In this document: positions 1 through 64,000 of the stretch, piece after piece
Layout of the letters: every line of letters begins with the position of its first letter
Position numbering within the stretch: position 1 is the first letter of the stretch
Assembly (NCBI RefSeq): GCF_019039255.1
Contig: NZ_CP077062.1
Coordinates: 1,426,001-1,490,000 of the forward strand
DNA: 64,000 nucleotides
Reading direction: 5' to 3'
Source: Nocardioides panacis
GTDB taxonomy: Bacteria; Actinomycetota; Actinomycetes; Propionibacteriales; Nocardioidaceae
Notes under the pieces: generated by a model
The model's database searches: none
What the model was told of the DNA's origin: nothing
Seen by the model: only the letters and a program-made list of their open reading frames with translations
Made by a program: the position numbers and the translations under genes

Positions 1-108
1 GAGGGCGGCCGGGTCCTTGTCGATGAGCAGCACCCGGTGGCCGTTGCCGATCAGCTCCCGGGCCACCGAGCGGCCGACGGCACCCGCTCCTGCGATGGCG
101 ACGCGCAT
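1..108 (-). CDS. TrkA/RCK potassium-uptake regulator, N-terminal fragment (CeoC-like)
   Basis: Only the first 36 codons lie in the window and the gene continues off the left edge. Translation gives MRVAIAGAGAVGRSVARELI and then a beta-strand ending LLIDKD. This is a textbook Rossmann start: GAGAVG is the dinucleotide loop and the aspartate after the second strand selects NAD(H). The ATG overlaps the stop of the upstream trkA gene by one base (TGATG), so the two are translationally coupled. Paired TrkA proteins next to a KimA-like permease match ceoB-ceoC (Rv2691-Rv2692) of mycobacteria. It is inferred to be a cytoplasmic gating subunit of a K+ transporter. Confidence 0.85.
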   Translation of the reverse strand, partial: MRVAIAGAGAVGRSVARELIGNGHRVLLIDKDPAAL

Positions 109-770
109 CAATCGTCCTCCGGACCGTTGGTGAAGACCTCGTAGACGTGCTCGGCGTTCTCCTCGCGCATCACCAGGTGGAGCAGGTCGCCCTCCTGGAT
201 CACCGTCTCGCGGGTCGGGATCATGCCCTCGCCGAGCCGGTCGATCCAGGCGATCCGGCTGCCCGACTCGAACTGGAACTTCACGGTGCGCTGACCGATC
301 CAGGTCTCGGTGACCGGGACGTGGTCCACCCGGATGGTGCCGGACGGGTCGCGGAAGTCGGGCTCGGCCCCCGCGGGCAGCAGCCGCCGGAGCACCTGGT
401 CGGCGGTCCACTTCACGGTCGCGACGGTGGTGATGCCGAGCCGCTGGTAGACCTCGGCACGGCCCGGGTCGTAGATCCGGGCGACGACCTGCTGGATCCC
501 GAACGTCTCGCGGGCGACCCGCGCCGCGATGATGTTGGAGTTGTCACCGCTGGACACCGCGGCGAACGCGTCGGCCTTCTCGACCCCGGCGCGCTCGAGC
601 ACACCCTGGTCGAAGCCGATCCCGGTCACCTTGGTCCCGCTGAAGGACGGCCCCAGCCGACGGAACGCGTCGGGGTTGCTGTCGATCACGGACACGGTGT
701 GGTTGCGGTCCTCGAGGGAGCGGGCCAGCGCCGAGCCGACCCGGCCACATCCCATGATCACGACATGCAC
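108..770 (-). CDS. TrkA family potassium uptake protein (CeoB-like)
   Basis: A 220-residue RCK protein. The N-terminal TrkA-N fold carries GCGRVG at residues 7-12 and an acidic residue at the end of the second strand (VSVID, residue 30), as in NAD-binding RCK domains. A TrkA-C domain fills roughly residues 130-215. I chose the GTG at 770 over the upstream in-frame ATG because the Rossmann strand begins right there and a TAGCGT -10 box sits 7 bases ahead of it, which gives a leaderless transcript. The gene is divergent from the KimA-like permease across 72 bp and is followed by a second trkA gene in the same operon. Known role of the family: nucleotide-dependent control of K+ uptake. Confidence 0.9.
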   Translation of the reverse strand: MHVVIMGCGRVGSALARSLEDRNHTVSVIDSNPDAFRRLGPSFSGTKVTGIGFDQGVLERAGVEKADAFAAVSSGDNSNIIAARVARETFGIQQVVARIYDPGRAEVYQRLGITTVATVKWTADQVLRRLLPAGAEPDFRDPSGTIRVDHVPVTETWIGQRTVKFQFESGSRIAWIDRLGEGMIPTRETVIQEGDLLHLVMREENAEHVYEVFTNGPEDD

Positions 771-777
771 GGGGGAG

Positions 778-783
778 ACGCTA
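778..783 (-). promoter_or_regulatory. -10 box of leaderless trkA promoter
   Basis: Reads TAGCGT on the minus strand, 7 bases before the GTG start at 770. No ribosome-binding site fits between them, so transcription probably begins at or next to the start codon. Confidence 0.55.
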
Positions 784-828
784 CACGTGCCGCGCGGCCG
801 CCGTGCGTGCATCGCCCCGGGCATGGCC

Positions 829-834
829 TAGCCT
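829..834 (+). promoter_or_regulatory. -10 box of leaderless kimA-like promoter
   Basis: TAGCCT lies 8 bases before the GTG at 843. With the minus-strand box at 778-783 it forms a compact divergent promoter pair for the potassium genes. Confidence 0.55.
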
Positions 835-842
835 TTCCCCTC

Positions 843-2908
843 GTGGGAGTTGGCGACGTCTCGAAACGCATCTTGCTGGGCCGCAAGCTGCGCAGCACGC
901 AGCTCGGCGAGACCTTGCTGTCCAAGCGCATCGCGCTGCCGGTGTTCGCCAGCGACGCCCTCTCGTCGGTCGCCTACGCGCCGGACGAGGTCTTCATCAT
1001 GCTGTCGGTCGCCGGCGTCACGGCCTACGCCTGGTCGTGGAAGATCGCGATCCTGGTGGCCATCGTGATGCTGACCGTGGTCACGTCCTACCGGCAGAAC
1101 GTGCACGCCTACCCCAGCGGCGGCGGTGACTACGAGGTCGCCACGGTGAACCTCGGCCCGACCGCGGGTGTCACGGTCGCCAGCGCGCTGCTCGTCGACT
1201 ACGTGCTGACCGTCGCGGTGTCGATCTCCTCGGGCATCCAGAACGCCGCCTCGGCGATCGGCTTCGTCTCCGGGCACGAGGCGTTCTGGGCCAGCATCCT
1301 GGTGCTGGTCCTGGCCGCCCTGAACCTGCGCGGCGTCCGGGAGTCCGGCACGTTCTTCGCCATCCCGACCTACGGCTTCCATGGTCGGCATCATGGGGAT
1401 GTCCCTCTGGGGGCTCTACCGCGCCGTGACCGGCACGCTGCCCGACGTCGAGAGCGCCAGCTTCACGCTGATCAAGGCGCCCGGCTACGAGGGCCAGATC
1501 ACCACCGTCGCGCTGATCTTCCTGCTGGCCCGCGCGTTCTCCTCGGGCTGTGCCGCGCTGACCGGCGTCGAGGCGATCTCCAACGGCGTCCCGGCGTTCC
1601 GCAAGCCGAAGAGCAAGAACGCCGCCACCACGCTGCTGCTGCTCGGCACGATCGCGGTCACCATGCTGATCAGCATCATCCTGCTGGCCCGCAAGATGGG
1701 TCTGAAGTACGTCGACCCCAACGACCTGGACCGGCTGCGCACCGCGTCGGGCGACCCGCTGCCGGCCGGCTACGACCAGCACACCGTGATCGCCCAGATC
1801 GCCCGCTCGGTGTTCGACAACTTCACGCCCGGCTTCTACTTCGTGATCGCGATGACCGGCATCATCCTGGTGCTGGCCGCGAACACCGCCTTCAACGGCT
1901 TCCCGGTCCTCGCCTCGATCCTGGCCAAGGACGGCTACCTGCCCCGGCAGCTCGGCTCCCGCGGCGACCGGCTCGCCTACAGCAACGGCATCCTGATCCT
2001 GGCCTTCATGGCGATCGCGCTGATCGTCGCCTTCGACGCCGAGGTCACCCGGCTGATCCAGCTCTACATCGTCGGCGTGTTCGTGTCGTTCAACCTCAGC
2101 CAGCTCGGGATGATCCGGCACTGGACCCGGCACCTGAAGGCCGAGACGGACCCGGCGGTCCGCCGGCGGATGCAGCGCTCGCGGCTGATCAACAGCTTCG
2201 GCCTCGCGATGACCGCGGTCGTGTTCGTGATCGTGCTGGTCACCAAGTTCCTCGCCGGCGCCTGGATCGCGATCCTGGCGATGGGCACCTTCTTCATGCT
2301 GATGCAGAGCATCCGCCGGCACTACGACAACGTCGGCCGCGAGCTCACCGTGGAGGCCGACGACCAGGTGCTGCCCACGCGGGTGCACGCCATTGTGCTG
2401 GTCTCCAAGGTGCACAAGCCGACGATGCGGGCGCTGGCCTACGCCAAGGCGAGCCGGCCCAACGTCCTCGAGGCGGTGCTCGTCGACGCCGACGCGGCCT
2501 CCACGGCCCGGATGCTCGAGGAGTGGGACGAGCGGGGGGATCGACGTACCGCTGAAGGTGCTGTACTCGCCGTACCGCGAGATCATCCGCCCGGTCGTGG
2601 AGTACGTCCGCAGCATCCGCGACGCCAACCCCCGCGGCGTGGTCGCGGTCTACATCCCGGAGTACGTCGTCGGCCGCTGGTGGGAGCAGGTGCTGCACAA
2701 CCAGACCGCGCTCCGCCTGAAGGGCCGGCTGCTGTTCATGCCCGGCGTGATGGTGACGTCGGTGCCCTACCAGCTGCACTCCTCGGTGCTCGCCAAGCAG
2801 CGCGCCGAGCGGGCGCTCAACCAGGTCCGCGCCGGCGACGTGCGCCGGGGCGAGACGCTGCGCAAGCCACCCACACCCCCCACGGACCACCGCGAGGACA
2901 TGAGTTGA
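843..2908 (+). CDS. KimA-like APC-family potassium transporter (frameshifted twice in this sequence)
   Basis: The corrected product is about 687 residues: an APC-fold membrane domain of about 12 helices plus a cytosolic universal-stress-protein-like C-terminal domain. Signature stretches such as SSDALSSVAY (here ASDALSSVAY), SYRQNVHAYPSGGG, LLVDYVLTVAVSIS and FSSGCAALTGVEAISN closely resemble Bacillus subtilis KimA (YdaO), the K+/H+ symporter that binds c-di-AMP. Mycobacterial Rv2690c is the syntenic relative. The frame is broken by an extra C in TTCC at 1379-1380 and an extra G in the G6 run at 2534-2539; removing one base at each restores a continuous protein. The GTG start follows a -10 box with no RBS. 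The stop overlaps the TTG start of the next gene. Older annotations would say amino-acid permease; K+ transport is inferred from KimA similarity and TrkA neighbours. Confidence 0.85.
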
Positions 2909-4164
2909 GCACCGGCAACCGGCACCGCCCGCGTCCGAAGAAGGTCCGTGGCCGGTCCCTGGTCGGGGAGCGGTACGACGTCCGCCCCGAGCGGATCGCG
3001 CACGGCGGGTTCGTCGTCGCCCGGCACGAGGGCGTCGTCGTCTTCGTCCGGCACGCGCTGCCCGGCGAGCGGGTCGTCGTCGAGGTCACCGAGGGGCAGG
3101 AGGGCGACCGCTTCCTGCGCGCCGACGCCGTGCAGGTGCTCGAGGCCTCCCCGGACCGGGTCACCCCGCCCTGCCCGTTCTCCGGTCCGGACGCCTGCGG
3201 CGGCTGCGACTTCCAGCACGTCGCGGTCCCGGCCCAGCGTGCCCTGAAGGCCGCCGTGGTCGCCGAGCAGCTGCAGCGGCTCGCCGGCCTCGACGTCGAG
3301 GTGACGGTGGAGGCTCTCGACACGCGCGACCACCCGGAGGACGGGCTGGACTGGCGGACCCGGGTGCAGTGGGCGGTCACCCGCGACGGCGACCCCGGGC
3401 TGCGCAAGCACCGCTCCCACGAGGTGGTCGAGGTCGACGACTGCCGCATCGCGCACCCTGGGCTGCCCGAGGTGACGGGCACCGAGTGGACCGACGCGGC
3501 GGCCGTGGAGTCGATCGTCTCCTCGACCGGCCAGCAGCTCCGGCTGGTCACGGCGCGGGACGGGGCGACGTACGCCGACGGGCCGCTGGTGCTCACCGAG
3601 GAGGCCGCCGGCCGCACCTGGCAGGTCACCGGATCGGGCTTCTGGCAGGTGCACCCCGGTGCCGCCGACGCGCTCGTGGCCGCCGTCCTGGACGGGCTCG
3701 ACCCGCAGCCGGGGGAGCGCGCGGTCGACCTCTACTCCGGGGTGGGGCTGTTCACGGCGGCGCTCGCGGAGCGGGTCGGGCTGACCGGCCACGTGGTGGC
3801 GGTGGAGTCCGACGAGGTCGCGGTGGCGGACGCGCAGGAGAACCTCCGCGACCTCCACCAGGTCTCGCTGGTCCGGGACCGGGTGGACCGGGCGCTGGCC
3901 GAGGACGTCACCGGGCTGCGCGACCTGGTCGTGCTCGACCCGCCGCGCACCGGCGCGAAGCGGGAGGTGGTGGCGGCGATCGCCGCGCTCGCTCCCCGCG
4001 CCGTGGCGTACGTCGCCTGCGACCCGGCCGCGCTGGCCCGCGACGTGGCGTTCTTCGCCGAGCAGGGCTACACGCTGCGGTCGCTGCGGGCGTTCGACCT
4101 GTTCCCGATGACGCACCACGTCGAGTGCGTCGCGGTGCTGGTCCGCGCGCATCGTGTATCTTGA
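2905..4164 (+). CDS. TRAM-domain class I SAM-dependent RNA methyltransferase (TrmA/RlmD family)
   Basis: A 419-residue protein that makes 5-methyluridine in tRNA or 23S rRNA. A TRAM RNA-binding domain covers residues 15-80. Cys90, Cys98, Cys101 and Cys180 are placed to hold a 4Fe-4S cluster. SAM binding is shown by DLYSGVG (275-281). DPPRTG (345-350), the nucleophile Cys372 in YVACDPAALARD, and the base Glu407 in MTHHVEC complete the catalytic set. The TTG start overlaps the permease stop by four bases, which implies coupling. The same permease-methyltransferase order occurs at Rv2690c-Rv2689c. The exact RNA target cannot be fixed from sequence. The C-terminal codons run into the palindrome in front of acnA. 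Confidence 0.92.
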   Translation: MSTGNRHRPRPKKVRGRSLVGERYDVRPERIAHGGFVVARHEGVVVFVRHALPGERVVVEVTEGQEGDRFLRADAVQVLEASPDRVTPPCPFSGPDACGGCDFQHVAVPAQRALKAAVVAEQLQRLAGLDVEVTVEALDTRDHPEDGLDWRTRVQWAVTRDGDPGLRKHRSHEVVEVDDCRIAHPGLPEVTGTEWTDAAAVESIVSSTGQQLRLVTARDGATYADGPLVLTEEAAGRTWQVTGSGFWQVHPGAADALVAAVLDGLDPQPGERAVDLYSGVGLFTAALAERVGLTGHVVAVESDEVAVADAQENLRDLHQVSLVRDRVDRALAEDVTGLRDLVVLDPPRTGAKREVVAAIAALAPRAVAYVACDPAALARDVAFFAEQGYTLRSLRAFDLFPMTHHVECVAVLVRAHRVS

Positions 4165-4172
4165 CGTCAAGA
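4159..4172. promoter_or_regulatory. Perfect 14-bp palindromic operator upstream of acnA
   Basis: TCTTGACGTCAAGA is a perfect inverted repeat. It covers the stop codon of the methyltransferase gene and sits just upstream of a plausible acnA promoter (TTGATG at 4177-4182, 18-bp spacer, TACGAC at 4201-4206). From memory, CTTGA-N2-TCAAG sites upstream of aconitase and other TCA genes in Streptomyces coelicolor are bound by TamR, a MarR-family sensor of trans-aconitate and citrate. No tamR gene is in this window. Confidence 0.6.
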
Positions 4173-4261
4173 GACATTGATGGTCCTGCTGTTCCGTGGG
4201 TACGACCCCGGCGGCAAGATGGGACCGCACGAGCAACCCAGACCTCACGAGGAGATGGCCG

Positions 4262-7093
<2,832 letters not shown>

Positions 7094-7096
7094 CGC

Positions 7097-7153
7097 CGAC
7101 CCGTCACTCCTGCAGCAGGACACGGCGTGTCTACCTGCAGGAGTGACGGGTCG
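7097..7153. terminator. Long inverted repeat between convergent acnA and rpf genes
   Basis: The arms at 7097-7115 and 7135-7153 are perfect 19-bp reverse complements. The 19-base loop holds a second small stem (GACAC at 7119-7123 with GTGTC). It lies directly after the acnA stop and 60 bp from the convergent rpf stop, so it can end transcription from both sides. There is no T tract, which is common for high-GC actinobacterial terminators. Confidence 0.75.
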
Positions 7154-7212
7154 CCGGACCCCCTCGTGCCTGTCGGCGCGAGGGGGTCTTCGGCGTCAGG
7201 CGGCTGGACCGG

Positions 7213-7557
7213 TCAGCGCAGGCCGATCTGGCGGGAGCAGGACGGCCAGGCGCCCCAGCCCTGCGCCCCGAGCACCCGCTCGGCGACCTGGATCTGCTCG
7301 GTGCGGCTGGCGCGGTGGGCCATGGAGGCGTACCGCTGGCCGCCGAAGGCGCGCCAGGTGCCGGCGCTGAACTGGAGACCGCCGTAGTAGCCGTTGCCGG
7401 TGGCGACGTGCCAGCGGCCGCCGGACTCGCACTGGGCGAGCCGGTCCCAGGGGCGTCCGGCCGCGTCCGCGGGAGCGGAGGCCAGCACCGGCTGGAGCAG
7501 CGCGGTGGCGGTGAGGGCGAGGGCGGGCAGGGCGAAGCGAGACGTGCGTGAGCGCAT
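7213..7557 (-). CDS. Secreted resuscitation-promoting-factor-like transglycosylase
   Basis: A 114-residue secreted protein. A signal peptide occupies about residues 1-33, with cleavage near ADAAG. One Rpf domain follows: WDRLAQCESGG (catalytic Glu44), the YYGGLQFSAGTWRAFGG core, and Cys43 and Cys107 placed for the family disulfide. Rpf enzymes cleave peptidoglycan glycan strands and promote regrowth from dormancy. ATG 7557 is chosen over the codon 15 bases upstream because GGAGAGG is well spaced ahead of it. The leader is a c-di-AMP riboswitch, so expression should fall or rise with that nucleotide. There are no extra cell-wall-binding domains, so it is a minimal Rpf. Confidence 0.9.
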   Translation of the reverse strand: MRSRTSRFALPALALTATALLQPVLASAPADAAGRPWDRLAQCESGGRWHVATGNGYYGGLQFSAGTWRAFGGQRYASMAHRASRTEQIQVAERVLGAQGWGAWPSCSRQIGLR

Positions 7558-7568
7558 GAAGGACCTCT

Positions 7569-7733
7569 CCACGCCTGCGGAATTAGCTGTCGGGTTAGGG
7601 CGAAGGTCGTGCCCTGCCGGTCGTGACCGGCTTCACCCCGAGGCACCCGGGTGGGTGCCGTCGAGCGTGGGTCTCCCGCTCCTGCCCACATGGTTCGAGT
7701 GGGGGACGACCGGCCGCGGGCAGGACTCGGCGA
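7569..7733 (-). ncRNA. ydaO-yuaA (c-di-AMP) riboswitch in the rpf leader
   Basis: Read on the minus strand, the 5' part has CGCCGAG, then GAACC, GGGAGACCCA and GGGGTGAA. The 3' part has CCGACAGCTAATTCCGCAGG running into GCGTGG. These are the conserved blocks, in order, of the ydaO-yuaA class that I know from Streptomyces and mycobacterial rpf leaders. It ends 12 bases before the rpf start, and a possible -10 (TAGGTG, 7770-7775) lies upstream. In this class, binding of cyclic di-AMP generally turns downstream expression off. Confidence 0.88.
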
Positions 7734-7842
7734 AGGCGGCGGCGTCCGGCCCCGGAGTGGTCGGGGCTGCACCTAGTGTTGGCAGGTCCGCCTTTCCCAA
7801 ACCAGGCGGCCTAGGCCACCGGGCCCGTGCAAGGGTGGAGGC

Positions 7843-8140
7843 ATGATCGTTGCCATCAGCATCAGCCCGTCCGGAGCCGACGACACCGGGGGGCGTCAGC
7901 GGGGCCGTCGCCGAGGCGGTGCGGGTGATCCGCGCCTCCGGCCTCCCGTGTGAGACGAACGCCATGTTCACCAACATCGAGGGGGAGTGGGACGAGGTGA
8001 TGGCGGTGGTCAAGCAGGCCGTCGACGTCGTCGCGGCGTCGTCCCCGCGGATCGGCCTGGTGCTCAAGGCCGACATCCGCCCGGGGTACGACGGCCAGCT
8101 GGCCGCCAAGGTCGAGCGGATCGAGCAGCACCTTGCGTAG
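7843..8140 (+). CDS. Thiamine-binding protein, MTH1187/YkoF-like (frameshifted)
   Basis: The corrected protein is about 98 residues: MIVAISISPSG, then a break, then GVSGAVAEAVRVI and ETNAMFTNIEGEWDEVMAVVKQAVD. This is the Thiamine_BP (UPF0045) family, small ferredoxin-like-fold proteins that bind thiamine or its pyrimidine moiety. The ATG at 7843 has GGTGGAGG upstream. One extra G in the G6 run at 7888-7893 breaks the frame after codon 15; with five Gs the reading is continuous. The stop overlaps the TTG start of the YjbQ gene by eight bases, so the two are probably made together. Confidence 0.85.
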
Positions 8141-8537
8141 CGAGACGCTCGAGGTCCGCACCGGCTCCCGCGACGTCGTGCACGACCTGACCGGGGACTG
8201 CGCGGCGTTCGTCTCCGGCGAGCGGGACGGGCTGCTGCACGTGTTCGTGCCGCACGCCACCGCCGGGATCGCGATCCTGGAGACCGGCGCCGGCAGCGAC
8301 GACGACCTGCTCGCGGCCCTCGACGACCTGCTGCCCGCCGACGACCGCTGGCGGCACCGGCACGGCTCGCCGGGGCACGGCCGCTCCCACGTGATGCCGG
8401 CCCTCGTGCCGCCGTACGCCTCGGTCCCGGTGCTGGCCGGCCGGCTCGCGCTCGGGACCTGGCAGAGCATCTGCCTGGTCGACCTCAACGTCGACAACCC
8501 CGAGCGGTCGGTGCGGCTGTCGTTCCTCCCCGGCTGA
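8133..8537 (+). CDS. YjbQ/UPF0047 family protein (secondary thiamine-phosphate synthase family)
   Basis: A 134-residue protein with the family landmarks VPHATAGIAILETG near residue 45, HGRSHVMPALV near residue 85 and LALGTWQSICLVDLN near residue 110. The E. coli YjbQ family has weak thiamine-phosphate synthase activity, but its natural role is unsettled. The start is a TTG that overlaps the end of the thiamine-binding-protein gene; no ATG or GTG is available nearby. Its coupling to a thiamine-binding gene supports a thiamine-related or vitamin-salvage role, which remains inference. Confidence 0.82.
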   Translation: MRSETLEVRTGSRDVVHDLTGDCAAFVSGERDGLLHVFVPHATAGIAILETGAGSDDDLLAALDDLLPADDRWRHRHGSPGHGRSHVMPALVPPYASVPVLAGRLALGTWQSICLVDLNVDNPERSVRLSFLPG

Positions 8538-8546
8538 CCCGACAGT

Positions 8547-8562
8547 CGAACAGGTGTTCGAT
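8547..8562. promoter_or_regulatory. LexA operator (SOS box)
   Basis: TCGAACAGGTGTTCGA matches the actinobacterial SOS box TCGAAC-N4-GTTCGA exactly. It sits 8 bases upstream of the -10 box TATGCT (8571-8576), which lies 6 bases before the ATG at 8583. LexA bound here would block the promoter. Confidence 0.85.
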
Positions 8563-8570
8563 CCTCGGGT

Positions 8571-8576
8571 ATGCTC
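8571..8576 (+). promoter_or_regulatory. -10 box of leaderless SOS-regulated promoter
   Basis: TATGCT, 6 bases before the ATG at 8583 and just downstream of the LexA box. No Shine-Dalgarno sequence is possible in the gap. Confidence 0.6.
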
Positions 8577-8582
8577 GGGACC

Positions 8583-8954
8583 ATGGACCAGCTCGTCGCC
8601 CCACCCGGATGGCCCCGCGCCGTACGCCCGCCCGGAGCCCCCGGCTGGGAGCAGTCCGCGGTCTCGTGGCTGCTCGACATCTGCCCGCCCGAGTTCCGCG
8701 GGTACCCCGTGCTGCGCCGCCACGACGTGGTGCTGGCCCGGTTCGCGGTGCTGCACGTCGAGGCCTGCCAGGCGGCCGCGCGGCGCGGGCTCAGCGAGGC
8801 CCGGGGGGTGCTGCGGGACGTGACCGACCAGGACACCATCGAGGCCGCGATCGAGACCTGGCACGCCGAGTCGGCCCGGCTGCTCGGCGAGCGGCGGGCC
8901 GTCGGCCTGGTCGAGGAGGCGCTGGCCGGGAAGCGGTTCGTGGCCCGGCTCTGA
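8583..8954 (+). CDS. Hypothetical protein under LexA control
   Basis: A 123-residue protein that I do not recognise. It begins MDQLVAPPGWPRAV and has no signal peptide or membrane segment. The body looks all-helical and acidic-basic mixed, with ICPPEFRGYPVLRRHDVVLARFAVLHVEACQAAARRGL in the middle. The start is set by the TATGCT box 6 bases upstream. The upstream perfect SOS box says that it is induced by DNA damage. Similar small proteins of unknown function with SOS boxes occur in actinobacteria. The product could be a damage-response accessory or checkpoint factor, but nothing in the sequence assigns an activity. Confidence 0.8.
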   Translation: MDQLVAPPGWPRAVRPPGAPGWEQSAVSWLLDICPPEFRGYPVLRRHDVVLARFAVLHVEACQAAARRGLSEARGVLRDVTDQDTIEAAIETWHAESARLLGERRAVGLVEEALAGKRFVARL

Positions 8955-9051
8955 GGGCCCGATCTCGCTATTGCCCGGACGGGACGCCGGAGGAAGCGTG
9001 GCAGGGGACGGTGGCACCGTCCGGGTGCTGCCCCGGACGGAGGGGCTCCTC

Positions 9052-10578
9052 GTGCCCACAGAGACGATCGCCCGCTCAGGCCCCACCAGGAGGCGTCCAG
9101 GTCCGGCCCGCGGTGCACTGGCCGCCGGGTGCGCCGTGCTCCTCGCCGCCACCGGTGTCACCTCCGCCGCGACCGGGGCCGGCGCCGGGGCACCGGCGCG
9201 CCAGGCAGCCCCGCCGGCCCGGCACATCTCCTGGCGACCCTGCCCGGGCAACCACCAGGTGCAGTGCGGCCGGCTCCGGGTCCCGCTGGACTGGGCGGCG
9301 CCCCGGGGCGACACGATCGGCCTCGCCGTGGCCCGGCGGCCGGCCGACCGGCCGCGGCTCCGGGTGGGGACGTTGTTCTTCAACCCGGGCGGTCCCGGCG
9401 ACGGCGGCGTCCAGTACGTCGTCCGGGCCGCACAGGTCTTCTCGCCCGCGCTGCTCGCCCGGTTCGACCTGGTCGCCATGGACCCTCGCGGGGTCGGCGC
9501 CAGCACCCCGATCCGGTGCGGCCTGCCGGTGTTTCCCGCCCGCGTCACGCTCTTCCCCCGCACCGCGCAGGAGTTCAGGAGGCTGCACGACTACGGGGCG
9601 CGGCTGGGCCGGAGCTGCCTGCGGCGGTCCGGCCCGCTGCTCGGGCACGTGGACACGATCAGCGTCGCCCGCGACCACGAGGCGCTGCGACGGGCGCTCG
9701 GCGCGCGGCGGGTGAGCTGGCTGGGGATCTCCTACGGCACGCAGGTCGCGGCCAACTACGCCGCGCTGTTCCCGCACCGCACCCGGGCGATGGTGCTCGA
9801 CGGCGCGCTCGAGCACAGCGGGTCAGAGGTGGGCATGCTCTCCACGGAGGTCCTGACCGCCGAGGACTCCTTCGACCGCTTCGCCGCCTGGTGCGCCACG
9901 GCGGACACCTGTGCGCTGAAGGGCCAGGACGTGGGAGCGGTGTACGACGCGCTGGTGGCCGGCGCGGACCGGCACCCCCTCCCGGTGCGCGGAGCGCTGC
10001 GCCCCGTCACGGGCGAGGACATCCGGATGCAGACGCCGGGCGGCCTGCTGTTCAAGGAGCCGACCCTGTTCGGCCCGGACCGGTCGTGGGCGGGACTGTC
10101 GCGGGGGATCGCCGCCGCCGTCACGGGTGATGCGTCGATGTTCGCGCTGCCGCCACCCCGGGCCGCCGCGGCCCTGGCCGAGCGCCTGGCGGTCGGCTGC
10201 ATGGACTACGTCTCGGAGGTCCACACGTGGGCGCAGATGCAGCAACGGCTGCGGCTGGGCCGCGGGCTCGCGCCGCACCTGCAGGGCGCCTCCGAGCAGT
10301 GGGACGTGCTGCGGTGCATCGGATGGCCGGTCCGGGCGGCCAACCCGCTGCGCCGGCTCGACGTCCGCGGTGTCCCCGCGCTGGTCGTCAACGCCACGCA
10401 CGACCCGTCGACGGCCTACAGCTGGGCGCTCGGGCTCGCGGGCCAGATCCGGGGGAGCGACCTGCTCACCCGTGACGGCGACGGGCACACGTCGTACTTC
10501 ACGTCCGCCTGCGCGCGTTCCGCCATGGAGGCCTACCTGGTCCGCCCGCAGGCTGCTGCCGACCGGGTCTGCACCTGA
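9052..10578 (+). CDS. Secreted alpha/beta hydrolase, tripeptidyl-aminopeptidase (TAP) family
   Basis: A 508-residue exported hydrolase. A twin-arginine-like basic start (TRRRPGPARGALAAG) and hydrophobic run up to about residue 45 make the export signal. The catalytic triad is visible: Ser227 in GISYGTQ, Asp451 in NATHDPSTAY and His479 in GDGHTSY. FFNPGGPGDGG near residue 105 gives the oxyanion hole. The C-terminal TAP-like domain is present. The family removes N-terminal peptides or hydrolyses esters outside the cell. I chose GTG 9052, preceded by GGAGGGG at 8-base spacing. A hairpin (GGACGGTG/CACCGTCC, 9006-9022) lies upstream. It is monocistronic. Confidence 0.88.
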   Translation: MPTETIARSGPTRRRPGPARGALAAGCAVLLAATGVTSAATGAGAGAPARQAAPPARHISWRPCPGNHQVQCGRLRVPLDWAAPRGDTIGLAVARRPADRPRLRVGTLFFNPGGPGDGGVQYVVRAAQVFSPALLARFDLVAMDPRGVGASTPIRCGLPVFPARVTLFPRTAQEFRRLHDYGARLGRSCLRRSGPLLGHVDTISVARDHEALRRALGARRVSWLGISYGTQVAANYAALFPHRTRAMVLDGALEHSGSEVGMLSTEVLTAEDSFDRFAAWCATADTCALKGQDVGAVYDALVAGADRHPLPVRGALRPVTGEDIRMQTPGGLLFKEPTLFGPDRSWAGLSRGIAAAVTGDASMFALPPPRAAAALAERLAVGCMDYVSEVHTWAQMQQRLRLGRGLAPHLQGASEQWDVLRCIGWPVRAANPLRRLDVRGVPALVVNATHDPSTAYSWALGLAGQIRGSDLLTRDGDGHTSYFTSACARSAMEAYLVRPQAAADRVCT

Positions 10579-10616
10579 CCTGCGGGCGGCCGGGCCGAAG
10601 GGCCCGAGGAACGCAA

Positions 10617-10643
10617 GAACCGAAGGAACCGAAGGAACTGAAG
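10617..10643 (+). repeat. Three tandem 9-bp repeats upstream of a small gene
   Basis: GAACCGAAG, GAACCGAAG and GAACTGAAG follow head to tail and run straight into GAGG, the ribosome-binding site of the gene at 10655. Each copy contains a GAAG Shine-Dalgarno-like core. Confidence 0.8.
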
Positions 10644-10654
10644 GAGGTTGTGCG

Positions 10655-10973
10655 ATGTACGGCTACACCATGCACGTCCCGGCCCCGGCCGAGACCTACC
10701 TGGCGCTGCACCAGGCGGTCGCCGACGTGATCGGCGAGAAGGGCGGCGGCGAGGGCCTGATCCTGCACCTGGCGCTCAGGACCGACCAGGGGTTCGACCT
10801 GACCGAGGTGTGGGAGTCCAAGGAGCAGCTGGACGCGTTCAACCAGGACGTGTTCCCCCCTGGCGATGGCCCGGGCCGGGATCCCCATGGACGGGCCGCC
10901 GCCGGCGACCGTGGAGCTCGACCCCCTCGCGGTGGTGACGCCACGGGCGTTCAGCTCCGACGCGATGGTCTGA
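10655..10973 (+). CDS. Conserved hypothetical protein (frameshifted)
   Basis: The corrected protein is about 105 residues: MYGYTMHVPAPAETYLALHQAV, then EVWESKEQLDAFNQDVFP, then LAMARAGIPMDGPPP and a tail ending AFSSDAMV. It resembles small dimeric alpha-beta-barrel (ABM/EthD-like) proteins, in which a short domain reads a quality or substrate score, but I cannot name a family with certainty. An extra C in the C6 run at 10855-10860 breaks the frame; with five Cs the C-terminal part is restored and ends at a TGA at 10971. A strong GAAGGAGG ribosome-binding site sits in front, made from the last unit of a tandem repeat. Confidence 0.7.
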
Positions 10974-11033
10974 GCGTCCCGAGGCACCAGCCGCACCGGG
11001 GACGGGAGCCCCTCGGGTGAGAGGGTGGGTGCC

Positions 11034-11474
11034 GTGATCAGACTCGCCGTGGTGGTCCTCGTCGACCCGCAGGGCCGCCTGCTGCTCCAGGAGCGCGACG
11101 AGCACGCGCCCATCGCGCCCGACCAGTGGGGCATGGTCGGCGGGCACGTCGAGGAGGGCGAGGACTTCGAGCCCGCCGCCTACCGCGAGCTGGAGGAGGA
11201 GACCGGCGTCCGGCTCGCGCCTGGGACGCTGACCCTGTGGCGCGACGAGGTGCACCGGTTCGAGGGCGGCCAGGCGCCGCGGCGCTACACGGTCTGGGTC
11301 GCGCCCACCCGGCTCACCGACGCCGACATCGTGGTCGGCGAGGGGCGGCAGATCGTGTTCGTCGCCCCGGCCGACGTGCCCACGCTCGACCTCGCGTGGT
11401 CCAGCCGGCACTTCCTGCCGCGGCTCCTGGCCTCCGACTCGTACGCCGCCCTGCTCGCGTCGCACGCCGGTTAG
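11034..11474 (+). CDS. NUDIX hydrolase
   Basis: A 146-residue Nudix-fold pyrophosphohydrolase. The Nudix box spans residues 37-58 and matches GX5EX7REUXEEXGU (GHVEEGE...RELEEETG), including the metal-binding glutamates. The GTG at 11034 is chosen because GAGAGGG is correctly spaced; a GTG nine bases upstream is also in frame. The substrate is unknown; it may be a nucleoside diphosphate derivative. It is followed after 10 bases by an SMP-30-like gene that seems to have its own promoter overlapping the stop region. Confidence 0.88.
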   Translation: MIRLAVVVLVDPQGRLLLQERDEHAPIAPDQWGMVGGHVEEGEDFEPAAYRELEEETGVRLAPGTLTLWRDEVHRFEGGQAPRRYTVWVAPTRLTDADIVVGEGRQIVFVAPADVPTLDLAWSSRHFLPRLLASDSYAALLASHAG

Positions 11475-11477
11475 CCT
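11472..11477 (+). promoter_or_regulatory. -10 box of leaderless SMP-30-like gene
   Basis: TAGCCT overlaps the stop codon of the Nudix gene and lies 7 bases before the ATG at 11485, which fits leaderless transcription. Confidence 0.5.
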
Positions 11478-11484
11478 CGCCGTC

Positions 11485-12408
11485 ATGACCTGCTCCCTCA
11501 CCGTGATCCCGGTCCCCGGCCCCGGCGCCGAGGACGTCGTCGTGGACGCCGACGGCTGGGTCCTCACCGGCACCGCCGACGGCGCCGTCTTCCGGGTGCG
11601 CCCCGACGGGCGGCGCATCGACCGGGTCGGCGACACCGGTGGCCGCCCGCTGGGCCTGGAGCTGCTGCCGGACGGCCGCCTGCTGGTGTGCGACGCCCGG
11701 CGCGGGCTGCTCGCGCTCGACCCGCGCGACGGCGCCGTGGAGGAGCTGACCACGCTCGTCGGCGGGCTGCCGATGGAGTTCTGCAACAACGCGGCGGTGC
11801 ACTCGGGCGGGGACATCTGGTTCTCCGACTCCTCGCGGCACTACGGCATCGACCGGTGGAAGGCCGACCTCGTGGAGAACACCGCGTCCGGCCGGCTGCT
11901 GCGCCGGTCGCCGGACGGTGCGGTCGAGGTGGTGCTCGACGGCCTGCGGTTCGCCAACGGGGTCGCGCTCGCGGCGGACGAGTCCTACGTCGCCGTCGCC
12001 GAGACCGCCGGCCGGACCGTCGTACGCCACTGGCTCACCGGCGCCCGGCAGGGGCAGACCGACCACCTCGCCACCGACCTGCCCGGCTACCCCGACAACA
12101 TCAGCCGCGGCAGCGACGGACTGGTCTGGGTGAGCGTCGCCTCGCCCACCGACCCGGTCGTCGAGCGGCTGATGACCGCGCCGCTGCCGGTGCGCCGGCT
12201 CGCGTGGAAGGTGCCCGCGCGGCTCCAGCCCCGGCCGAAGCGGACCGTGCGCGTGCTGGCCCTCGACGACACCGGGGCGGTCGTGCACGACCTGTCCGCG
12301 GACGCGTCGGGCTTCCACCTGGCCACCGGGGTGCGCGAGCACGACGGCCGGGTCTGGCTCGGCAGCCTGGAGGAGCCCGCGGTCGCCGTGCTCGACGTGC
12401 CGCGGTGA
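11485..12408 (+). CDS. SMP-30/gluconolactonase/strictosidine-synthase-like beta-propeller protein
   Basis: A 307-residue predicted six-bladed beta-propeller. Repeating blades are visible as VDADGWVLTGTADGAVFRV, LPDGRLLVCDARRGLLALD, GGDIWFSDSS and DNISRGSDGLVWVSVASPTDPV. The last two resemble the strictosidine-synthase-type lactonase core; the first glutamate of SMP-30 metal binding is less clear. There is no signal peptide, so it is cytoplasmic. The family hydrolyses sugar lactones or related esters; the substrate is unknown. The start follows a -10 box directly. No operon partner follows for 158 bp. Confidence 0.8.
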   Translation: MTCSLTVIPVPGPGAEDVVVDADGWVLTGTADGAVFRVRPDGRRIDRVGDTGGRPLGLELLPDGRLLVCDARRGLLALDPRDGAVEELTTLVGGLPMEFCNNAAVHSGGDIWFSDSSRHYGIDRWKADLVENTASGRLLRRSPDGAVEVVLDGLRFANGVALAADESYVAVAETAGRTVVRHWLTGARQGQTDHLATDLPGYPDNISRGSDGLVWVSVASPTDPVVERLMTAPLPVRRLAWKVPARLQPRPKRTVRVLALDDTGAVVHDLSADASGFHLATGVREHDGRVWLGSLEEPAVAVLDVPR

Positions 12409-12566
12409 GCACGACGCGCCGGACGCGGACGCGGTGGCCCGGTGCGTCCGGCTGGTGACCGGGGCGTGCGCGGACGCATGGTCCGAACGGACTACGGGAA
12501 CCAACCGTTAGGACGACTATCCCGAGACGTGGTTGTCCGTTGACTGGGGGTGGGCGAAGGAGGGGC

Positions 12567-12746
12567 ATGGACGAGGCACTGGACGTGCAGCTGAACGACC
12601 AGGTGCTGGTCGACGAGATCCACCTGGTGACCGAGCTGATCGTCGTGGCGAAGCTGGCCCCCGGCGACCTGGAGCAGGGCGTGATCGACGAGGTGCTCGG
12701 CGTCCGCCCGGTCCGCACCTTCTTCCCGCGGCAGCGCCTCGGCTAG
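12567..12746 (+). CDS. Small conserved hypothetical protein
   Basis: A 59-residue acidic protein, [20 protein letters not shown] then [26 protein letters not shown]. Similar short proteins with the same start are common as uncharacterised single genes in actinobacteria. AAGGAGGGG precedes the ATG closely. A helical amphipathic stretch (residues 15-30) and no cysteines are all that can be said. It is not part of dxs; an 82-bp gap with a -10 (TAGACT, 12785-12790) separates them. Confidence 0.7.
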
Positions 12747-12784
12747 CCGGCCCGGCCCGTCGCGGACGGCGGCCCCCGGCCACC

Positions 12785-12790
12785 TAGACT
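12785..12790 (+). promoter_or_regulatory. -10 box of dxs promoter
   Basis: TAGACT, 38 bases before the dxs ATG. Here a normal leader with GAGGAGG is present, unlike the leaderless promoters elsewhere. Confidence 0.45.
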
Positions 12791-12828
12791 GGCCGGTGAC
12801 CCGTACCGCGGACCGAGGAGGACCACCC

Positions 12829-14733
12829 ATGGGAGTGCTGGACCGGATCACCGGCCCGCGTGACCTGCGCGACCTCACCGACGCCGAGCTCGACGAGCTG
12901 GCCGCCGAGATCCGTGACTTCCTGGTCCGCAAGGTCTCCCGCACCGGGGGCCACCTCGGCCCCAACCTCGGCGTGGTGGAGCTGACGCTGGCGCTGCACC
13001 GGGTCTTCGACTCCCCGCGGGACCGGATCGTCTTCGACACCGGTCACCAGTCCTACGTGCACAAGATCGTCACCGGCCGCGCCGCGGGCTTCGACCAGCT
13101 GCGGCAGGAGGGTGGCCTGTCCGGCTACCCCAGCCAGGCCGAGTCGGACCACGACATCGTCGAGAACTCCCACGCCTCCACCTCGCTGTCCTACGCCGAC
13201 GGCCTGGCCAAGGCGTACACCGTGCGCGGCGAGGACCGGCACGTCGCCGCGGTGATCGGGGACGGCGCGCTGACCGGCGGGATGGCCTGGGAGGCGCTGA
13301 ACAACATCGCCGCCGACGGGGCGACCAGCGACCGCAGGCTGGTGATCGTGGTCAACGACAACGGCCGGTCCTACACCCCGACCGTCGGCGGGCTCGCGAA
13401 CCACCTCACCACCCTGCGCACCAGCCCGCGCTACGAGCAGGTCCTCGACCTGGTCAAGAAGCGCCTCAACGGCGTCCGCGGCGTCGGCCCGGCGGTCTAC
13501 GACGCGCTGCACGCGATGAAGAAGGGCATGAAGGACGCCCTCGCCCCGCAGGGCCTCTTCGAGGACCTCGGCCTGAAGTACGTCGGCCCCATCGACGGCC
13601 ACGACCGTACGGCGGTCGAGCAGGCACTCACCCAGGCGAAGAAGTTCAACGGCCCGGTGATCGTGCACGTGATGACCCGCAAGGGCTTCGGCTACGACCC
13701 CGCCGAGCAGCACGAGGCCGACCAGTTCCACGGACCCGGCCCGTTCAACATCGAGACCGGCGAGGAGAACCCCAAGGGCCAGATCTGGACCGACGTGTTC
13801 GCCGACGAGATCGTCCAGATCGGCGCCGAGCGCCAGGACCTCGTCGCCATCACCGCCGCGATGATGCACCCGGTGGGGCTGCACAAGTTCGCCGCCCGGT
13901 TCCCCGCCCGCACCTTCGACGTCGGCATCGCCGAGCAGCACGCGACGACGTCGGCCGCCGGCCTGGCGATGGGCGGCCTGCACCCGGTCGTCGCGGTCTA
14001 CGCCACGTTCCTGAACCGGGCCTTCGACCAGGTCCTGTTGGACGTCGCGCTGCACCGGTGCGGCGTGACGTTCGTGCTGGACCGGTCCGGCGTCACCGGC
14101 GACGACGGCGCCTCGCACAACGGCATGTGGGACATGTCCATCCTGCAGGTCGTGCCGGGCCTGCGGCTCGCCGCGCCGCGCGACGCCGCCCGGCTGCGTG
14201 AGCTGCTCCGCGAGGCCGTGCAGGTCGACGACGCCCCGACCGTCGTACGGTTCCCGAAGGGTCCGCCGAGCGCGGACGTCGAGGCCGTCGGCCGGGCCGG
14301 TGGCTGCGACGTACTGGTCCGCAAGGGCGCCAGGGACGTGCTGATCGTGGGGATCGGCTCGATGGCCGTGACCGCCGTCGAGGTCGCCGAGCGGCTGGTC
14401 GCCCAGGGCATCGGCGTCACCGTCGTCGACCCGCGGTGGGTCAAGCCCGTCGACCCCGCCCTGCTCGACCTGGCCCGCGAGCACCGGCTGGTCGTCAGCG
14501 TCGAGGACAACGGCATCGTCGGCGGCTGCGGTTCGGTGCTCCTGCAGACCCTCAACGCCGCCCGGATCGAGACCCCGGTGCGGCTGCACGGCATCCCGCA
14601 GGAGTTCCTCGACCACGCCAAGCGCGGCGTGATCCTGGAGCGCATCGGGCTGACCGCGCAGACCCTCGCGCGCAGCATCGTGGAGGACGTCACCGCTCTC
14701 GACGCCGGGGAGTCGCTGCTCCACGTGGAGTGA
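12829..14733 (+). CDS. dxs: 1-deoxy-D-xylulose-5-phosphate synthase
   Basis: A 634-residue thiamine-diphosphate enzyme that condenses pyruvate and glyceraldehyde 3-phosphate, the first step of the MEP isoprenoid pathway, in the cytoplasm. [11 protein letters not shown]-type residues near position 70 ([14 protein letters not shown]), the ThDP/Mg motif [16 protein letters not shown] from residue 144, the pyrimidine-domain glutamate in [14 protein letters not shown] and the transketolase C-domain are all present. The start has GAGGAGG 9 bases upstream; an upstream GTG at 12796 has none. Length is normal. The next gene begins 20 bp later and may share the transcript. Confidence 0.98.
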
Positions 14734-14753
14734 CCCCCTGTTGAATGGGCGGC

Positions 14754-15950
14754 ATGGACTACGACGTCGAGCGCGTGCGCGCCAGCTTCCCGGCCCTCAC
14801 CGACGGGACCGCCTACTTCGACGGCCCCGGCGGGTCGCAGGTGCCCCGGCAGGTCGCCGAGGCGATCGCCTCCACGATGACCGCGGGTCTGTCGAACCGC
14901 GGCGCGGTGACCGCCTCCGAGCGCCGGGCCGAGGACGTCGTGGTCGGCGCCCGGGCCGCGGTGGCCGACCTGCTCGGCTGCGACGCCGGCGGGGTGGTGT
15001 TCGGCCGGTCGATGACCCAGCTGACCTTCGACCTGGCCCGGGCGCTGGCCAAGACCTGGGAGCCCGGCGACGAGATCGTGGTGACCCGGCTCGACCACGA
15101 CGCGAACGTCCGGCCGTGGCTGCGGGCCACCGCCCCGCTCGGCGTGAACGTCCGCTGGGTCGACTTCGACACCGAGACCGGCGAGCTGCAGTTCGACGCG
15201 AGCGTGCTCTCGGAGCGGACCCGGCTGGTCGCGGTCACCGGAGCCTCGAACCTGCTCGGCACCCGTCCCGACATCGCCGGGATCGCCGCCGCGGTGCACG
15301 CCGCCGGCGCGCTGCTGTTCGTCGACGGCGTGCACCTCACCCCGCACGCCCCGGTCGGGGTCCGGGACCTCGGCGCCGACTTCTACGCCTGCTCGCCCTA
15401 CAAGTTCTTCGGCCCGCACCTCGGCGCGCTGGTCGCGGACCCGACCCTGCTCGAGCTCGTCTCGCCGGACAAGCTGCTGCCCTCCACCGACGCGGTGCCC
15501 GAGCGGTTCGAGCTCGGCACGCTGCCCTACGAGCTCCTCGCCGGCGTGAGCGCCGCCGTCGACTTCATCGCCGACCTGGCCCCCGGTGACGCCGACAGCC
15601 GCCGTGGCCGGGTGCTGGAGTCGATGCAGCGCGTGGAGACCCACGAGGAGGTGCTCTTCGAGCGGCTGCTCTCCGGCCTCGACGCCCTCGACGGGGTCCG
15701 TCGCTACGGCCGCCCGGCCCGTCGTACGCCGACGGTGCTGTTCGACGTCGAGGGCCGCACCGGCCGGGAGGTGCACGAGGGCCTCGCGGCGCGCGGCGTC
15801 AACGCGCCGGCGAGCAGCTTCTACGCCATCGAGGCCTCTCGCTGGATGGGCCTCGGCGACACCGGTGCCGTGCGGGCCGGCCTCGCGCCGTACACCTCCG
15901 AGGAGGACGTCGACCGGCTGCTGGCCGGGGTGGCGGAGCTCGCCCGATGA
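14754..15950 (+). CDS. Cysteine-desulfurase-like PLP-dependent aminotransferase class V
   Basis: A 398-residue fold-type I PLP enzyme. FDGPGGSQVP opens the protein, LFVDGVHLTPH carries the cofactor aspartate and histidine, and the Schiff-base lysine is Lys217 in CSPYKFFGPHLG. It belongs to the 'cysteine desulfurase-like' branch rather than to IscS or SufS, because the mobile-loop cysteine is missing and no Fe-S assembly genes are nearby. The real substrate is unknown. ATG 14754 was picked over the ATG nine bases upstream from the conserved MDYDVERVRASFPAL start. The stop overlaps the next ATG (ATGA). Confidence 0.85.
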   Translation: MDYDVERVRASFPALTDGTAYFDGPGGSQVPRQVAEAIASTMTAGLSNRGAVTASERRAEDVVVGARAAVADLLGCDAGGVVFGRSMTQLTFDLARALAKTWEPGDEIVVTRLDHDANVRPWLRATAPLGVNVRWVDFDTETGELQFDASVLSERTRLVAVTGASNLLGTRPDIAGIAAAVHAAGALLFVDGVHLTPHAPVGVRDLGADFYACSPYKFFGPHLGALVADPTLLELVSPDKLLPSTDAVPERFELGTLPYELLAGVSAAVDFIADLAPGDADSRRGRVLESMQRVETHEEVLFERLLSGLDALDGVRRYGRPARRTPTVLFDVEGRTGREVHEGLAARGVNAPASSFYAIEASRWMGLGDTGAVRAGLAPYTSEEDVDRLLAGVAELAR

Positions 15951-16693
15951 GCCGGGGGGTGCTGGTCACCGGCGCGTCCCGCGGCATCGGGGCGGCGGTC
16001 GCCCGGGCGTTCGCGGAGCAGGGCGACCGGGTGGCCGTGCACTACGGGCAGTCCCGCGGGGCCGCCGAGAAGGTGCTCGCCGACCTGCCGGGGGACGGTC
16101 ACCTGCTGGTGCAGGCCGACCTGGCCGACGCGGACGCCGTACGCCGGGCGGTGGACGAGGCCGCCGAGGGGCTCGGCGGGCTCGACGTGCTGGTCAACAA
16201 CGCCGGGGTGTTCCTGGCCCACCCGCCGCTGACCACCTCCTACGACGACTGGCAGCGGCTCTGGTCGCAGACGATCGCCACCAACCTGACCGGGGCCGCG
16301 AACGCGACGTTCTGCGCGCTGCCGCACCTGGTCTCCCGCGGCGGCGGGGCGGTCGTCAACGTGTCCAGCCGGGGCGCGTTCCGCGGGGAGCCGGAGTGCC
16401 CGGCCTACGGCGCGTCGAAGGCCGGGCTGAACGCGTTCGGCCAGTCGATGGCGCAGGCCCTCGCCCCGCACGGCATCGCAGTCGGCACCGTCGCACCGGG
16501 CTTCGTGGAGACCGACATGGCCGCGGAGGTGCTCGACGGGCCGCGCGGCGACGAGGTCCGTGGCCAGTCGCCGACCGGCCGCGTCGCGCGTCCCGAGGAG
16601 GTCGCGGCCGCGGTGCTGTGGCTCGCCTCGCCCGAGGCGCGGTTCTCCACCGGCACGATCATCGACGTGAACGGCGCGTCCTACCTGCGATGA
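15947..16693 (+). CDS. SDR family oxidoreductase (FabG-like)
   Basis: A 248-residue classical short-chain dehydrogenase. TGASRGIG (residues 8-15) binds NAD(P), and NNAG near residue 85 and the active-site Ser plus Tyr154-x3-Lys158 (YGASK) are intact. The C-terminal PGFVETDM and GTIIDVNGA strands are typical of FabG/3-ketoacyl reductases. The ATG overlaps the PLP-enzyme stop by four bases, and its own stop overlaps the next ATG, so three genes form a tight operon (14754-17995). The substrate is not predictable. Confidence 0.88.
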   Translation: MSRGVLVTGASRGIGAAVARAFAEQGDRVAVHYGQSRGAAEKVLADLPGDGHLLVQADLADADAVRRAVDEAAEGLGGLDVLVNNAGVFLAHPPLTTSYDDWQRLWSQTIATNLTGAANATFCALPHLVSRGGGAVVNVSSRGAFRGEPECPAYGASKAGLNAFGQSMAQALAPHGIAVGTVAPGFVETDMAAEVLDGPRGDEVRGQSPTGRVARPEEVAAAVLWLASPEARFSTGTIIDVNGASYLR

Positions 16694-17995
16694 GGGGGGC
16701 ACGGGAGGCGCGCGGGGACGGCCGTGGGGGTGCTGGTCGCGCTGGCGCTGGCGGCGGGCTGCACCACCGGCCCGCAGACCCGCGCCCGGCCGTCGGCGGC
16801 CCCCACCGCGTCCGTCACGCACGTCAACAGCCAGCTGGCCGAGGTCGAGCTGCAGGCGATGGCCCAGCGCATCGTGCACCGCCGCGAGCGGGCCGTCCGG
16901 CACCGCGACCTGCGGGCCTGGATCGCCGACCTCGACCCCGCGAACCACGCGCTGCGGGCCCGGGAGCGGCGCCGGTTCGCCAACCTCGTGCAGCTCCCGC
17001 TGGCGACCTACCAGCTCGACGCGGTCCCGACCACCTGGCCGGGCGGCTTCGCGGCGAGGCGGTTCCGGGGGACCGCCTACATCCCGTACGTCGAGGAGGC
17101 GCTGCAGCTGCGCGGCTTCGACACCGCGCCGGTCGTCACCACCACGGGAGTCACCTTCGCCCGGGTGGACGGCCGCTGGCGCATCGTGTCCGACGACGAC
17201 GTCGCCGACCGGGAGCCGGACGGCTCGCGGAACAAGCCGTGGGACCTGACCCGGATCGTGGTGCGCCGCACCCCGCACGCGCTCGGCATCTTCGACGCCG
17301 CCTCGGCCCCCTCCGCGGACCGGCTGATGGCCTGGACCGAGCAGAGCGTCGGCACCGTACGACGGGCGGTGCCCCTGCGGTGGCCGGGCCGGGTGGTGTT
17401 CTACGCGCTGTCCAGCCCGCGGCTGCTGCGGGGGATGGGCACCCGGTTCCTGGACCGCGCCGCGATCGCGTTCCCGGTCTACGACGACCTCGGCCGGCCC
17501 ACCCGGCGGGTGGCGACCCGGGTGGTGATCAACCCGCGCTACCTGCCGCGCACCGAGCGCCAGGGCAGCTACCTGCTCACCCACGAGCTGACCCACGTGG
17601 CGCTGGCCCGCACCAACGGCGGCACGCCGTCGTGGGTGCAGGAGGGGCTCGCCGACTTCGTCGCGACCCGCGGGGCCTCGCCGGACTGGTGGCTGCCCTC
17701 GGCGGCCTCGGTGGCCCGGGCCCGCAGGGGCGCGGACGCGATGCCCGGCAGCACGTTCTTCGGCGACGCCGACCCGGCCTTCGAGTACGACCTGTCGCTG
17801 GCCGCCTGCGCGGTGCTCGCCGGCCGGTCCGGCACCGGCCGGCTCTGGAGCTTCCTGCGGCGGCTGTCCGCGGCGGGTTTCGCCGACGGGGACGCCGAGG
17901 CGCACACCGACGCGGTGCTCGGCGCGATGTTCGGCCTGGACACCCGCCGGCTGGCCCGTGCCGCGGCCCGGCTGGTCGTCGCCCGGGGGTCGTGA
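16690..17995 (+). CDS. Lipoprotein with gluzincin-type metallopeptidase motif (frameshifted near start)
   Basis: The corrected protein is about 434 residues. MRGHGRRAGTAVGVLVALAL followed by AAGC gives a lipoprotein signal with lipidated Cys24. A mixed N-terminal domain runs to about residue 210. The C-terminal half holds HELTH (298-302) and Glu318 in WVQEGLADF, the HExxH...E arrangement of gluzincin zinc peptidases (peptidase MA-like). The extra G in the G6 run at 16694-16699 breaks the frame after codon 2. With five Gs the ATG at 16690, which overlaps the SDR stop, leads straight into the signal peptide. Probably a surface protease of unknown target. Confidence 0.78.
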
Positions 17996-18119
17996 CGGCC
18001 ACCCGGCGTACACGAATCGTTACCTGGGGGGTCGTGCACTTCTCACCGTTATGGGTTTCAATGACCAGGTTTTCGTGCGCCGAGCGACTCTCGGTGACTC
18101 ATCGCTCACGAGGAGATCC

Positions 18120-19902
18120 ATGCCCCAGATCCCACCCCGCCGCCGGCTGATCGCCACCCTCGGCGTGGCCGCCGCCACCACCCTCGCGCTGGTCGCCTCG
18201 ACCGGTGCCGCTCCCGCCCTGGCCCAGGGTCACGCCGCGGTCGCGAAGCCGCACAAGAAGAAGCCGGTCAAGCCGAACGTCAAGCTCCAGATCCTCGCGA
18301 TCAACGACTTCCACGGCCAGCTCGAGCCCAGCACCTCCTCCTCGTCGGGCACCATCAACGGCACCCCCCGCGGGCGGTGCGGAGTACCTCGCCACCCACC
18401 TCGCCAAGGTCCGCGCGCTGGCGAAGTCCAACGGCCGGCACAGCGTGACCGTCGCCGCGGGTGACCTGATCGGCGCGACGCCGCTGCTCTCGGCGGCCTT
18501 CCACGACGAGCCCACGATCACCGCGATGAACAAGATGGGCCTGCAGATCGCGAGCGTCGGCAACCACGAGTTCGACGAGGGCTGGCGCGAGCTGCGCCGG
18601 ATGCAGACCGGCGGCTGCCTGCCGGACGGCAACGGCAAGGACAACCAGAACTCCTGCCCGACCGGCAGCTTCCGCGGCGCGGACTTCCAGTACCTCGCGG
18701 CCAACGTCACCCGTACCGACACCGGGCGCACGGTGTTCCCCGCGGTCAAGGTCGAGAAGTACGACGGCGTGAAGGTCGGCTTCATCGGCATGACGCTGGA
18801 GAACACCCCGAACATCGTCACCAAGTCCGGCGTCGAGGGCCTGAAGTTCTCCGACGAGGTGGAGACCGCCAACCGGCTCGCCAAGCGGATGGACGCCAAC
18901 GGCGTGAAGTCGATCGTCGTGCTGGTGCACGAGGGCGGCTTCCCGAGCGACCCGACGGCGTACAACTCCTGCCCGGGGATCTCCGGCCCGATCGTCGACA
19001 TCAACAAGGGCCTCAGCCCGCGCATCGACGCGGTGATCACCGGCCACACGCACCAGGCCTACAACTGCAAGCTGCTCGACCCGAACGACGACCCGCGGCT
19101 GGTCACCAGCGGCTCGAGCCTGGGCCGCCTGGTCACCAACATCAAGATGACGATCAGCAAGAAGACCGGTGACGTGGTCCGCACCTCGGAGACCGCCGAC
19201 AACCGGGTGATCACCCGCGACGTCCCCAAGTCCGCCTCCCTCACCACGCTGATCAACCGCTTCAAGGCGCTGGTCGCCCCGATCGAGAACAAGGTCATCG
19301 GCCACCTCGCCGGGGGCACCACCTCGGTGAGCCGGACCAACGACGACAGCGGCGAGTCCCCGCTTGGCAACCTGATCGCGGACGCGCAGAAGAACGACAC
19401 GTCGGCCGTGACCGCCGGGAAGACGCCGGAGATCGCGTTCATGAACCCGGGCGGCATCCGCGCGGACCTGCAGTCGAGCGGCGGGTCGGTCACCTACGGC
19501 CAGGCGTTCTCGGTGCAGCCGTTCAACAACTACGACGTGTCGATGGACCTGACCGGGTCGCAGATCCTGTCGCTGCTCGACCAGCAGTGGTCCGGCACCA
19601 ACGCCGCGAGCCCCAAGATCCTGCAGGTCTCCGGGATCACGTACTCCTACACCAAGTCCGGCACGACCTACACGCTCAAGCCGGAGACGGTCCAGGTCAA
19701 CGGTGCGGCCCTGGACAAGGCCCGCACCTACCGCGTGGTCGCCAACTCGTTCCTGTCCGACGGTGGTGACGGCTTCGCGGCCTTCACCGGCGGCGTGAAC
19801 AAGTACTTCGGCGGCCTGGACATCGACGCGTTCTCGCGGTACCTCGCCGCGCACGACCCGTACACCCCGGTCGCCACCGACCGGATCACCGTCGCCCCCT
19901 GA
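18120..19902 (+). CDS. Secreted 5'-nucleotidase / 2',3'-cyclic phosphodiesterase, UshA-like (frameshifted)
   Basis: The corrected protein is about 593 residues. A signal peptide (RRRLIATLGVAAATTLALVA, residues 7-26) is followed by a Lys-rich linker. The metallophosphatase domain carries the metal motifs AINDFHG, AGDLIGAT, GNHEFDEG and GHTHQAY. The C-terminal 5'-nucleotidase domain has GGIRAD, FNN and SDGGDGF. Outside the cell it would strip phosphate from nucleotides. ATG 18120 has GAGGAG spaced 8 bases. An extra C in the C6 run at 18364-18369 breaks the frame after about codon 81; five Cs restore GTPAGGAEYLATH. The 124-bp upstream region is AT-richer but shows no certain PhoP box. Confidence 0.9.
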
Positions 19903-19916
19903 CCCCAGGGAGCACA

Positions 19917-19956
19917 CAGGAGGGGCACCCTGCCGCGAGGCGGGGTGCCCCTCCTG
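19917..19956. terminator. Hairpin terminator with GCGA tetraloop
   Basis: The arms at 19917-19934 and 19939-19956 pair over 18 bp with a single G-T wobble and close on GCGA (a GNRA loop). It lies 14 bp after the nucleotidase stop. Confidence 0.88.
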
Positions 19957-19965
19957 CGTCGTACG

Positions 19966-20028
19966 GATAGTCCGTGACGTACTTGTCGTGGGAAGGCGGT
20001 CCGGACGACAAGTTCGTCACGGACTATC
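19966..20028. repeat. Second long inverted repeat between convergent genes
   Basis: The arms at 19966-19989 and 20005-20028 match over 23 of 24 bp, with a 15-base centre. The left arm begins GATAGTCCGTGACG. It ends 6 bp before the stop of the convergent aldo/keto reductase gene. It may be the reductase terminator, or a copy of an intergenic palindrome family. Confidence 0.75.
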
Positions 20029-20034
20029 GCGGGG

Positions 20035-21048
<1,014 letters not shown>

Positions 21049-21085
21049 GCCAGCCAGTCTTGCGCCGTGCTCCAAGCCCGGACGC

Positions 21086-21121
21086 ACGTCGGCCCCTCCC
21101 GGGCTCGGGAGGGGCCGACGT
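21086..21121. terminator. Hairpin terminator after the fadBA operon
   Basis: Perfect 16-bp arms (21086-21101 and 21106-21121) with a 4-base loop, 16 bp beyond the fadB-like stop on the minus strand. Confidence 0.88.
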
Positions 21122-21137
21122 GGACGGTCAGGGACGG

Positions 21138-23235
21138 TCAGTGGAAGCGCTTCCCGGTGACCTTCTCCGAGACGCCCTCCCGGTCGAGCAGCTGGGTCAG
21201 GCCGCCGTTCCAGAACGAGAAGCCGGCCCCGGTGATCATCGCCAGGTCCAGGTCCTCCGGCGCCGCGACGACGCCCTCGTCGAGCATCCGGCGGGCCTCG
21301 TCGGCCAGCGCCTCGAGGGTCCGGGCGCGTACGGCGGCCGGGGCCAGCTCGGTCCCGTCGGCGGGCACCGCGAAGATCTCCGCGACCTCCGGGTCCACCG
21401 AGAAGTCCGGCGCGTACACGCTCGTCCTCCCCGAGGCGACGAGCTTCTCGAGGCTGGGGGAGACGTAGAACCGGTCCGGGAAGGCGCGCTGCAGCGTCTG
21501 GCTGTTGTGCAGCGCGATGGCCGGCCCGACCAGGGACAGCAGGAAGAACGGCGGCATCGGGGCGACCCCGGCGAACGCGCCGTCGGCGACGGCGAGCGGG
21601 GTGCCCTCGTCGACGATCCTGCCGACCTCGCCCATGGAAGCGGCCGAGCAGCCGGTTCACGATGAACGAGGGGCTGTCCTGGACCAGGATGCTGGTCTTC
21701 CTCAGCGCCTTGCCGGTCGCGAACGCGGTGGCCAGGGTGGCGTCGTCGGTGGTCGCGCCGCGGACGATCTCGAGCAGCGGCATCACCGCGACCGGGTTGA
21801 AGAAGTGGAAGCCCACCACCCGCTCCGGGTGCTCGAGGTCGGCGGCCATCTCGCCGATCGACAGCGACGAGGTGTTGGTGGCCAGCACGCAGGTCGGCGA
21901 CACCACCGCCTCGACGTCGGCGAAGACGCGCTTCTTGACCTGCATCTCCTCGAAGACCGCCTCGATCACGAAGTCGGCGTCCGCGAAGGACGTGGTCTTG
22001 TCGACCGTCCCGGAGACCAGGGCCTTGAGCCGGTTGGCCTTGTCGGCCGACACCCGACCCTTGGCGAGCAGCTTGTCGACCTCGGCGTGCACGTAGCCCA
22101 CGCCCTTGTCGACGCGCGCCTGGTCGAGGTCGGTCAGCACCACCGGCACCCCCAGCCGGCGCACGAAGAGCAGGGCGAGCTGGCTGGCCATGAGGCCGGC
22201 ACCCACGATCCCGACCTTGGTGACCGGTCGGGCCAGCGCCTTGTCGGGCGCACCCGCGGGACGCTTGGCGCGCTTCTGCACCAGGTCGAAGGAGTACAGG
22301 CTGGCCGCCAGCTCCGGGGTCATCATCAGGTCGGCGAGCGCCTCGTCCTCGGCGGCGAAGCCCTCGTCGCGGGACGCGGTCCTCGCGCCCGCGATCAGGT
22401 CCAGCGCGCGGTAGGCCGCGGGGGAGGCGCCGCCGGTCTTGGAGTCCGCGACGCCGCGGCCCTTCGCGACCGCTGCGTCCCAGGCCTCGCCCCGGTCGAC
22501 CTCGGGGCGCGCGACCACGACGTCGCCGGTGAGCACCCGGGCCGCCCAGAGCAGGGACTGCTCCAGGAAGTCGGCGCCCTGGAACTCCGCGTCGGCCAGC
22601 CCCGCCTCGAAGGCGGCGTGCCCGGTCAGCGTGCGGCCCTGGTTGAGCGGGTTCTCCAGGATCAGCTTCACGGCGGTCGCGGCGCCGACGAGGTTCGGCA
22701 CCAGGTAGGCGCCGCCCCAGCCGGGCACCAGGCCGAGCATCACCTCGGGCAGGCCGAGAGCCGGCGCGGAGTCCTGCACGGTCCGGTAGGTGCAGTGCAG
22801 CGCGACCTCCAGGCCACCACCGAGCGCGAGCCCGTTGACGAACCCGAACGTCGGCGTGCCGCCCTCACCGAGCTTGCGGAACACGCCGTGCCCGGCGCGC
22901 GCGATCAGCAGCGCGTCGTCGCGGCCGCCCAGGCCGGTCAGGCCGGTCAGGTCGGCCCCGGCCGCGAGGATGAACGGCTTGCCGGTCACCCCGATCGCGG
23001 CGACGTCCGCGCGGGCCAGTGCCGCGTCGATCGCGGTGTTCAAGGACGCCAGCGACCGCGGCCCGAACGTGTTGGGCCGGGTGTGGTCCAGCCCGTTGTC
23101 GAGGGTGATCAGCGCCATCGTGCCGGCGCCGTACGGCAGGGCCACGTCGCGCGACTTGGCCTCGGTGACCACCTCGTCGGGGGACAGCGCGGCGGCCCGG
23201 TCGAGCAGGTCCTGGAGCTCAGCGGTGGTCGTCAT
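21138..23235 (-). CDS. FadB-like enoyl-CoA hydratase / 3-hydroxyacyl-CoA dehydrogenase (frameshifted)
   Basis: The corrected protein is about 698 residues, the normal size of the multifunctional beta-oxidation enzyme. The N-terminal crotonase half (residues 1-300) has the oxyanion-hole stretch [10 protein letters not shown] and [13 protein letters not shown]. The C-terminal dehydrogenase half begins [17 protein letters not shown], with [15 protein letters not shown] and [11 protein letters not shown]. An extra base at 21636-21637 (CTTCCATGG instead of CTTCATGG on the coding strand) breaks the frame near residue 534; without it the protein continues [11 protein letters not shown] to the stop. 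The start overlaps the thiolase stop by one base. It should work with that thiolase in fatty-acid beta-oxidation. Confidence 0.92.
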
Positions 23236-24434
23236 CAGGCGGCCTCTCCGGTGTAGTGCGGGTTCTCCCAGATCACGGTGCCGCCCATGCCGATGCCGAT
23301 GCACATGGTGGTGATGCCGTAGCGGACGTGCGGCTGCTCCTCGAAGGAGCGGGCGAGCTGGTTCATCAGCCGGACGCCGGAGGAGGCCAGCGGGTGGCCC
23401 ATCGCGATCGCCCCGCCGTAGGGGTTCACGCGCTCGTCGTCGTCGGCGATGCCGAAGTGCTCGAGGAAGGCCAGCACCTGCACGGCGAACGCCTCGTTGA
23501 CCTCGAACGCGCCGATGTCCTCGATCGTCAGGCCGGCCTGCCGCAGCGCCTTCTCGGTCGCCGGGATCGGGCCGGCGCCCATCACCTCGGGCTCGACGCC
23601 CATGAACGAGTAGGCGACCAGCCGCATCTTGACCGGCAGGCCGAGCTCGCGCGCGGTCTCCTCGTCGGCGAGCAGCGCCGCGGTGGCGCCGTCGTTGATG
23701 CCGGCGGCGTTGCCGGCGGTGACCCGGCCGTGCGGGCGGAACGGCGTCTTCAGCCCGGCGAGGTCGGCCAGCGTGGTCTGCGGGCGCGGCGGCTCGTCGA
23801 CCGTGGCCAGGCCCCAGCCGGCCTCGGCGGTGCGGATCGCGACCGGGACGAGGTCGGGCTGGATCTTGCCGTCGGCGTAGGCCCTGGCGGTCTTCTCCTG
23901 CGAGCGCAGCGCGTAGGCGTCGGCGCGGTCCTTGGTGATCGAGGGGTACCGGTCGTGCAGGTTCTCGGCGGTGTTGCCCATCGAGAGCGCCTCGGGGTCG
24001 ACGACCTTCTCCGACATGATCCGCGGGTTGGGGTCGACGCCCTCGCCCATCGGGTGCCGGCCCATGTGCTCGACACCCCCGGCGATGACGACGTCGTAGG
24101 AGCCGAACGCGATGCCCCCGGCGGTGGTCGTGACCGCGGTCATCGCCCCGGCGCACATCCGGTCGATGGCGTAGCCGGGCACGCTCTGCGGCAGCCCGGC
24201 GAGCAGGGCCGCCGTACGACCGATGGTCAGGCCCTGGTCGCCGATCTGCGTGGTGGCCGCGATCGCCACCTCGTCGACCCGCTCGGGCGGCAGGCTCGGG
24301 TTGCGGCGCAGGAGCTCGCGGATGCACTTGATGACCAGGTCGTCGGCACGCGTCTCGGCGTACTGGCCCTTGGCCTTGCCGAACGGCGTTCGCACGCCGT
24401 CGACGAAGACGACCTCTCGCAGCTGTCGGGGCAC
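23235..24434 (-). CDS. fadA: Acetyl-CoA C-acyltransferase (3-ketoacyl-CoA thiolase)
   Basis: A 399-residue thiolase that cleaves 3-ketoacyl-CoA in the last step of beta-oxidation. The nucleophile is Cys94 in [26 protein letters not shown] (base His) and [10 protein letters not shown] (second Cys) are intact. The start is a GTG with GAGGAG 8 bases upstream. It is the first gene of a two-gene fadA-fadB operon. The promoter region is shared with a divergent LytR-family gene and holds TAC-N6-GTAAC, a motif also found upstream of the second thiolase gene. Confidence 0.95.
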
Positions 24435-24474
24435 GCAGTTGCTCCTCGGGGTGAGTCGGTGGGACCCCCTACGC

Positions 24475-24488
24475 TACTGGCTGGTAAC
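24475..24488. promoter_or_regulatory. Candidate operator TAC-N6-GTAAC upstream of fadA
   Basis: Reads TACTGGCTGGTAAC, an imperfect inverted repeat in the divergent fadA/lytR promoter region. The same TAC-N6-GTAAC layout is at 35016-35029 before the other thiolase gene. It could bind a fatty-acid-responsive TetR protein. Confidence 0.35.
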
Positions 24489-24530
24489 AACGCCCGGAAG
24501 CACCTGCGGTGTGGGGGTGGTCACGCTTGC

Positions 24531-24536
24531 TAGGTT
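24531..24536 (+). promoter_or_regulatory. -10 box of leaderless LytR-family gene
   Basis: TAGGTT, 7 bases before the GTG at 24544. Confidence 0.5.
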
Positions 24537-24543
24537 CTTCGAC

Positions 24544-26022
24544 GTGGGGGACACGCGAGCAGACGCAGCCGGGGAGGCCCCGGCCGCCACGACGCCACCC
24601 CGCCGGCGGCGTCGCCTCCGGCTCGTCCTGGTGGTGCTCGTGACCGTGCTCGCGCTGCTGGCCGCCGCCGCCGCGGTCGGCTACGTCACCCTGGACCGCA
24701 GCATCAAGACGTTCGACGGCCGCGGGATCAGCAGGCACCGGCCCCCGCCGACCGTGCACGGCCAGAACCTGCTGCTGATCGGCTCGGACTCCCGGGCGGT
24801 CGGGGACCGGGCCCTCGGCGGCCGCGGCAAGGTCGTGGGCCGCTCGGACACCACGCTGCTCGTGCACATCTACGAGGGCGGCCGCCGCGCGGTCGCGGTG
24901 TCGATCCCGCGGGACGCGCTGGTCACCGTCCCCGCCTGCCGGCTTCCCGACGGCACCTGGTCGAAGCCGCAGCACCAGGTGATGTTCAACGAGGCCTTCG
25001 CCGTCGGGGACACGAGGGCCGGCAACCCCGCGTGCACCCTCAACACGGTCGAGAGGCTCACCGGGCTGCGCGTCGACCACACGGTGGTCGCCGACTTCGT
25101 CGGGTTCGCGGCGATGACCAGGATCGTCGGCGGGGTGCCGGTCTGCGTGCCGCAGGACGTCTACCAGGGCGACCTGGACCCGAACCGGCCCACCCAGGGC
25201 AGGCTGGTCTTCCACCGCGGGGTCCAGAAGGTCTCCGGGGCCCGGGCACTGGACTACGTGCGGCTGCGGCACGGGGTGGGCGACGGGTCCGACATCGGCC
25301 GGATGCGCCGCCAGCAGGCGTTCATCGGCGCCGTGATCACCAAGGTCCGCAGGGAGGGCCTCACCCCGACCAAGCTGCTCCCGCTCGCCCGCGCGGCCAC
25401 CGAGAACCTCACCGTCGACGCGAGCCTCGGCAGCGCCGAGAAGCTGCTGTCGTTCGTGCTGGGCCTGCGGCACATGGCCCCCGAGGACCTGGTCTTCGTC
25501 ACCACGCCCTGGCGGTACGACGGGGCGCGGGTCGCGCTGGTGCACCCGGACGTCGACCAGCTCTGGACGGCGCTGGCGAACGACCAGCCGCTCAGCGCCG
25601 ACGGCGGCCGCCCGGCCCGGGTGCGCCGGGCCGTGTCCGGCTGGCTGTCCACCGTGACGGCCCCGGTCACCGTGCAGGCGTCGGCGGCGCGGCCCGCGCT
25701 CGCGCAGCGCACCGCCCGCGCGCTGGACGCCCTCGGCCTCCACGCGTCGGCGGGACCGGCCACCGGCGCCGGCCTGCGCAGCCGGGTGGACTACGGGCCG
25801 GGGCAGCGCGACCAGGCCCTCGCGCTGGCCACCGCCGTGGTCGGCACGCGGGTCCGTCAGGTGCCCGCGCCGGGCCTGCGGCTCGTGCTGGGCCGCCAGC
25901 ACCGGGTGCGCGACGCCGGCGCCGTGGTCACCGACGCGCCCGGACGGCTGCCGAGCAGCCTCACCGACGGGGCGCGGTCGGCGGCCACCGCCCCGTGCAC
26001 GAACGTGTCGTACGGCGGCTAG
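24544..26022 (+). CDS. LytR-CpsA-Psr family cell-wall ligase
   Basis: A 492-residue type II membrane protein. A basic stretch (PPRRRRRLR) and one membrane helix (about residues 26-50) are followed by the extracellular LCP domain. That domain has LLIGSDSR, GRSDTTLLVHI, VSIPRDALV and the conserved arginines in DYVRLRHGVGDGSDIGRMRRQQ. A LytR_C domain occupies the last 120 residues. LCP enzymes move polyprenyl-phosphate-linked glycans such as arabinogalactan or teichoic acid onto peptidoglycan. GTG 24544 is favoured by the -10 box. Its stop abuts the convergent mmuM stop inside a perfect palindrome. Confidence 0.9.
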   Translation: MGDTRADAAGEAPAATTPPRRRRRLRLVLVVLVTVLALLAAAAAVGYVTLDRSIKTFDGRGISRHRPPPTVHGQNLLLIGSDSRAVGDRALGGRGKVVGRSDTTLLVHIYEGGRRAVAVSIPRDALVTVPACRLPDGTWSKPQHQVMFNEAFAVGDTRAGNPACTLNTVERLTGLRVDHTVVADFVGFAAMTRIVGGVPVCVPQDVYQGDLDPNRPTQGRLVFHRGVQKVSGARALDYVRLRHGVGDGSDIGRMRRQQAFIGAVITKVRREGLTPTKLLPLARAATENLTVDASLGSAEKLLSFVLGLRHMAPEDLVFVTTPWRYDGARVALVHPDVDQLWTALANDQPLSADGGRPARVRRAVSGWLSTVTAPVTVQASAARPALAQRTARALDALGLHASAGPATGAGLRSRVDYGPGQRDQALALATAVVGTRVRQVPAPGLRLVLGRQHRVRDAGAVVTDAPGRLPSSLTDGARSAATAPCTNVSYGG

Positions 26023-26032
26023 CTAGCCGCCG
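26013..26032. terminator. Perfect 20-bp palindrome centred on two abutting stop codons
   Basis: CGGCGGCTAGCTAGCCGCCG is its own reverse complement. Its centre falls exactly between the TAG of the LytR gene (26020-26022) and the TAG of the convergent mmuM gene (26025-26023). It may fold as a loopless stem acting on both transcripts. Confidence 0.6.
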
Positions 26033-26904
26033 ACCGCGGCACTCATCGCGGCGACGTGCTCGGGCGTGGAGCCGCAGCAGCCGCCGATCAGGTCGATGCC
26101 CAGCCCGTGCAGGGCCCGCGCGTGCTCGGCCATGTCGGCCGGCGAGGCGTCGTACTCGAAGTGGTCGCCGACCACCTGCGGCAGTCCGGCGTTGGACTGG
26201 GCGACCAGCAGCAGCCCCTCGGGACGGGCGTCGGCCAGCTGCGCCGCGATCGTCGCCATCTCCGCGGGGCCGCGCCCGCAGTTCGCGCCGACGGCGTCCA
26301 CGCCGGCCCCGGCCAGCGTGGCGACGGCCTCGCCCGGGCGGACGCCCATCATCGTGCGGAGGTTCGTGTCGAACGACAGGGTCGCGACCACCGGCAGGTC
26401 GGGTACGACGGACCGGGCGGCCGCCACCGCGGCGAGGGCCTCGCCGAGGTCGCTCATCGTCTCGATCAGCACGACGTCGATGCCGCCGGCCGCCAGCCCG
26501 CGCAGCTGCTCCTCGAAGAGCTCCTGGGCCTCGTCGGCGGTCATCGTGCCGAGCGGGACGAGCAGCTCACCGGTCGGGCCGAGGTCACCGGCGACGAGCA
26601 CGCCGTGCGCGTCGGCCACCTCGCGGGCGATCGACGCGGCCGCGGCGTTGAGCTCGTGGACCCGGTCCTCGAGCCCGTGCATCTGCAACCGGGGACGCGT
26701 GCCGCCGAAGGTGTTCGTGGTCAGCAGCCGGGCACCCGCGGACGCGTAGGCCTCGTGGCAGGCCCGGATCACCTCGGGCCGGTCGACGTTCCAGAGCTCG
26801 CCGGCTCCGCCGCCGTCGAGCCCGTTGTCCTGGAGCAGCGTGCCCATCCCGCCGTCGAGGACGACGGGGGTGCTGCCGCCGAGCAGGGTCGCCAGCCGGT
26901 TCAC
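26023..26904 (-). CDS. mmuM: Homocysteine S-methyltransferase
   Basis: A 293-residue zinc-dependent methyltransferase that passes a methyl group, usually from S-methylmethionine, to homocysteine. The zinc ligands are the Cys in GANCGRGP and the Cys pair in GGCCGSTPEH. VLDGGMGTLLQ and NTFGGTRP are typical of the family, and there is no cobalamin domain. The GTG start overlaps the upstream gene by four bases (GTGA). It is the last gene of a three-gene operon with a 'virulence factor' domain protein and a DksA-like protein. Confidence 0.92.
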   Translation of the reverse strand: MNRLATLLGGSTPVVLDGGMGTLLQDNGLDGGGAGELWNVDRPEVIRACHEAYASAGARLLTTNTFGGTRPRLQMHGLEDRVHELNAAAASIAREVADAHGVLVAGDLGPTGELLVPLGTMTADEAQELFEEQLRGLAAGGIDVVLIETMSDLGEALAAVAAARSVVPDLPVVATLSFDTNLRTMMGVRPGEAVATLAGAGVDAVGANCGRGPAEMATIAAQLADARPEGLLLVAQSNAGLPQVVGDHFEYDASPADMAEHARALHGLGIDLIGGCCGSTPEHVAAMSAAVGG

Positions 26905-27209
26905 GAGCCGGCCTGGGCGGCGCCGAGGGAGTCGAGGTACTCCTGGACCCGCGCGGGCGGCCAGGCCTCCTCGAGCTCGGCGACCACCCGGTCGGCGACC
27001 TCGGTGGGGCTGCCCTCCGACGGGGTCCACGCGCCCCGGGTCCAGCCGGCGAGGTAGTCGTCGCTGCCGGTGTCCCCGAGCCGCATCGCGGCCTCGTCGA
27101 TCGCCTCCTGGAAGCGCGGCGGCAACGGCGACTTGGTCACCTGGTCGCCGTCGCGGGCCACGACGAGCGACGGCAGGTCGCGCCACGAGGTCAGCTGGTA
27201 GTCCGTCAC
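26901..27209 (-). CDS. Virulence-factor-domain (PF13769-like) small protein
   Basis: A 102-residue cytoplasmic protein with YQLTSWRDLPSLVVARDG and RFQEAIDEAAMRLGDTGSDDYLAGW. I recognise it as the actinobacterial 'virulence factor' domain family, usually found next to methionine or folate methyltransferase genes; its biochemical role is unknown. It is coupled on both sides by four-base overlaps (GTGA), starting inside the end of the dksA-like gene and ending inside the mmuM start. It may be an accessory of homocysteine methylation, based only on this gene order. Confidence 0.75.
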   Translation of the reverse strand: MTDYQLTSWRDLPSLVVARDGDQVTKSPLPPRFQEAIDEAAMRLGDTGSDDYLAGWTRGAWTPSEGSPTEVADRVVAELEEAWPPARVQEYLDSLGAAQAGS

Positions 27210-27535
27210 CCGGCGAGCCTACCGGCGTCGCGCACGCACAGCACCGCCCACGGGAGCGCCTCGAGACGGCCCTCGCCGATCGGCTCGCCGCACGCGTCGC
27301 AGGTCCCGTAGCTGCCCTCCGCGAGCTTGGCCATCGCCCGCTCGACGTCGGCGCGGGTGACCTGCAGCTTGTCGTGCACCGCGACCTGGGAGAGCCGGTC
27401 GACCGCCATCGACGTGCCCTCGCCGACCCGCTTGCCGAACGAGATCGAGCCCTGGTCGTCGGGTCGCTCCTCGAGCTGTCCCATCTGGTCGTCGATCTCG
27501 GCGAGCTTCTCGCGCAGCACTTCGGCGGTGTCCAT
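27206..27535 (-). CDS. TraR/DksA-type zinc-finger protein with an incomplete finger
   Basis: A 109-residue protein. A coiled-coil N-terminal part (residues 1-70) is followed by the zinc-finger segment GTCDACGEPIGEGRLEALPWAVLCVRDAG. Cys79, Cys82 and Cys100 are present, but the usual fourth cysteine (position 103) is Asp. DksA-family proteins bind in the RNA polymerase secondary channel; many actinobacterial members are general stress or RNA-polymerase-binding proteins. The ATG at 27535 is the only sensible start; CACAGT 6 bases upstream may be a leaderless -10. It is first in the operon. Confidence 0.85.
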   Translation of the reverse strand: MDTAEVLREKLAEIDDQMGQLEERPDDQGSISFGKRVGEGTSMAVDRLSQVAVHDKLQVTRADVERAMAKLAEGSYGTCDACGEPIGEGRLEALPWAVLCVRDAGRLAG

Positions 27536-27642
27536 CACCCCACTGTGCCCCAGGTGGCTCCCGGGTGGTGGAGCGCCTCCCGCCGGACCGGGCGCACGAG
27601 GTCGCCGACCGGATCGGGCATAGTGAGGCCCGGAGCGGGGTT

Positions 27643-27665
27643 GTGGTCTCGACAGGCTCGACCAC
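27643..27665. repeat. REP-like intergenic repeat unit
   Basis: A 23-bp unit beginning GTGGTCTCGACAGG, with 6-bp ends GTGGTC and GACCAC that pair. From memory this sequence type recurs between genes in Nocardioides, Arthrobacter and relatives. I see a single copy here, between dksA-like and PAC2 genes. Confidence 0.55.
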
Positions 27666-27704
27666 CCGGGCGACGCAGCTCGACCACGCGAGGAGAGGGA
27701 ACCG

Positions 27705-28637
27705 ATGACAGAGCCGGCGAGGTACGTGCACATCGTCGACGACGTGCCCGAGCTCGACGACCTCGAGCAGGGCCCGGTGCTGATCCACTCGCTCGACGGG
27801 TTCCTGGACGCGGGGAACGCCGCCGCGATCGCCACCAAGGCGCTGCTGGCGCAGTCGTCGGGCCGGGTGGTCGCCAGCTTCGAGATCGACGCGTTCTACG
27901 ACTACCGCGCCCGGCGTCCTCCGATGACGTTCTCGGAGAGTCGCTACGAGGACTATGACCCGCCCCGGCTGGTCGTGCGGCTCAACCACGACAGCCTCGG
28001 GACGCCGTACCTGCTGCTGCACGGTCCGGAGCCCGATACCCACTGGGAGGCCTTCGCGCTCGCGGTCCGTGCGGTCGTGGAGAAGCTCCGGGTGCGGCTG
28101 ACCGTCTCGATGGGGGCGGTGCCGATGGCGGTCCCGCACACCCGGCCGGTGATGCTCACCAACCACGCGACCCAGGCCGACCTGCTGCTGACCGAGAACA
28201 TCTGGAAGGGCCAGATCCGGGTGCCGGCCAGCGCGCAGGCGCTGCTCGAGATGCGGCTCGGCGGCTGGGGCCACCCCGCGATGGGCTTCGTCGCGCACAT
28301 CCCGCACTACGTCGCGCAGTTCGACTACCCGTCCGCCGCGGCGACGATGCTGGAGTCGGTCGAGGTGGTGACCGGGCTGGAGTGGGACCTCACCGAGGTC
28401 GAGGCCGCGGGTGCCGCCAAGATGGTGGAGATCGCCGCCCAGATCGAGGACTCCGCGGAGGTGCGGGACGTGGTCTCGGGCCTCGAGCAGCAGTACGACG
28501 CGTTCCACCGGTCCGAGGAGGACGGCGACGCGCTGCCCCTCGCCGAGGAGAAGAACCTGCCGACGGGGGAGGAGCTCGGCGCCGAGTTCGAGCGCTTCCT
28601 GGCCGGGCTCGACCGGCCCAACGACGGACAAGAGTAG
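27705..28637 (+). CDS. PAC2 family protein
   Basis: A 310-residue member of the PAC2 (proteasome assembly chaperone 2-like) family. The core has VLIHSLDGFLDAGNAA, ASFEIDAFYDYRARRP and the glycine-rich GGWGHPAMGFVAHIPHYV. In actinobacteria these proteins are widespread and their partner is unsettled. The C-terminal 50 residues are acidic and helical, and end FERFLAGLDRPN. GAGGAGAGGG precedes the ATG. The tesB gene follows 10 bases later and may share its transcript. Confidence 0.88.
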   Translation: MTEPARYVHIVDDVPELDDLEQGPVLIHSLDGFLDAGNAAAIATKALLAQSSGRVVASFEIDAFYDYRARRPPMTFSESRYEDYDPPRLVVRLNHDSLGTPYLLLHGPEPDTHWEAFALAVRAVVEKLRVRLTVSMGAVPMAVPHTRPVMLTNHATQADLLLTENIWKGQIRVPASAQALLEMRLGGWGHPAMGFVAHIPHYVAQFDYPSAAATMLESVEVVTGLEWDLTEVEAAGAAKMVEIAAQIEDSAEVRDVVSGLEQQYDAFHRSEEDGDALPLAEEKNLPTGEELGAEFERFLAGLDRPNDGQE

Positions 28638-28647
28638 GAACCCGCCC

Positions 28648-29508
28648 GTGCCCCGTTCCGCCGACGAGCTCGTGGAGCTCCTCGACCTGGAGACCATCGA
28701 CGTCAACCTCTTCCGCGGCATCCAGCCGGACACCATGCTGCAGCGGGTGTTCGGCGGCCAGGTCGCGGCGCAGTCGCTGGTGGCCGGCGCCCGCACCGTG
28801 GACCCGCCGCTGAGCGTGCACTCGCTGCACTCCTACTTCCTGCGCCCGGGCGACCCCGCCGTCCCGATCGTGTACGACGTCGAGCGGATGCGCGACGGAC
28901 GCTCGTTCTCCACGCGCCGGATCGTGGCCCGCCAGCACGGGCGACCGATCTACTTCATGACCGCGAGCTTCCAGGTGCCCGAGGAGGGCTTCGAGCACCA
29001 GGACGTGATGCCCGTGGTGCCCTCGCCGGAGGACTCCACGGACGTCGCGGAGCTGTTCCGCCGGGAGTCGCCCGAGCGGGCCGAGGAGTGGCTCACCGAG
29101 TGGGCGGTCCTGGAGATGCGCGCGGTGGGTGACTCCCGCCAGGGCGGCCAGCTGCCCAACGACGAGCACCCGGCGCACTCGCGGCTGTGGATGCGGATCA
29201 GCGGGAAGCTCGACGACGATGAGCTGACCCACCGGGCGGCGTTCACCTACGCCAGCGACATGACGCTGCTGGGCTCCGCGCTGGTGCCGCACGGCGTCGC
29301 GATCTCCAGCCCCCGGGTGCAGTCCGCGTCGCTGGACCACACGGTGTGGTTCCACCGGCCGTTCCGGGCCGACGAGTGGTGGCTCTACGACCAGGTCTCG
29401 CCGTCGGCGTCCGGCGCTCGCGGGCTGGGCATCGGCCGGGTGTTCGCGCAGGACGGCCGGCTGGTCGCCACGGTCGCCCAGGAGGGCCTGATCCGCCCCC
29501 GCGGCTGA
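28648..29508 (+). CDS. tesB: Acyl-CoA thioesterase II (TesB)
   Basis: A 286-residue double-hotdog thioesterase that hydrolyses acyl-CoA to the free acid and CoA. FGGQVAAQSLVAGARTV and SLHSYFLRPGD mark the first hotdog. SLDHTVWFHRPFRADEWWLYDQVSP marks the second and has the catalytic Asp/Gln pattern. A GTG start with AGGA upstream. It sits directly after the PAC2 gene. It would balance acyl-CoA pools along with the fatty-acid genes found elsewhere in the window. Confidence 0.93.
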   Translation: MPRSADELVELLDLETIDVNLFRGIQPDTMLQRVFGGQVAAQSLVAGARTVDPPLSVHSLHSYFLRPGDPAVPIVYDVERMRDGRSFSTRRIVARQHGRPIYFMTASFQVPEEGFEHQDVMPVVPSPEDSTDVAELFRRESPERAEEWLTEWAVLEMRAVGDSRQGGQLPNDEHPAHSRLWMRISGKLDDDELTHRAAFTYASDMTLLGSALVPHGVAISSPRVQSASLDHTVWFHRPFRADEWWLYDQVSPSASGARGLGIGRVFAQDGRLVATVAQEGLIRPRG

Positions 29509-29552
29509 CCCCGAATTACACGCGTGGCATTAGCACATCCTTGCCGCTTTCC

Positions 29553-29582
29553 GTGACAGACACGCCGACTACTGGTTAAGGT
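29553..29582 (+). promoter_or_regulatory. Candidate promoter for the M23 peptidase
   Basis: GTGACA (29553-29558) and TAAGGT (29577-29582) are separated by 18 bases. The 87-bp leader that follows is G/T-rich, with four G tracts. Confidence 0.35.
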
Positions 29583-29669
29583 TGGGTGTTTCTGGGGTTC
29601 GCGGGGTTGTTGTGGCCTGTGTGGTCTGAGCCGGTTCCCCCCATCGCAACGCCTGTGGGAGGGGACCGG

Positions 29670-30869
29670 ATGCGCCTGCGACGACTGCTCGCGGCTGCCG
29701 TGGTGACCGGAGGCCTCGTGCTGGCCGGGATGCCCGGGACGGCCTACGCGAAGAGCACCGACGGACCCGACTTCGAGATGCCGTTCGTCTGCGGGGACAC
29801 CTGGACCGGCTCGAGCCGCTCCAGCCACAGCCCGAGCCACTACTCGATCGACTGGAACCGCCCCGACGACCTCGGCGCGCTGATGACCGCCGCGGCGCCG
29901 GGCGTGGTGACCAGCGTCGTGGACCTCGGCAGCCGCAGCTACGGCCGCTACGTGATCGTCGACCACGGCAGCGGCTGGAGCACGCTCTACGCCCACCTGC
30001 TCTCGCAGTGGGTGACCGTCGGGCAGAGCGTCGACCAGGGCCAGATCATCGGCCAGGTCGGCAGCACCGGCGGCAGCACCGGCCCGCACCTGCACTTCGA
30101 GGAGCGGATGAACCGCCGCGACCTCCCGTCGTACTTCCACCGCGTCACCTTCAAGATGGGCAGCACCCAGGCCTCCACGAACTGCGGCGACACGGTCGTC
30201 CCCGGCGGCGACTGGAACCGCGACGGCAGCGAGGAGCCGGCGCTGTTCCGGCGCGGCAAGGCGGCCACCTTCATCCTGCGCCGCACCGGCACCACCCCGC
30301 TGCGCGTGCGCTACGGGGTGAGCACGGACCAGCCGGTCAGCGGCGACTGGAACGGCGACGGCCTCGGCGACGTCGGCGTGCGGCGTCCCGGCTGGAAGGC
30401 GTTCCTGCTCCGCAACGCGGACGGTACGACGACCCAGGTCACGTTCGGCAAGGTCAGCGACGTCGGCGTGACCGGCGACTGGGACGGCAACGGCACCACG
30501 GAGGTCGGCGTCTGGAGTCCCGCCACCCGGGTCTTCACGCTCCGCAACGCGGACGGGTCCGCGCGGACCGTCGCGCTCGGCGCGCTCGGCGACCGGCCGG
30601 TGACCGGCGACTGGAACGGCGACCGGATCACCGACCTGGGGGTCTGGACCCCGTCGACCGGCACGTTCACGATGCGCACCCAGACCCGCGACGGTGCGGT
30701 CACCACCGCGACCGCCCAGCTCGGCACCTCCGCGGACCAGCCGGTCTCCGGCGACTGGGACGGCAACGGCACCAACGACCTCGGGGTCTGGTCGCCGTCG
30801 ACCGCGACCTACCAGCTGCGGGCGACCACCGGGGTCACCTCGACGCGGATGGGCCTGCGCCGCAACTGA
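29670..30869 (+). CDS. Secreted M23 peptidase with C-terminal FG-GAP-like repeats
   Basis: A 399-residue exported protein. A signal peptide covers residues 1-27 (cleavage at AYA-K). The M23 (LytM) domain has HYSIDW with the metal-binding His and Asp, VIVDHG, and HLHF completing the zinc site. The last 220 residues hold five repeats of the form SGDWNGDGxxDVGVW (GGDWNRDG, SGDWNGDG, TGDWDGNG, TGDWNGDR, SGDWDGNG). These are VCBS/FG-GAP calcium-binding propeller units. M23 enzymes cut peptide cross-links of peptidoglycan. GGGAGGGG precedes ATG 29670. It is convergent with the acyl-CoA dehydrogenase gene. Confidence 0.9.
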   Translation: MRLRRLLAAAVVTGGLVLAGMPGTAYAKSTDGPDFEMPFVCGDTWTGSSRSSHSPSHYSIDWNRPDDLGALMTAAAPGVVTSVVDLGSRSYGRYVIVDHGSGWSTLYAHLLSQWVTVGQSVDQGQIIGQVGSTGGSTGPHLHFEERMNRRDLPSYFHRVTFKMGSTQASTNCGDTVVPGGDWNRDGSEEPALFRRGKAATFILRRTGTTPLRVRYGVSTDQPVSGDWNGDGLGDVGVRRPGWKAFLLRNADGTTTQVTFGKVSDVGVTGDWDGNGTTEVGVWSPATRVFTLRNADGSARTVALGALGDRPVTGDWNGDRITDLGVWTPSTGTFTMRTQTRDGAVTTATAQLGTSADQPVSGDWDGNGTNDLGVWSPSTATYQLRATTGVTSTRMGLRRN

Positions 30870-30884
30870 CCCGCACCGGGTCAG
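30866..30884. terminator. Small hairpin spanning two convergent stop codons
   Basis: CTGACCCG and CGGGTCAG pair around CAC. The arms include the TGA of the M23 gene and the TGA of the minus-strand dehydrogenase gene. Confidence 0.45.
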
Positions 30885-32683
30885 AGGACGTCGGGGTCCA
30901 GGTCGAGCGTCGTGGTGTCCAGCGACTCCAGCAGGGCGAGCTGGGGCCCGGTCCGGGGCAGCTCGAACGCGTAGAAGTACCGGACCGCCGCCCGCTTGCC
31001 GTCGTAGAACCCGCCGCTCCTCCCACCCACCGCGAGCAGCTGCTCGAGCCACAGCCAGGCCACCACGACGTGCCCCAGCGCCTCGAGGTAGAGGCTGGCG
31101 TTGGCCAGCGCCAGGGCCGGGTCGCCCTTGGCCCACAGCACTCCGGTCACCCGCAGCACGTCGTCCCAGGTGCGGTCGAGCTGGGCGGCGTACGACGCGG
31201 CGTCACCGCCGGCCCCGGTCGCGGCCCGGGTCGTCGCGCGGAGCCGGTCGCCCAGCAGCCGCAGCGCGGCGCCGTCGCCCTCGACGACCTTGCGGCCGAG
31301 CAGGTCCAGCGCCTGGATGCCGTGCGTGCCCTCGTGGATCGGGTTGAGCCGGTTGTCCCGGTAGAACTGCTCGACGGGGTAGTCGCGGGTGTAGCCGTAG
31401 CCGCCGTGCACCTGGATCGCGAGGTCGTTGGCGGCCAGGCACCACTGGGAGGGCCAGGACTTCGCGATCGGCGTGAGCAGGCCCAGCAGCCGCTCGGCCC
31501 GCCGCGCGTCGTCGGGGTCCGGTGCGGTCCGGGACTCGTCGACGAGGTGCGCGCAGAACAGGATCAGCGCCAGGCCGCCCTCCACGTAGGACTTCTGGGC
31601 GAGCAGCATGCGTCGTACGTCGGGGTGCGCGGTGAGCACGACCGGAGGGGCGGCGGGATCCTTGTCCTGCAGGGCCCGGCCCTGGGTGCGGACCCGCGCG
31701 TAGTCCAGGGCGTGCAGGTAGCCGGTGTAGCCCAGGGCCACGGCGCCGGCCCCGACGCTGACCCGCGCCTCGTTCATCATGTGGAACATGTACGTCAGGC
31801 CGCGGCCCTCCTCGCCGACCAGGTGCCCGACGGCGCCCGGGGTGCCGCCCGGGGTGGTCAGGCCCTCGCCGAGGTTCAGCAGGGTGTTCGTGGTGGCGCG
31901 GTAGCCCATCTTGTGGTTCAGCCCGACCAGCGCCACGTCGTTGCGCTCGCCGACCGACCCGTCGTCGTGGACCAGGTGCTTGGGCACGATGAACAGCGAG
32001 ATGCCCTTCACGCCCGGCGCCGCCCCCGGGGTCCGGGCCAGCACGAGGTGCACGATGTTCTCGCCCAGCTCGTGGTCGCCCCCCGAGATCCACATCTTGG
32101 TGCCGGTCAGCCGGTAGCTGCCGTCGTCCTGGCGGACCGCCCGGGTGGTGATGTCGCCGAGGGACGAGCCGGCCTGCGGCTCGGAGAGCGCCATCGTGCC
32201 GTACCACCGGCCCTCGACCACCGGTGCGGCGTACCGCCGGACCTGGTCCGGGGTGCCGTGCGCGACCAGCAGGTTGGCGTTGCCCTCCGCGAGGAACGGG
32301 TAGGCGAACACGCCGATCGCGGCCGCCTGGAAGAACGCCGAGCCGGCCTGGTGCACCACGAACGGGAGCTGGAGACCGCCCAGCTCGTGGTCGAAGACGC
32401 TGGCCGGCAGGCCGGAGCCGGTGTACGCCGCGAGGGCCCGAGCCACCTCGGGCGGCAGCACCACGCGGCCGTCGTCGCCGACGTACGGCTCGGCGGCATC
32501 GGTGCTCTGGTTGAGCGGCGCGAAGAAGTCGGTGGCCAGCTGCTCGCTGAGGTCGAGGACCGCGTCGAACGTGCCACGGTCGTGCTCGGCGTAGCGAGGA
32601 CGCCGGGTCAGCGCCTCGGCGTCCAGCCACTCGTAGAGCAGGAAGTCCAGGTCCCGCCGGGACATGATGCGCGAGGTCGCCAT
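30881..32683 (-). CDS. Acyl-CoA dehydrogenase, FadE5-like
   Basis: A 600-residue flavoprotein, the long FadE5/AidB-like type rather than the 380-residue MCAD type. FAD and substrate segments include YGTMALSEPQAGSSLGDITT and KMWISGGDHELGENIVHLV. The catalytic glutamate is in NPIHEGTHGIQALDLLGRK. The extra C-terminal helical domain of about 150 residues is present. It introduces the alpha-beta double bond of acyl-CoA. It is last in an operon with maoC and fabG4; together with the divergent thiolase this reproduces the Rv0244c-Rv0241c block. The ATG 32683 start is 3 bp after the maoC stop. Confidence 0.93.
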   Translation of the reverse strand: MATSRIMSRRDLDFLLYEWLDAEALTRRPRYAEHDRGTFDAVLDLSEQLATDFFAPLNQSTDAAEPYVGDDGRVVLPPEVARALAAYTGSGLPASVFDHELGGLQLPFVVHQAGSAFFQAAAIGVFAYPFLAEGNANLLVAHGTPDQVRRYAAPVVEGRWYGTMALSEPQAGSSLGDITTRAVRQDDGSYRLTGTKMWISGGDHELGENIVHLVLARTPGAAPGVKGISLFIVPKHLVHDDGSVGERNDVALVGLNHKMGYRATTNTLLNLGEGLTTPGGTPGAVGHLVGEEGRGLTYMFHMMNEARVSVGAGAVALGYTGYLHALDYARVRTQGRALQDKDPAAPPVVLTAHPDVRRMLLAQKSYVEGGLALILFCAHLVDESRTAPDPDDARRAERLLGLLTPIAKSWPSQWCLAANDLAIQVHGGYGYTRDYPVEQFYRDNRLNPIHEGTHGIQALDLLGRKVVEGDGAALRLLGDRLRATTRAATGAGGDAASYAAQLDRTWDDVLRVTGVLWAKGDPALALANASLYLEALGHVVVAWLWLEQLLAVGGRSGGFYDGKRAAVRYFYAFELPRTGPQLALLESLDTTTLDLDPDVL

Positions 32684-32685
32684 GC

Positions 32686-33574
32686 TCAGATCGTCGCAGG
32701 GCCGAACCGGCCGAGCAGGTGGGGCTTGCCGTCCTGCGGGCGGGACAGCGCGAACACGTAGCCGTCGCCGCGGCGCGCGGACGCGAACAGCACCCGGCCG
32801 GGCAGCAGCACCGGCTTCTTGAACGCGACGTCCACGGTGACCGCCTCGGGCAGCCGGCCGTCCAGCGCGGCCAGGCAGCGGCCCTCGCTCCACATGCCGT
32901 GCGCGATCTGCCGCGGGAAGCCGAAGGCCTTGGCGGTCAGGCCGTAGAGGTGGATCGGGTTGTGGTCGCCCGAGACCGCGGCGTACCGGCGGCCGAGGTC
33001 GGCCCCGAGCTGCCAGGAGGTCCCCGTCGGCTCCGGCTGCTCGAACGCCTCCGGCTGGTCGGGCTCCCCGAGACCACTCGTCCCGACCCTCAGGAACGTG
33101 CTGGTCTCCTGCCACACCAGCTCGCCGGCGGAGTGCACGTGGGTGACCAGGTCGAAGACCCGGCCCTTGGCGTGCGGGCGCAGGCTCGCCGGGCGGGCGG
33201 TGACCTGGAGCCTCTCGGTCGCCGCGATCGGGCGCAGCTGGGTCAGCGAGTTCTCGAGGTGCACGGTGCCGACGGCCGGGAACGGGAACGAGCGGTCGGT
33301 CATGATCCGCAGGTGCAGCCCGAACGCGAGCAGGTGCGGGTAGGTGACCGGCAGGGTCTCCTTGAGCGGGAACCCGCAGACCTCGGCGTACGACGCGAGG
33401 TGCGCCCGGTCCACGGGGACGTCGTGCCGGGTCAGGGTGAGGTCCGGGAGCGTGTCGCCGGTCTTGCGGACCCCGGGCACGAGCTTGGCGCCCGGCAGCA
33501 CCGGCAGCGCGGCCCGCAGCATCATCGGCAGCGTCGAGGGGGGAGCCCTGGACCACCTGCGGCTCGCCGGTCAT
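32686..33574 (-). CDS. MaoC-like (R)-hydratase/dehydratase, HtdX-like (frameshifted near start)
   Basis: The corrected protein is about 295 residues. The C-terminal hotdog holds the hydratase motif, with its Asp and His in SGDHNPIHLYGLTAKAFGFP and IAHGMW. An N-terminal hotdog precedes it, as in HtdX (Rv0241c). The family hydrates enoyl-thioesters or dehydrates 3-hydroxyacyl-thioesters. The ATG at 33574 overlaps the fabG4 stop. The G6 run at 33538-33543 (C6 on the coding strand) has one base too many; five restore MTGEPQVVQGSPSTLPMMLR. If that is ignored, an internal ATG at 33525 would be chosen wrongly. Confidence 0.87.
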
Positions 33575-34926
33575 CAGGCGCCCAGCATCATCTGGCCGCA
33601 GACCCGGACCACGTTGCCGTTCACCGCCGTCGAGCCGGGCCCGGCGAGCCACGCGATCGTCTCGGCGACGTCGACCGGCAGCCCGGCCTGGGAGAGCGCG
33701 TTGAGCCGGCGGCCCACCTCGCGGGTGGCGAACGGGACGGCCGCGGTCATCTTCGTCTCGATGAACCCGGGCGCGACCGCGTTGATCGTGATGCCGTCCT
33801 CGAGCTCGTCGGCGAGGCTGTCGACCAGGCCGATCACGCCGGCCTTGGACGCGGCGTAGTTGGTCTGCCCGAGGTTGCCGGCGATCCCGGCGATCGAGGC
33901 GACGCCGATGATCCGGCCGTTCGCGTTGACGAGCCCCTGCTGCAGCAGCTCGGCGGTGATCCGCTCCGGCGCGGTCAGGTTGACAGCGATCGCGGAGGCG
34001 AAGGTGTCCTTCTTCATGTTCATCAGCCGCTTGTCCCGGGTGATCCCCGCGTTGTGCACCACGACGTCCACCCCGCCGAACTTCTCCTTCACGTGCCGGG
34101 CGATCCGCTGCGGCGCGTCCTTGCTGGTGATGTCCAGGGTCAGGTGGTCCCCCTCGATCCCGGCGGTCACCGCCATCAGCTCGCTCGCGGCCTGGGGTAC
34201 GTCGATCCCGAGGACCGTCGCGCCGTCGCGGTGCAGCACCCGGGCGATCTGCTCGCCGATGCCGCGACTGGCGCCGGTGACGATCGCGACCTTGCCGGCG
34301 AGCGGGACGGTCCAGTCCTGGACCTGCTCGGCGACGGCGGCCGCGCCGTGCGACCCGACCCGGACCACCTGGCCCGAGACGTAGGCGGACTTGGCCGACA
34401 GCAGGAACGCCAGCGTGGACGCGAGCGCCTCGTCGGCAGCCGGGACGACGTACACGAGCTGCACGGTGCCGCCGCGGCCGATCTCCTTGCCGAGCGAGCG
34501 GGTGAAGCCCTCGAGCGCGCGCTGGGCGACCCGCTCGGCGCCGGAGCCCGTGGACTCCGGCGGCGTGCCGAGCACCACCACGCGGGGGCAGGTGCCGAGG
34601 CGGCGCATCAGCGGGGTGAAGAACTCCTGGAGGTCGGCGAGCCGGTCCGAGGAGGTGAGGCCGGTGGCGTCGAACACCAGGGCCTTGTAGGTCTGCTCGC
34701 CCGGGTCGCCGACGCCGGCGTCGAGCACGGCGGCGATGCCCAGCTCGTCGAGCGTGGCGACGACCGTCTTGGCGAGCCGACCGGTGCCGCCGACGGCGAC
34801 CGTGCCGTCCACGAGCGGGTCGCCCGGCTGGTAGCGCTCGAGGCGGACCGGGTTGGGCAGGCCCAGGTTCTTGGCCAGCACACGGCCGACGGGGGTGTGG
34901 ACCAGGGACTGGTAGCGGTCGCTCAT
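33574..34926 (-). CDS. fabG4: High-molecular-weight 3-oxoacyl reductase FabG4
   Basis: A 450-residue protein, about 200 residues longer than ordinary FabG. The flavodoxin-like N-terminal half (LVFDATGLTSSDRLADLQEF, ERVAQRALEGFTRSLGKE) has no full cofactor loop. The C-terminal SDR half has TGASRGIG (217-224), HNAGITRDK, the YAASK active site, and PGFIETKMTAAVPFATREVGRR. It closely resembles Rv0242c, which reduces 3-ketoacyl-CoA with NADH. GAGGAG precedes the ATG. It is first in the fabG4-maoC-fadE operon, divergent from the thiolase. Confidence 0.93.
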   Translation of the reverse strand: MSDRYQSLVHTPVGRVLAKNLGLPNPVRLERYQPGDPLVDGTVAVGGTGRLAKTVVATLDELGIAAVLDAGVGDPGEQTYKALVFDATGLTSSDRLADLQEFFTPLMRRLGTCPRVVVLGTPPESTGSGAERVAQRALEGFTRSLGKEIGRGGTVQLVYVVPAADEALASTLAFLLSAKSAYVSGQVVRVGSHGAAAVAEQVQDWTVPLAGKVAIVTGASRGIGEQIARVLHRDGATVLGIDVPQAASELMAVTAGIEGDHLTLDITSKDAPQRIARHVKEKFGGVDVVVHNAGITRDKRLMNMKKDTFASAIAVNLTAPERITAELLQQGLVNANGRIIGVASIAGIAGNLGQTNYAASKAGVIGLVDSLADELEDGITINAVAPGFIETKMTAAVPFATREVGRRLNALSQAGLPVDVAETIAWLAGPGSTAVNGNVVRVCGQMMLGA

Positions 34927-34995
34927 CGGGGTGGCTCCTCGGGGTCGGCTGCGTCGCTGCGCACGGGGCACGGGCGCCGGTGGGTGTGCTTCCGG

Positions 34996-35043
34996 GGCCC
35001 GGCCGGGCCAGTATGTACCCAGCAGTAACCTGGTGTAACCAGG
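34996..35043. promoter_or_regulatory. Divergent fabG4/fadA2 control region with three inverted repeats
   Basis: GGCCCGGCCGGGCC (34996-35009) is a perfect 14-bp palindrome. TACCCAGCAGTAAC (35016-35029) repeats the TAC-N6-GTAAC layout seen before fadA at 24475. CCTGGT-GTA-ACCAGG (35029-35043) is a perfect 6-3-6 inverted repeat. Any of these could be the operator for the TetR gene downstream of the thiolase. Confidence 0.45.
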
Positions 35044-35065
35044 CACCGACCCGAGGAGCTCCTCC

Positions 35066-36346
35066 ATGCAGGCCCAGACCCGCCGCGTCGCCGTCATCGG
35101 TGGCAACCGCATCCCGTTCGCCCGCTCGAACACGGTCTACGCCACCGCGTCCAACCAGGACATGCTGACCGCCGCGGTCGACGGCCTGGTCGCCCGCTAC
35201 GGCCTGCAGGGCGAGCGGCTCGGCGAGGTGGTGGCCGGTGCGGTGCTCAAGCACTCCCGGGACTTCAACCTCACCCGCGAGGCGGTGCTCGGCTCCCGGC
35301 TGGCGCCCGAGACCCCCGCCTACGACCTCCAGCAGGCCTGCGACACCGGGATCCAGGCGACCATCGCGGTGGCCAACAAGATCGCGCTCGGCCAGATCGA
35401 GGTCGGCATCGCCGGCGGCACGGACACCACCTCCGACGCCCCGATCGCGGTCAACGAGAAGCTGCGCAGGATCCTGCTGGAGGCGAACCGCGCGAAGACC
35501 CTGCAGGGCCGGCTGGCGGCGCTGGCCAAGGTCCGCCCGCAGCACCTCGCCCCGTCGATCCCGCAGAACAGCGAGCCCCGCACCCGGCTGTCGATGGGGG
35601 AGTCCGCGGCGCTGACCGCGGTCGAGTGGCAGGTCGGCCGCGAGGAGCAGGACGAGCTCGCCGTCGCCTCGCACCACCACCTCGCCGCGGCGTACGACCG
35701 GGGCTTCCTCGACGACCTCGTGACGCCGTTCCAGGGCCTCGAGCGCGACCAGAACCTCCGCGCCGACACCACGGTGGAGAAGCTCGCCGCGCTCAAGCCG
35801 GTCTTCGGCCGGGGTGCGGCCGCGACGATGACCGCCGCCAACTCCACGCCGCTGACCGACGGCGCCTCGGCGGTGCTGCTCTGCTCCGAGGAGTACGCCG
35901 CCGAGCGCGGCTGGGACGTGCTCGCCTTCTTCACGGCCTACGAGACCGCCGCGGTGGACTACGTGCACGGCGGCGAGGGCCTGCTGATGGCCCCGGCGTA
36001 CGCCATGCCGCGGATGCTCGCGCGGGAGGGGCGCACCCTGCAGGACTTCGACTTCTACGAGATCCACGAGGCGTTCGCCTCGCAGGTCCTCGCGACGCTC
36101 AAGGCGTGGGAGGACCCGATCTTCTGCAAGGAGCGGCTCGGGCTCGACGCCCCGCTCGGGTCCGTCGACCGGGCGAGGCTCAACGTCGCCGGCTCGTCCC
36201 TGGCCGCGGGCCACCCGTTCGCCGCGACCGGCGGCCGGATCGTCGCGACGCTGGCGAAGCTGCTCGCCGAGAAGGGCTCCGGCTCCGGCGTCATCTCGAT
36301 CTGCGCGGCCGGCGGCCAGGGCGTGACCGCGATCCTCGAGCGCTGA
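35066..36346 (+). CDS. fadA2: Acetyl-CoA acetyltransferase FadA2-like
   Basis: A 426-residue thiolase. The nucleophilic Cys92 is in LQQACDTGIQAT. EIHEAFASQ, AAGHPFAATGGR (His) and ISICAAGGQGVT (Cys) complete the active site. It is longer than the FadA at 23235 and closer to FadI/FadA2 (Rv0243). GAGGAG is spaced 9 bases from the ATG. It is divergent from fabG4 and convergent with a TetR gene 16 bp away. With FabG4, MaoC and FadE it makes a complete beta-oxidation-like (or reverse) cycle. Confidence 0.94.
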   Translation: MQAQTRRVAVIGGNRIPFARSNTVYATASNQDMLTAAVDGLVARYGLQGERLGEVVAGAVLKHSRDFNLTREAVLGSRLAPETPAYDLQQACDTGIQATIAVANKIALGQIEVGIAGGTDTTSDAPIAVNEKLRRILLEANRAKTLQGRLAALAKVRPQHLAPSIPQNSEPRTRLSMGESAALTAVEWQVGREEQDELAVASHHHLAAAYDRGFLDDLVTPFQGLERDQNLRADTTVEKLAALKPVFGRGAAATMTAANSTPLTDGASAVLLCSEEYAAERGWDVLAFFTAYETAAVDYVHGGEGLLMAPAYAMPRMLAREGRTLQDFDFYEIHEAFASQVLATLKAWEDPIFCKERLGLDAPLGSVDRARLNVAGSSLAAGHPFAATGGRIVATLAKLLAEKGSGSGVISICAAGGQGVTAILER

Positions 36347-36362
36347 GCGTGCTCGTGGGGGA

Positions 36363-37061
36363 TCAGCGGGCCCCGATGGCCATCGCCACGCTGGACGCGA
36401 TGAGGTGCTCCTTGACCTGCTGCGCGGACAGCGCGGCGACCGTCGGGACGCCCGGGGCCGCCTCCTTCACGACCATCCCCACCCGGGCGAGCTGCAGGCC
36501 GCCGAGCCCGCTGGCGTAGAGCGTGTTGGCGAGCAGGTGCACGTCGTCGGTGTGGAACACCCCCGTCCCGACGCCCGCCTGGATCGCCGCGGCGACCGGG
36601 GCCAGGCAGGTGGAGATGCCCCGGCCGAGGCGGTAGACCGCGCCCTCGCTGATCTCGTCGAGCAGCTCCGGGCCCGGCCGGCGCATCAGCGTCAGCGCGC
36701 AGTCGACGAAGGCGGGGTAGGCCAGTCCGTAGTCGACGAAGGCCGCCGTGATCGCGCGCAGCCGGTCCTCGGCGGGGAGCTCCTCGCGGTCGGCCTCGTG
36801 CAGGAGCGCGGCGAGCTGCTCGAGGTAGCCGACGAGCGTCAGCGCGAACAGCTCCTCCTTGCCGGTGAAGTGCCGGTAGATGATCGCCCGGTTGATGCCC
36901 ACCGCGTTGGCGATGTCCTCGATCTGCGCGTCGCGCACGCCGCGGGCGTCGAACAGGGCGCGCGTCGCGTCCAGGATCTCCTTCTCGCGGCGGCGTCGCC
37001 GGGCGGCGGCCGCGGTGCGACGGCCGTCCGGCTTCGGCTCGAGGCCGGACGGCGAGGTCAT
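36363..37061 (-). CDS. TetR family transcriptional regulator
   Basis: A 232-residue regulator. A very basic N-terminal arm ([12 protein letters not shown]) precedes a TetR helix-turn-helix with IEDIANAVGINRAIIYRHFTGKEELF at about residues 47-72. The ligand domain is helical and unassigned. It lies next to the FadA2/FabG4/MaoC/FadE genes, so control of those by acyl-CoA is the simplest reading. The ATG start lies 6 bases after a TAGCAT -10 box (leaderless). Confidence 0.88.
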   Translation of the reverse strand: MTSPSGLEPKPDGRRTAAAARRRRREKEILDATRALFDARGVRDAQIEDIANAVGINRAIIYRHFTGKEELFALTLVGYLEQLAALLHEADREELPAEDRLRAITAAFVDYGLAYPAFVDCALTLMRRPGPELLDEISEGAVYRLGRGISTCLAPVAAAIQAGVGTGVFHTDDVHLLANTLYASGLGGLQLARVGMVVKEAAPGVPTVAALSAQQVKEHLIASSVAMAIGAR

Positions 37062-37067
37062 GGCCTC

Positions 37068-37073
37068 ATGCTA
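37068..37073 (-). promoter_or_regulatory. -10 box of leaderless tetR gene
   Basis: TAGCAT on the minus strand, 6 bases before ATG 37061. Confidence 0.5.
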
Positions 37074-37109
37074 CGTCCGGGCTTCTCGTGTCCCCGCGGA
37101 CGTCCTGCG

Positions 37110-38618
37110 TCAGGGCCGGTCGGCCCGACGACGGCCGGCGGCCTGCGCGTCGGCCTCGCGCGAGTAGTTCGGGTCGGTCACGAGACGGCTGTGCCGTGCG
37201 CCGTAGGCGAAGTACACGACGAACCCGACCAGCATCCACACCAGGAACCGGACCCAGGTGGCGCCCGGCAGGTTCAGCATCAGGTAGACCGCGGCCAGGA
37301 TCGCCAGCACCGGGACGAAGGGGACCCCGGGGCAGCGGAACGCCCGCTCGAGGTCCGGACGGGTGCGGCGCAGCACGAGGACCCCGACGGCGACCAGGAC
37401 GAAGGCGAACAGCGTGCCGATGTTGACCAGCTCCGCCAGCTCGGTCAGCGGCACCAGGGTCGAGAGCAGCGCGACCACGACGCCGGTGAGGACGGTGGTG
37501 CGGACCGGGGTGCCGAAGCGAGGGCTCACCTTGGCGAAGACCGGCGGCAGCAGCCGGTCCCGGCTCATCGCGAAGAAGACCCGGCTCTGCCCCATCATCA
37601 GGATCATCATCACCGTCGTCAGCCCGACCAGCGCCCCGATCGAGATCACGGTCGCGAAGCCGGGATGGCCCACCGACCGGAACGCCTCGGCCAACGGCGC
37701 CTCGACCTTGATGTCGGTGTACTTCACCATCCCGGTCACGACGAGGGAGACCGCGACGTACAGCACCGTGCAGATGGCGAGGGAGGACAGGATGCCGATC
37801 GGCATGTCCCGCTGCGGGTTCTTGGTCTCCTCGGCCGCGGTCGCGACGATGTCGAAGCCGATGTAGGCGAAGAAGACCAGCGCGGCGCCGGTGAAGATGC
37901 CGCTGATCCCGAAGGCCCCTGGGGCCAGGCCCAGGTCCTGGAGCAGCGACGGCGTGGGGACCGCACCGGCCGCCGCCTCCGACCCGGCCGGCGGGATGAA
38001 CGGCGTGTAGTTGGCGACGTCGATGAAGAAGGCCCCGGCCACGATCACGAGCAGCACGATGCTGACCTTGATGACCACCATCACGAAGTTGACGTGCGCG
38101 GAGATCTTGATGCCGGTGCAGATCACGGCGGTGAGGACGAGCACGACGACGGCCGCGACCAGGTTGTGCCCGTCGCCGTACGCCCAGCCCGGGATGATGA
38201 TGCCCGCCTGCTTCATGACGTCCGCGAAGTACGTCGACCAGCCGACCGCCACGGTGCTCGCACCCAGCGCCAGCTCGAGGATCAGGTCCCAGCCGATGAC
38301 CCAGGCGACGAGCTCACCGAGGCTCGCGTAGGAGAAGGTGTAGGCCGACCCGGCCACCGGGACGGTGCTCGCGAACTCGGCGTAGCAGAGCGCGGCCAGC
38401 GCGCAGGCGATGCCCGCGAACACGAAGGAGAGCGCCACGGCCGGCCCGGCCTTGACGCCCGCGGCCTCGCCGGTCAGCACGAAGATGCCCGTGCCGATCA
38501 CGACCCCGACGCCGAAGACCGTGAGCTGCAGGGCGCCGAGCTGCTTGCGCAGCTGGTGCTCGCCCTCCTCGGTGTCGGCGATGGACTGCTCGATGGTCTT
38601 GGTCCGGAACAGGTTCAT
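37110..38618 (-). CDS. Cationic-amino-acid-type APC permease
   Basis: A 502-residue membrane protein with about 12 to 14 helices. GVVIGTGIFVLTG near residue 40 is the substrate-binding break of helix 1, and FFAYIGFDIVATAAEETKNPQRDMP is the CAT-family signature. The C-terminal four helices end before a basic tail (RRRADRP). It should import or exchange amino acids. GGGGAGAG precedes the ATG. It ends 48 bp from the start of the divergent tetR gene's coding start and is on the same strand as that gene, but they seem to be separate units. Confidence 0.92.
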   Translation of the reverse strand: MNLFRTKTIEQSIADTEEGEHQLRKQLGALQLTVFGVGVVIGTGIFVLTGEAAGVKAGPAVALSFVFAGIACALAALCYAEFASTVPVAGSAYTFSYASLGELVAWVIGWDLILELALGASTVAVGWSTYFADVMKQAGIIIPGWAYGDGHNLVAAVVVLVLTAVICTGIKISAHVNFVMVVIKVSIVLLVIVAGAFFIDVANYTPFIPPAGSEAAAGAVPTPSLLQDLGLAPGAFGISGIFTGAALVFFAYIGFDIVATAAEETKNPQRDMPIGILSSLAICTVLYVAVSLVVTGMVKYTDIKVEAPLAEAFRSVGHPGFATVISIGALVGLTTVMMILMMGQSRVFFAMSRDRLLPPVFAKVSPRFGTPVRTTVLTGVVVALLSTLVPLTELAELVNIGTLFAFVLVAVGVLVLRRTRPDLERAFRCPGVPFVPVLAILAAVYLMLNLPGATWVRFLVWMLVGFVVYFAYGARHSRLVTDPNYSREADAQAAGRRRADRP

Positions 38619-38643
38619 GGCTCTCCCCGTGCGTGCGACGTCC

Positions 38644-40198
38644 CTACGTCGCAGCATGCCCTTCGTCGCCGGTTTGGTGAAGCCCCCGCACGATCTCGAC
38701 GCTGTCGGCCTCGTCGGCGGTCTTGTCGTCGCGGTAGCGCAGCACCCGGGCGAAGCGCAGCGCCATCCCGGCGGGGTAGCGGGTGGAGGTCTGGATGCCG
38801 TCGAACGCGATCTCCACGACCTGCTCGGGCCGCACCGTCACGACGTGCGCCGAGCGGGACTCCTCCAGCGCCAGGAACCGATCGGTCTGCCAGGTGAGCA
38901 TCTCGTCGGTCATGCCCTTGAACGTCTTGCCGAGCATCACGAAGCCGCCGGACTCCGGGTCGCGCGCGCCGAGGTGGATGTTCGACAGCCAGCCCTGCCG
39001 GCGGCCGCTGCCCCACTCGACGGCCAGCACCACGAGGTCCAGGGTGTGCCGGGGCTTGACCTTGACCCACCCGGCGCCCCGCCGGCCCGCGTCGTACGGC
39101 GCGTCGAGGGACTTGACCACGACGCCCTCGTGGCCGGCGGCGACGACCTCGGCGAACAGCCGCCGCGCCTCGGCCGGGTCGGCGGTCACGGTGCGCGGCA
39201 CGACCAGCGCCGGGGGCAGCACGGTCGCGAGCCGGTCGAAGCGCTCGCGCCCGGGGGCGTCGACGAGGTCCTCGCCGTCGACGTGCAGCAGGTCGAAGAA
39301 GTACGACGTGAGCGGGACCTGCGCCCGCAGGGTCTCGACGTCGACCCGCGAGGCGGTGCGGGCGCCGGTCTCCTGGAACGGCCGGGCCCGGCCCTCGGCG
39401 GTCAGCGCGATCGCCTCGCCGTCCAGCACCAGGGTGTGGGCCGGCAGGGCGGCGACCGCCTCGACGACCTCCGGCACCCGGTCGGTGATCTCCTCCAGGC
39501 TGCGGGTGAACACCCGGACCCGGCCGGCGTGCTTGTGCACCTGGACGCGGATCCCGTCGAGCTTCGCGTCGACCGCGACAGGTCCGTCGCCGATCCGGGC
39601 CAGCGCCTCGTCGACGTCCGCGGCGCTGGAGGCGAGCATCGGCCGGATCGGGCGGCCGGGCTCCAGCCCGAACTCCGCGAGCGCCTCGACGCCCCCCGGT
39701 GAGCGCGGCGGCCGCGACCGGCAGCGTGGAGCCCGCGAACATCGAGGCCCGGCGTACGGCGGCCGCGGGCACGTCCGCGGCCACGGCGACCGCCTCGAGC
39801 ATCAGCCCGTCGAGGGCGCCCTGCCGCAGCTCACCGGTGACCAGCCCGCGCAGGTAGGCCTGCTCGTCGGCGGTGGCCCGCGCGAACAGCGACTCGACCA
39901 GGGCGGTGCGCCGGGCCTGCGACCCGGGGCCGGAGACGCCGGCGATCTCCTCGAAGGCGTCGTGCACCTCGGCCACCGTCAGGCTGCCGGTGTCCGCAGG
40001 GGCGGGCAGCGAGGTCAGGCCGCGCCAGCCGAGCCCGGTGCGGCGCTGGCGCAGCACGCCGGACAGGTAGGACGTGGCGGTCGGCACCTCCGCCGGACCG
40101 GCCTGGCGCAGCGCGGCGGCGAGGGCGGCGACCTTGGCGGTGCGGGAGCGGGTCGCCCCGACCGCGGAGGACGCGGCGACGAGGTCAGAGAGGAGCAC
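38644..40198 (-). CDS. ligB: ATP-dependent DNA ligase (LigB family; frameshifted)
   Basis: The corrected protein is about 517 residues. A helical DNA-binding domain (residues 1-185) is followed by the adenylation domain with Lys212 in DAKLDGIR (the AMP-binding lysine), GEAIAL, and [23 protein letters not shown]. The OB domain has [11 protein letters not shown]. It matches mycobacterial LigB (Rv3062), a dispensable nick-sealing enzyme probably used in repair. An extra C in the C6 run at 39692-39697 (G6 on the coding strand) breaks the frame at residue 168; five restore [14 protein letters not shown]. The GTG start matches the family start LLxDLVAAS. Confidence 0.92.
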
Positions 40199-40224
40199 GC
40201 CGCCATTGTGTCCGAGGCCTCCGA

Positions 40225-40230
40225 CATAGT
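40225..40230 (+). promoter_or_regulatory. -10 box of leaderless DNA glycosylase gene
   Basis: CATAGT, 8 bases before the GTG at 40239, in the 40-bp gap shared with the divergent ligase gene. Confidence 0.45.
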
Positions 40231-40238
40231 CTGTCGCC

Positions 40239-41166
40239 GTGACGGAGTCGGAGCGCGTGTGGCGGCCCTCCTGGCCGTGCGACGTCCGGATGACCCTCTC
40301 GATCCTGCGCAAGGGCAGCGCGGACCCGACGTTCAAGGTCGACGACGACGGCACCGTGTGGCGCGGCATCCGCACCCCGCAGGGCACCGCGACCGTCCGG
40401 CTCCGCTCCCGCCCGACCGACGGGGAGGTGCACGCGCACGCCTGGGGCGACGGCGCCGCCTGGGCGCTGGACAGCGTGCCGTCCATGCTCGGTGCCGACG
40501 ACGACGTCACCGGGTTCGCGCCGACCCACCCGGTGCTCGCGGACGCTCACCGGCGCAAGCCGCACTGGCGGGTCTGCCGCACCGGGCTGGTGATGGAGGC
40601 CCTGGTGCCGGCGATCATCGAGCAGAAGGTGACCGGCCAGGAGGCACTCGGCGGGTTCCGGAAGCTCGTGCACCGCTACGGCGAGCGCGCGCCCGGCGCC
40701 GGCACGGACCGGGGGGCTGTGGGTGCAGCCGTCGGCCGAGAGCGTCCGGATGGTGCCGTCCTGGGAGTGGCTGCGGATGCACATCGACCCGGCCCGCTCC
40801 CGCGCCGTGGTCCGGGCCGCGCAGGTCGCGCCCGCGATCGAGCGCACCGCCTCGGTGCCCGCCGACGAGGCCGACCGGCGGCTCCGGTCGCTCCCCGGGA
40901 TCGGGGTGTGGACCAGCGCCGAGGTGCGCTTCCGGGCGCACGGCGACGCCGACGCGGTGAGCTTCGGCGACTACCACATCGCCAAGAACGTGGGCTGGGC
41001 GCTGACCGGGCAGGAGGTCGACGACGACGGCCTGGCCGAGCTCCTGGAGCCCTACCGGCCGCACCGCTACCGCGTCCAGCGCCTCGTCGAGCTCGCGGGC
41101 CTCGGCCGGCCGCGGCACGGACCTCGGATGGCACCGCGCCGGCACCTGCCGGCCACCCGCGGCTGA
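40239..41166 (+). CDS. DNA-3-methyladenine glycosylase, AlkA-like (frameshifted)
   Basis: The corrected protein is about 308 residues. An N-terminal beta domain (RMTLSILRKGSADPTF) is followed by a helix-hairpin-helix GPD domain. EALVPAIIEQKVTGQEA is the substrate pocket, LRSLPGIGVWTSAEVRFRA the HhH, and GDADAVSFGDYHIAKN holds the catalytic aspartate. It removes alkylated bases. The G6 run at 40711-40716 has one G too many; five give TDRGLWVQPSAESVR. It is divergent from the ligB repair gene, a sensible repair pair. The start is a leaderless GTG. Confidence 0.9.
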
Positions 41167-41171
41167 CCGGC

Positions 41172-41546
41172 TCAGGCCGGGCGGATCCGCACCAGCACGC
41201 GGTCCCGGTTGCCCTTCGAGACGAGCCGCTCGACCAGCATGAACAGGCGGTACTCCAGGCCGTACTTCGCGCGGAACACCGCCGGCCGGTCGGGCTCGCC
41301 GAGGGAGGCGACCGCCTCCACCGGGGTGGCGCCGGGCGCGACCTTGCCGCTGCGGCTGCACGGCACCAGCTCGACGCGGCTGGTGTGCCGCAGCCGCTTG
41401 ACCTTGCCGCTGCCCGCGGGCGTGGTCACCAGGAGGTCGGCGCCGTCGCGGGCGACCCACACCGGCGTCGAGACCGGCACGCCGGTCCTGCGGTAGGTCG
41501 TCAGCGAGACGAAGCGCTCGTCGCCGAGGTCGTCGAAGTCGCTCAT
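41172..41546 (-). CDS. PPOX-class F420-dependent oxidoreductase
   Basis: A 124-residue split-barrel flavin/F420-binding protein, MSDFDDLGDERFVSLTTYRR then GVPVSTPVWVARDG and GSGKVKRLRHTSRVELVPCS. The pattern fits the F420-dependent TIGR03666-like group of pyridoxamine-oxidase-fold enzymes common in actinobacteria. The substrate is unknown. It lies 32 bp downstream of the polysaccharide deacetylase gene and convergent with the glycosylase. Confidence 0.88.
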   Translation of the reverse strand: MSDFDDLGDERFVSLTTYRRTGVPVSTPVWVARDGADLLVTTPAGSGKVKRLRHTSRVELVPCSRSGKVAPGATPVEAVASLGEPDRPAVFRAKYGLEYRLFMLVERLVSKGNRDRVLVRIRPA

Positions 41547-41578
41547 GCGGGCCCTGCGGTGCGCGTCATGGGTCCGTC

Positions 41579-42281
41579 CTACCAGTGCGCACCCAACGGG
41601 CCCACGGGCAGCCCGCGCTCGGCCCAGTCCGCGAGCAGCAGCGCGGAGGCGGTGAGCGTGGCCCGCCAGGACCCGGGAGCCGAGGTCCGGTCGCTGTCGT
41701 GGAGCAGCACCGTGCCCCCCGGGACGCAGCCCGGCACCGACCCGGTGGGCGACCGACTCGGCCGTCGCGCCCCGCGTCCAGTCCCGGCCCCAGGTGGTCC
41801 ACAGCACGGTGCGCAGGCCGGCCGAGCGGGCCGCGGCCAGGCCCTCGGTCGTCAGCACCCCGTACGGCGGTCGGTACCACTCCGCACGCCGACCGGTGGT
41901 CCCCGCCAGCAGGTCGGTGCTGCGCCGCAGCTCGTCGCGCAGGACGCCGGGCCGCTTCGCGGCGAGGCAACGGTGGTCCCAGCCGTGCACGGCGATCTCG
42001 TGCCCCCGGTCGGACATCTCGCGGACCAGGCCCCGGTGCGCCCCGACGTGCGCGCCCAGCACGAAGAACGTCGCCGTGACGCCGTACCGCTCCAGGAGCG
42101 CGAGGAACGCCGGGGTCGAGGCGGCGTCCGGGCCGTCGTCGTAGGTGAGGGCGACGTGGTGGCGCCCGCTGCGTCCGGCGAGCGCGGGCAGGCAGCGGTT
42201 CCGGACCGGGGCGAGCGAGGTCAGCGCCGGGGCGAGCTGGGCAGCGGCGGCGAGCCCGGCCAGCCGGGCGACCCGGCTCAC
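41579..42281 (-). CDS. Polysaccharide deacetylase (NodB-like; frameshifted)
   Basis: The corrected protein is about 233 residues. The NodB domain has TYDDGPD (Asp48/Asp49), the metal-binding His99 and His103 in HGWDH (Gly replaces the usual Ser/Thr at the second position), RPPYG and LHDSDRTSAPGSWRATLT. The hydrophobic start (LAGLAAAAQLAPALTSLAP) may be a membrane anchor. It removes acetyl groups from a glycan. The C6 run at 41715-41720 has one base too many; five give GLRPGGTVLLHDSD. The GTG overlaps the upstream glycosyltransferase stop (GTGA). Confidence 0.87.
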
Positions 42282-43357
42282 GCCGGCACCCGGGCCCTGT
42301 CCGGCAGCAGCAGGTCCACCAGGTCGAGCGCGGGAGCGGCGCTCCGGCCGGCGGTCCGGGGCGCCGTGAGCGCCCGGGCCAGCGCCGGCCGCAGGTCCTC
42401 CGGGCGCCGGACCCAACGTGCCATCCCGGCCTGCTCCAGGGCGGCCGCGTTCGTCTCGCCGTGGCCGGGCAGGCAGCGGTAGCTCAGCAGCGGCGCACCC
42501 GCCGCGATCGCCTGCTGGGAGGTGAACCCGCCCGCGTTCTGGACGACCACGTCCACCGCGCGCAGCACCGCCGGCAGGTCGTCGCGCCAGCCCAGCGCGG
42601 TCACCCCGGCCACCCCGTCGAGGCGGTGCCGGAGGGCTTCGTTGTGGCCGCAGAGCACGACCGGGCGGGCCAGGCCGGTGGCCGCGACGTCGTACGCCGC
42701 CCACTCCAGCTGGCCGATGCCGAGGGCGCCGCCGGCCACCAGCGCGAGCGCGGCTCCGGAGGGCAGGCCGAGGTCGCGGCGGCTGCGGGGCCACGCCTCG
42801 CCCCCGGCGCACGCCAGCGGCGCGACCACCGCGGTGCGGCCGCCCAGGGCCCGCGCCTGGCCGGCCGGCACCGGGTGCCAGGCCAGGTGCACGTCGACGG
42901 CGGGGTGCACCCAGAGCCGGTGCACCGACATGTCGGTGAGGAACGTCGCCACGGGTACGTCGATCCGGCCGGCCGCCCGGAGCGCCCCGAGGGCCTGGCT
43001 CGCGAAGGGGTGCGTCGAGACGATGACCTCAGGGCGGTCCGCGGCGAGGCGCAGCAGGCCGCTGGCGGTGGTGCCCAGGGCCCGGGAGGTCAGGCCGCTG
43101 AGCCCTCCGGGGCGCTCGAGGCCGCGCAGCACCGTCCCCCAGGTCCCCGGGGCCCGGCGGAGCTGCTGCACGTAGCTCGCCCGGAGCAGCCGCCCGAGCC
43201 CGAGCGGGAAGAGGTCGACGACGTCCGAGGTGCGGACCGTGTGACCGCGGGCCTCGAACCGGTCGGCGATCTCCCGCGCGGCGGCGTCGTGGCCGGCACC
43301 GAAGCTCCCGGAGACGACGTCTACGAGCGCGCCGGCCCCGTGGCCCGTGCCCTGCAT
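42278..43357 (-). CDS. MGDG-synthase-like glycosyltransferase
   Basis: A 359-residue GT-B glycosyltransferase. The N-terminal domain has VSGSFGAGHDAAAREIADRF, the acceptor-side loop of the MGDG-synthase/MurG-like group. The C-terminal domain has DVVVQNAGGFTSQQAIAAGAPLLSYRCLPGHGETNA, the nucleotide-sugar site. There is no signal or membrane helix, so it is likely peripheral. It may glycosylate a lipid. The stop overlaps the deacetylase start, which suggests that the pair builds and trims one glycolipid. AGGAAGG precedes the ATG. Confidence 0.87.
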   Translation of the reverse strand: MQGTGHGAGALVDVVSGSFGAGHDAAAREIADRFEARGHTVRTSDVVDLFPLGLGRLLRASYVQQLRRAPGTWGTVLRGLERPGGLSGLTSRALGTTASGLLRLAADRPEVIVSTHPFASQALGALRAAGRIDVPVATFLTDMSVHRLWVHPAVDVHLAWHPVPAGQARALGGRTAVVAPLACAGGEAWPRSRRDLGLPSGAALALVAGGALGIGQLEWAAYDVAATGLARPVVLCGHNEALRHRLDGVAGVTALGWRDDLPAVLRAVDVVVQNAGGFTSQQAIAAGAPLLSYRCLPGHGETNAAALEQAGMARWVRRPEDLRPALARALTAPRTAGRSAAPALDLVDLLLPDRARVPA

Positions 43358-43457
43358 GCATGCCTTCCTGGCCCACGGCACGGTGCCGGGCGCTGCTGCC
43401 AGTGAAGTCCTCGTGGATGACGGCAACCTGAACGCCGCCGGGAGCCGGCCGGGACGG

Positions 43458-44292
43458 TCAGGGGCGCACCGAGCGGGGGAGCGTGCCGGCCTCGGTGATC
43501 CGCTCGCGCAGCGGCGTGACCAGCTCGTGCAGCCGGGCGGTCCGCTCTGAGCCGACGTGCGCCCAGCCCTCGAGCGCGAGCCGGTCGGTCTGGTCCTCGA
43601 TCCGCCGCCGCTCGTCGCGGCCGAGGTCGGTGAACGCTCCGTCCGCGTCGAGCCAGCCACGCTGCACCAGGCGTCCGGTGGCCGCGTCGTACTCCTCGTC
43701 GGTCCAGCCGCGGGTCTTGCGCAGGAACGAGGTGGTGCCGGAGAACAGCCCGCCCAGGACGGTCGCCTCCACCGGGTCGACCCCGGACGTCTGGAGCACC
43801 GCGACGTGCCCGTCCCCGCGGTGCTCGCGGACCAGCGTCGCGGCGTGCCACAGCGCCAGTAGGTCGTCCTCGGGCCAGTCCAGGCCGGCGTGCGCGGCGT
43901 ACAGCGGGCGGCCCTGCGGGGTGAGGCCCTCGCAGACCTCGCGGGCGATCTCCAGCGCCTCGGCGACGTCGGGCTCGCCGAGCAGGCCGCGCAGCGCGGT
44001 CGCCATGCCCCGGCGCCGGGCCTCGACCAGCGCGGTGGGCGTCGTGGTCCGCCACGCGGCCGGCAGCGCGGCGTCGACCAGCCAGGGGGCGAACACGTAG
44101 AACGTCGCCACGGTCAGCCCCGGTCCGGCCTCGCCGAACGCGGCCGCGCGGGCCGGGAAGTAGGACAGGCTCCTGTGCAGCCCGAGGTCGACGTACTCCT
44201 GGGACACCTCGGGGGCGAAGTAGCCGACGACGTGCAGCACCTCCAGGTCCCCCCCAGGCCTTGCGGGACAGGGGCAGCAGCGCGTCATCCAT
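43458..44292 (-). CDS. SCO6745-family protein (frameshifted)
   Basis: The corrected protein is about 277 residues, MDDALLPLSRKAWGDLEVLH then a helical body with PEVSQEYVDLGLHRSLSYFPARAAAFG. The C-terminal half looks like a winged-helix of the MarR type (TRGWTDEEYDAATGRLVQRGWLDADG...TDLGRDERRRIE). It belongs to the actinobacterial SCO6745 group of unknown role. The C7 run at 44249-44255 has one base too many; six restore KAWGDLEV. A TAGGGT -10 box lies 6 bases before the ATG. Confidence 0.82.
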
Positions 44293-44298
44293 GGCCCG

Positions 44299-44304
44299 AC
44301 CCTA
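44299..44304 (-). promoter_or_regulatory. -10 box of leaderless SCO6745-family gene
   Basis: TAGGGT on the minus strand, 6 bases from ATG 44292. Confidence 0.5.
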
Positions 44305-44386
44305 GGCGAGTCCTGGACGGTTCTTGGACGGGGACGGCAGGATGCGGGCAAGTGGTCCACGACACACGGCCAGGAAGGCTCGCCCC

Positions 44387-46033
44387 ATGCGCAGCACCAT
44401 GCAGGAGTTCCCGCTGACGATCGGTGCGATCCTGCGCCACGGCACCGACGTGCACGGGGACGGCCAGGTGATCACCGCGACCGCCGACTCGCTCCGCTCG
44501 CAGACGTACGCCGACCTCGGCCGGCGCGCGGCCCGGCTCGCCAACGCCCTGCGCGGGCTGGGCGTCTCCGGCGACCAGCGGGTCGGCACCTTCCAGTGGA
44601 ACAACGCCGAGCACCTCGAGGCCTACCTCGCCGTGCCCTCCATGGGTGCGGTGCTGCACACCCTCAACATCCGGCTGTTCCCCGAGCAGCTCACCTACAT
44701 CGCGAACCACGCCGAGGACCGGGTGGTGATCGTCGACGACTCCCTGGTCGACCTGCTCGCCAAGCAGCTGCCCACCTTCGAGACCGTCGAGCACGTGCTG
44801 GTCGCCGGCCCGCACGCCGCGAGCGCCGACCTCGACGCGCTGCGCGCCTCCGGCCAGCAGGTGCACCTGTACGACGAGCTGCTCGACGCCGCGGACGACA
44901 CCTTCGCGTGGCCCGATCTCGACGAGCGGGACGCCGCCGCGATGTGCTACACCTCCGGCACGACGGGCAACCCGAAGGGCGTGGTCTACAGCCACCGCTC
45001 GTCGTACCTGCACTCGATGGCCGTCGGCCTGGGCATCGTCGGCGGGCTGACCTGGGCCGACCGGGTGCTGCCGATCGTGCCGATGTTCCACGCGAACTCC
45101 TGGGGGCTGGCCTACGCCGCGGTGATGACCGGCGCGTCGCTGGTGATGCCGGACCGCTGGCTGCAGGCCGAGCCGCTGTGCCGGTTCATGCGCGAGGCCC
45201 GGCCGACCGTGTCGGGGGCGGTGCCGACGGTCTGGAACGACGTGCTGTCCTACCTCGACCAGCACGAGGACGTCGACCTGTCCGAGCACCTGCGGCTCGT
45301 GCTGTGCGGCGGTTCGGCGGTGCCGGTGTCCCTGCAGAAGGCGCTGGCGGAGCGGCACGGCATCACCATGGTCCAGGCGTGGGGGATGACCGAGACCTCC
45401 CCGGTGGCCTCCGTCGCCCGGCCCCCGGTCGGCGTCGAGGGCGAGGCCGAGTGGCGCTACCGCGGCGGCCAGGGCCGGCTGCTCCCGGGGATCGAGGGCC
45501 GCATCGTCGGGGACGGCGGGGACGTGCTGGCCCGCGACGGCGCGGCCGTCGGCGAGCTCGAGGTGCGCGGCGCGTGGGTGACCGGCGCCTACTACAAGGA
45601 CGACGACCCGGAGAAGTTCCGCGACGGCTGGCTGCGCACCGGTGACGTCGGCAACCTGGACGAGCTCGGCTACATCCGGCTCACGGACCGGTCCAAGGAC
45701 GTGATCAAGTCCGGCGGCGAGTGGATCTCCTCGGTCGACCTGGAGAACGCGCTGATGGCGCACCCCGACGTGGTCGAGGCGGCCGTGGTCGGGATCCCCG
45801 ACGAGAAGTGGCAGGAGCGGCCGCTCGCGTCGGTGGTGCTCCGCGAGGGCGCCACCGTGCAGCCGGCCGAGCTGCGCGAGTTCCTGGCGCAGTCGGTGGC
45901 GAGGTGGCAGCTGCCCGACGCGTGGACCTTCATCGAGGCGGTGCCGCGCACCTCGGTGGGCAAGTTCGACAAGAAGGTCATCCGCCGGTGGTACGCCGAC
46001 GGCGAGCTGGACGTGTCGAGCGCCCGCGGCTAG
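44387..46033 (+). CDS. Long-chain fatty-acid--CoA ligase
   Basis: A 548-residue ANL-superfamily acyl-CoA synthetase that activates fatty acids with ATP and CoA. The P-loop CYTSGTTGNPKG is at 187-198, QAWGMTETSPVAS is motif A5, and GWLRTGDVGNLDELGYIRLTDRSKDVIKSGGEWIS covers motifs A7-A8. The catalytic lysine is in VGKFDKKVIRRW. It is an ordinary FadD of the long/medium-chain group. AGGAAGG precedes the ATG. Upstream are two near-repeats of TGGACGG (44313-44331). It is monocistronic. Confidence 0.95.
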   Translation: MRSTMQEFPLTIGAILRHGTDVHGDGQVITATADSLRSQTYADLGRRAARLANALRGLGVSGDQRVGTFQWNNAEHLEAYLAVPSMGAVLHTLNIRLFPEQLTYIANHAEDRVVIVDDSLVDLLAKQLPTFETVEHVLVAGPHAASADLDALRASGQQVHLYDELLDAADDTFAWPDLDERDAAAMCYTSGTTGNPKGVVYSHRSSYLHSMAVGLGIVGGLTWADRVLPIVPMFHANSWGLAYAAVMTGASLVMPDRWLQAEPLCRFMREARPTVSGAVPTVWNDVLSYLDQHEDVDLSEHLRLVLCGGSAVPVSLQKALAERHGITMVQAWGMTETSPVASVARPPVGVEGEAEWRYRGGQGRLLPGIEGRIVGDGGDVLARDGAAVGELEVRGAWVTGAYYKDDDPEKFRDGWLRTGDVGNLDELGYIRLTDRSKDVIKSGGEWISSVDLENALMAHPDVVEAAVVGIPDEKWQERPLASVVLREGATVQPAELREFLAQSVARWQLPDAWTFIEAVPRTSVGKFDKKVIRRWYADGELDVSSARG

Positions 46034-46045
46034 GTGGCCAGCCGT

Positions 46046-46285
46046 CTAGGCGGAGTCCGAGGGGCCCGGCGCCGCCGCGGGGTCCTCGAGGTCGTCGAGG
46101 TCGACGTCGAGCCGGTGCAGGAGACCTGCGTCGCGCCGGGTGTCGACCTGCCGGGGCAGCGCGCACTCGGCCTGCTGCGCCCGGTCGTGGTCCCCCTGTC
46201 TGCGGAGCGCCGCCGCTACGGCGCCCTTGTCGAGCATCACGAGATGTCCTCCCAGGTGGCTGATGTCGGTCGGGTGGATCGTCAC
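46046..46285 (-). CDS. Small conserved hypothetical protein
   Basis: A 79-residue protein, MTIHPTDISHLGGHLVMLDK then GAVAAALRRQGDHDRAQQAE and an acidic tail rich in Asp and Ala. Similar short proteins with the same N-terminus occur in actinobacteria without known role. The start is a GTG with no RBS. It lies between the acyl-CoA ligase (convergent) and the phospholipase D gene. The base composition by codon position looks coding, but the call rests on recognition of the N-terminal pattern. Confidence 0.55.
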   Translation of the reverse strand: MTIHPTDISHLGGHLVMLDKGAVAAALRRQGDHDRAQQAECALPRQVDTRRDAGLLHRLDVDLDDLEDPAAAPGPSDSA

Positions 46286-46348
46286 CTAGGGCGTACCCCG
46301 CTCGGTGTGACGTATGCCACGCGCACGGCGGGCGGTCTCGTCCCGGCG

Positions 46349-47620
<1,272 letters not shown>

Positions 47621-47626
47621 GCCACG

Positions 47627-47632
47627 AATCTA
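47627..47632 (-). promoter_or_regulatory. -10 box of leaderless phospholipase D-like gene
   Basis: TAGATT on the minus strand, 6 bases before GTG 47620. Confidence 0.5.
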
Positions 47633-47651
47633 TCCTGTCGGTGCCGGGTCG

Positions 47652-47657
47652 TAGGCT
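47652..47657 (+). promoter_or_regulatory. -10 box of leaderless uvrB
   Basis: TAGGCT, 7 bases before ATG 47665. No SOS box is visible nearby. Confidence 0.5.
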
Positions 47658-47664
47658 GCTGGTC

Positions 47665-49773
<2,109 letters not shown>

Positions 49774-49785
49774 GATGGGGCTGGG

Positions 49786-50158
49786 ATGACGCCGGGGGGA
49801 GCTGCAGCGGCACTGCCTGGCGAAGCCCGGTGCGTGGCCGGACAACCCGTGGGACCACGAGTTCCCGGTGATCAAGGTCGGGAAGGCGCCGGCCGCCGGC
49901 AAGATCTTCGCGTTCCTGGGCGACGGCTCGGTCGGGGTGAAGGCCGGCACGGACCGCGAGCAGGCCGACGAGTGGCTGGCCCGCTACCCCGACGACGCGG
50001 CGGTGATGGCCTACATCGGCCGCTCCGGGTGGAACACCCTGACCGTGGGCGGCGCGATCCCGGACGACGAGATCCTCGCCGCGGTCGACGACTCCTACGC
50101 CCTGGTGGTCTCCCGGCTGGCCCGCAAGCACCGTCCGCCGGGGTGGGAGGAGGCGTGA
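49786..50158 (+). CDS. MmcQ/YjbR family DNA-binding protein (DUF419; frameshifted)
   Basis: The corrected protein is about 123 residues: MTPGELQRHCLAKPGAWPDN, then a break-free body with PWDHEFPVIKVGKAPAAGKIFAFLG and GWNTLTVGGAIPDDEILAAVDDSYALVV. The family is small and CyaY-like in fold, with an unsettled role. The G6 run at 49794-49799 has one base too many; five Gs give the ATG at 49786 a continuous frame. It is probably cotranscribed with uvrB. It is convergent with a DUF1707 gene, and their stops are 1 base apart. Confidence 0.87.
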
Positions 50159-50159
50159 G

Positions 50160-50678
50160 TCAGCCGCCCAGCGCCTTGCGCCGGCGCCTCTCCAGCCGCC
50201 GGCGCTCCGCGAGCACGATCTCCTGCTTGTTCGTCAGCACCCGGACCAGCCGCAGCCCGGTCCACAGCGTGAGGAACGCCGGCCAGGCGAAGCCCGGGTC
50301 GAAGCCCGCGCCCCGGCTCCAGCCGTTGGCCAGCCAGATCGTCCAGGAGACCAGCGACGGCACGAGCAGCCAGGTCAGCGCGTGCTGCCGGGCTGCCTGC
50401 CACCGCTGCACGGCGAGTGCCTGCAGGTCCTCCTCGGGCGCTCGCACCGTCAGCGGCACGAGGTCGAGGATCAGCCCCGGCAGCTGGCCGAGGGTCTTCG
50501 CCGCCGCGGCAGCACCGGCCCGCTCGTCGTACTCCTGCTTGGTGATCCGGCCCTCGGCGTACCCCTCGGTCAGCACCCCGAGCACCACGTCGCGGTCCCG
50601 GTCCGACGCGCGCAGCCGCGCGGTGTCCGGGCGGCGCGGGTCCTCGGTGAAGTCCCCCCACGGGTTCGCAGCAGTCAC
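50160..50678 (-). CDS. DUF1707 domain membrane protein
   Basis: A 172-residue protein. The DUF1707 (SHOCT-like) domain at residues 20-70 has LRASDRDRDVVLGVLTEGYAEGRITKQEYDERAGAA. Two membrane helices follow (about residues 95-115 and 125-150), and a basic tail (RRRLERRRRKALGG) is cytoplasmic. Its role is unknown. The GTG start at 50678 lies 7 bases from a TAGACT box. A C6 run at 50653-50658 is in frame here. Confidence 0.87.
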   Translation of the reverse strand: MTAANPWGDFTEDPRRPDTARLRASDRDRDVVLGVLTEGYAEGRITKQEYDERAGAAAAAKTLGQLPGLILDLVPLTVRAPEEDLQALAVQRWQAARQHALTWLLVPSLVSWTIWLANGWSRGAGFDPGFAWPAFLTLWTGLRLVRVLTNKQEIVLAERRRLERRRRKALGG

Positions 50679-50685
50679 GTCGACG

Positions 50686-50691
50686 AGTCTA
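50686..50691 (-). promoter_or_regulatory. -10 box of leaderless DUF1707 gene
   Basis: TAGACT on the minus strand, 7 bases from GTG 50678. Confidence 0.5.
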
Positions 50692-50704
50692 GGAGCGAGG
50701 ACAC

Positions 50705-51139
50705 ATGGCACGTGAGGTGCAGGTCACCTTCGACGGCGCCGACCCGGCGGGTCTGGCGACGTTCTGGGCGGAAGTGCTCGGTTACGTCCCGGACGAGCCG
50801 CCGGCCGGCTTCGCGACCTGGGACAAGGCCCTCGACGCCTGGGGCGTCCCGCCGGAGCGCCGCAACAGCGCCAGCGCGGTGCACGACCCCGACGGCGCGG
50901 GCCCGCGGCTGTTCTTCCAGCAGGTCCCCGAGGGCAAGACGGCCAAGAACCGCGTGCACCTCGACGTGCGGGCCGCGCCGGGGCTCGAGAGCGACGCCCG
51001 GATGGCGGCTCTCGAGGCCGAGGCGGCGCGGCTGGTCAGGCTGGGCGCGGTGCGCGTCGAGCGGTTCGAGCCCGGCGGGATCAGCGCCGGCCACCTCGTG
51101 ATGCAGGACCCCGAGGGGAACGAGTTCTGCCTGGACTGA
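50705..51139 (+). CDS. VOC family (glyoxalase-fold) protein
   Basis: A 144-residue protein with paired beta-alpha-beta-beta-beta units: VTFDGADPAGLATFWAEVLGYV in the first half and HLDVRAAPG...HLVMQDPEGNEFCLD in the second. The last segment is the typical VOC metal-site end. It may be a lyase or binding protein; the substrate is unknown. AGCGAGGA precedes the ATG. Its last 59 bases overlap the convergent AbrB-family gene. Confidence 0.85.
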   Translation: MAREVQVTFDGADPAGLATFWAEVLGYVPDEPPAGFATWDKALDAWGVPPERRNSASAVHDPDGAGPRLFFQQVPEGKTAKNRVHLDVRAAPGLESDARMAALEAEAARLVRLGAVRVERFEPGGISAGHLVMQDPEGNEFCLD

Positions 51140-52172
51140 ACCACCGGGCCAGCAGCGGCGCCACCAGCAGCATCGCGAACACCCGGATCACCTGGACCGC
51201 GAGCACGTAGGTCACGTCCGACCCGCTGTCGGCCGCGGTGGCCAGCACCGCGAACAGGCCGCCGGGGGTGGTGGCGAGGTACGCCGTGAGCCGGTCCACC
51301 CCGGTGACGTCGGACAGCAGCAGGCCGAGCAGGGCGCAGGCGACGATCACCAGCACGATCAGCGCGGTCGCGAGCGGCAGCAGCCGGGCGATGCTGCGCA
51401 GGCTGGCCCGGGTGAACCGCAGCCCGACCCGCACGCCGATCAGCGCGTAGCCGAGCTGCGCCAGCGCGGTGGGCACCGAGACGCTGCCCAGCACCCCGCT
51501 CGCGGAGACGGCCACCGCGACCAGCATCGGCCCCAGCAGGGCCGTCGCCGGGGCGCGCACGAACCGCTGCAGACCGAGACCGGCGGCCACCGCCACGGTG
51601 ACGAACACCAGGTCCGGCCCCCAGCGCGTGGGCCCGGCGCTCAGCGAACCGACCCCTCCCGGCGCGTGGAAGAACACCGTGGTGACCAGCGGCATCGCCA
51701 TCAGCACCAGCAGCACCCGGAGGTACTGCACGATCGTCACCACCCGGTCGTCGGCGCCCAGCTCCCGGGCCAGCGCCACGATCCCCGAGGCGCCGCCGGC
51801 GATCAGGGCGAAGGACCCGGTGGCCGGCGAGACGTCCCGGCGCAGCGCCAGCAGCCGCCCCGCGACCAGGCTGATCGCCAGGGTGCCGACCGTCACCAGC
51901 ACCACCGACGGCCAGTCGTCCACCAGCCGGGACAGGGTCGCGAGCCTCACCAGCCCACCGATCACGGCGCCCACCAGCGCCTGGCCCACCCGGAGCGCGA
52001 GCGGCGGCATCTCCAGCTCGGTGCGCGACCCGAGGGCGTGCACCATCCCGCCGACCAGCGAGCCGAACAGCACCGGGGACGGCAGCCGCAGCAGGCCGAA
52101 CAGCGCGCTCGCGGCCACGGTCACGACGACCACCACCAGCCACGCGCGGACGGGGCGGGGGACCGGGCGCAC
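51081..52172 (-). CDS. AbrB family (ammonia-monooxygenase-type) transporter
   Basis: A 363-residue integral membrane protein with about 10 helices in two repeats. It has SPVLFGSLVGGMVHAL, FALIAGGASGIVALARELGADDRVV and the second-half copy YLATTPGGLFAVLATAADSGSDVTYVLAVQ. This duplicated pattern is the AbrB (Gate-like) family, with an unknown substrate. I chose the GTG at 52172, which lies 7 bases after TAGAGT. The 3' end runs 59 bases into the convergent VOC gene. Confidence 0.87.
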   Translation of the reverse strand: MRPVPRPVRAWLVVVVVTVAASALFGLLRLPSPVLFGSLVGGMVHALGSRTELEMPPLALRVGQALVGAVIGGLVRLATLSRLVDDWPSVVLVTVGTLAISLVAGRLLALRRDVSPATGSFALIAGGASGIVALARELGADDRVVTIVQYLRVLLVLMAMPLVTTVFFHAPGGVGSLSAGPTRWGPDLVFVTVAVAAGLGLQRFVRAPATALLGPMLVAVAVSASGVLGSVSVPTALAQLGYALIGVRVGLRFTRASLRSIARLLPLATALIVLVIVACALLGLLLSDVTGVDRLTAYLATTPGGLFAVLATAADSGSDVTYVLAVQVIRVFAMLLVAPLLARWFSPGRTRSPRGPASRGGRR

Positions 52173-52179
52173 CGACGCC

Positions 52180-52185
52180 ACTCTA
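52180..52185 (-). promoter_or_regulatory. -10 box of leaderless abrB-family gene
   Basis: TAGAGT on the minus strand, 7 bases before GTG 52172. Confidence 0.5.
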
Positions 52186-52244
52186 GGTGTGTCCAGGAAC
52201 GGGCGCCGATTCGTGTCAGCGGCCGGATTCTGGGAGCATGGGTC

Positions 52245-52350
52245 CCGTTGGAGGGGAGTATTCCTTCGCAACGGTGTCGTCATCACGGTGCCCGGCCTCG
52301 GCCGGCCCCGGTGCCGTTGGTCCGCGCGAGCGGGCGGGAGAGACCTCCGG
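52245..52350 (+). ncRNA. yybP-ykoY (Mn2+) riboswitch upstream of terC
   Basis: GGAGGGGAGTA (52250-52260) is the conserved 5' part. GTCGTCATCACGGTGCCC follows, then a GGCC-rich variable stem, and GGGCGGGAGAGACCTCC closes the 3' part and pairs back to GGAGG. These blocks in this order define the yybP-ykoY class, known to sense Mn2+ and to sit upstream of TerC and MntP genes. A GC-rich hairpin region (52361-52381) then leads to the terC ribosome-binding site. Confidence 0.85.
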
Positions 52351-52406
52351 ACTTGCTCAGGCGGTGCGCGTCCGCGCGCCGTTCAGCTCTCCGGAAAGGT
52401 CAGTCT

Positions 52407-53465
52407 GTGGACGTTCCCACCTGGGTCTGGTGGACCACCATCATCGTCACGGTGTCGGTCCTGCTCTTCGACGTCATCATCATCGGACGCCGCCCCCACG
52501 AGCCCTCCACCAAGGAGGTCTCGATCTCGCTGGGCGTGTACGTCGGCCTGGCCGTGGTCTTCGGCATCGGCGTGTGGATCTTCTCCGGCCACCAGTACGG
52601 CACCGAGTTCTTCGCCGGCTGGCTGACGGAGTACTCCCTGTCCGTCGACAACCTGTTCATCTTCATCATCATCATGGCCAAGTTCGGCGTCCCGCGGCAG
52701 TACCAGCAGGAAGCCCTGATGGTCGGCATCGTGCTCGCCCTGGTGATGCGCGCGATCTTCATCGCCGTCGGCGCCGCCGCGATCAACGAGTTCAGCTGGA
52801 TCTTCTACATCTTCGGCGCCTTCCTGCTCTACACGGCGTTCAAGCTCGCCTCCGAGGGGTCGAACGACGACGACGAGTACGAGGAGAACCGGCTGATCAA
52901 GTGGGTCGAGACGCACCTCCCGGCCACCGACAAGTGGCACGGCGTGAAGGTGCTCGCCAAGGAGCACGGCAAGCGGGTGATCACCCCGATGTTCATCGTG
53001 GTGCTGGCGCTGGGCACCACGGACCTGCTGTTCGCCCTGGACTCCATCCCGGCGATCTACGGCCTCACCAAGGAGCCCTACCTCGTCCTGACCGCGAACA
53101 TCTTCGCGCTGATGGGCCTGCGCCAGCTCTACTTCCTGATCGGCGGCCTGCTCCAGCGACTGGTCTACCTGTCCTACGGCCTCGCGGTGCTGCTCGGCTT
53201 CATCGGCCTCAAGCTGATCCTGCACGCCATGCACGAGAACGAGCTGCCGTTCGTGAACGGCGGCCAGCACATCGCGTGGGCGCCGGACATCCCGATCCTG
53301 GTCTCGCTGGGCACCATCATCGGCATCCTCGCGATCACCACGGTCGCCAGCCTGATCGCCTCGAAGAACGGCGTGCAGAACAAGAGCCAGCTCGCCGAGG
53401 CGCTCAACGACGACGCCGGCAGCAACGCCGAGGACGTCGAGCCGGCCGGGGACGCGAAGAAGTGA
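52407..53465 (+). CDS. TerC family manganese/metal exporter
   Basis: A 352-residue membrane protein with about 9 helices. The TerC signature is clear: TEYSLSVDNLFIFIIIMAKF and FIVVLALGTTDLLFALDSIPAIYGLT, whose acidic residues lie in membrane and fit metal binding. An acidic tail (DDDEYEE loop; DDAGSNAEDVE end) faces the cytoplasm. With the yybP-ykoY riboswitch upstream, Mn2+ export is the best inference, although older annotation says tellurium resistance. GTG start with GGAAAGG at 7-base spacing. Confidence 0.93.
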   Translation: MDVPTWVWWTTIIVTVSVLLFDVIIIGRRPHEPSTKEVSISLGVYVGLAVVFGIGVWIFSGHQYGTEFFAGWLTEYSLSVDNLFIFIIIMAKFGVPRQYQQEALMVGIVLALVMRAIFIAVGAAAINEFSWIFYIFGAFLLYTAFKLASEGSNDDDEYEENRLIKWVETHLPATDKWHGVKVLAKEHGKRVITPMFIVVLALGTTDLLFALDSIPAIYGLTKEPYLVLTANIFALMGLRQLYFLIGGLLQRLVYLSYGLAVLLGFIGLKLILHAMHENELPFVNGGQHIAWAPDIPILVSLGTIIGILAITTVASLIASKNGVQNKSQLAEALNDDAGSNAEDVEPAGDAKK

Positions 53466-53510
53466 CCGCGGCGTCCGTGCCGGCCCGTCCCGCCGGCCCC
53501 CAGGACTGAC

Positions 53511-54419
53511 TCAGACGCGCACCCGGCCGGCCGAGACCAGGGTCTCGAGCCGGTGCGGGGCCAGCGGCACGTCCTCGATCAGCTCGCCGCCCTCCGGGGC
53601 GTGCAGCATCCAACGGGTGCCGTCGGCCGCGACCGGGGCGGTCACGAACCCGACGTGGTAGATCCGCTCACCGGGGCGGGCGAAGAAGTACAGGTCGCCC
53701 GGCTGCACGGCGTCCAGCGGCACCGGGTCGACCCGTGGCGAGGCCGCCTGGTCGTGGGCGTCGCGGGGGAGCAGCACGCCCTGGCTGCGCCAGCACAGGT
53801 GCACCAGCCCGGAGCAGTCCACGCCCCAGGCGCTGGTGCCGCCCCACAGGTAGCGCACGCCGAGGAAGCCGCGGGCCGCCTCGAGGACCGGGCCGGGGTC
53901 GTCGGAGGGCAGCTCGCCCTTGTCGGACAGCCGGACCGCGGACGGGTCCAGGGTGCCCGTCCGCCCCCCGGGCAGGTCCACCGACACGGAGCCCGAGGTG
54001 AGCTCGCGCAGCCACAGCACCGTGCCGAACGACAGCACCACCGGCTCGCCGTCCACCAGGCAGGTCGCGGTGCGTGCGGCGACGTACGCGGTCGGCCCGT
54101 CGACCCGGTCGACCGGAGTGTCCAGGTGGGCCGAGCGCACCCAGCCGGGGTAGCCGCGCTCGTCGCGCGAGGAGCGCTGCCAGGGCGCCACGACCCGGGA
54201 CCAGGCGCCGGCCGTCTCGAGCACCTCGACCGGGTCGCCCGCCAGCAGCTGGGTCTCGGTGCGCCCGTGCAGGCCCAGCCGGACCTCCTTGCCCATCGAG
54301 TCCGCCCAGCCCCCGGCGTCGGGGCGGTCGCGTACGGCGGCCTCGTCGAGGTCCCGTGGCGCGTCCGGGGACGTCCACACGGTGGTGACCGGCACGGCCA
54401 CCTCGAGCATCTCGGTCAT
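53511..54419 (-). CDS. NlpC/P60 gamma-D-glutamyl-diamino-acid endopeptidase (YkfC-like)
   Basis: A 302-residue cytoplasmic protein (no signal peptide). Two SH3b-like segments (residues 50-165) precede the NlpC/P60 domain with catalytic Cys202 in GVDCSGLVHL, His255 in YHVGF and His273 in LHAPEGG. YkfC of Bacillus cuts gamma-D-Glu-L-diamino-acid bonds in murein tripeptides inside the cell. It is last in an operon with a beta-lactamase-like protein and a dipeptide epimerase and overlaps the epimerase stop by four bases (ATGA). Confidence 0.92.
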   Translation of the reverse strand: MTEMLEVAVPVTTVWTSPDAPRDLDEAAVRDRPDAGGWADSMGKEVRLGLHGRTETQLLAGDPVEVLETAGAWSRVVAPWQRSSRDERGYPGWVRSAHLDTPVDRVDGPTAYVAARTATCLVDGEPVVLSFGTVLWLRELTSGSVSVDLPGGRTGTLDPSAVRLSDKGELPSDDPGPVLEAARGFLGVRYLWGGTSAWGVDCSGLVHLCWRSQGVLLPRDAHDQAASPRVDPVPLDAVQPGDLYFFARPGERIYHVGFVTAPVAADGTRWMLHAPEGGELIEDVPLAPHRLETLVSAGRVRV

Positions 54420-55493
54420 GCCAGGTCCTCGATCCCGAGTCCGGGGGCGTCCGGCAGCACGACCGTCGCCCCGTCGTAGGTCATCCCGCCGACGACGGGT
54501 GACGCGGTCGCCCACCAGGCGGCGTCCAGGTCGCAGACGGCCGACGTGCCGTGCGCGGCGACCAGGCTGGCTGCGGCGGCCACCCCGATGTGCGTCTCCA
54601 TCATGGAGCCGACGATGCTGCCCATGCCCTGGGCCCGGGCGAGCTCCAGCAGGGTGCCCGCGACGCGCAGCCCGCCGCACTTCGCGAGCTTCCACGTTCA
54701 CCAGGTCGGCCGAGCGCCGGCGGATCACCTCGACGAGGTCCCGGACGCCGTACACCGACTCGTCGGCCATCACCGGGGTCCCCACCCGGTCGGTGACCCA
54801 GGCCATCCCGTCCAGGTCGGCGGCCGGGACGGGCTGCTCGACGAGCTCGACGTCGAGGCCGGCGTCCTCGAGCGCGCCGATCACCCGGACCGCGTCGCGT
54901 GGCGTCCAGCCCTGGTTGGCGTCCAGCCGGATCCGGGTGTCCGGACCGACGGCCGCCCGCACCGCGCGCACCCGTCCGACGTCGGTGGCGGCGTCCGTGC
55001 CGACCTTCATCTTGAGCACCGGGAAGCCGTCGGCGACCCGCGCCCGGGCGGTCCCGGCGAGGGCCTCGGCGTCACCGGCGGCGAGGGTGACGTCGGTGGG
55101 CACCCGCAGCGCGGTGCCGCCCAGCAGCACCGGCAGGCTGACCCCGCGGCGCCGGGCGACCAGGTCGTGCAGGGCCACGTCGACGGCCGCCTTGGCGCCG
55201 TGGTTGCCGGCCACCGCACCGGCGACCTCGCGGCACAGCCCGGCCAGGTCGTCGGGGTGACGGCCCACGACGACCGCCGCCAGCGGCCCGTCGACGCAGG
55301 CCTGGGCGCCGGCGAGCGACTCGCCGGTCACCTGCCACACCTGGGGCGCCTCGCCCCAGCCGGTGACCCCGTCGCTGTCGACGACCCGGACCACGACGGT
55401 GTCCGTGGTGGTGGTCCGGCGCAGCGCGGTCACGAACGGGGTGTGCAGCGGCGTGGTCAGCCGCGTCGTGGTGACGGTCTCGATCCGGCTCAT
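54416..55493 (-). CDS. L-Ala-D/L-Glu (dipeptide) epimerase, YkfB-like (frameshifted)
   Basis: The corrected protein is about 358 residues, of the enolase superfamily. The catalytic acid/base lysines are Lys163 in LKMKVG (with Lys161) and Lys268 in NVKLAKCGG. The metal ligands are Asp191, Glu219 and Asp244. The pattern fits the L-Ala-D/L-Glu epimerase group, used in recycling murein peptides. An extra base at 54691-54693 (coding GTGGAAG instead of GTGAAG) breaks the frame exactly at Lys268. The start overlaps the upstream gene by four bases. Confidence 0.9.
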
Positions 55494-56305
55494 GCGGTCC
55501 ACCTCTCCCAGACGGCGGCGCTGACGGCGGCGTTGCGCGCGTAGAGCGTCTCCTCGGGAGCCTCGTCGGTGCTGCACACGACCAGGACGTACGGCGCCAG
55601 GCCGTCGGGACGGACCAGCGCCACGTCGTGGGCGACGCCGGGGACCCACCCGGTCTTGTGCGCCACGTAGGTGCCCTCGGGCAGCCCGGCCGGCACCTGG
55701 TTGCGGTGCTCCTGCCCGGACAGCACGATCTCGACGTCCGCGCAGGTGCCCGGCTCGGCCAGCGTCCCGGTCGCCACCCCGGCGAGCACCCGGGCCAGGT
55801 CGGCGGCGGTCACCAGGTTGTCCATCCCGGCGCCGCGGGCCGCGGCGTCCTCGATGCCACGCGGCAGCACGGTCGCGGGGGAGCAGCCGGCGTCCCGCAG
55901 CACCGCCGCCACCTCGCCGGTGCCGACGTGCTCGAGCAGCAGGTCGGTCGCCAGGTTGCCGGACTTCACGGTGGCGTGCCGGGCCAGGGTGCGCAGGCTG
56001 ACCGTCGTACCGATCGCGTCCCAGGTCTCGTCGTCCTGGTCGTCGGCCCGGTCCAGGGAGAACACCGAGCCGTCGTACGCCGAGCGCAGCTCGTTGTGCA
56101 CCGGCACCAGGGTGTCCAGGTCGAGCTCGCCGCGCTCGTGGCGGCGGTAGGCCGCGACCAGCAGCGGCAGCTTCATGGTGCTGGCGGCGTAGTGCACCCG
56201 GTCCGCCGCGTGCTCGTACGACGCCGGGCGGCCCGGCTCCCCGAGCCACACCGAGACCGACTCGGGAACGGGCAGGTCGGCGAACGCACGGGGGTCGGCT
56301 GGCAC
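55490..56305 (-). CDS. Class A beta-lactamase-like serine hydrolase
   Basis: A 271-residue protein of the beta-lactamase/transpeptidase fold. The nucleophile is Ser42 in STMK (SxxK, Lys45). SGN replaces the SDN motif (KSGNLATD) and HKTG is the third motif. There is no signal peptide, so the enzyme is probably cytoplasmic, unlike resistance beta-lactamases. A role as a peptidase in muropeptide recycling fits its operon with YkfB- and YkfC-like genes. The GTG start lies 6 bases from a TAGCCT box. Drug resistance should not be assumed. Confidence 0.88.
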   Translation of the reverse strand: MPADPRAFADLPVPESVSVWLGEPGRPASYEHAADRVHYAASTMKLPLLVAAYRRHERGELDLDTLVPVHNELRSAYDGSVFSLDRADDQDDETWDAIGTTVSLRTLARHATVKSGNLATDLLLEHVGTGEVAAVLRDAGCSPATVLPRGIEDAAARGAGMDNLVTAADLARVLAGVATGTLAEPGTCADVEIVLSGQEHRNQVPAGLPEGTYVAHKTGWVPGVAHDVALVRPDGLAPYVLVVCSTDEAPEETLYARNAAVSAAVWERWTA

Positions 56306-56311
56306 GCGGCC

Positions 56312-56317
56312 AGGCTA
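56312..56317 (-). promoter_or_regulatory. -10 box of leaderless murein-recycling operon
   Basis: TAGCCT on the minus strand, 6 bases before GTG 56305. Confidence 0.55.
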
Positions 56318-56327
56318 GTGGGCCCGC

Positions 56328-56942
56328 TCAGCGCAGCAGCAGCCGGACGGCCACGTCGAGCGAGGTGGCCACGTCGGCCGCCGACGCGCGCCCGGTCACC
56401 CACTGGACCAGGCTGGCGAACCACACGTCCCCGATCACCTTGGTGATCGCGCGCTGCTCCTCGGTCGGCTCCCCGGCGGGCGACGTGTCGGCCGGGTCGC
56501 GCATCGCGGCGAGCAGCATCCGGCTCACGTGCAGGCCGACGACGTGGATCTCGTGGGCAGCCGACGCGTCGGCGAACACGAACGCGCGGGTCAGCGCCTC
56601 GGTGAGGTTCGGCTCACGCTGCAGCATCCGGGTGGTCCGCCCCAGCACGAGCATCACCCGGTCGGCCGCGGTGTTCCCGGGGACCGGCCTGCGGGCGACG
56701 GACTCGGCCGCCTGCTCGAACTGCTGGCCGAGCACCGAGACGAGCAGGTGGATCTTGGAGGGGAAGTAGCGGTAGAGCGTGCCCAGCGCGACGTCCGCGC
56801 GCACCGCCACCGCGCGCATCTGCACCTGGTCGAAACCGCCCTTGGCGGCCAGGGCGGTCGCCGCGTCCAGGATCCGGCGGCGCCGCTCGCGCTGCGCGGC
56901 GGAGCCCAGGTCCTCGAAGGCGAGCGAGTCGGTCCGCGTCAC
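56328..56942 (-). CDS. kstR: KstR-like TetR regulator of steroid/cholesterol catabolism
   Basis: A 204-residue TetR protein. LGSAAQRERRRRILDAATAL and then QMRAVAVRADVALGTLYRYFPSKIHLLVS give an HTH nearly identical in pattern to mycobacterial KstR. The ligand domain keeps LTEALTRAFVFADASAA and VIGDVWFASLVQW. KstR represses cholesterol genes and is released by a 3-oxo-cholestenoyl-CoA. I chose the GTG at 56942, preceded by GGGAGG; the ATG at 56999 would put its operator at the coding start. The KstR box at 57004-57015 lies in its own promoter region. Confidence 0.92.
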   Translation of the reverse strand: MTRTDSLAFEDLGSAAQRERRRRILDAATALAAKGGFDQVQMRAVAVRADVALGTLYRYFPSKIHLLVSVLGQQFEQAAESVARRPVPGNTAADRVMLVLGRTTRMLQREPNLTEALTRAFVFADASAAHEIHVVGLHVSRMLLAAMRDPADTSPAGEPTEEQRAITKVIGDVWFASLVQWVTGRASAADVATSLDVAVRLLLR

Positions 56943-57003
56943 GATGGGCCTCCCGTGGACGACGACCTCACCCCGTAGGCTAACACCGCGTTCGCGCATA
57001 ATG

Positions 57004-57015
57004 AGAACACGTTCT
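57004..57015. promoter_or_regulatory. KstR operator between kstR and the glycosyltransferase operon
   Basis: AGAACACGTTCT, extended by A at 57016, matches the KstR site TnnAACnnGTTnnA except for the first base. It can serve kstR autoregulation, the divergent operon, or both. Confidence 0.8.
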
Positions 57016-57034
57016 AGTCATTCCGGAGGCCCGG

Positions 57035-58279
57035 TTGCGCATCGCCCTGCTGTCCTACCGCAGCAAGCCGCACTGCGGCGGTCAGGGCGTCTACGTGCGC
57101 CACCTGAGCCGTGAGCTGGTCGCCCTGGGCCACGAGGTCGAGGTGCTGTCCGGCCAGCCCTACCCGGTGCTCGACCCCGGCGTGCGGCTGACCGAGGTGC
57201 CCAGCCTGGACCTCTACCGCGAGCCGGACCCGTTCCGCACCCCGCGGCCCGGCGAGATCCGCGACCTCACCGACGTGCTGGAGGTGGCGACGATGTGGAC
57301 CGCGGGCTTCCCCGAGCCGCGCACGTTCGGCCGCCGCGTGGCCCGGCTGCTCCGGTCCCGCGTCGACGACTTCGACGTGGTGCACGACAACCAGACGCTG
57401 GCCGACGGGATGCTCGAGGTGCAGCGCGCCGGCCTCCCGCTGGTGGCCACCATCCACCACCCGATCACCTTCGACCGCCGCACCGACCTGGCCGCCGCGA
57501 CCTCCTGGCGGCAGCAGCTGACCCTGCGCCGCTGGTACGGGTTCCTGCGCATGCAGGGCCGCGTCGCCCGACGGATCCAGACCGTGCTGGTGCCCTCGGA
57601 GAGCTCCGCGCGCGACGTGGTCGCCGACTTCGGCGTCGACCGGTCCCGGATCACGGTGATCCCGCTCGGCGTCGACGACGTGTTCCGGCCCCCGAGCGAG
57701 CCCCGGGTGCCCGGCCGGATCGTGGCGATGGCCAGCGCGGACACCCCGATGAAGGGGATCGCGACCCTCCTGGAGGCGTTCGCCAAGCTGCGCACCGAGC
57801 GTGACCTGGAGCTGCTGCTGGTCTCGCGGCCCAAGCCCGGCGGCCGGACCGAGCAGATCGTGGAGCGGCTCGGGATCAGCGGGTCGGTGCGGTTCGTGCA
57901 CGACATCACCGACGAGGAGCTCGCCGCCACGGTGGGCTCGGCCGAGGTCGCCTGCGTCCCCTCGCTCTACGAGGGGTTCTCGCTGCCGACCGCGGAGGCG
58001 ATGGCCTGCGCCACGCCGCTGGTGGTCAGCCGGGCCGGCGCGATCCCGGAGGTGGTCGGGCCCGACGGGCTCTGCGCGGACCTGGTCACGCCCGGTGACG
58101 TCGGCGAGCTCGCGCAGGCCCTGGCCGCGCTGCTCGACGACCCCGCCCGGCGGGCCCGGATGGGCGCCGCGGGCCGGGAGCGCGCGCTGGCCGAGTTCAG
58201 CTGGCGCGCGGTGGCCGAGGCGACCGTCCGGAGCTACCAGCAGGCGATCGACGTACGACGAGGAGAGAGCACGTGCTGA
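57035..58279 (+). CDS. Glycosyltransferase family 4
   Basis: A 414-residue GT-B enzyme. SYRSKPHCGGQGVYVRHLSREL opens the acceptor domain. GVDDVFRPPSEP, ASADTPMKG and PSLYEGFSLPTAEAMACATPLVVSRAGAIPEVVG make the retaining nucleotide-sugar domain (EX7E). It has no membrane helix. The TTG start has GGAGG at 6-base spacing. It overlaps the methyltransferase gene by seven bases and so leads a three-gene coupled operon. The sugar and the acceptor are unknown. The KstR box is 20 bp upstream. Confidence 0.93.
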   Translation: MRIALLSYRSKPHCGGQGVYVRHLSRELVALGHEVEVLSGQPYPVLDPGVRLTEVPSLDLYREPDPFRTPRPGEIRDLTDVLEVATMWTAGFPEPRTFGRRVARLLRSRVDDFDVVHDNQTLADGMLEVQRAGLPLVATIHHPITFDRRTDLAAATSWRQQLTLRRWYGFLRMQGRVARRIQTVLVPSESSARDVVADFGVDRSRITVIPLGVDDVFRPPSEPRVPGRIVAMASADTPMKGIATLLEAFAKLRTERDLELLLVSRPKPGGRTEQIVERLGISGSVRFVHDITDEELAATVGSAEVACVPSLYEGFSLPTAEAMACATPLVVSRAGAIPEVVGPDGLCADLVTPGDVGELAQALAALLDDPARRARMGAAGRERALAEFSWRAVAEATVRSYQQAIDVRRGESTC

Positions 58280-58992
58280 CCGTTGACTTCGACCGGCTGG
58301 AGCTGCGCCCCGGGGACCGCGTCCTCGACATGGGCTGCGGCGCCGGCCGGCACGCGTTCGAGATGTACCGCCGCGGCGGCGACGTGGTCGCGTTCGACCA
58401 GGACGGCGACGAGCTCGCCGGGGTCCTCGACCTGTTCGGCGCGATGCGCGACGCGGGCGAGGTGCCCGACGGCGCGGAGGCCGACATCAAGCAGGGCGAC
58501 GCGCTGTCGCTGCCGTTCGCGGACGGCGAGTTCGACCGGGTGGTGGCCTCGGAGGTGCTCGAGCACATCCCCGCCGACACCGACGCGATCGCCGAGCTGG
58601 CCCGGGTGCTGCGCCCCGGCGGCACGATGGCCGTGACCGTGCCGCGGTGGCTGCCGGAGAAGGTCTGCTGGGCGCTGTCGGACGCCTACCACGAGGTGGA
58701 GGGCGGGCACGTGCGGATCTACACCGGTGACGAGCTGGTCGCCAAGCTGGTCGCGGCCGGCCTGGTCTACGAGGGCCGCGACCACGCCCACGGGCTGCAC
58801 TCGCCCTACTGGTGGATCAAGTGCGCCGTCGGCGTCGACCGCGACCAGCACCCGCTGGTGAAGGCCTACCACCGGGTCCTGGTGTGGGACATCATGAAGA
58901 AGCCGCTGGCCACCCGGCTGGCCGAGCGGGCGCTGAACCCGCTGATCGGCAAGAGCCTGGTGCTCTACCTCCGCAAGCCCGAGGCCGCGTGA
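58273..58992 (+). CDS. Class I SAM-dependent methyltransferase
   Basis: A 239-residue methyltransferase of the UbiE/COQ5-like fold. VLDMGCGAGRHAFEM (residues about 18-32) binds SAM, VVASEVLEHIP follows, and the C-terminal half is longer than usual, with EVEGGHVRIYTGDELVAKLV and SPYWWIKCAVGVDRDQHPLVKAYH. It is coupled to both neighbours by overlaps (GTGCTGA and GTGA). It may methylate the product of the glycosyltransferase or a lipid. The start is GTG. Confidence 0.9.
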   Translation: MLTVDFDRLELRPGDRVLDMGCGAGRHAFEMYRRGGDVVAFDQDGDELAGVLDLFGAMRDAGEVPDGAEADIKQGDALSLPFADGEFDRVVASEVLEHIPADTDAIAELARVLRPGGTMAVTVPRWLPEKVCWALSDAYHEVEGGHVRIYTGDELVAKLVAAGLVYEGRDHAHGLHSPYWWIKCAVGVDRDQHPLVKAYHRVLVWDIMKKPLATRLAERALNPLIGKSLVLYLRKPEAA

Positions 58993-60068
58993 GCACCGAG
59001 GTGCCCGCGCTGCCGGGGCTGCTCAGCAGCCGCGACGTCGCGGCCACGGCCGCGTCGATCGCCCGGGCACAGGAGCCGGACGGGGCGGTCCCGTGGACGC
59101 CCGGGGCGCACACCGACGCGTGGAACCACGTCGAGGCCGCGATGGCGCTGCTGGTCGGCGGCGAGGTCGACGCCGCCCACCGCGCCTACGACTGGTGCCT
59201 GGCCACCCAGCGCGCCGACGGGTCCTGGCCGATGAAGCTGGTCGCGGGGGTCGTCGACGACGCGAGCGGCGAGACGAACATGTCGGCCTACCTCGCGGTG
59301 GGCGTCTGGCACCACTGGCTGGTGCGGCGCGACGAGCCGTTCGTGCGGCGCACCTGGGACGCCGTCCGCCGTGGTCTGGACTTCGCGGTCTCCCTGCAGC
59401 TGCCGTTCGGCGGGATCGCCTGGTCGCAGGACCCGGCGGGGGCCGTCAACGCCGAGGCCCTGGTCGCCGGCAGCTCGAGCATCTTCCACGCCCTGCGGGC
59501 GGGCCTGGCGCTGGCCGGGCTGATGGGCTCGGCGCAGCCGGAGTGGGAGCTCGCGGCCGGCCGGCTGGGCCACGCGCTGCGGCACCACCGCGGCGAGTTC
59601 CTCGACAAGTCCACGTTCTCGATGGACTGGTACTACCCGGTGCTCGGCGGAGCGGTCCGCGGCGCCCCGGCGCAGGCGCTGCTGGCCGGTCGCTGGGACG
59701 ACTTCGTGGTGCCGGGGCTCGGCATCCGCTGCGTCGACACCAACCCGTGGGTGACCGGTGCGGAGACCTGCGAGCTGGCCCTCGCCCTGGACGTCGTCGG
59801 GGACCGGGAGCGGGCCCTCGCGCTGGTCGCGGACATGCAGCACCTGCGCGGCGAGGACGGCGGCTACTGGACCGGCTACGTCTTCGCCGACGAGAAGATC
59901 TGGCCGGCCGAGCACACGACGTACACCTCGGCCGCGGTGGTCCTCGCGGTCGACGCCCTGTCCACGACCACGCCGGGCTCGGACATCTTCCGTGGCAGCT
60001 CGCTGCCGCACGACTTCCCGGAGATCGGGCTCGAGTGCGGCTGCGCCGACGCGCTCGTCAGGACGTAG
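58989..60068 (+). CDS. Prenyltransferase/squalene-cyclase-like alpha-alpha-barrel protein
   Basis: A 359-residue protein, usually annotated 'prenyltransferase'. It has repeated helix pairs with QRADGSWPMK, LPFGGIAWSQDP and GEDGGYWTGYVF, QW-like repeats of the terpene-cyclase/alpha-alpha-barrel superfamily. DAWNHVEAAMAL and ETNMSAYLAVGVWHHW form the barrel mouth. I find no DCTAE or DDxxD motif, so a true cyclase or prenyltransferase activity is doubtful; a glycan-processing role is also possible. It is the last gene of the coupled operon, with a GTG start overlapping the methyltransferase stop. Confidence 0.78.
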   Translation: MSTEVPALPGLLSSRDVAATAASIARAQEPDGAVPWTPGAHTDAWNHVEAAMALLVGGEVDAAHRAYDWCLATQRADGSWPMKLVAGVVDDASGETNMSAYLAVGVWHHWLVRRDEPFVRRTWDAVRRGLDFAVSLQLPFGGIAWSQDPAGAVNAEALVAGSSSIFHALRAGLALAGLMGSAQPEWELAAGRLGHALRHHRGEFLDKSTFSMDWYYPVLGGAVRGAPAQALLAGRWDDFVVPGLGIRCVDTNPWVTGAETCELALALDVVGDRERALALVADMQHLRGEDGGYWTGYVFADEKIWPAEHTTYTSAAVVLAVDALSTTTPGSDIFRGSSLPHDFPEIGLECGCADALVRT

Positions 60069-60132
60069 GCCACTAGCCGCTCGCCGCCCCCGCGTCACAC
60101 CCTGGAGGCGCAGGTGAGGGAGGTGCGGGCGG

Positions 60133-62437
<2,305 letters not shown>

Positions 62438-62438
62438 C

Positions 62439-62452
62439 TAGAACGTGTTGCA
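62439..62452. promoter_or_regulatory. KstR-like box upstream of the esterase
   Basis: TAGAACGTGTTGCA fits TnnAACnnGTTnnA at all fixed positions. It lies between the esterase and the carboxyethylornithine-synthase-like gene, closer to the esterase promoter. Confidence 0.6.
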
Positions 62453-62534
62453 GGGTGTGCCCGGTCACACGTGCCGCGTAGCCTCGGCCCCAGGGCCCTG
62501 CGCCGTGTGGCGCCCAACTGAAGGAGGCCCTTCG

Positions 62535-63677
62535 ATGGATCAGCTCACGCTCGGTGTCATGTCGCAGTCGGCGAAGGAGAACGAGCACCGCCGGCCGATC
62601 CATCCCCAGCACCTGGACCGGATCGACCCCGCGCTGCGGTCCCGGATCTTCCTCGAGCACGGCTACGGCGAGCGCTTCGGCGTCGACGACGAGCAGCTCG
62701 CCGCGTCGGTCGCCGGCATGCGCACCCGCGAGCAGCTGCTCGCGCAGTGCGACGTGATCCTCCTGCCCAAGCCGCAGCACGCCGACCTCGCGGACATGCG
62801 CGACGGACAGACCCTGTGGGGCTGGCCGCACTGCGTGCAGGACGAGAAGCTGACCCAGCTCGCGATCGACCGCCGGCTCACGCTGATCGCCTTCGAGGCG
62901 ATGAACCACCGGCACCCCGACGGCACCTTCGCGCTGCACGTCTTCCACAAGAACAACGAGCTGGCCGGCTACTCCTCGGTGCTGCACGCCCTCCAGCTCG
63001 TCGGCCTGACCGGTGACTACGGCCGGCGGCTGCGGGCCGCGGTGATCGGCTTCGGCGCCACCGCCCGCGGGGCGGTGACCGCCCTGAAGGCGCACGGCAT
63101 CCACGACGTCGACGTGCTGACCAACCGCGAGGTCGCCGCCGTCGGGTCACCGATCCACTCCGCGCGGATCATGCACTTCCACCACGACGACGAGAACCCC
63201 CGCCGCAGCCAGGTGATGACCGAGGAGGGCCTCGCCCCGCTGCCGGTGTTCCTCGCCGAGCACGACCTGATCGTGAACTGCGTGCTGCAGGACACCGACG
63301 CCCCGCTCACCTTCCTGGTCGACGAGGACCTCCCGACCCTGGCACCCGGCACCCTGATCGTCGACGTCTCCTGCGACCTCGGCATGGGCTTCAGCTGGGC
63401 CCGGCCGACGTCCTTCGAGCAGCCGATGTTCACCGTCGGCGACAACGTGCACTACTACGGGGTCGACCACACCCCGTCGTACCTCTGGGACTCCGCGACG
63501 TGGGAGAACAGCGAGGCGCTGCTGCCCTACCTGCCCGTCGTGATGGCCGGAGGTGACCGCTGGGACGCCGACGAGACGATCCGCCGGGCGATCGAGATCC
63601 GCGAGGGCGTGGTGCAGAACCCGGACATCCTGTCCTTCCAGCACCGTTCCGCCGACTTCCCGCACCCGCACGCCTGA
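62535..63677 (+). CDS. N5-(carboxyethyl)ornithine synthase-like / alanine-dehydrogenase-fold enzyme
   Basis: A 380-residue NAD(P)-dependent oxidoreductase. The N-terminal domain has SAKENEHRRPIHPQHLDRI and FLEHGYGERFGV. WGWPHCVQDEKLTQLAIDRRLTLIAFE leads to the Rossmann domain with VIGFGATARGAV. This set resembles Lactococcus carboxyethylornithine synthase (opine formation from pyruvate and ornithine) more than alanine dehydrogenase. GAAGGAGG precedes the ATG. It has its own promoter region (TTGCAG...TAGCCT near 62448-62484). Confidence 0.85.
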   Translation: MDQLTLGVMSQSAKENEHRRPIHPQHLDRIDPALRSRIFLEHGYGERFGVDDEQLAASVAGMRTREQLLAQCDVILLPKPQHADLADMRDGQTLWGWPHCVQDEKLTQLAIDRRLTLIAFEAMNHRHPDGTFALHVFHKNNELAGYSSVLHALQLVGLTGDYGRRLRAAVIGFGATARGAVTALKAHGIHDVDVLTNREVAAVGSPIHSARIMHFHHDDENPRRSQVMTEEGLAPLPVFLAEHDLIVNCVLQDTDAPLTFLVDEDLPTLAPGTLIVDVSCDLGMGFSWARPTSFEQPMFTVGDNVHYYGVDHTPSYLWDSATWENSEALLPYLPVVMAGGDRWDADETIRRAIEIREGVVQNPDILSFQHRSADFPHPHA

Positions 63678-63704
63678 GGACCGCGTGCGTGCCACGATGA
63701 CCCG

Positions 63705-64000
63705 GTGAGCACCGCGAGACCGCACGGCGTCCTGCAGAACGGCTTCGACCTGGTCGACGACGACGAGCGGGTGCTGGCCACGTTCGACGGCTCCGTGTGG
63801 GGGGAGCGCGGCACCGTCACCGTCGCCGGACGGGAGTGGGGCTTCACCCGGGGTGCCGGCCGGCTGCTGCTCACCGAGGCCGGCCGACCGGTGGCCCACG
63901 CGCGCCGGCGCGGGCTGCTCTCGCCCAGCTGGGAGATCGGGTACGACGGGCGGGTGGGCACGCTCACCAAGCGCGGGGTCCGCTCGCCGCGCTACGAGCT
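63705..64000 (+). CDS. Hypothetical protein, N-terminal part (runs off the window)
   Basis: 98 codons are visible. VSTARPHGVLQNGFDLVDDD starts the protein, and a beta-rich body follows (TVTVAGREWGFTRGAGRLLL, SPSWEIGYDGRVGTL). Repeating short strands suggest a LURP/tubby-like beta-barrel, which is only a guess. The GTG at 63705 has no clear RBS. The right end is cut by the window edge. Confidence 0.6.
   Translation, partial: MSTARPHGVLQNGFDLVDDDERVLATFDGSVWGERGTVTVAGREWGFTRGAGRLLLTEAGRPVAHARRRGLLSPSWEIGYDGRVGTLTKRGVRSPRYE

Follow-up and report, generated by a model that had tools for sequence, protein, structure and literature searches.

Single-base insertions at G/C runs and at a GCTTCCAYG motif break gene frames across a Nocardioides panacis genome record, most likely as errors of the assembly consensus

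Results

Frame breaks in the window

The window, that is, the whole stretch of 64,000 nucleotides analysed here from the Nocardioides panacis contig NZ_CP077062.1 (positions 1426001-1490000), contains fourteen positions at which a sequence-only reading had claimed that one extra base breaks an otherwise intact gene. All 14 are present in the sequence as described, 11 of them within G/C runs of 6 or 7 bases. They are listed below with the strand, the gene and the source of support.

1375-1383 (1379-1380), plus strand: amino acid permease gene (about 873-2908, plus strand); +1 at motif GCTTCCAYG; six of six same-genus genomes
2534-2539, plus strand: same permease gene (about 873-2908, plus strand); +1 in a G6 run; six of six same-genus genomes by tblastn, four by blastn
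7888-7893, plus strand: thiamine-binding-protein-like gene (PF01910), close to its 5′ end; +1 in a G6 run; six of six same-genus genomes
10855-10860, plus strand: small ORF resembling a monooxygenase at a sub-threshold score; +1 in a C6 run; one relative and the gene model
16694-16699, plus strand: G6 run, said to truncate a lipoprotein-like gene (16724-17992) at its 5′ end; claim of the sequence-only reading alone
18364-18369, plus strand: 5′-nucleotidase gene (18144-19899); +1 modulo 3 at a C6 run; two relatives, the gene model and Pfam 5_nucleotid_C
21633-21641 (21636-21637), minus strand: FadB/FadJ-like fatty-acid oxidation gene (21141-23235); +1 at GCTTCCAYG; three of three covering relatives
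33538-33543, minus strand: MaoC-dehydratase-like gene (32689-33525 and the N-terminus), close to its 5′ end; +1 in a G6 run; one relative
39692-39697, minus strand: ATP-dependent DNA ligase gene (38689-40198); +1 in a C6 run; five relatives
40711-40716, plus strand: conserved gene with no Pfam match (40239-41106); +1 in a G6 run; six of six same-genus genomes
41715-41720, minus strand: polysaccharide deacetylase gene (41600-42281); +1 in a C6 run; two relatives
44249-44255, minus strand: near the 5′ end of an HTH_67 family gene (PF21863; 43461-44249); +1 in a C7 run; one relative
49794-49799, plus strand: YjbR family gene (PF04237), close to its 5′ end; +1 in a G6 run; one relative, by a weak local alignment
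54688-54696 (54691-54693), motif on the plus strand, antisense to the gene: mandelate racemase/enolase-superfamily gene (54422-55502, minus strand); +1 at GCTTCCAYG; three of three covering relatives

In several of these genes the domain matches lie on both sides of the break. Pfam AA_permease_2 is matched both upstream and downstream of 1379; in the FadB/FadJ-like gene, ECH_1 and 3HCDH_N fall on one side and the 3HCDH C-terminal domain on the other; DNA_ligase_A_N and the catalytic DNA_ligase_A_M fall on opposite sides of the break at 39692; and the MR_MLE_C profile runs from 3 to 124 and then from 126 to 214 across the break at 54691. The closest named records for one window protein (best 80 of 556 loci) include Nocardioidaceae, Marmoricola and Nocardioides.

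The window was compared by BLAST with the syntenic DNA of six same-genus relatives (G001-G006), whose long syntenic matches have about 70-88% DNA identity, and the open frames of the relatives were searched against it by tblastn. BLAST and tblastn find nine sites to be frame-broken (1379, 2534, 7888, 18364, 21636, 39692, 40711, 41715 and 54691), to which single-site alignments add 10855, 44249 and 49794, and three-frame translations add 33538. The relatives carry shorter forms at the tested sites. Altogether 13 of the 14 claimed breaks are borne out, each by 1 to 6 genomes and by one genome clearly at 10855, 33538, 44249 and 49794. At 7888 a one-base gap in or beside the run is seen in single-site alignments with all six genomes, and at 33538 the N-terminal region is continuous in one same-genus relative by three-frame translation, with a one-base gap there. 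It may be noted that the earlier statement that every break is one extra base needs qualification at two places. At 18364 the length differences against two relatives by tblastn are -26 and -2 bases, both of which equal +1 modulo 3, and the sign is taken from the run and the gene model rather than from a plain one-base gap. At 16694, alignments and three-frame translations show a 5′ end that is not conserved in the relatives, and the gene model gives no signal there. Further BLAST gaps not divisible by three are common to at least two relatives; several are compensating pairs, and tblastn of the relatives against the window lends support to none of these gaps as a frame change. The remark that other long runs in the window stay in frame needs a correction of position, as two of the runs named lie 1-2 bases away, at 50654-50659 and 53964-53969.

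Frame changes over the sampled genome

A gene model built on codon usage, start and stop codons and frame changes by one base in either direction, for which no relatives are needed, was run on 1,164,000 bases (the window and 55 stretches of 20 kb) of the single-contig genome of 4,901,775 bases. It gave 187 events among 1,184 gene models, 144 of them +1 and 43 -1. In the window there are nine events, all +1, each at a site already named from the sequence, so that nine of the 13 supported breaks there are detected by the model. On taking as strong those events with a score gain above 20, we found 90 insertions against 6 deletions in the 1.164 Mb, as compared with 3 insertions and 5 deletions in 651,320 bases of the relatives (0 and 3 in 168,625 bases of G003, a single-contig relative; 3 and 2 in 482,695 bases of the others). 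At least one strong insertion is present in 44 of the 55 stretches sampled outside the window, and the density in the window (9 strong per 64 kb) is not significantly above that elsewhere (81 per 1,100 kb; p 0.10). The figure of about 13 false pseudogenes in the sequence-only reading refers to the window only, and the errors themselves extend over the sampled genome. Scaling 90 per 1.164 Mb would give about 380 insertions genome-wide; about 550 may be nearer, because the scan catches only 9 of 13 supported window sites.

The strong insertions are tied to sequence context. Among these 90, 53 have a G/C run of at least six bases within 25 nt, whereas such a run is present in 1.5% of random 50-nt segments (first 464 kb); 14 are at GCTTCCAYG with no run of that length. 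The remaining 23 are at neither, and two of these carry ACTTCCACG. On the main path 86 of the 90 are +1, and the other four are -1, all among the 23. None of the 6 strong deletions in this genome and none of the 3 strong insertions in the relatives is at a run of six or more.

Dependence on run length

A stricter local test was used to count broken frames by run length, in which leakage from neighbouring sites is possible. Six-base runs break the frame in 50 of 348 cases here, each time by +1, and in 0 of 131 cases in the relatives (Fisher p 5e-8). For seven-base runs the counts are 9 of 48 here and 0 of 5 in the relatives; in this genome 1 of 8 eight-base runs and 0 of 1 nine-base runs are broken. 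Five-base runs are broken in 8 of 1,929 cases here and 1 of 1,014 in the relatives, and four-base runs, sampled one in four, in 2 of 2,050 against 0 of 1,103. Site-specific deletions at runs of six or more are found neither here nor in the relatives; at five-base runs there are 2 here against 3 in the relatives, and at four-base runs 1 against 1. Read in the coding sense, the frame-breaking runs are of G in 30 cases and of C in 21. The raw density of six-base runs, 3.10 per 10 kb, falls inside the range of the same-genus relatives (1.07-4.44), and therefore raw run counts alone are no proof of error.

A motif at the breaks outside long runs

The three window sites that lie outside long runs (1379, 21636 and 54691) share GCTTCCAYG, all in the form with a leading G. 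Over the sample this motif is broken in 15 of 50 cases, as against 0 of 15 in the relatives (p 0.014). There is a dependence on the leading base (G 15 of 50, A 2 of 19, C 1 of 29, T 0 of 24; relatives 0 of 38 over all forms), so that RCTTCCAYG is broken in 17 of 69 cases and YCTTCCAYG in 1 of 53. The extra base is a C on the motif strand. With a leading G or A the breaks occur on both strands, 8 sense and 8 antisense to the gene, and the rule therefore acts on double-stranded DNA and not on mRNA.

Two stricter forms of the rule were considered and dropped. That every copy of the shorter motif had been altered is contradicted by the GCTTCAYG copies, 80 of 80 of which are unbroken. A restriction to motifs with G or T as the next base had come from a 464 kb sample, and in the larger sample A and C also follow. 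Also, one match to the shorter form TCTTCAYG, at window position 2294, is probably leakage from 2534.

Essential genes

Two essential genes, those of ribosomal protein L10 and CTP synthase, are broken in this record. The CTP synthase (stretch L152) is present as two halves in different frames, split at the motif; a genome search found no second copy, and the CTP synthase N-terminal domain gives one full match in 19 of 19 other genomes. For L10 (stretch L142) the profile match starts only at position 34, the N-terminal part is in another frame and the frame switches at the motif; a genome search gave no L10 match other than this one. In 17 of the 19 other genomes a single L10 match covers the profile from 1 to 99 or 100; the remaining two (completeness 86 and 88) give none. 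The gene-model gain at the L10 break is 11.6, below the cut of 20, and L10 is therefore outside the 90 strong insertions; its support is the profile match and the frames. A tryptophanyl-tRNA synthetase is interrupted close to its C-terminus, at a C run.

Discussion

We conclude, with a probability of roughly 0.96, that systematic errors in the assembly consensus, and not mutations of the organism, account for the extra bases. The case is strong because +1 errors recur across the sampled genome, including the sole copies found of essential genes, and because the three non-run sites share a motif; the same observations support the one-sided error of base calling or polishing that the sequence-only reading had proposed. 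The points that count for error are the one-sidedness, the tie to runs and motif, the spread over the sampled genome, the hits in the sole copies found of essential genes and the absence in relatives. Against it we counted the over-calling direction, the 23 of 90 strong insertions with neither run nor motif, the weak gain at L10 and the unremarkable raw counts of six-base runs. The error is probably one left uncorrected from long reads, a platform that we infer because the genome is a single contig. Errors of signal or read would add bases in longer G/C runs and in a single short motif context, and polishing would leave these overcalls in place, spread over the genome and almost solely as insertions. 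If so, the reads would be expected to contradict the assembly.

This kind of error is already known. The Homopolish report (PMC8011154) describes the errors left in nanopore assemblies as mainly homopolymer indels that shift frames, and gives 14,394 insertions against 439 deletions for a Pseudomonas aeruginosa draft. In the Kastor report (PMC12007338) pseudogenes reach 23.3% in one long-read assembly, and insertion errors are also described outside homopolymers, at k-mers with CCA at their end. Like the nanopore-only assemblies in these two reports, the present record has homopolymer indels, broken frames and inflated pseudogenes that are visible against relatives; unlike them, it has almost purely insertions, mostly at G/C runs of at least six and at GCTTCCAYG. 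The inserted base also differs, being A after CCA in the Kastor report and C on the motif strand here. The traits of long-read indel error that we found are concentration in homopolymers, spread over the sampled genome regardless of function, and absence in independently sequenced relatives. The direction is not the usual one: under-calling is described as the commoner homopolymer error of long reads (PMC11649196, PMC8486125), whereas over-calling is seen here. Direction is, however, a typical feature rather than a defining one, as the insertion-dominated Pseudomonas draft in PMC8011154 shows. The near-pure over-calling and the motif are features of the present record.

The motif context is perhaps a modified base, or perhaps merely a sequence that is hard for the basecaller. 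Modified motifs such as Dcm sites are described as a cause of nanopore consensus errors (PMC6591954), and the present errors likewise cluster at a single short motif, whichever strand it lies on. They differ from Dcm-type errors in that the modification here is only putative and the penetrance partial (15 broken GCTTCCAYG against 80 unbroken GCTTCAYG). That the errors at RCTTCCAYG mark an undescribed DNA modification of the lineage is a tentative suggestion, and we think it rather doubtful.

The errors may have come from post-processing, for example polishing against a wrong or distant reference, instead of from base calling, but this is unlikely: the same-genus relatives have shorter forms at the tested sites, and polishing toward such a reference would therefore remove the extra bases. 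One sign and partial penetrance fit either origin alike, and nothing directly separates the two. Much less probable is that the insertions are real, marking true pseudogenes or genes made phase-variable by homopolymer slippage, with indels common because MutS is lacking. The genome does match NucS in an open frame and gives no match to MutS_V, a pattern also found in Corynebacterium glutamicum, one of the control genomes. Phase variation by homopolymer indels is described in mycobacteria (PMC11898584), likewise actinobacteria. However, slippage is expected to give both signs, and loss of repair is not expected to yield only one, whereas we observe 90 against 6. In addition, 0 of 131 six-base runs break the frame in the relatives, and, unlike in the mycobacterial case, essential genes with no second copy (L10 and CTP synthase) are broken here and the motif sites are not repeats. 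The single sign together with the essential-gene hits led us to reject this explanation.

Runs of Gly GGG and Pro CCC codons are classic sites of +1 frameshifting. A reading that takes the insertions as real, with programmed +1 frameshifting or a tRNA that reads four bases to decode them, would suit such runs, as it would the common sign of all shifts, but it is so improbable that we reject it on the equal division of the motif between sense and antisense and on the ordinary seven-base anticodon loops of all six Gly and Pro tRNAs looked at among 46 tRNA matches, and also since, in the coding sense, the affected runs include G as well as C runs and the scan shows no frame break at 298 of 348 six-base runs.

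Taking the extra bases as consensus errors, the record is a single contig with a completeness of 99.96%, yet strong frame errors occur in it at about 8 per 100 kb (90 in 1.164 Mb). Such errors may escape a completeness score, and a test of sign and context, which can be made without relatives, exposes them. Those who use the record would count false pseudogenes, false losses (CTP synthase, L10) and wrong protein ends. If the motif were a site of modification, the map of assembly errors would reveal the specificity of a methyltransferase. As to the organism itself, healthy genes, some of them essential, have almost certainly been made to look dead by extra bases at G/C runs and at the motif.

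The gene-model scan, which allows single-base frame changes of either sign, gave two strong insertions (score gain above 20) at ACTTCCACG, near 4263 in L191 and near 7253 in L196, both sampled stretches of the same genome. This sequence is a variant of the motif GCTTCCAYG that has A in the first place. The same scan showed several frame events of both signs clustered in a single gene model at 14301-15921 of another sampled stretch, L143. Instead of an error site, this model may represent a gene that is decayed or unusual.

Within the window, the following were also observed:
7560-7711, minus strand, c-di-AMP riboswitch (RF00379, 59.4 bits)
about 7216-7536, minus strand, small gene model downstream of the riboswitch

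Among the best 80 of 556 loci found with one window protein as the query, three records (L073, L076 and L084) are titled Bifidobacterium breve, with 48% identity to the query, and their isolate names are styled like those of environmental MAGs in the same list. Their species label looks doubtful.
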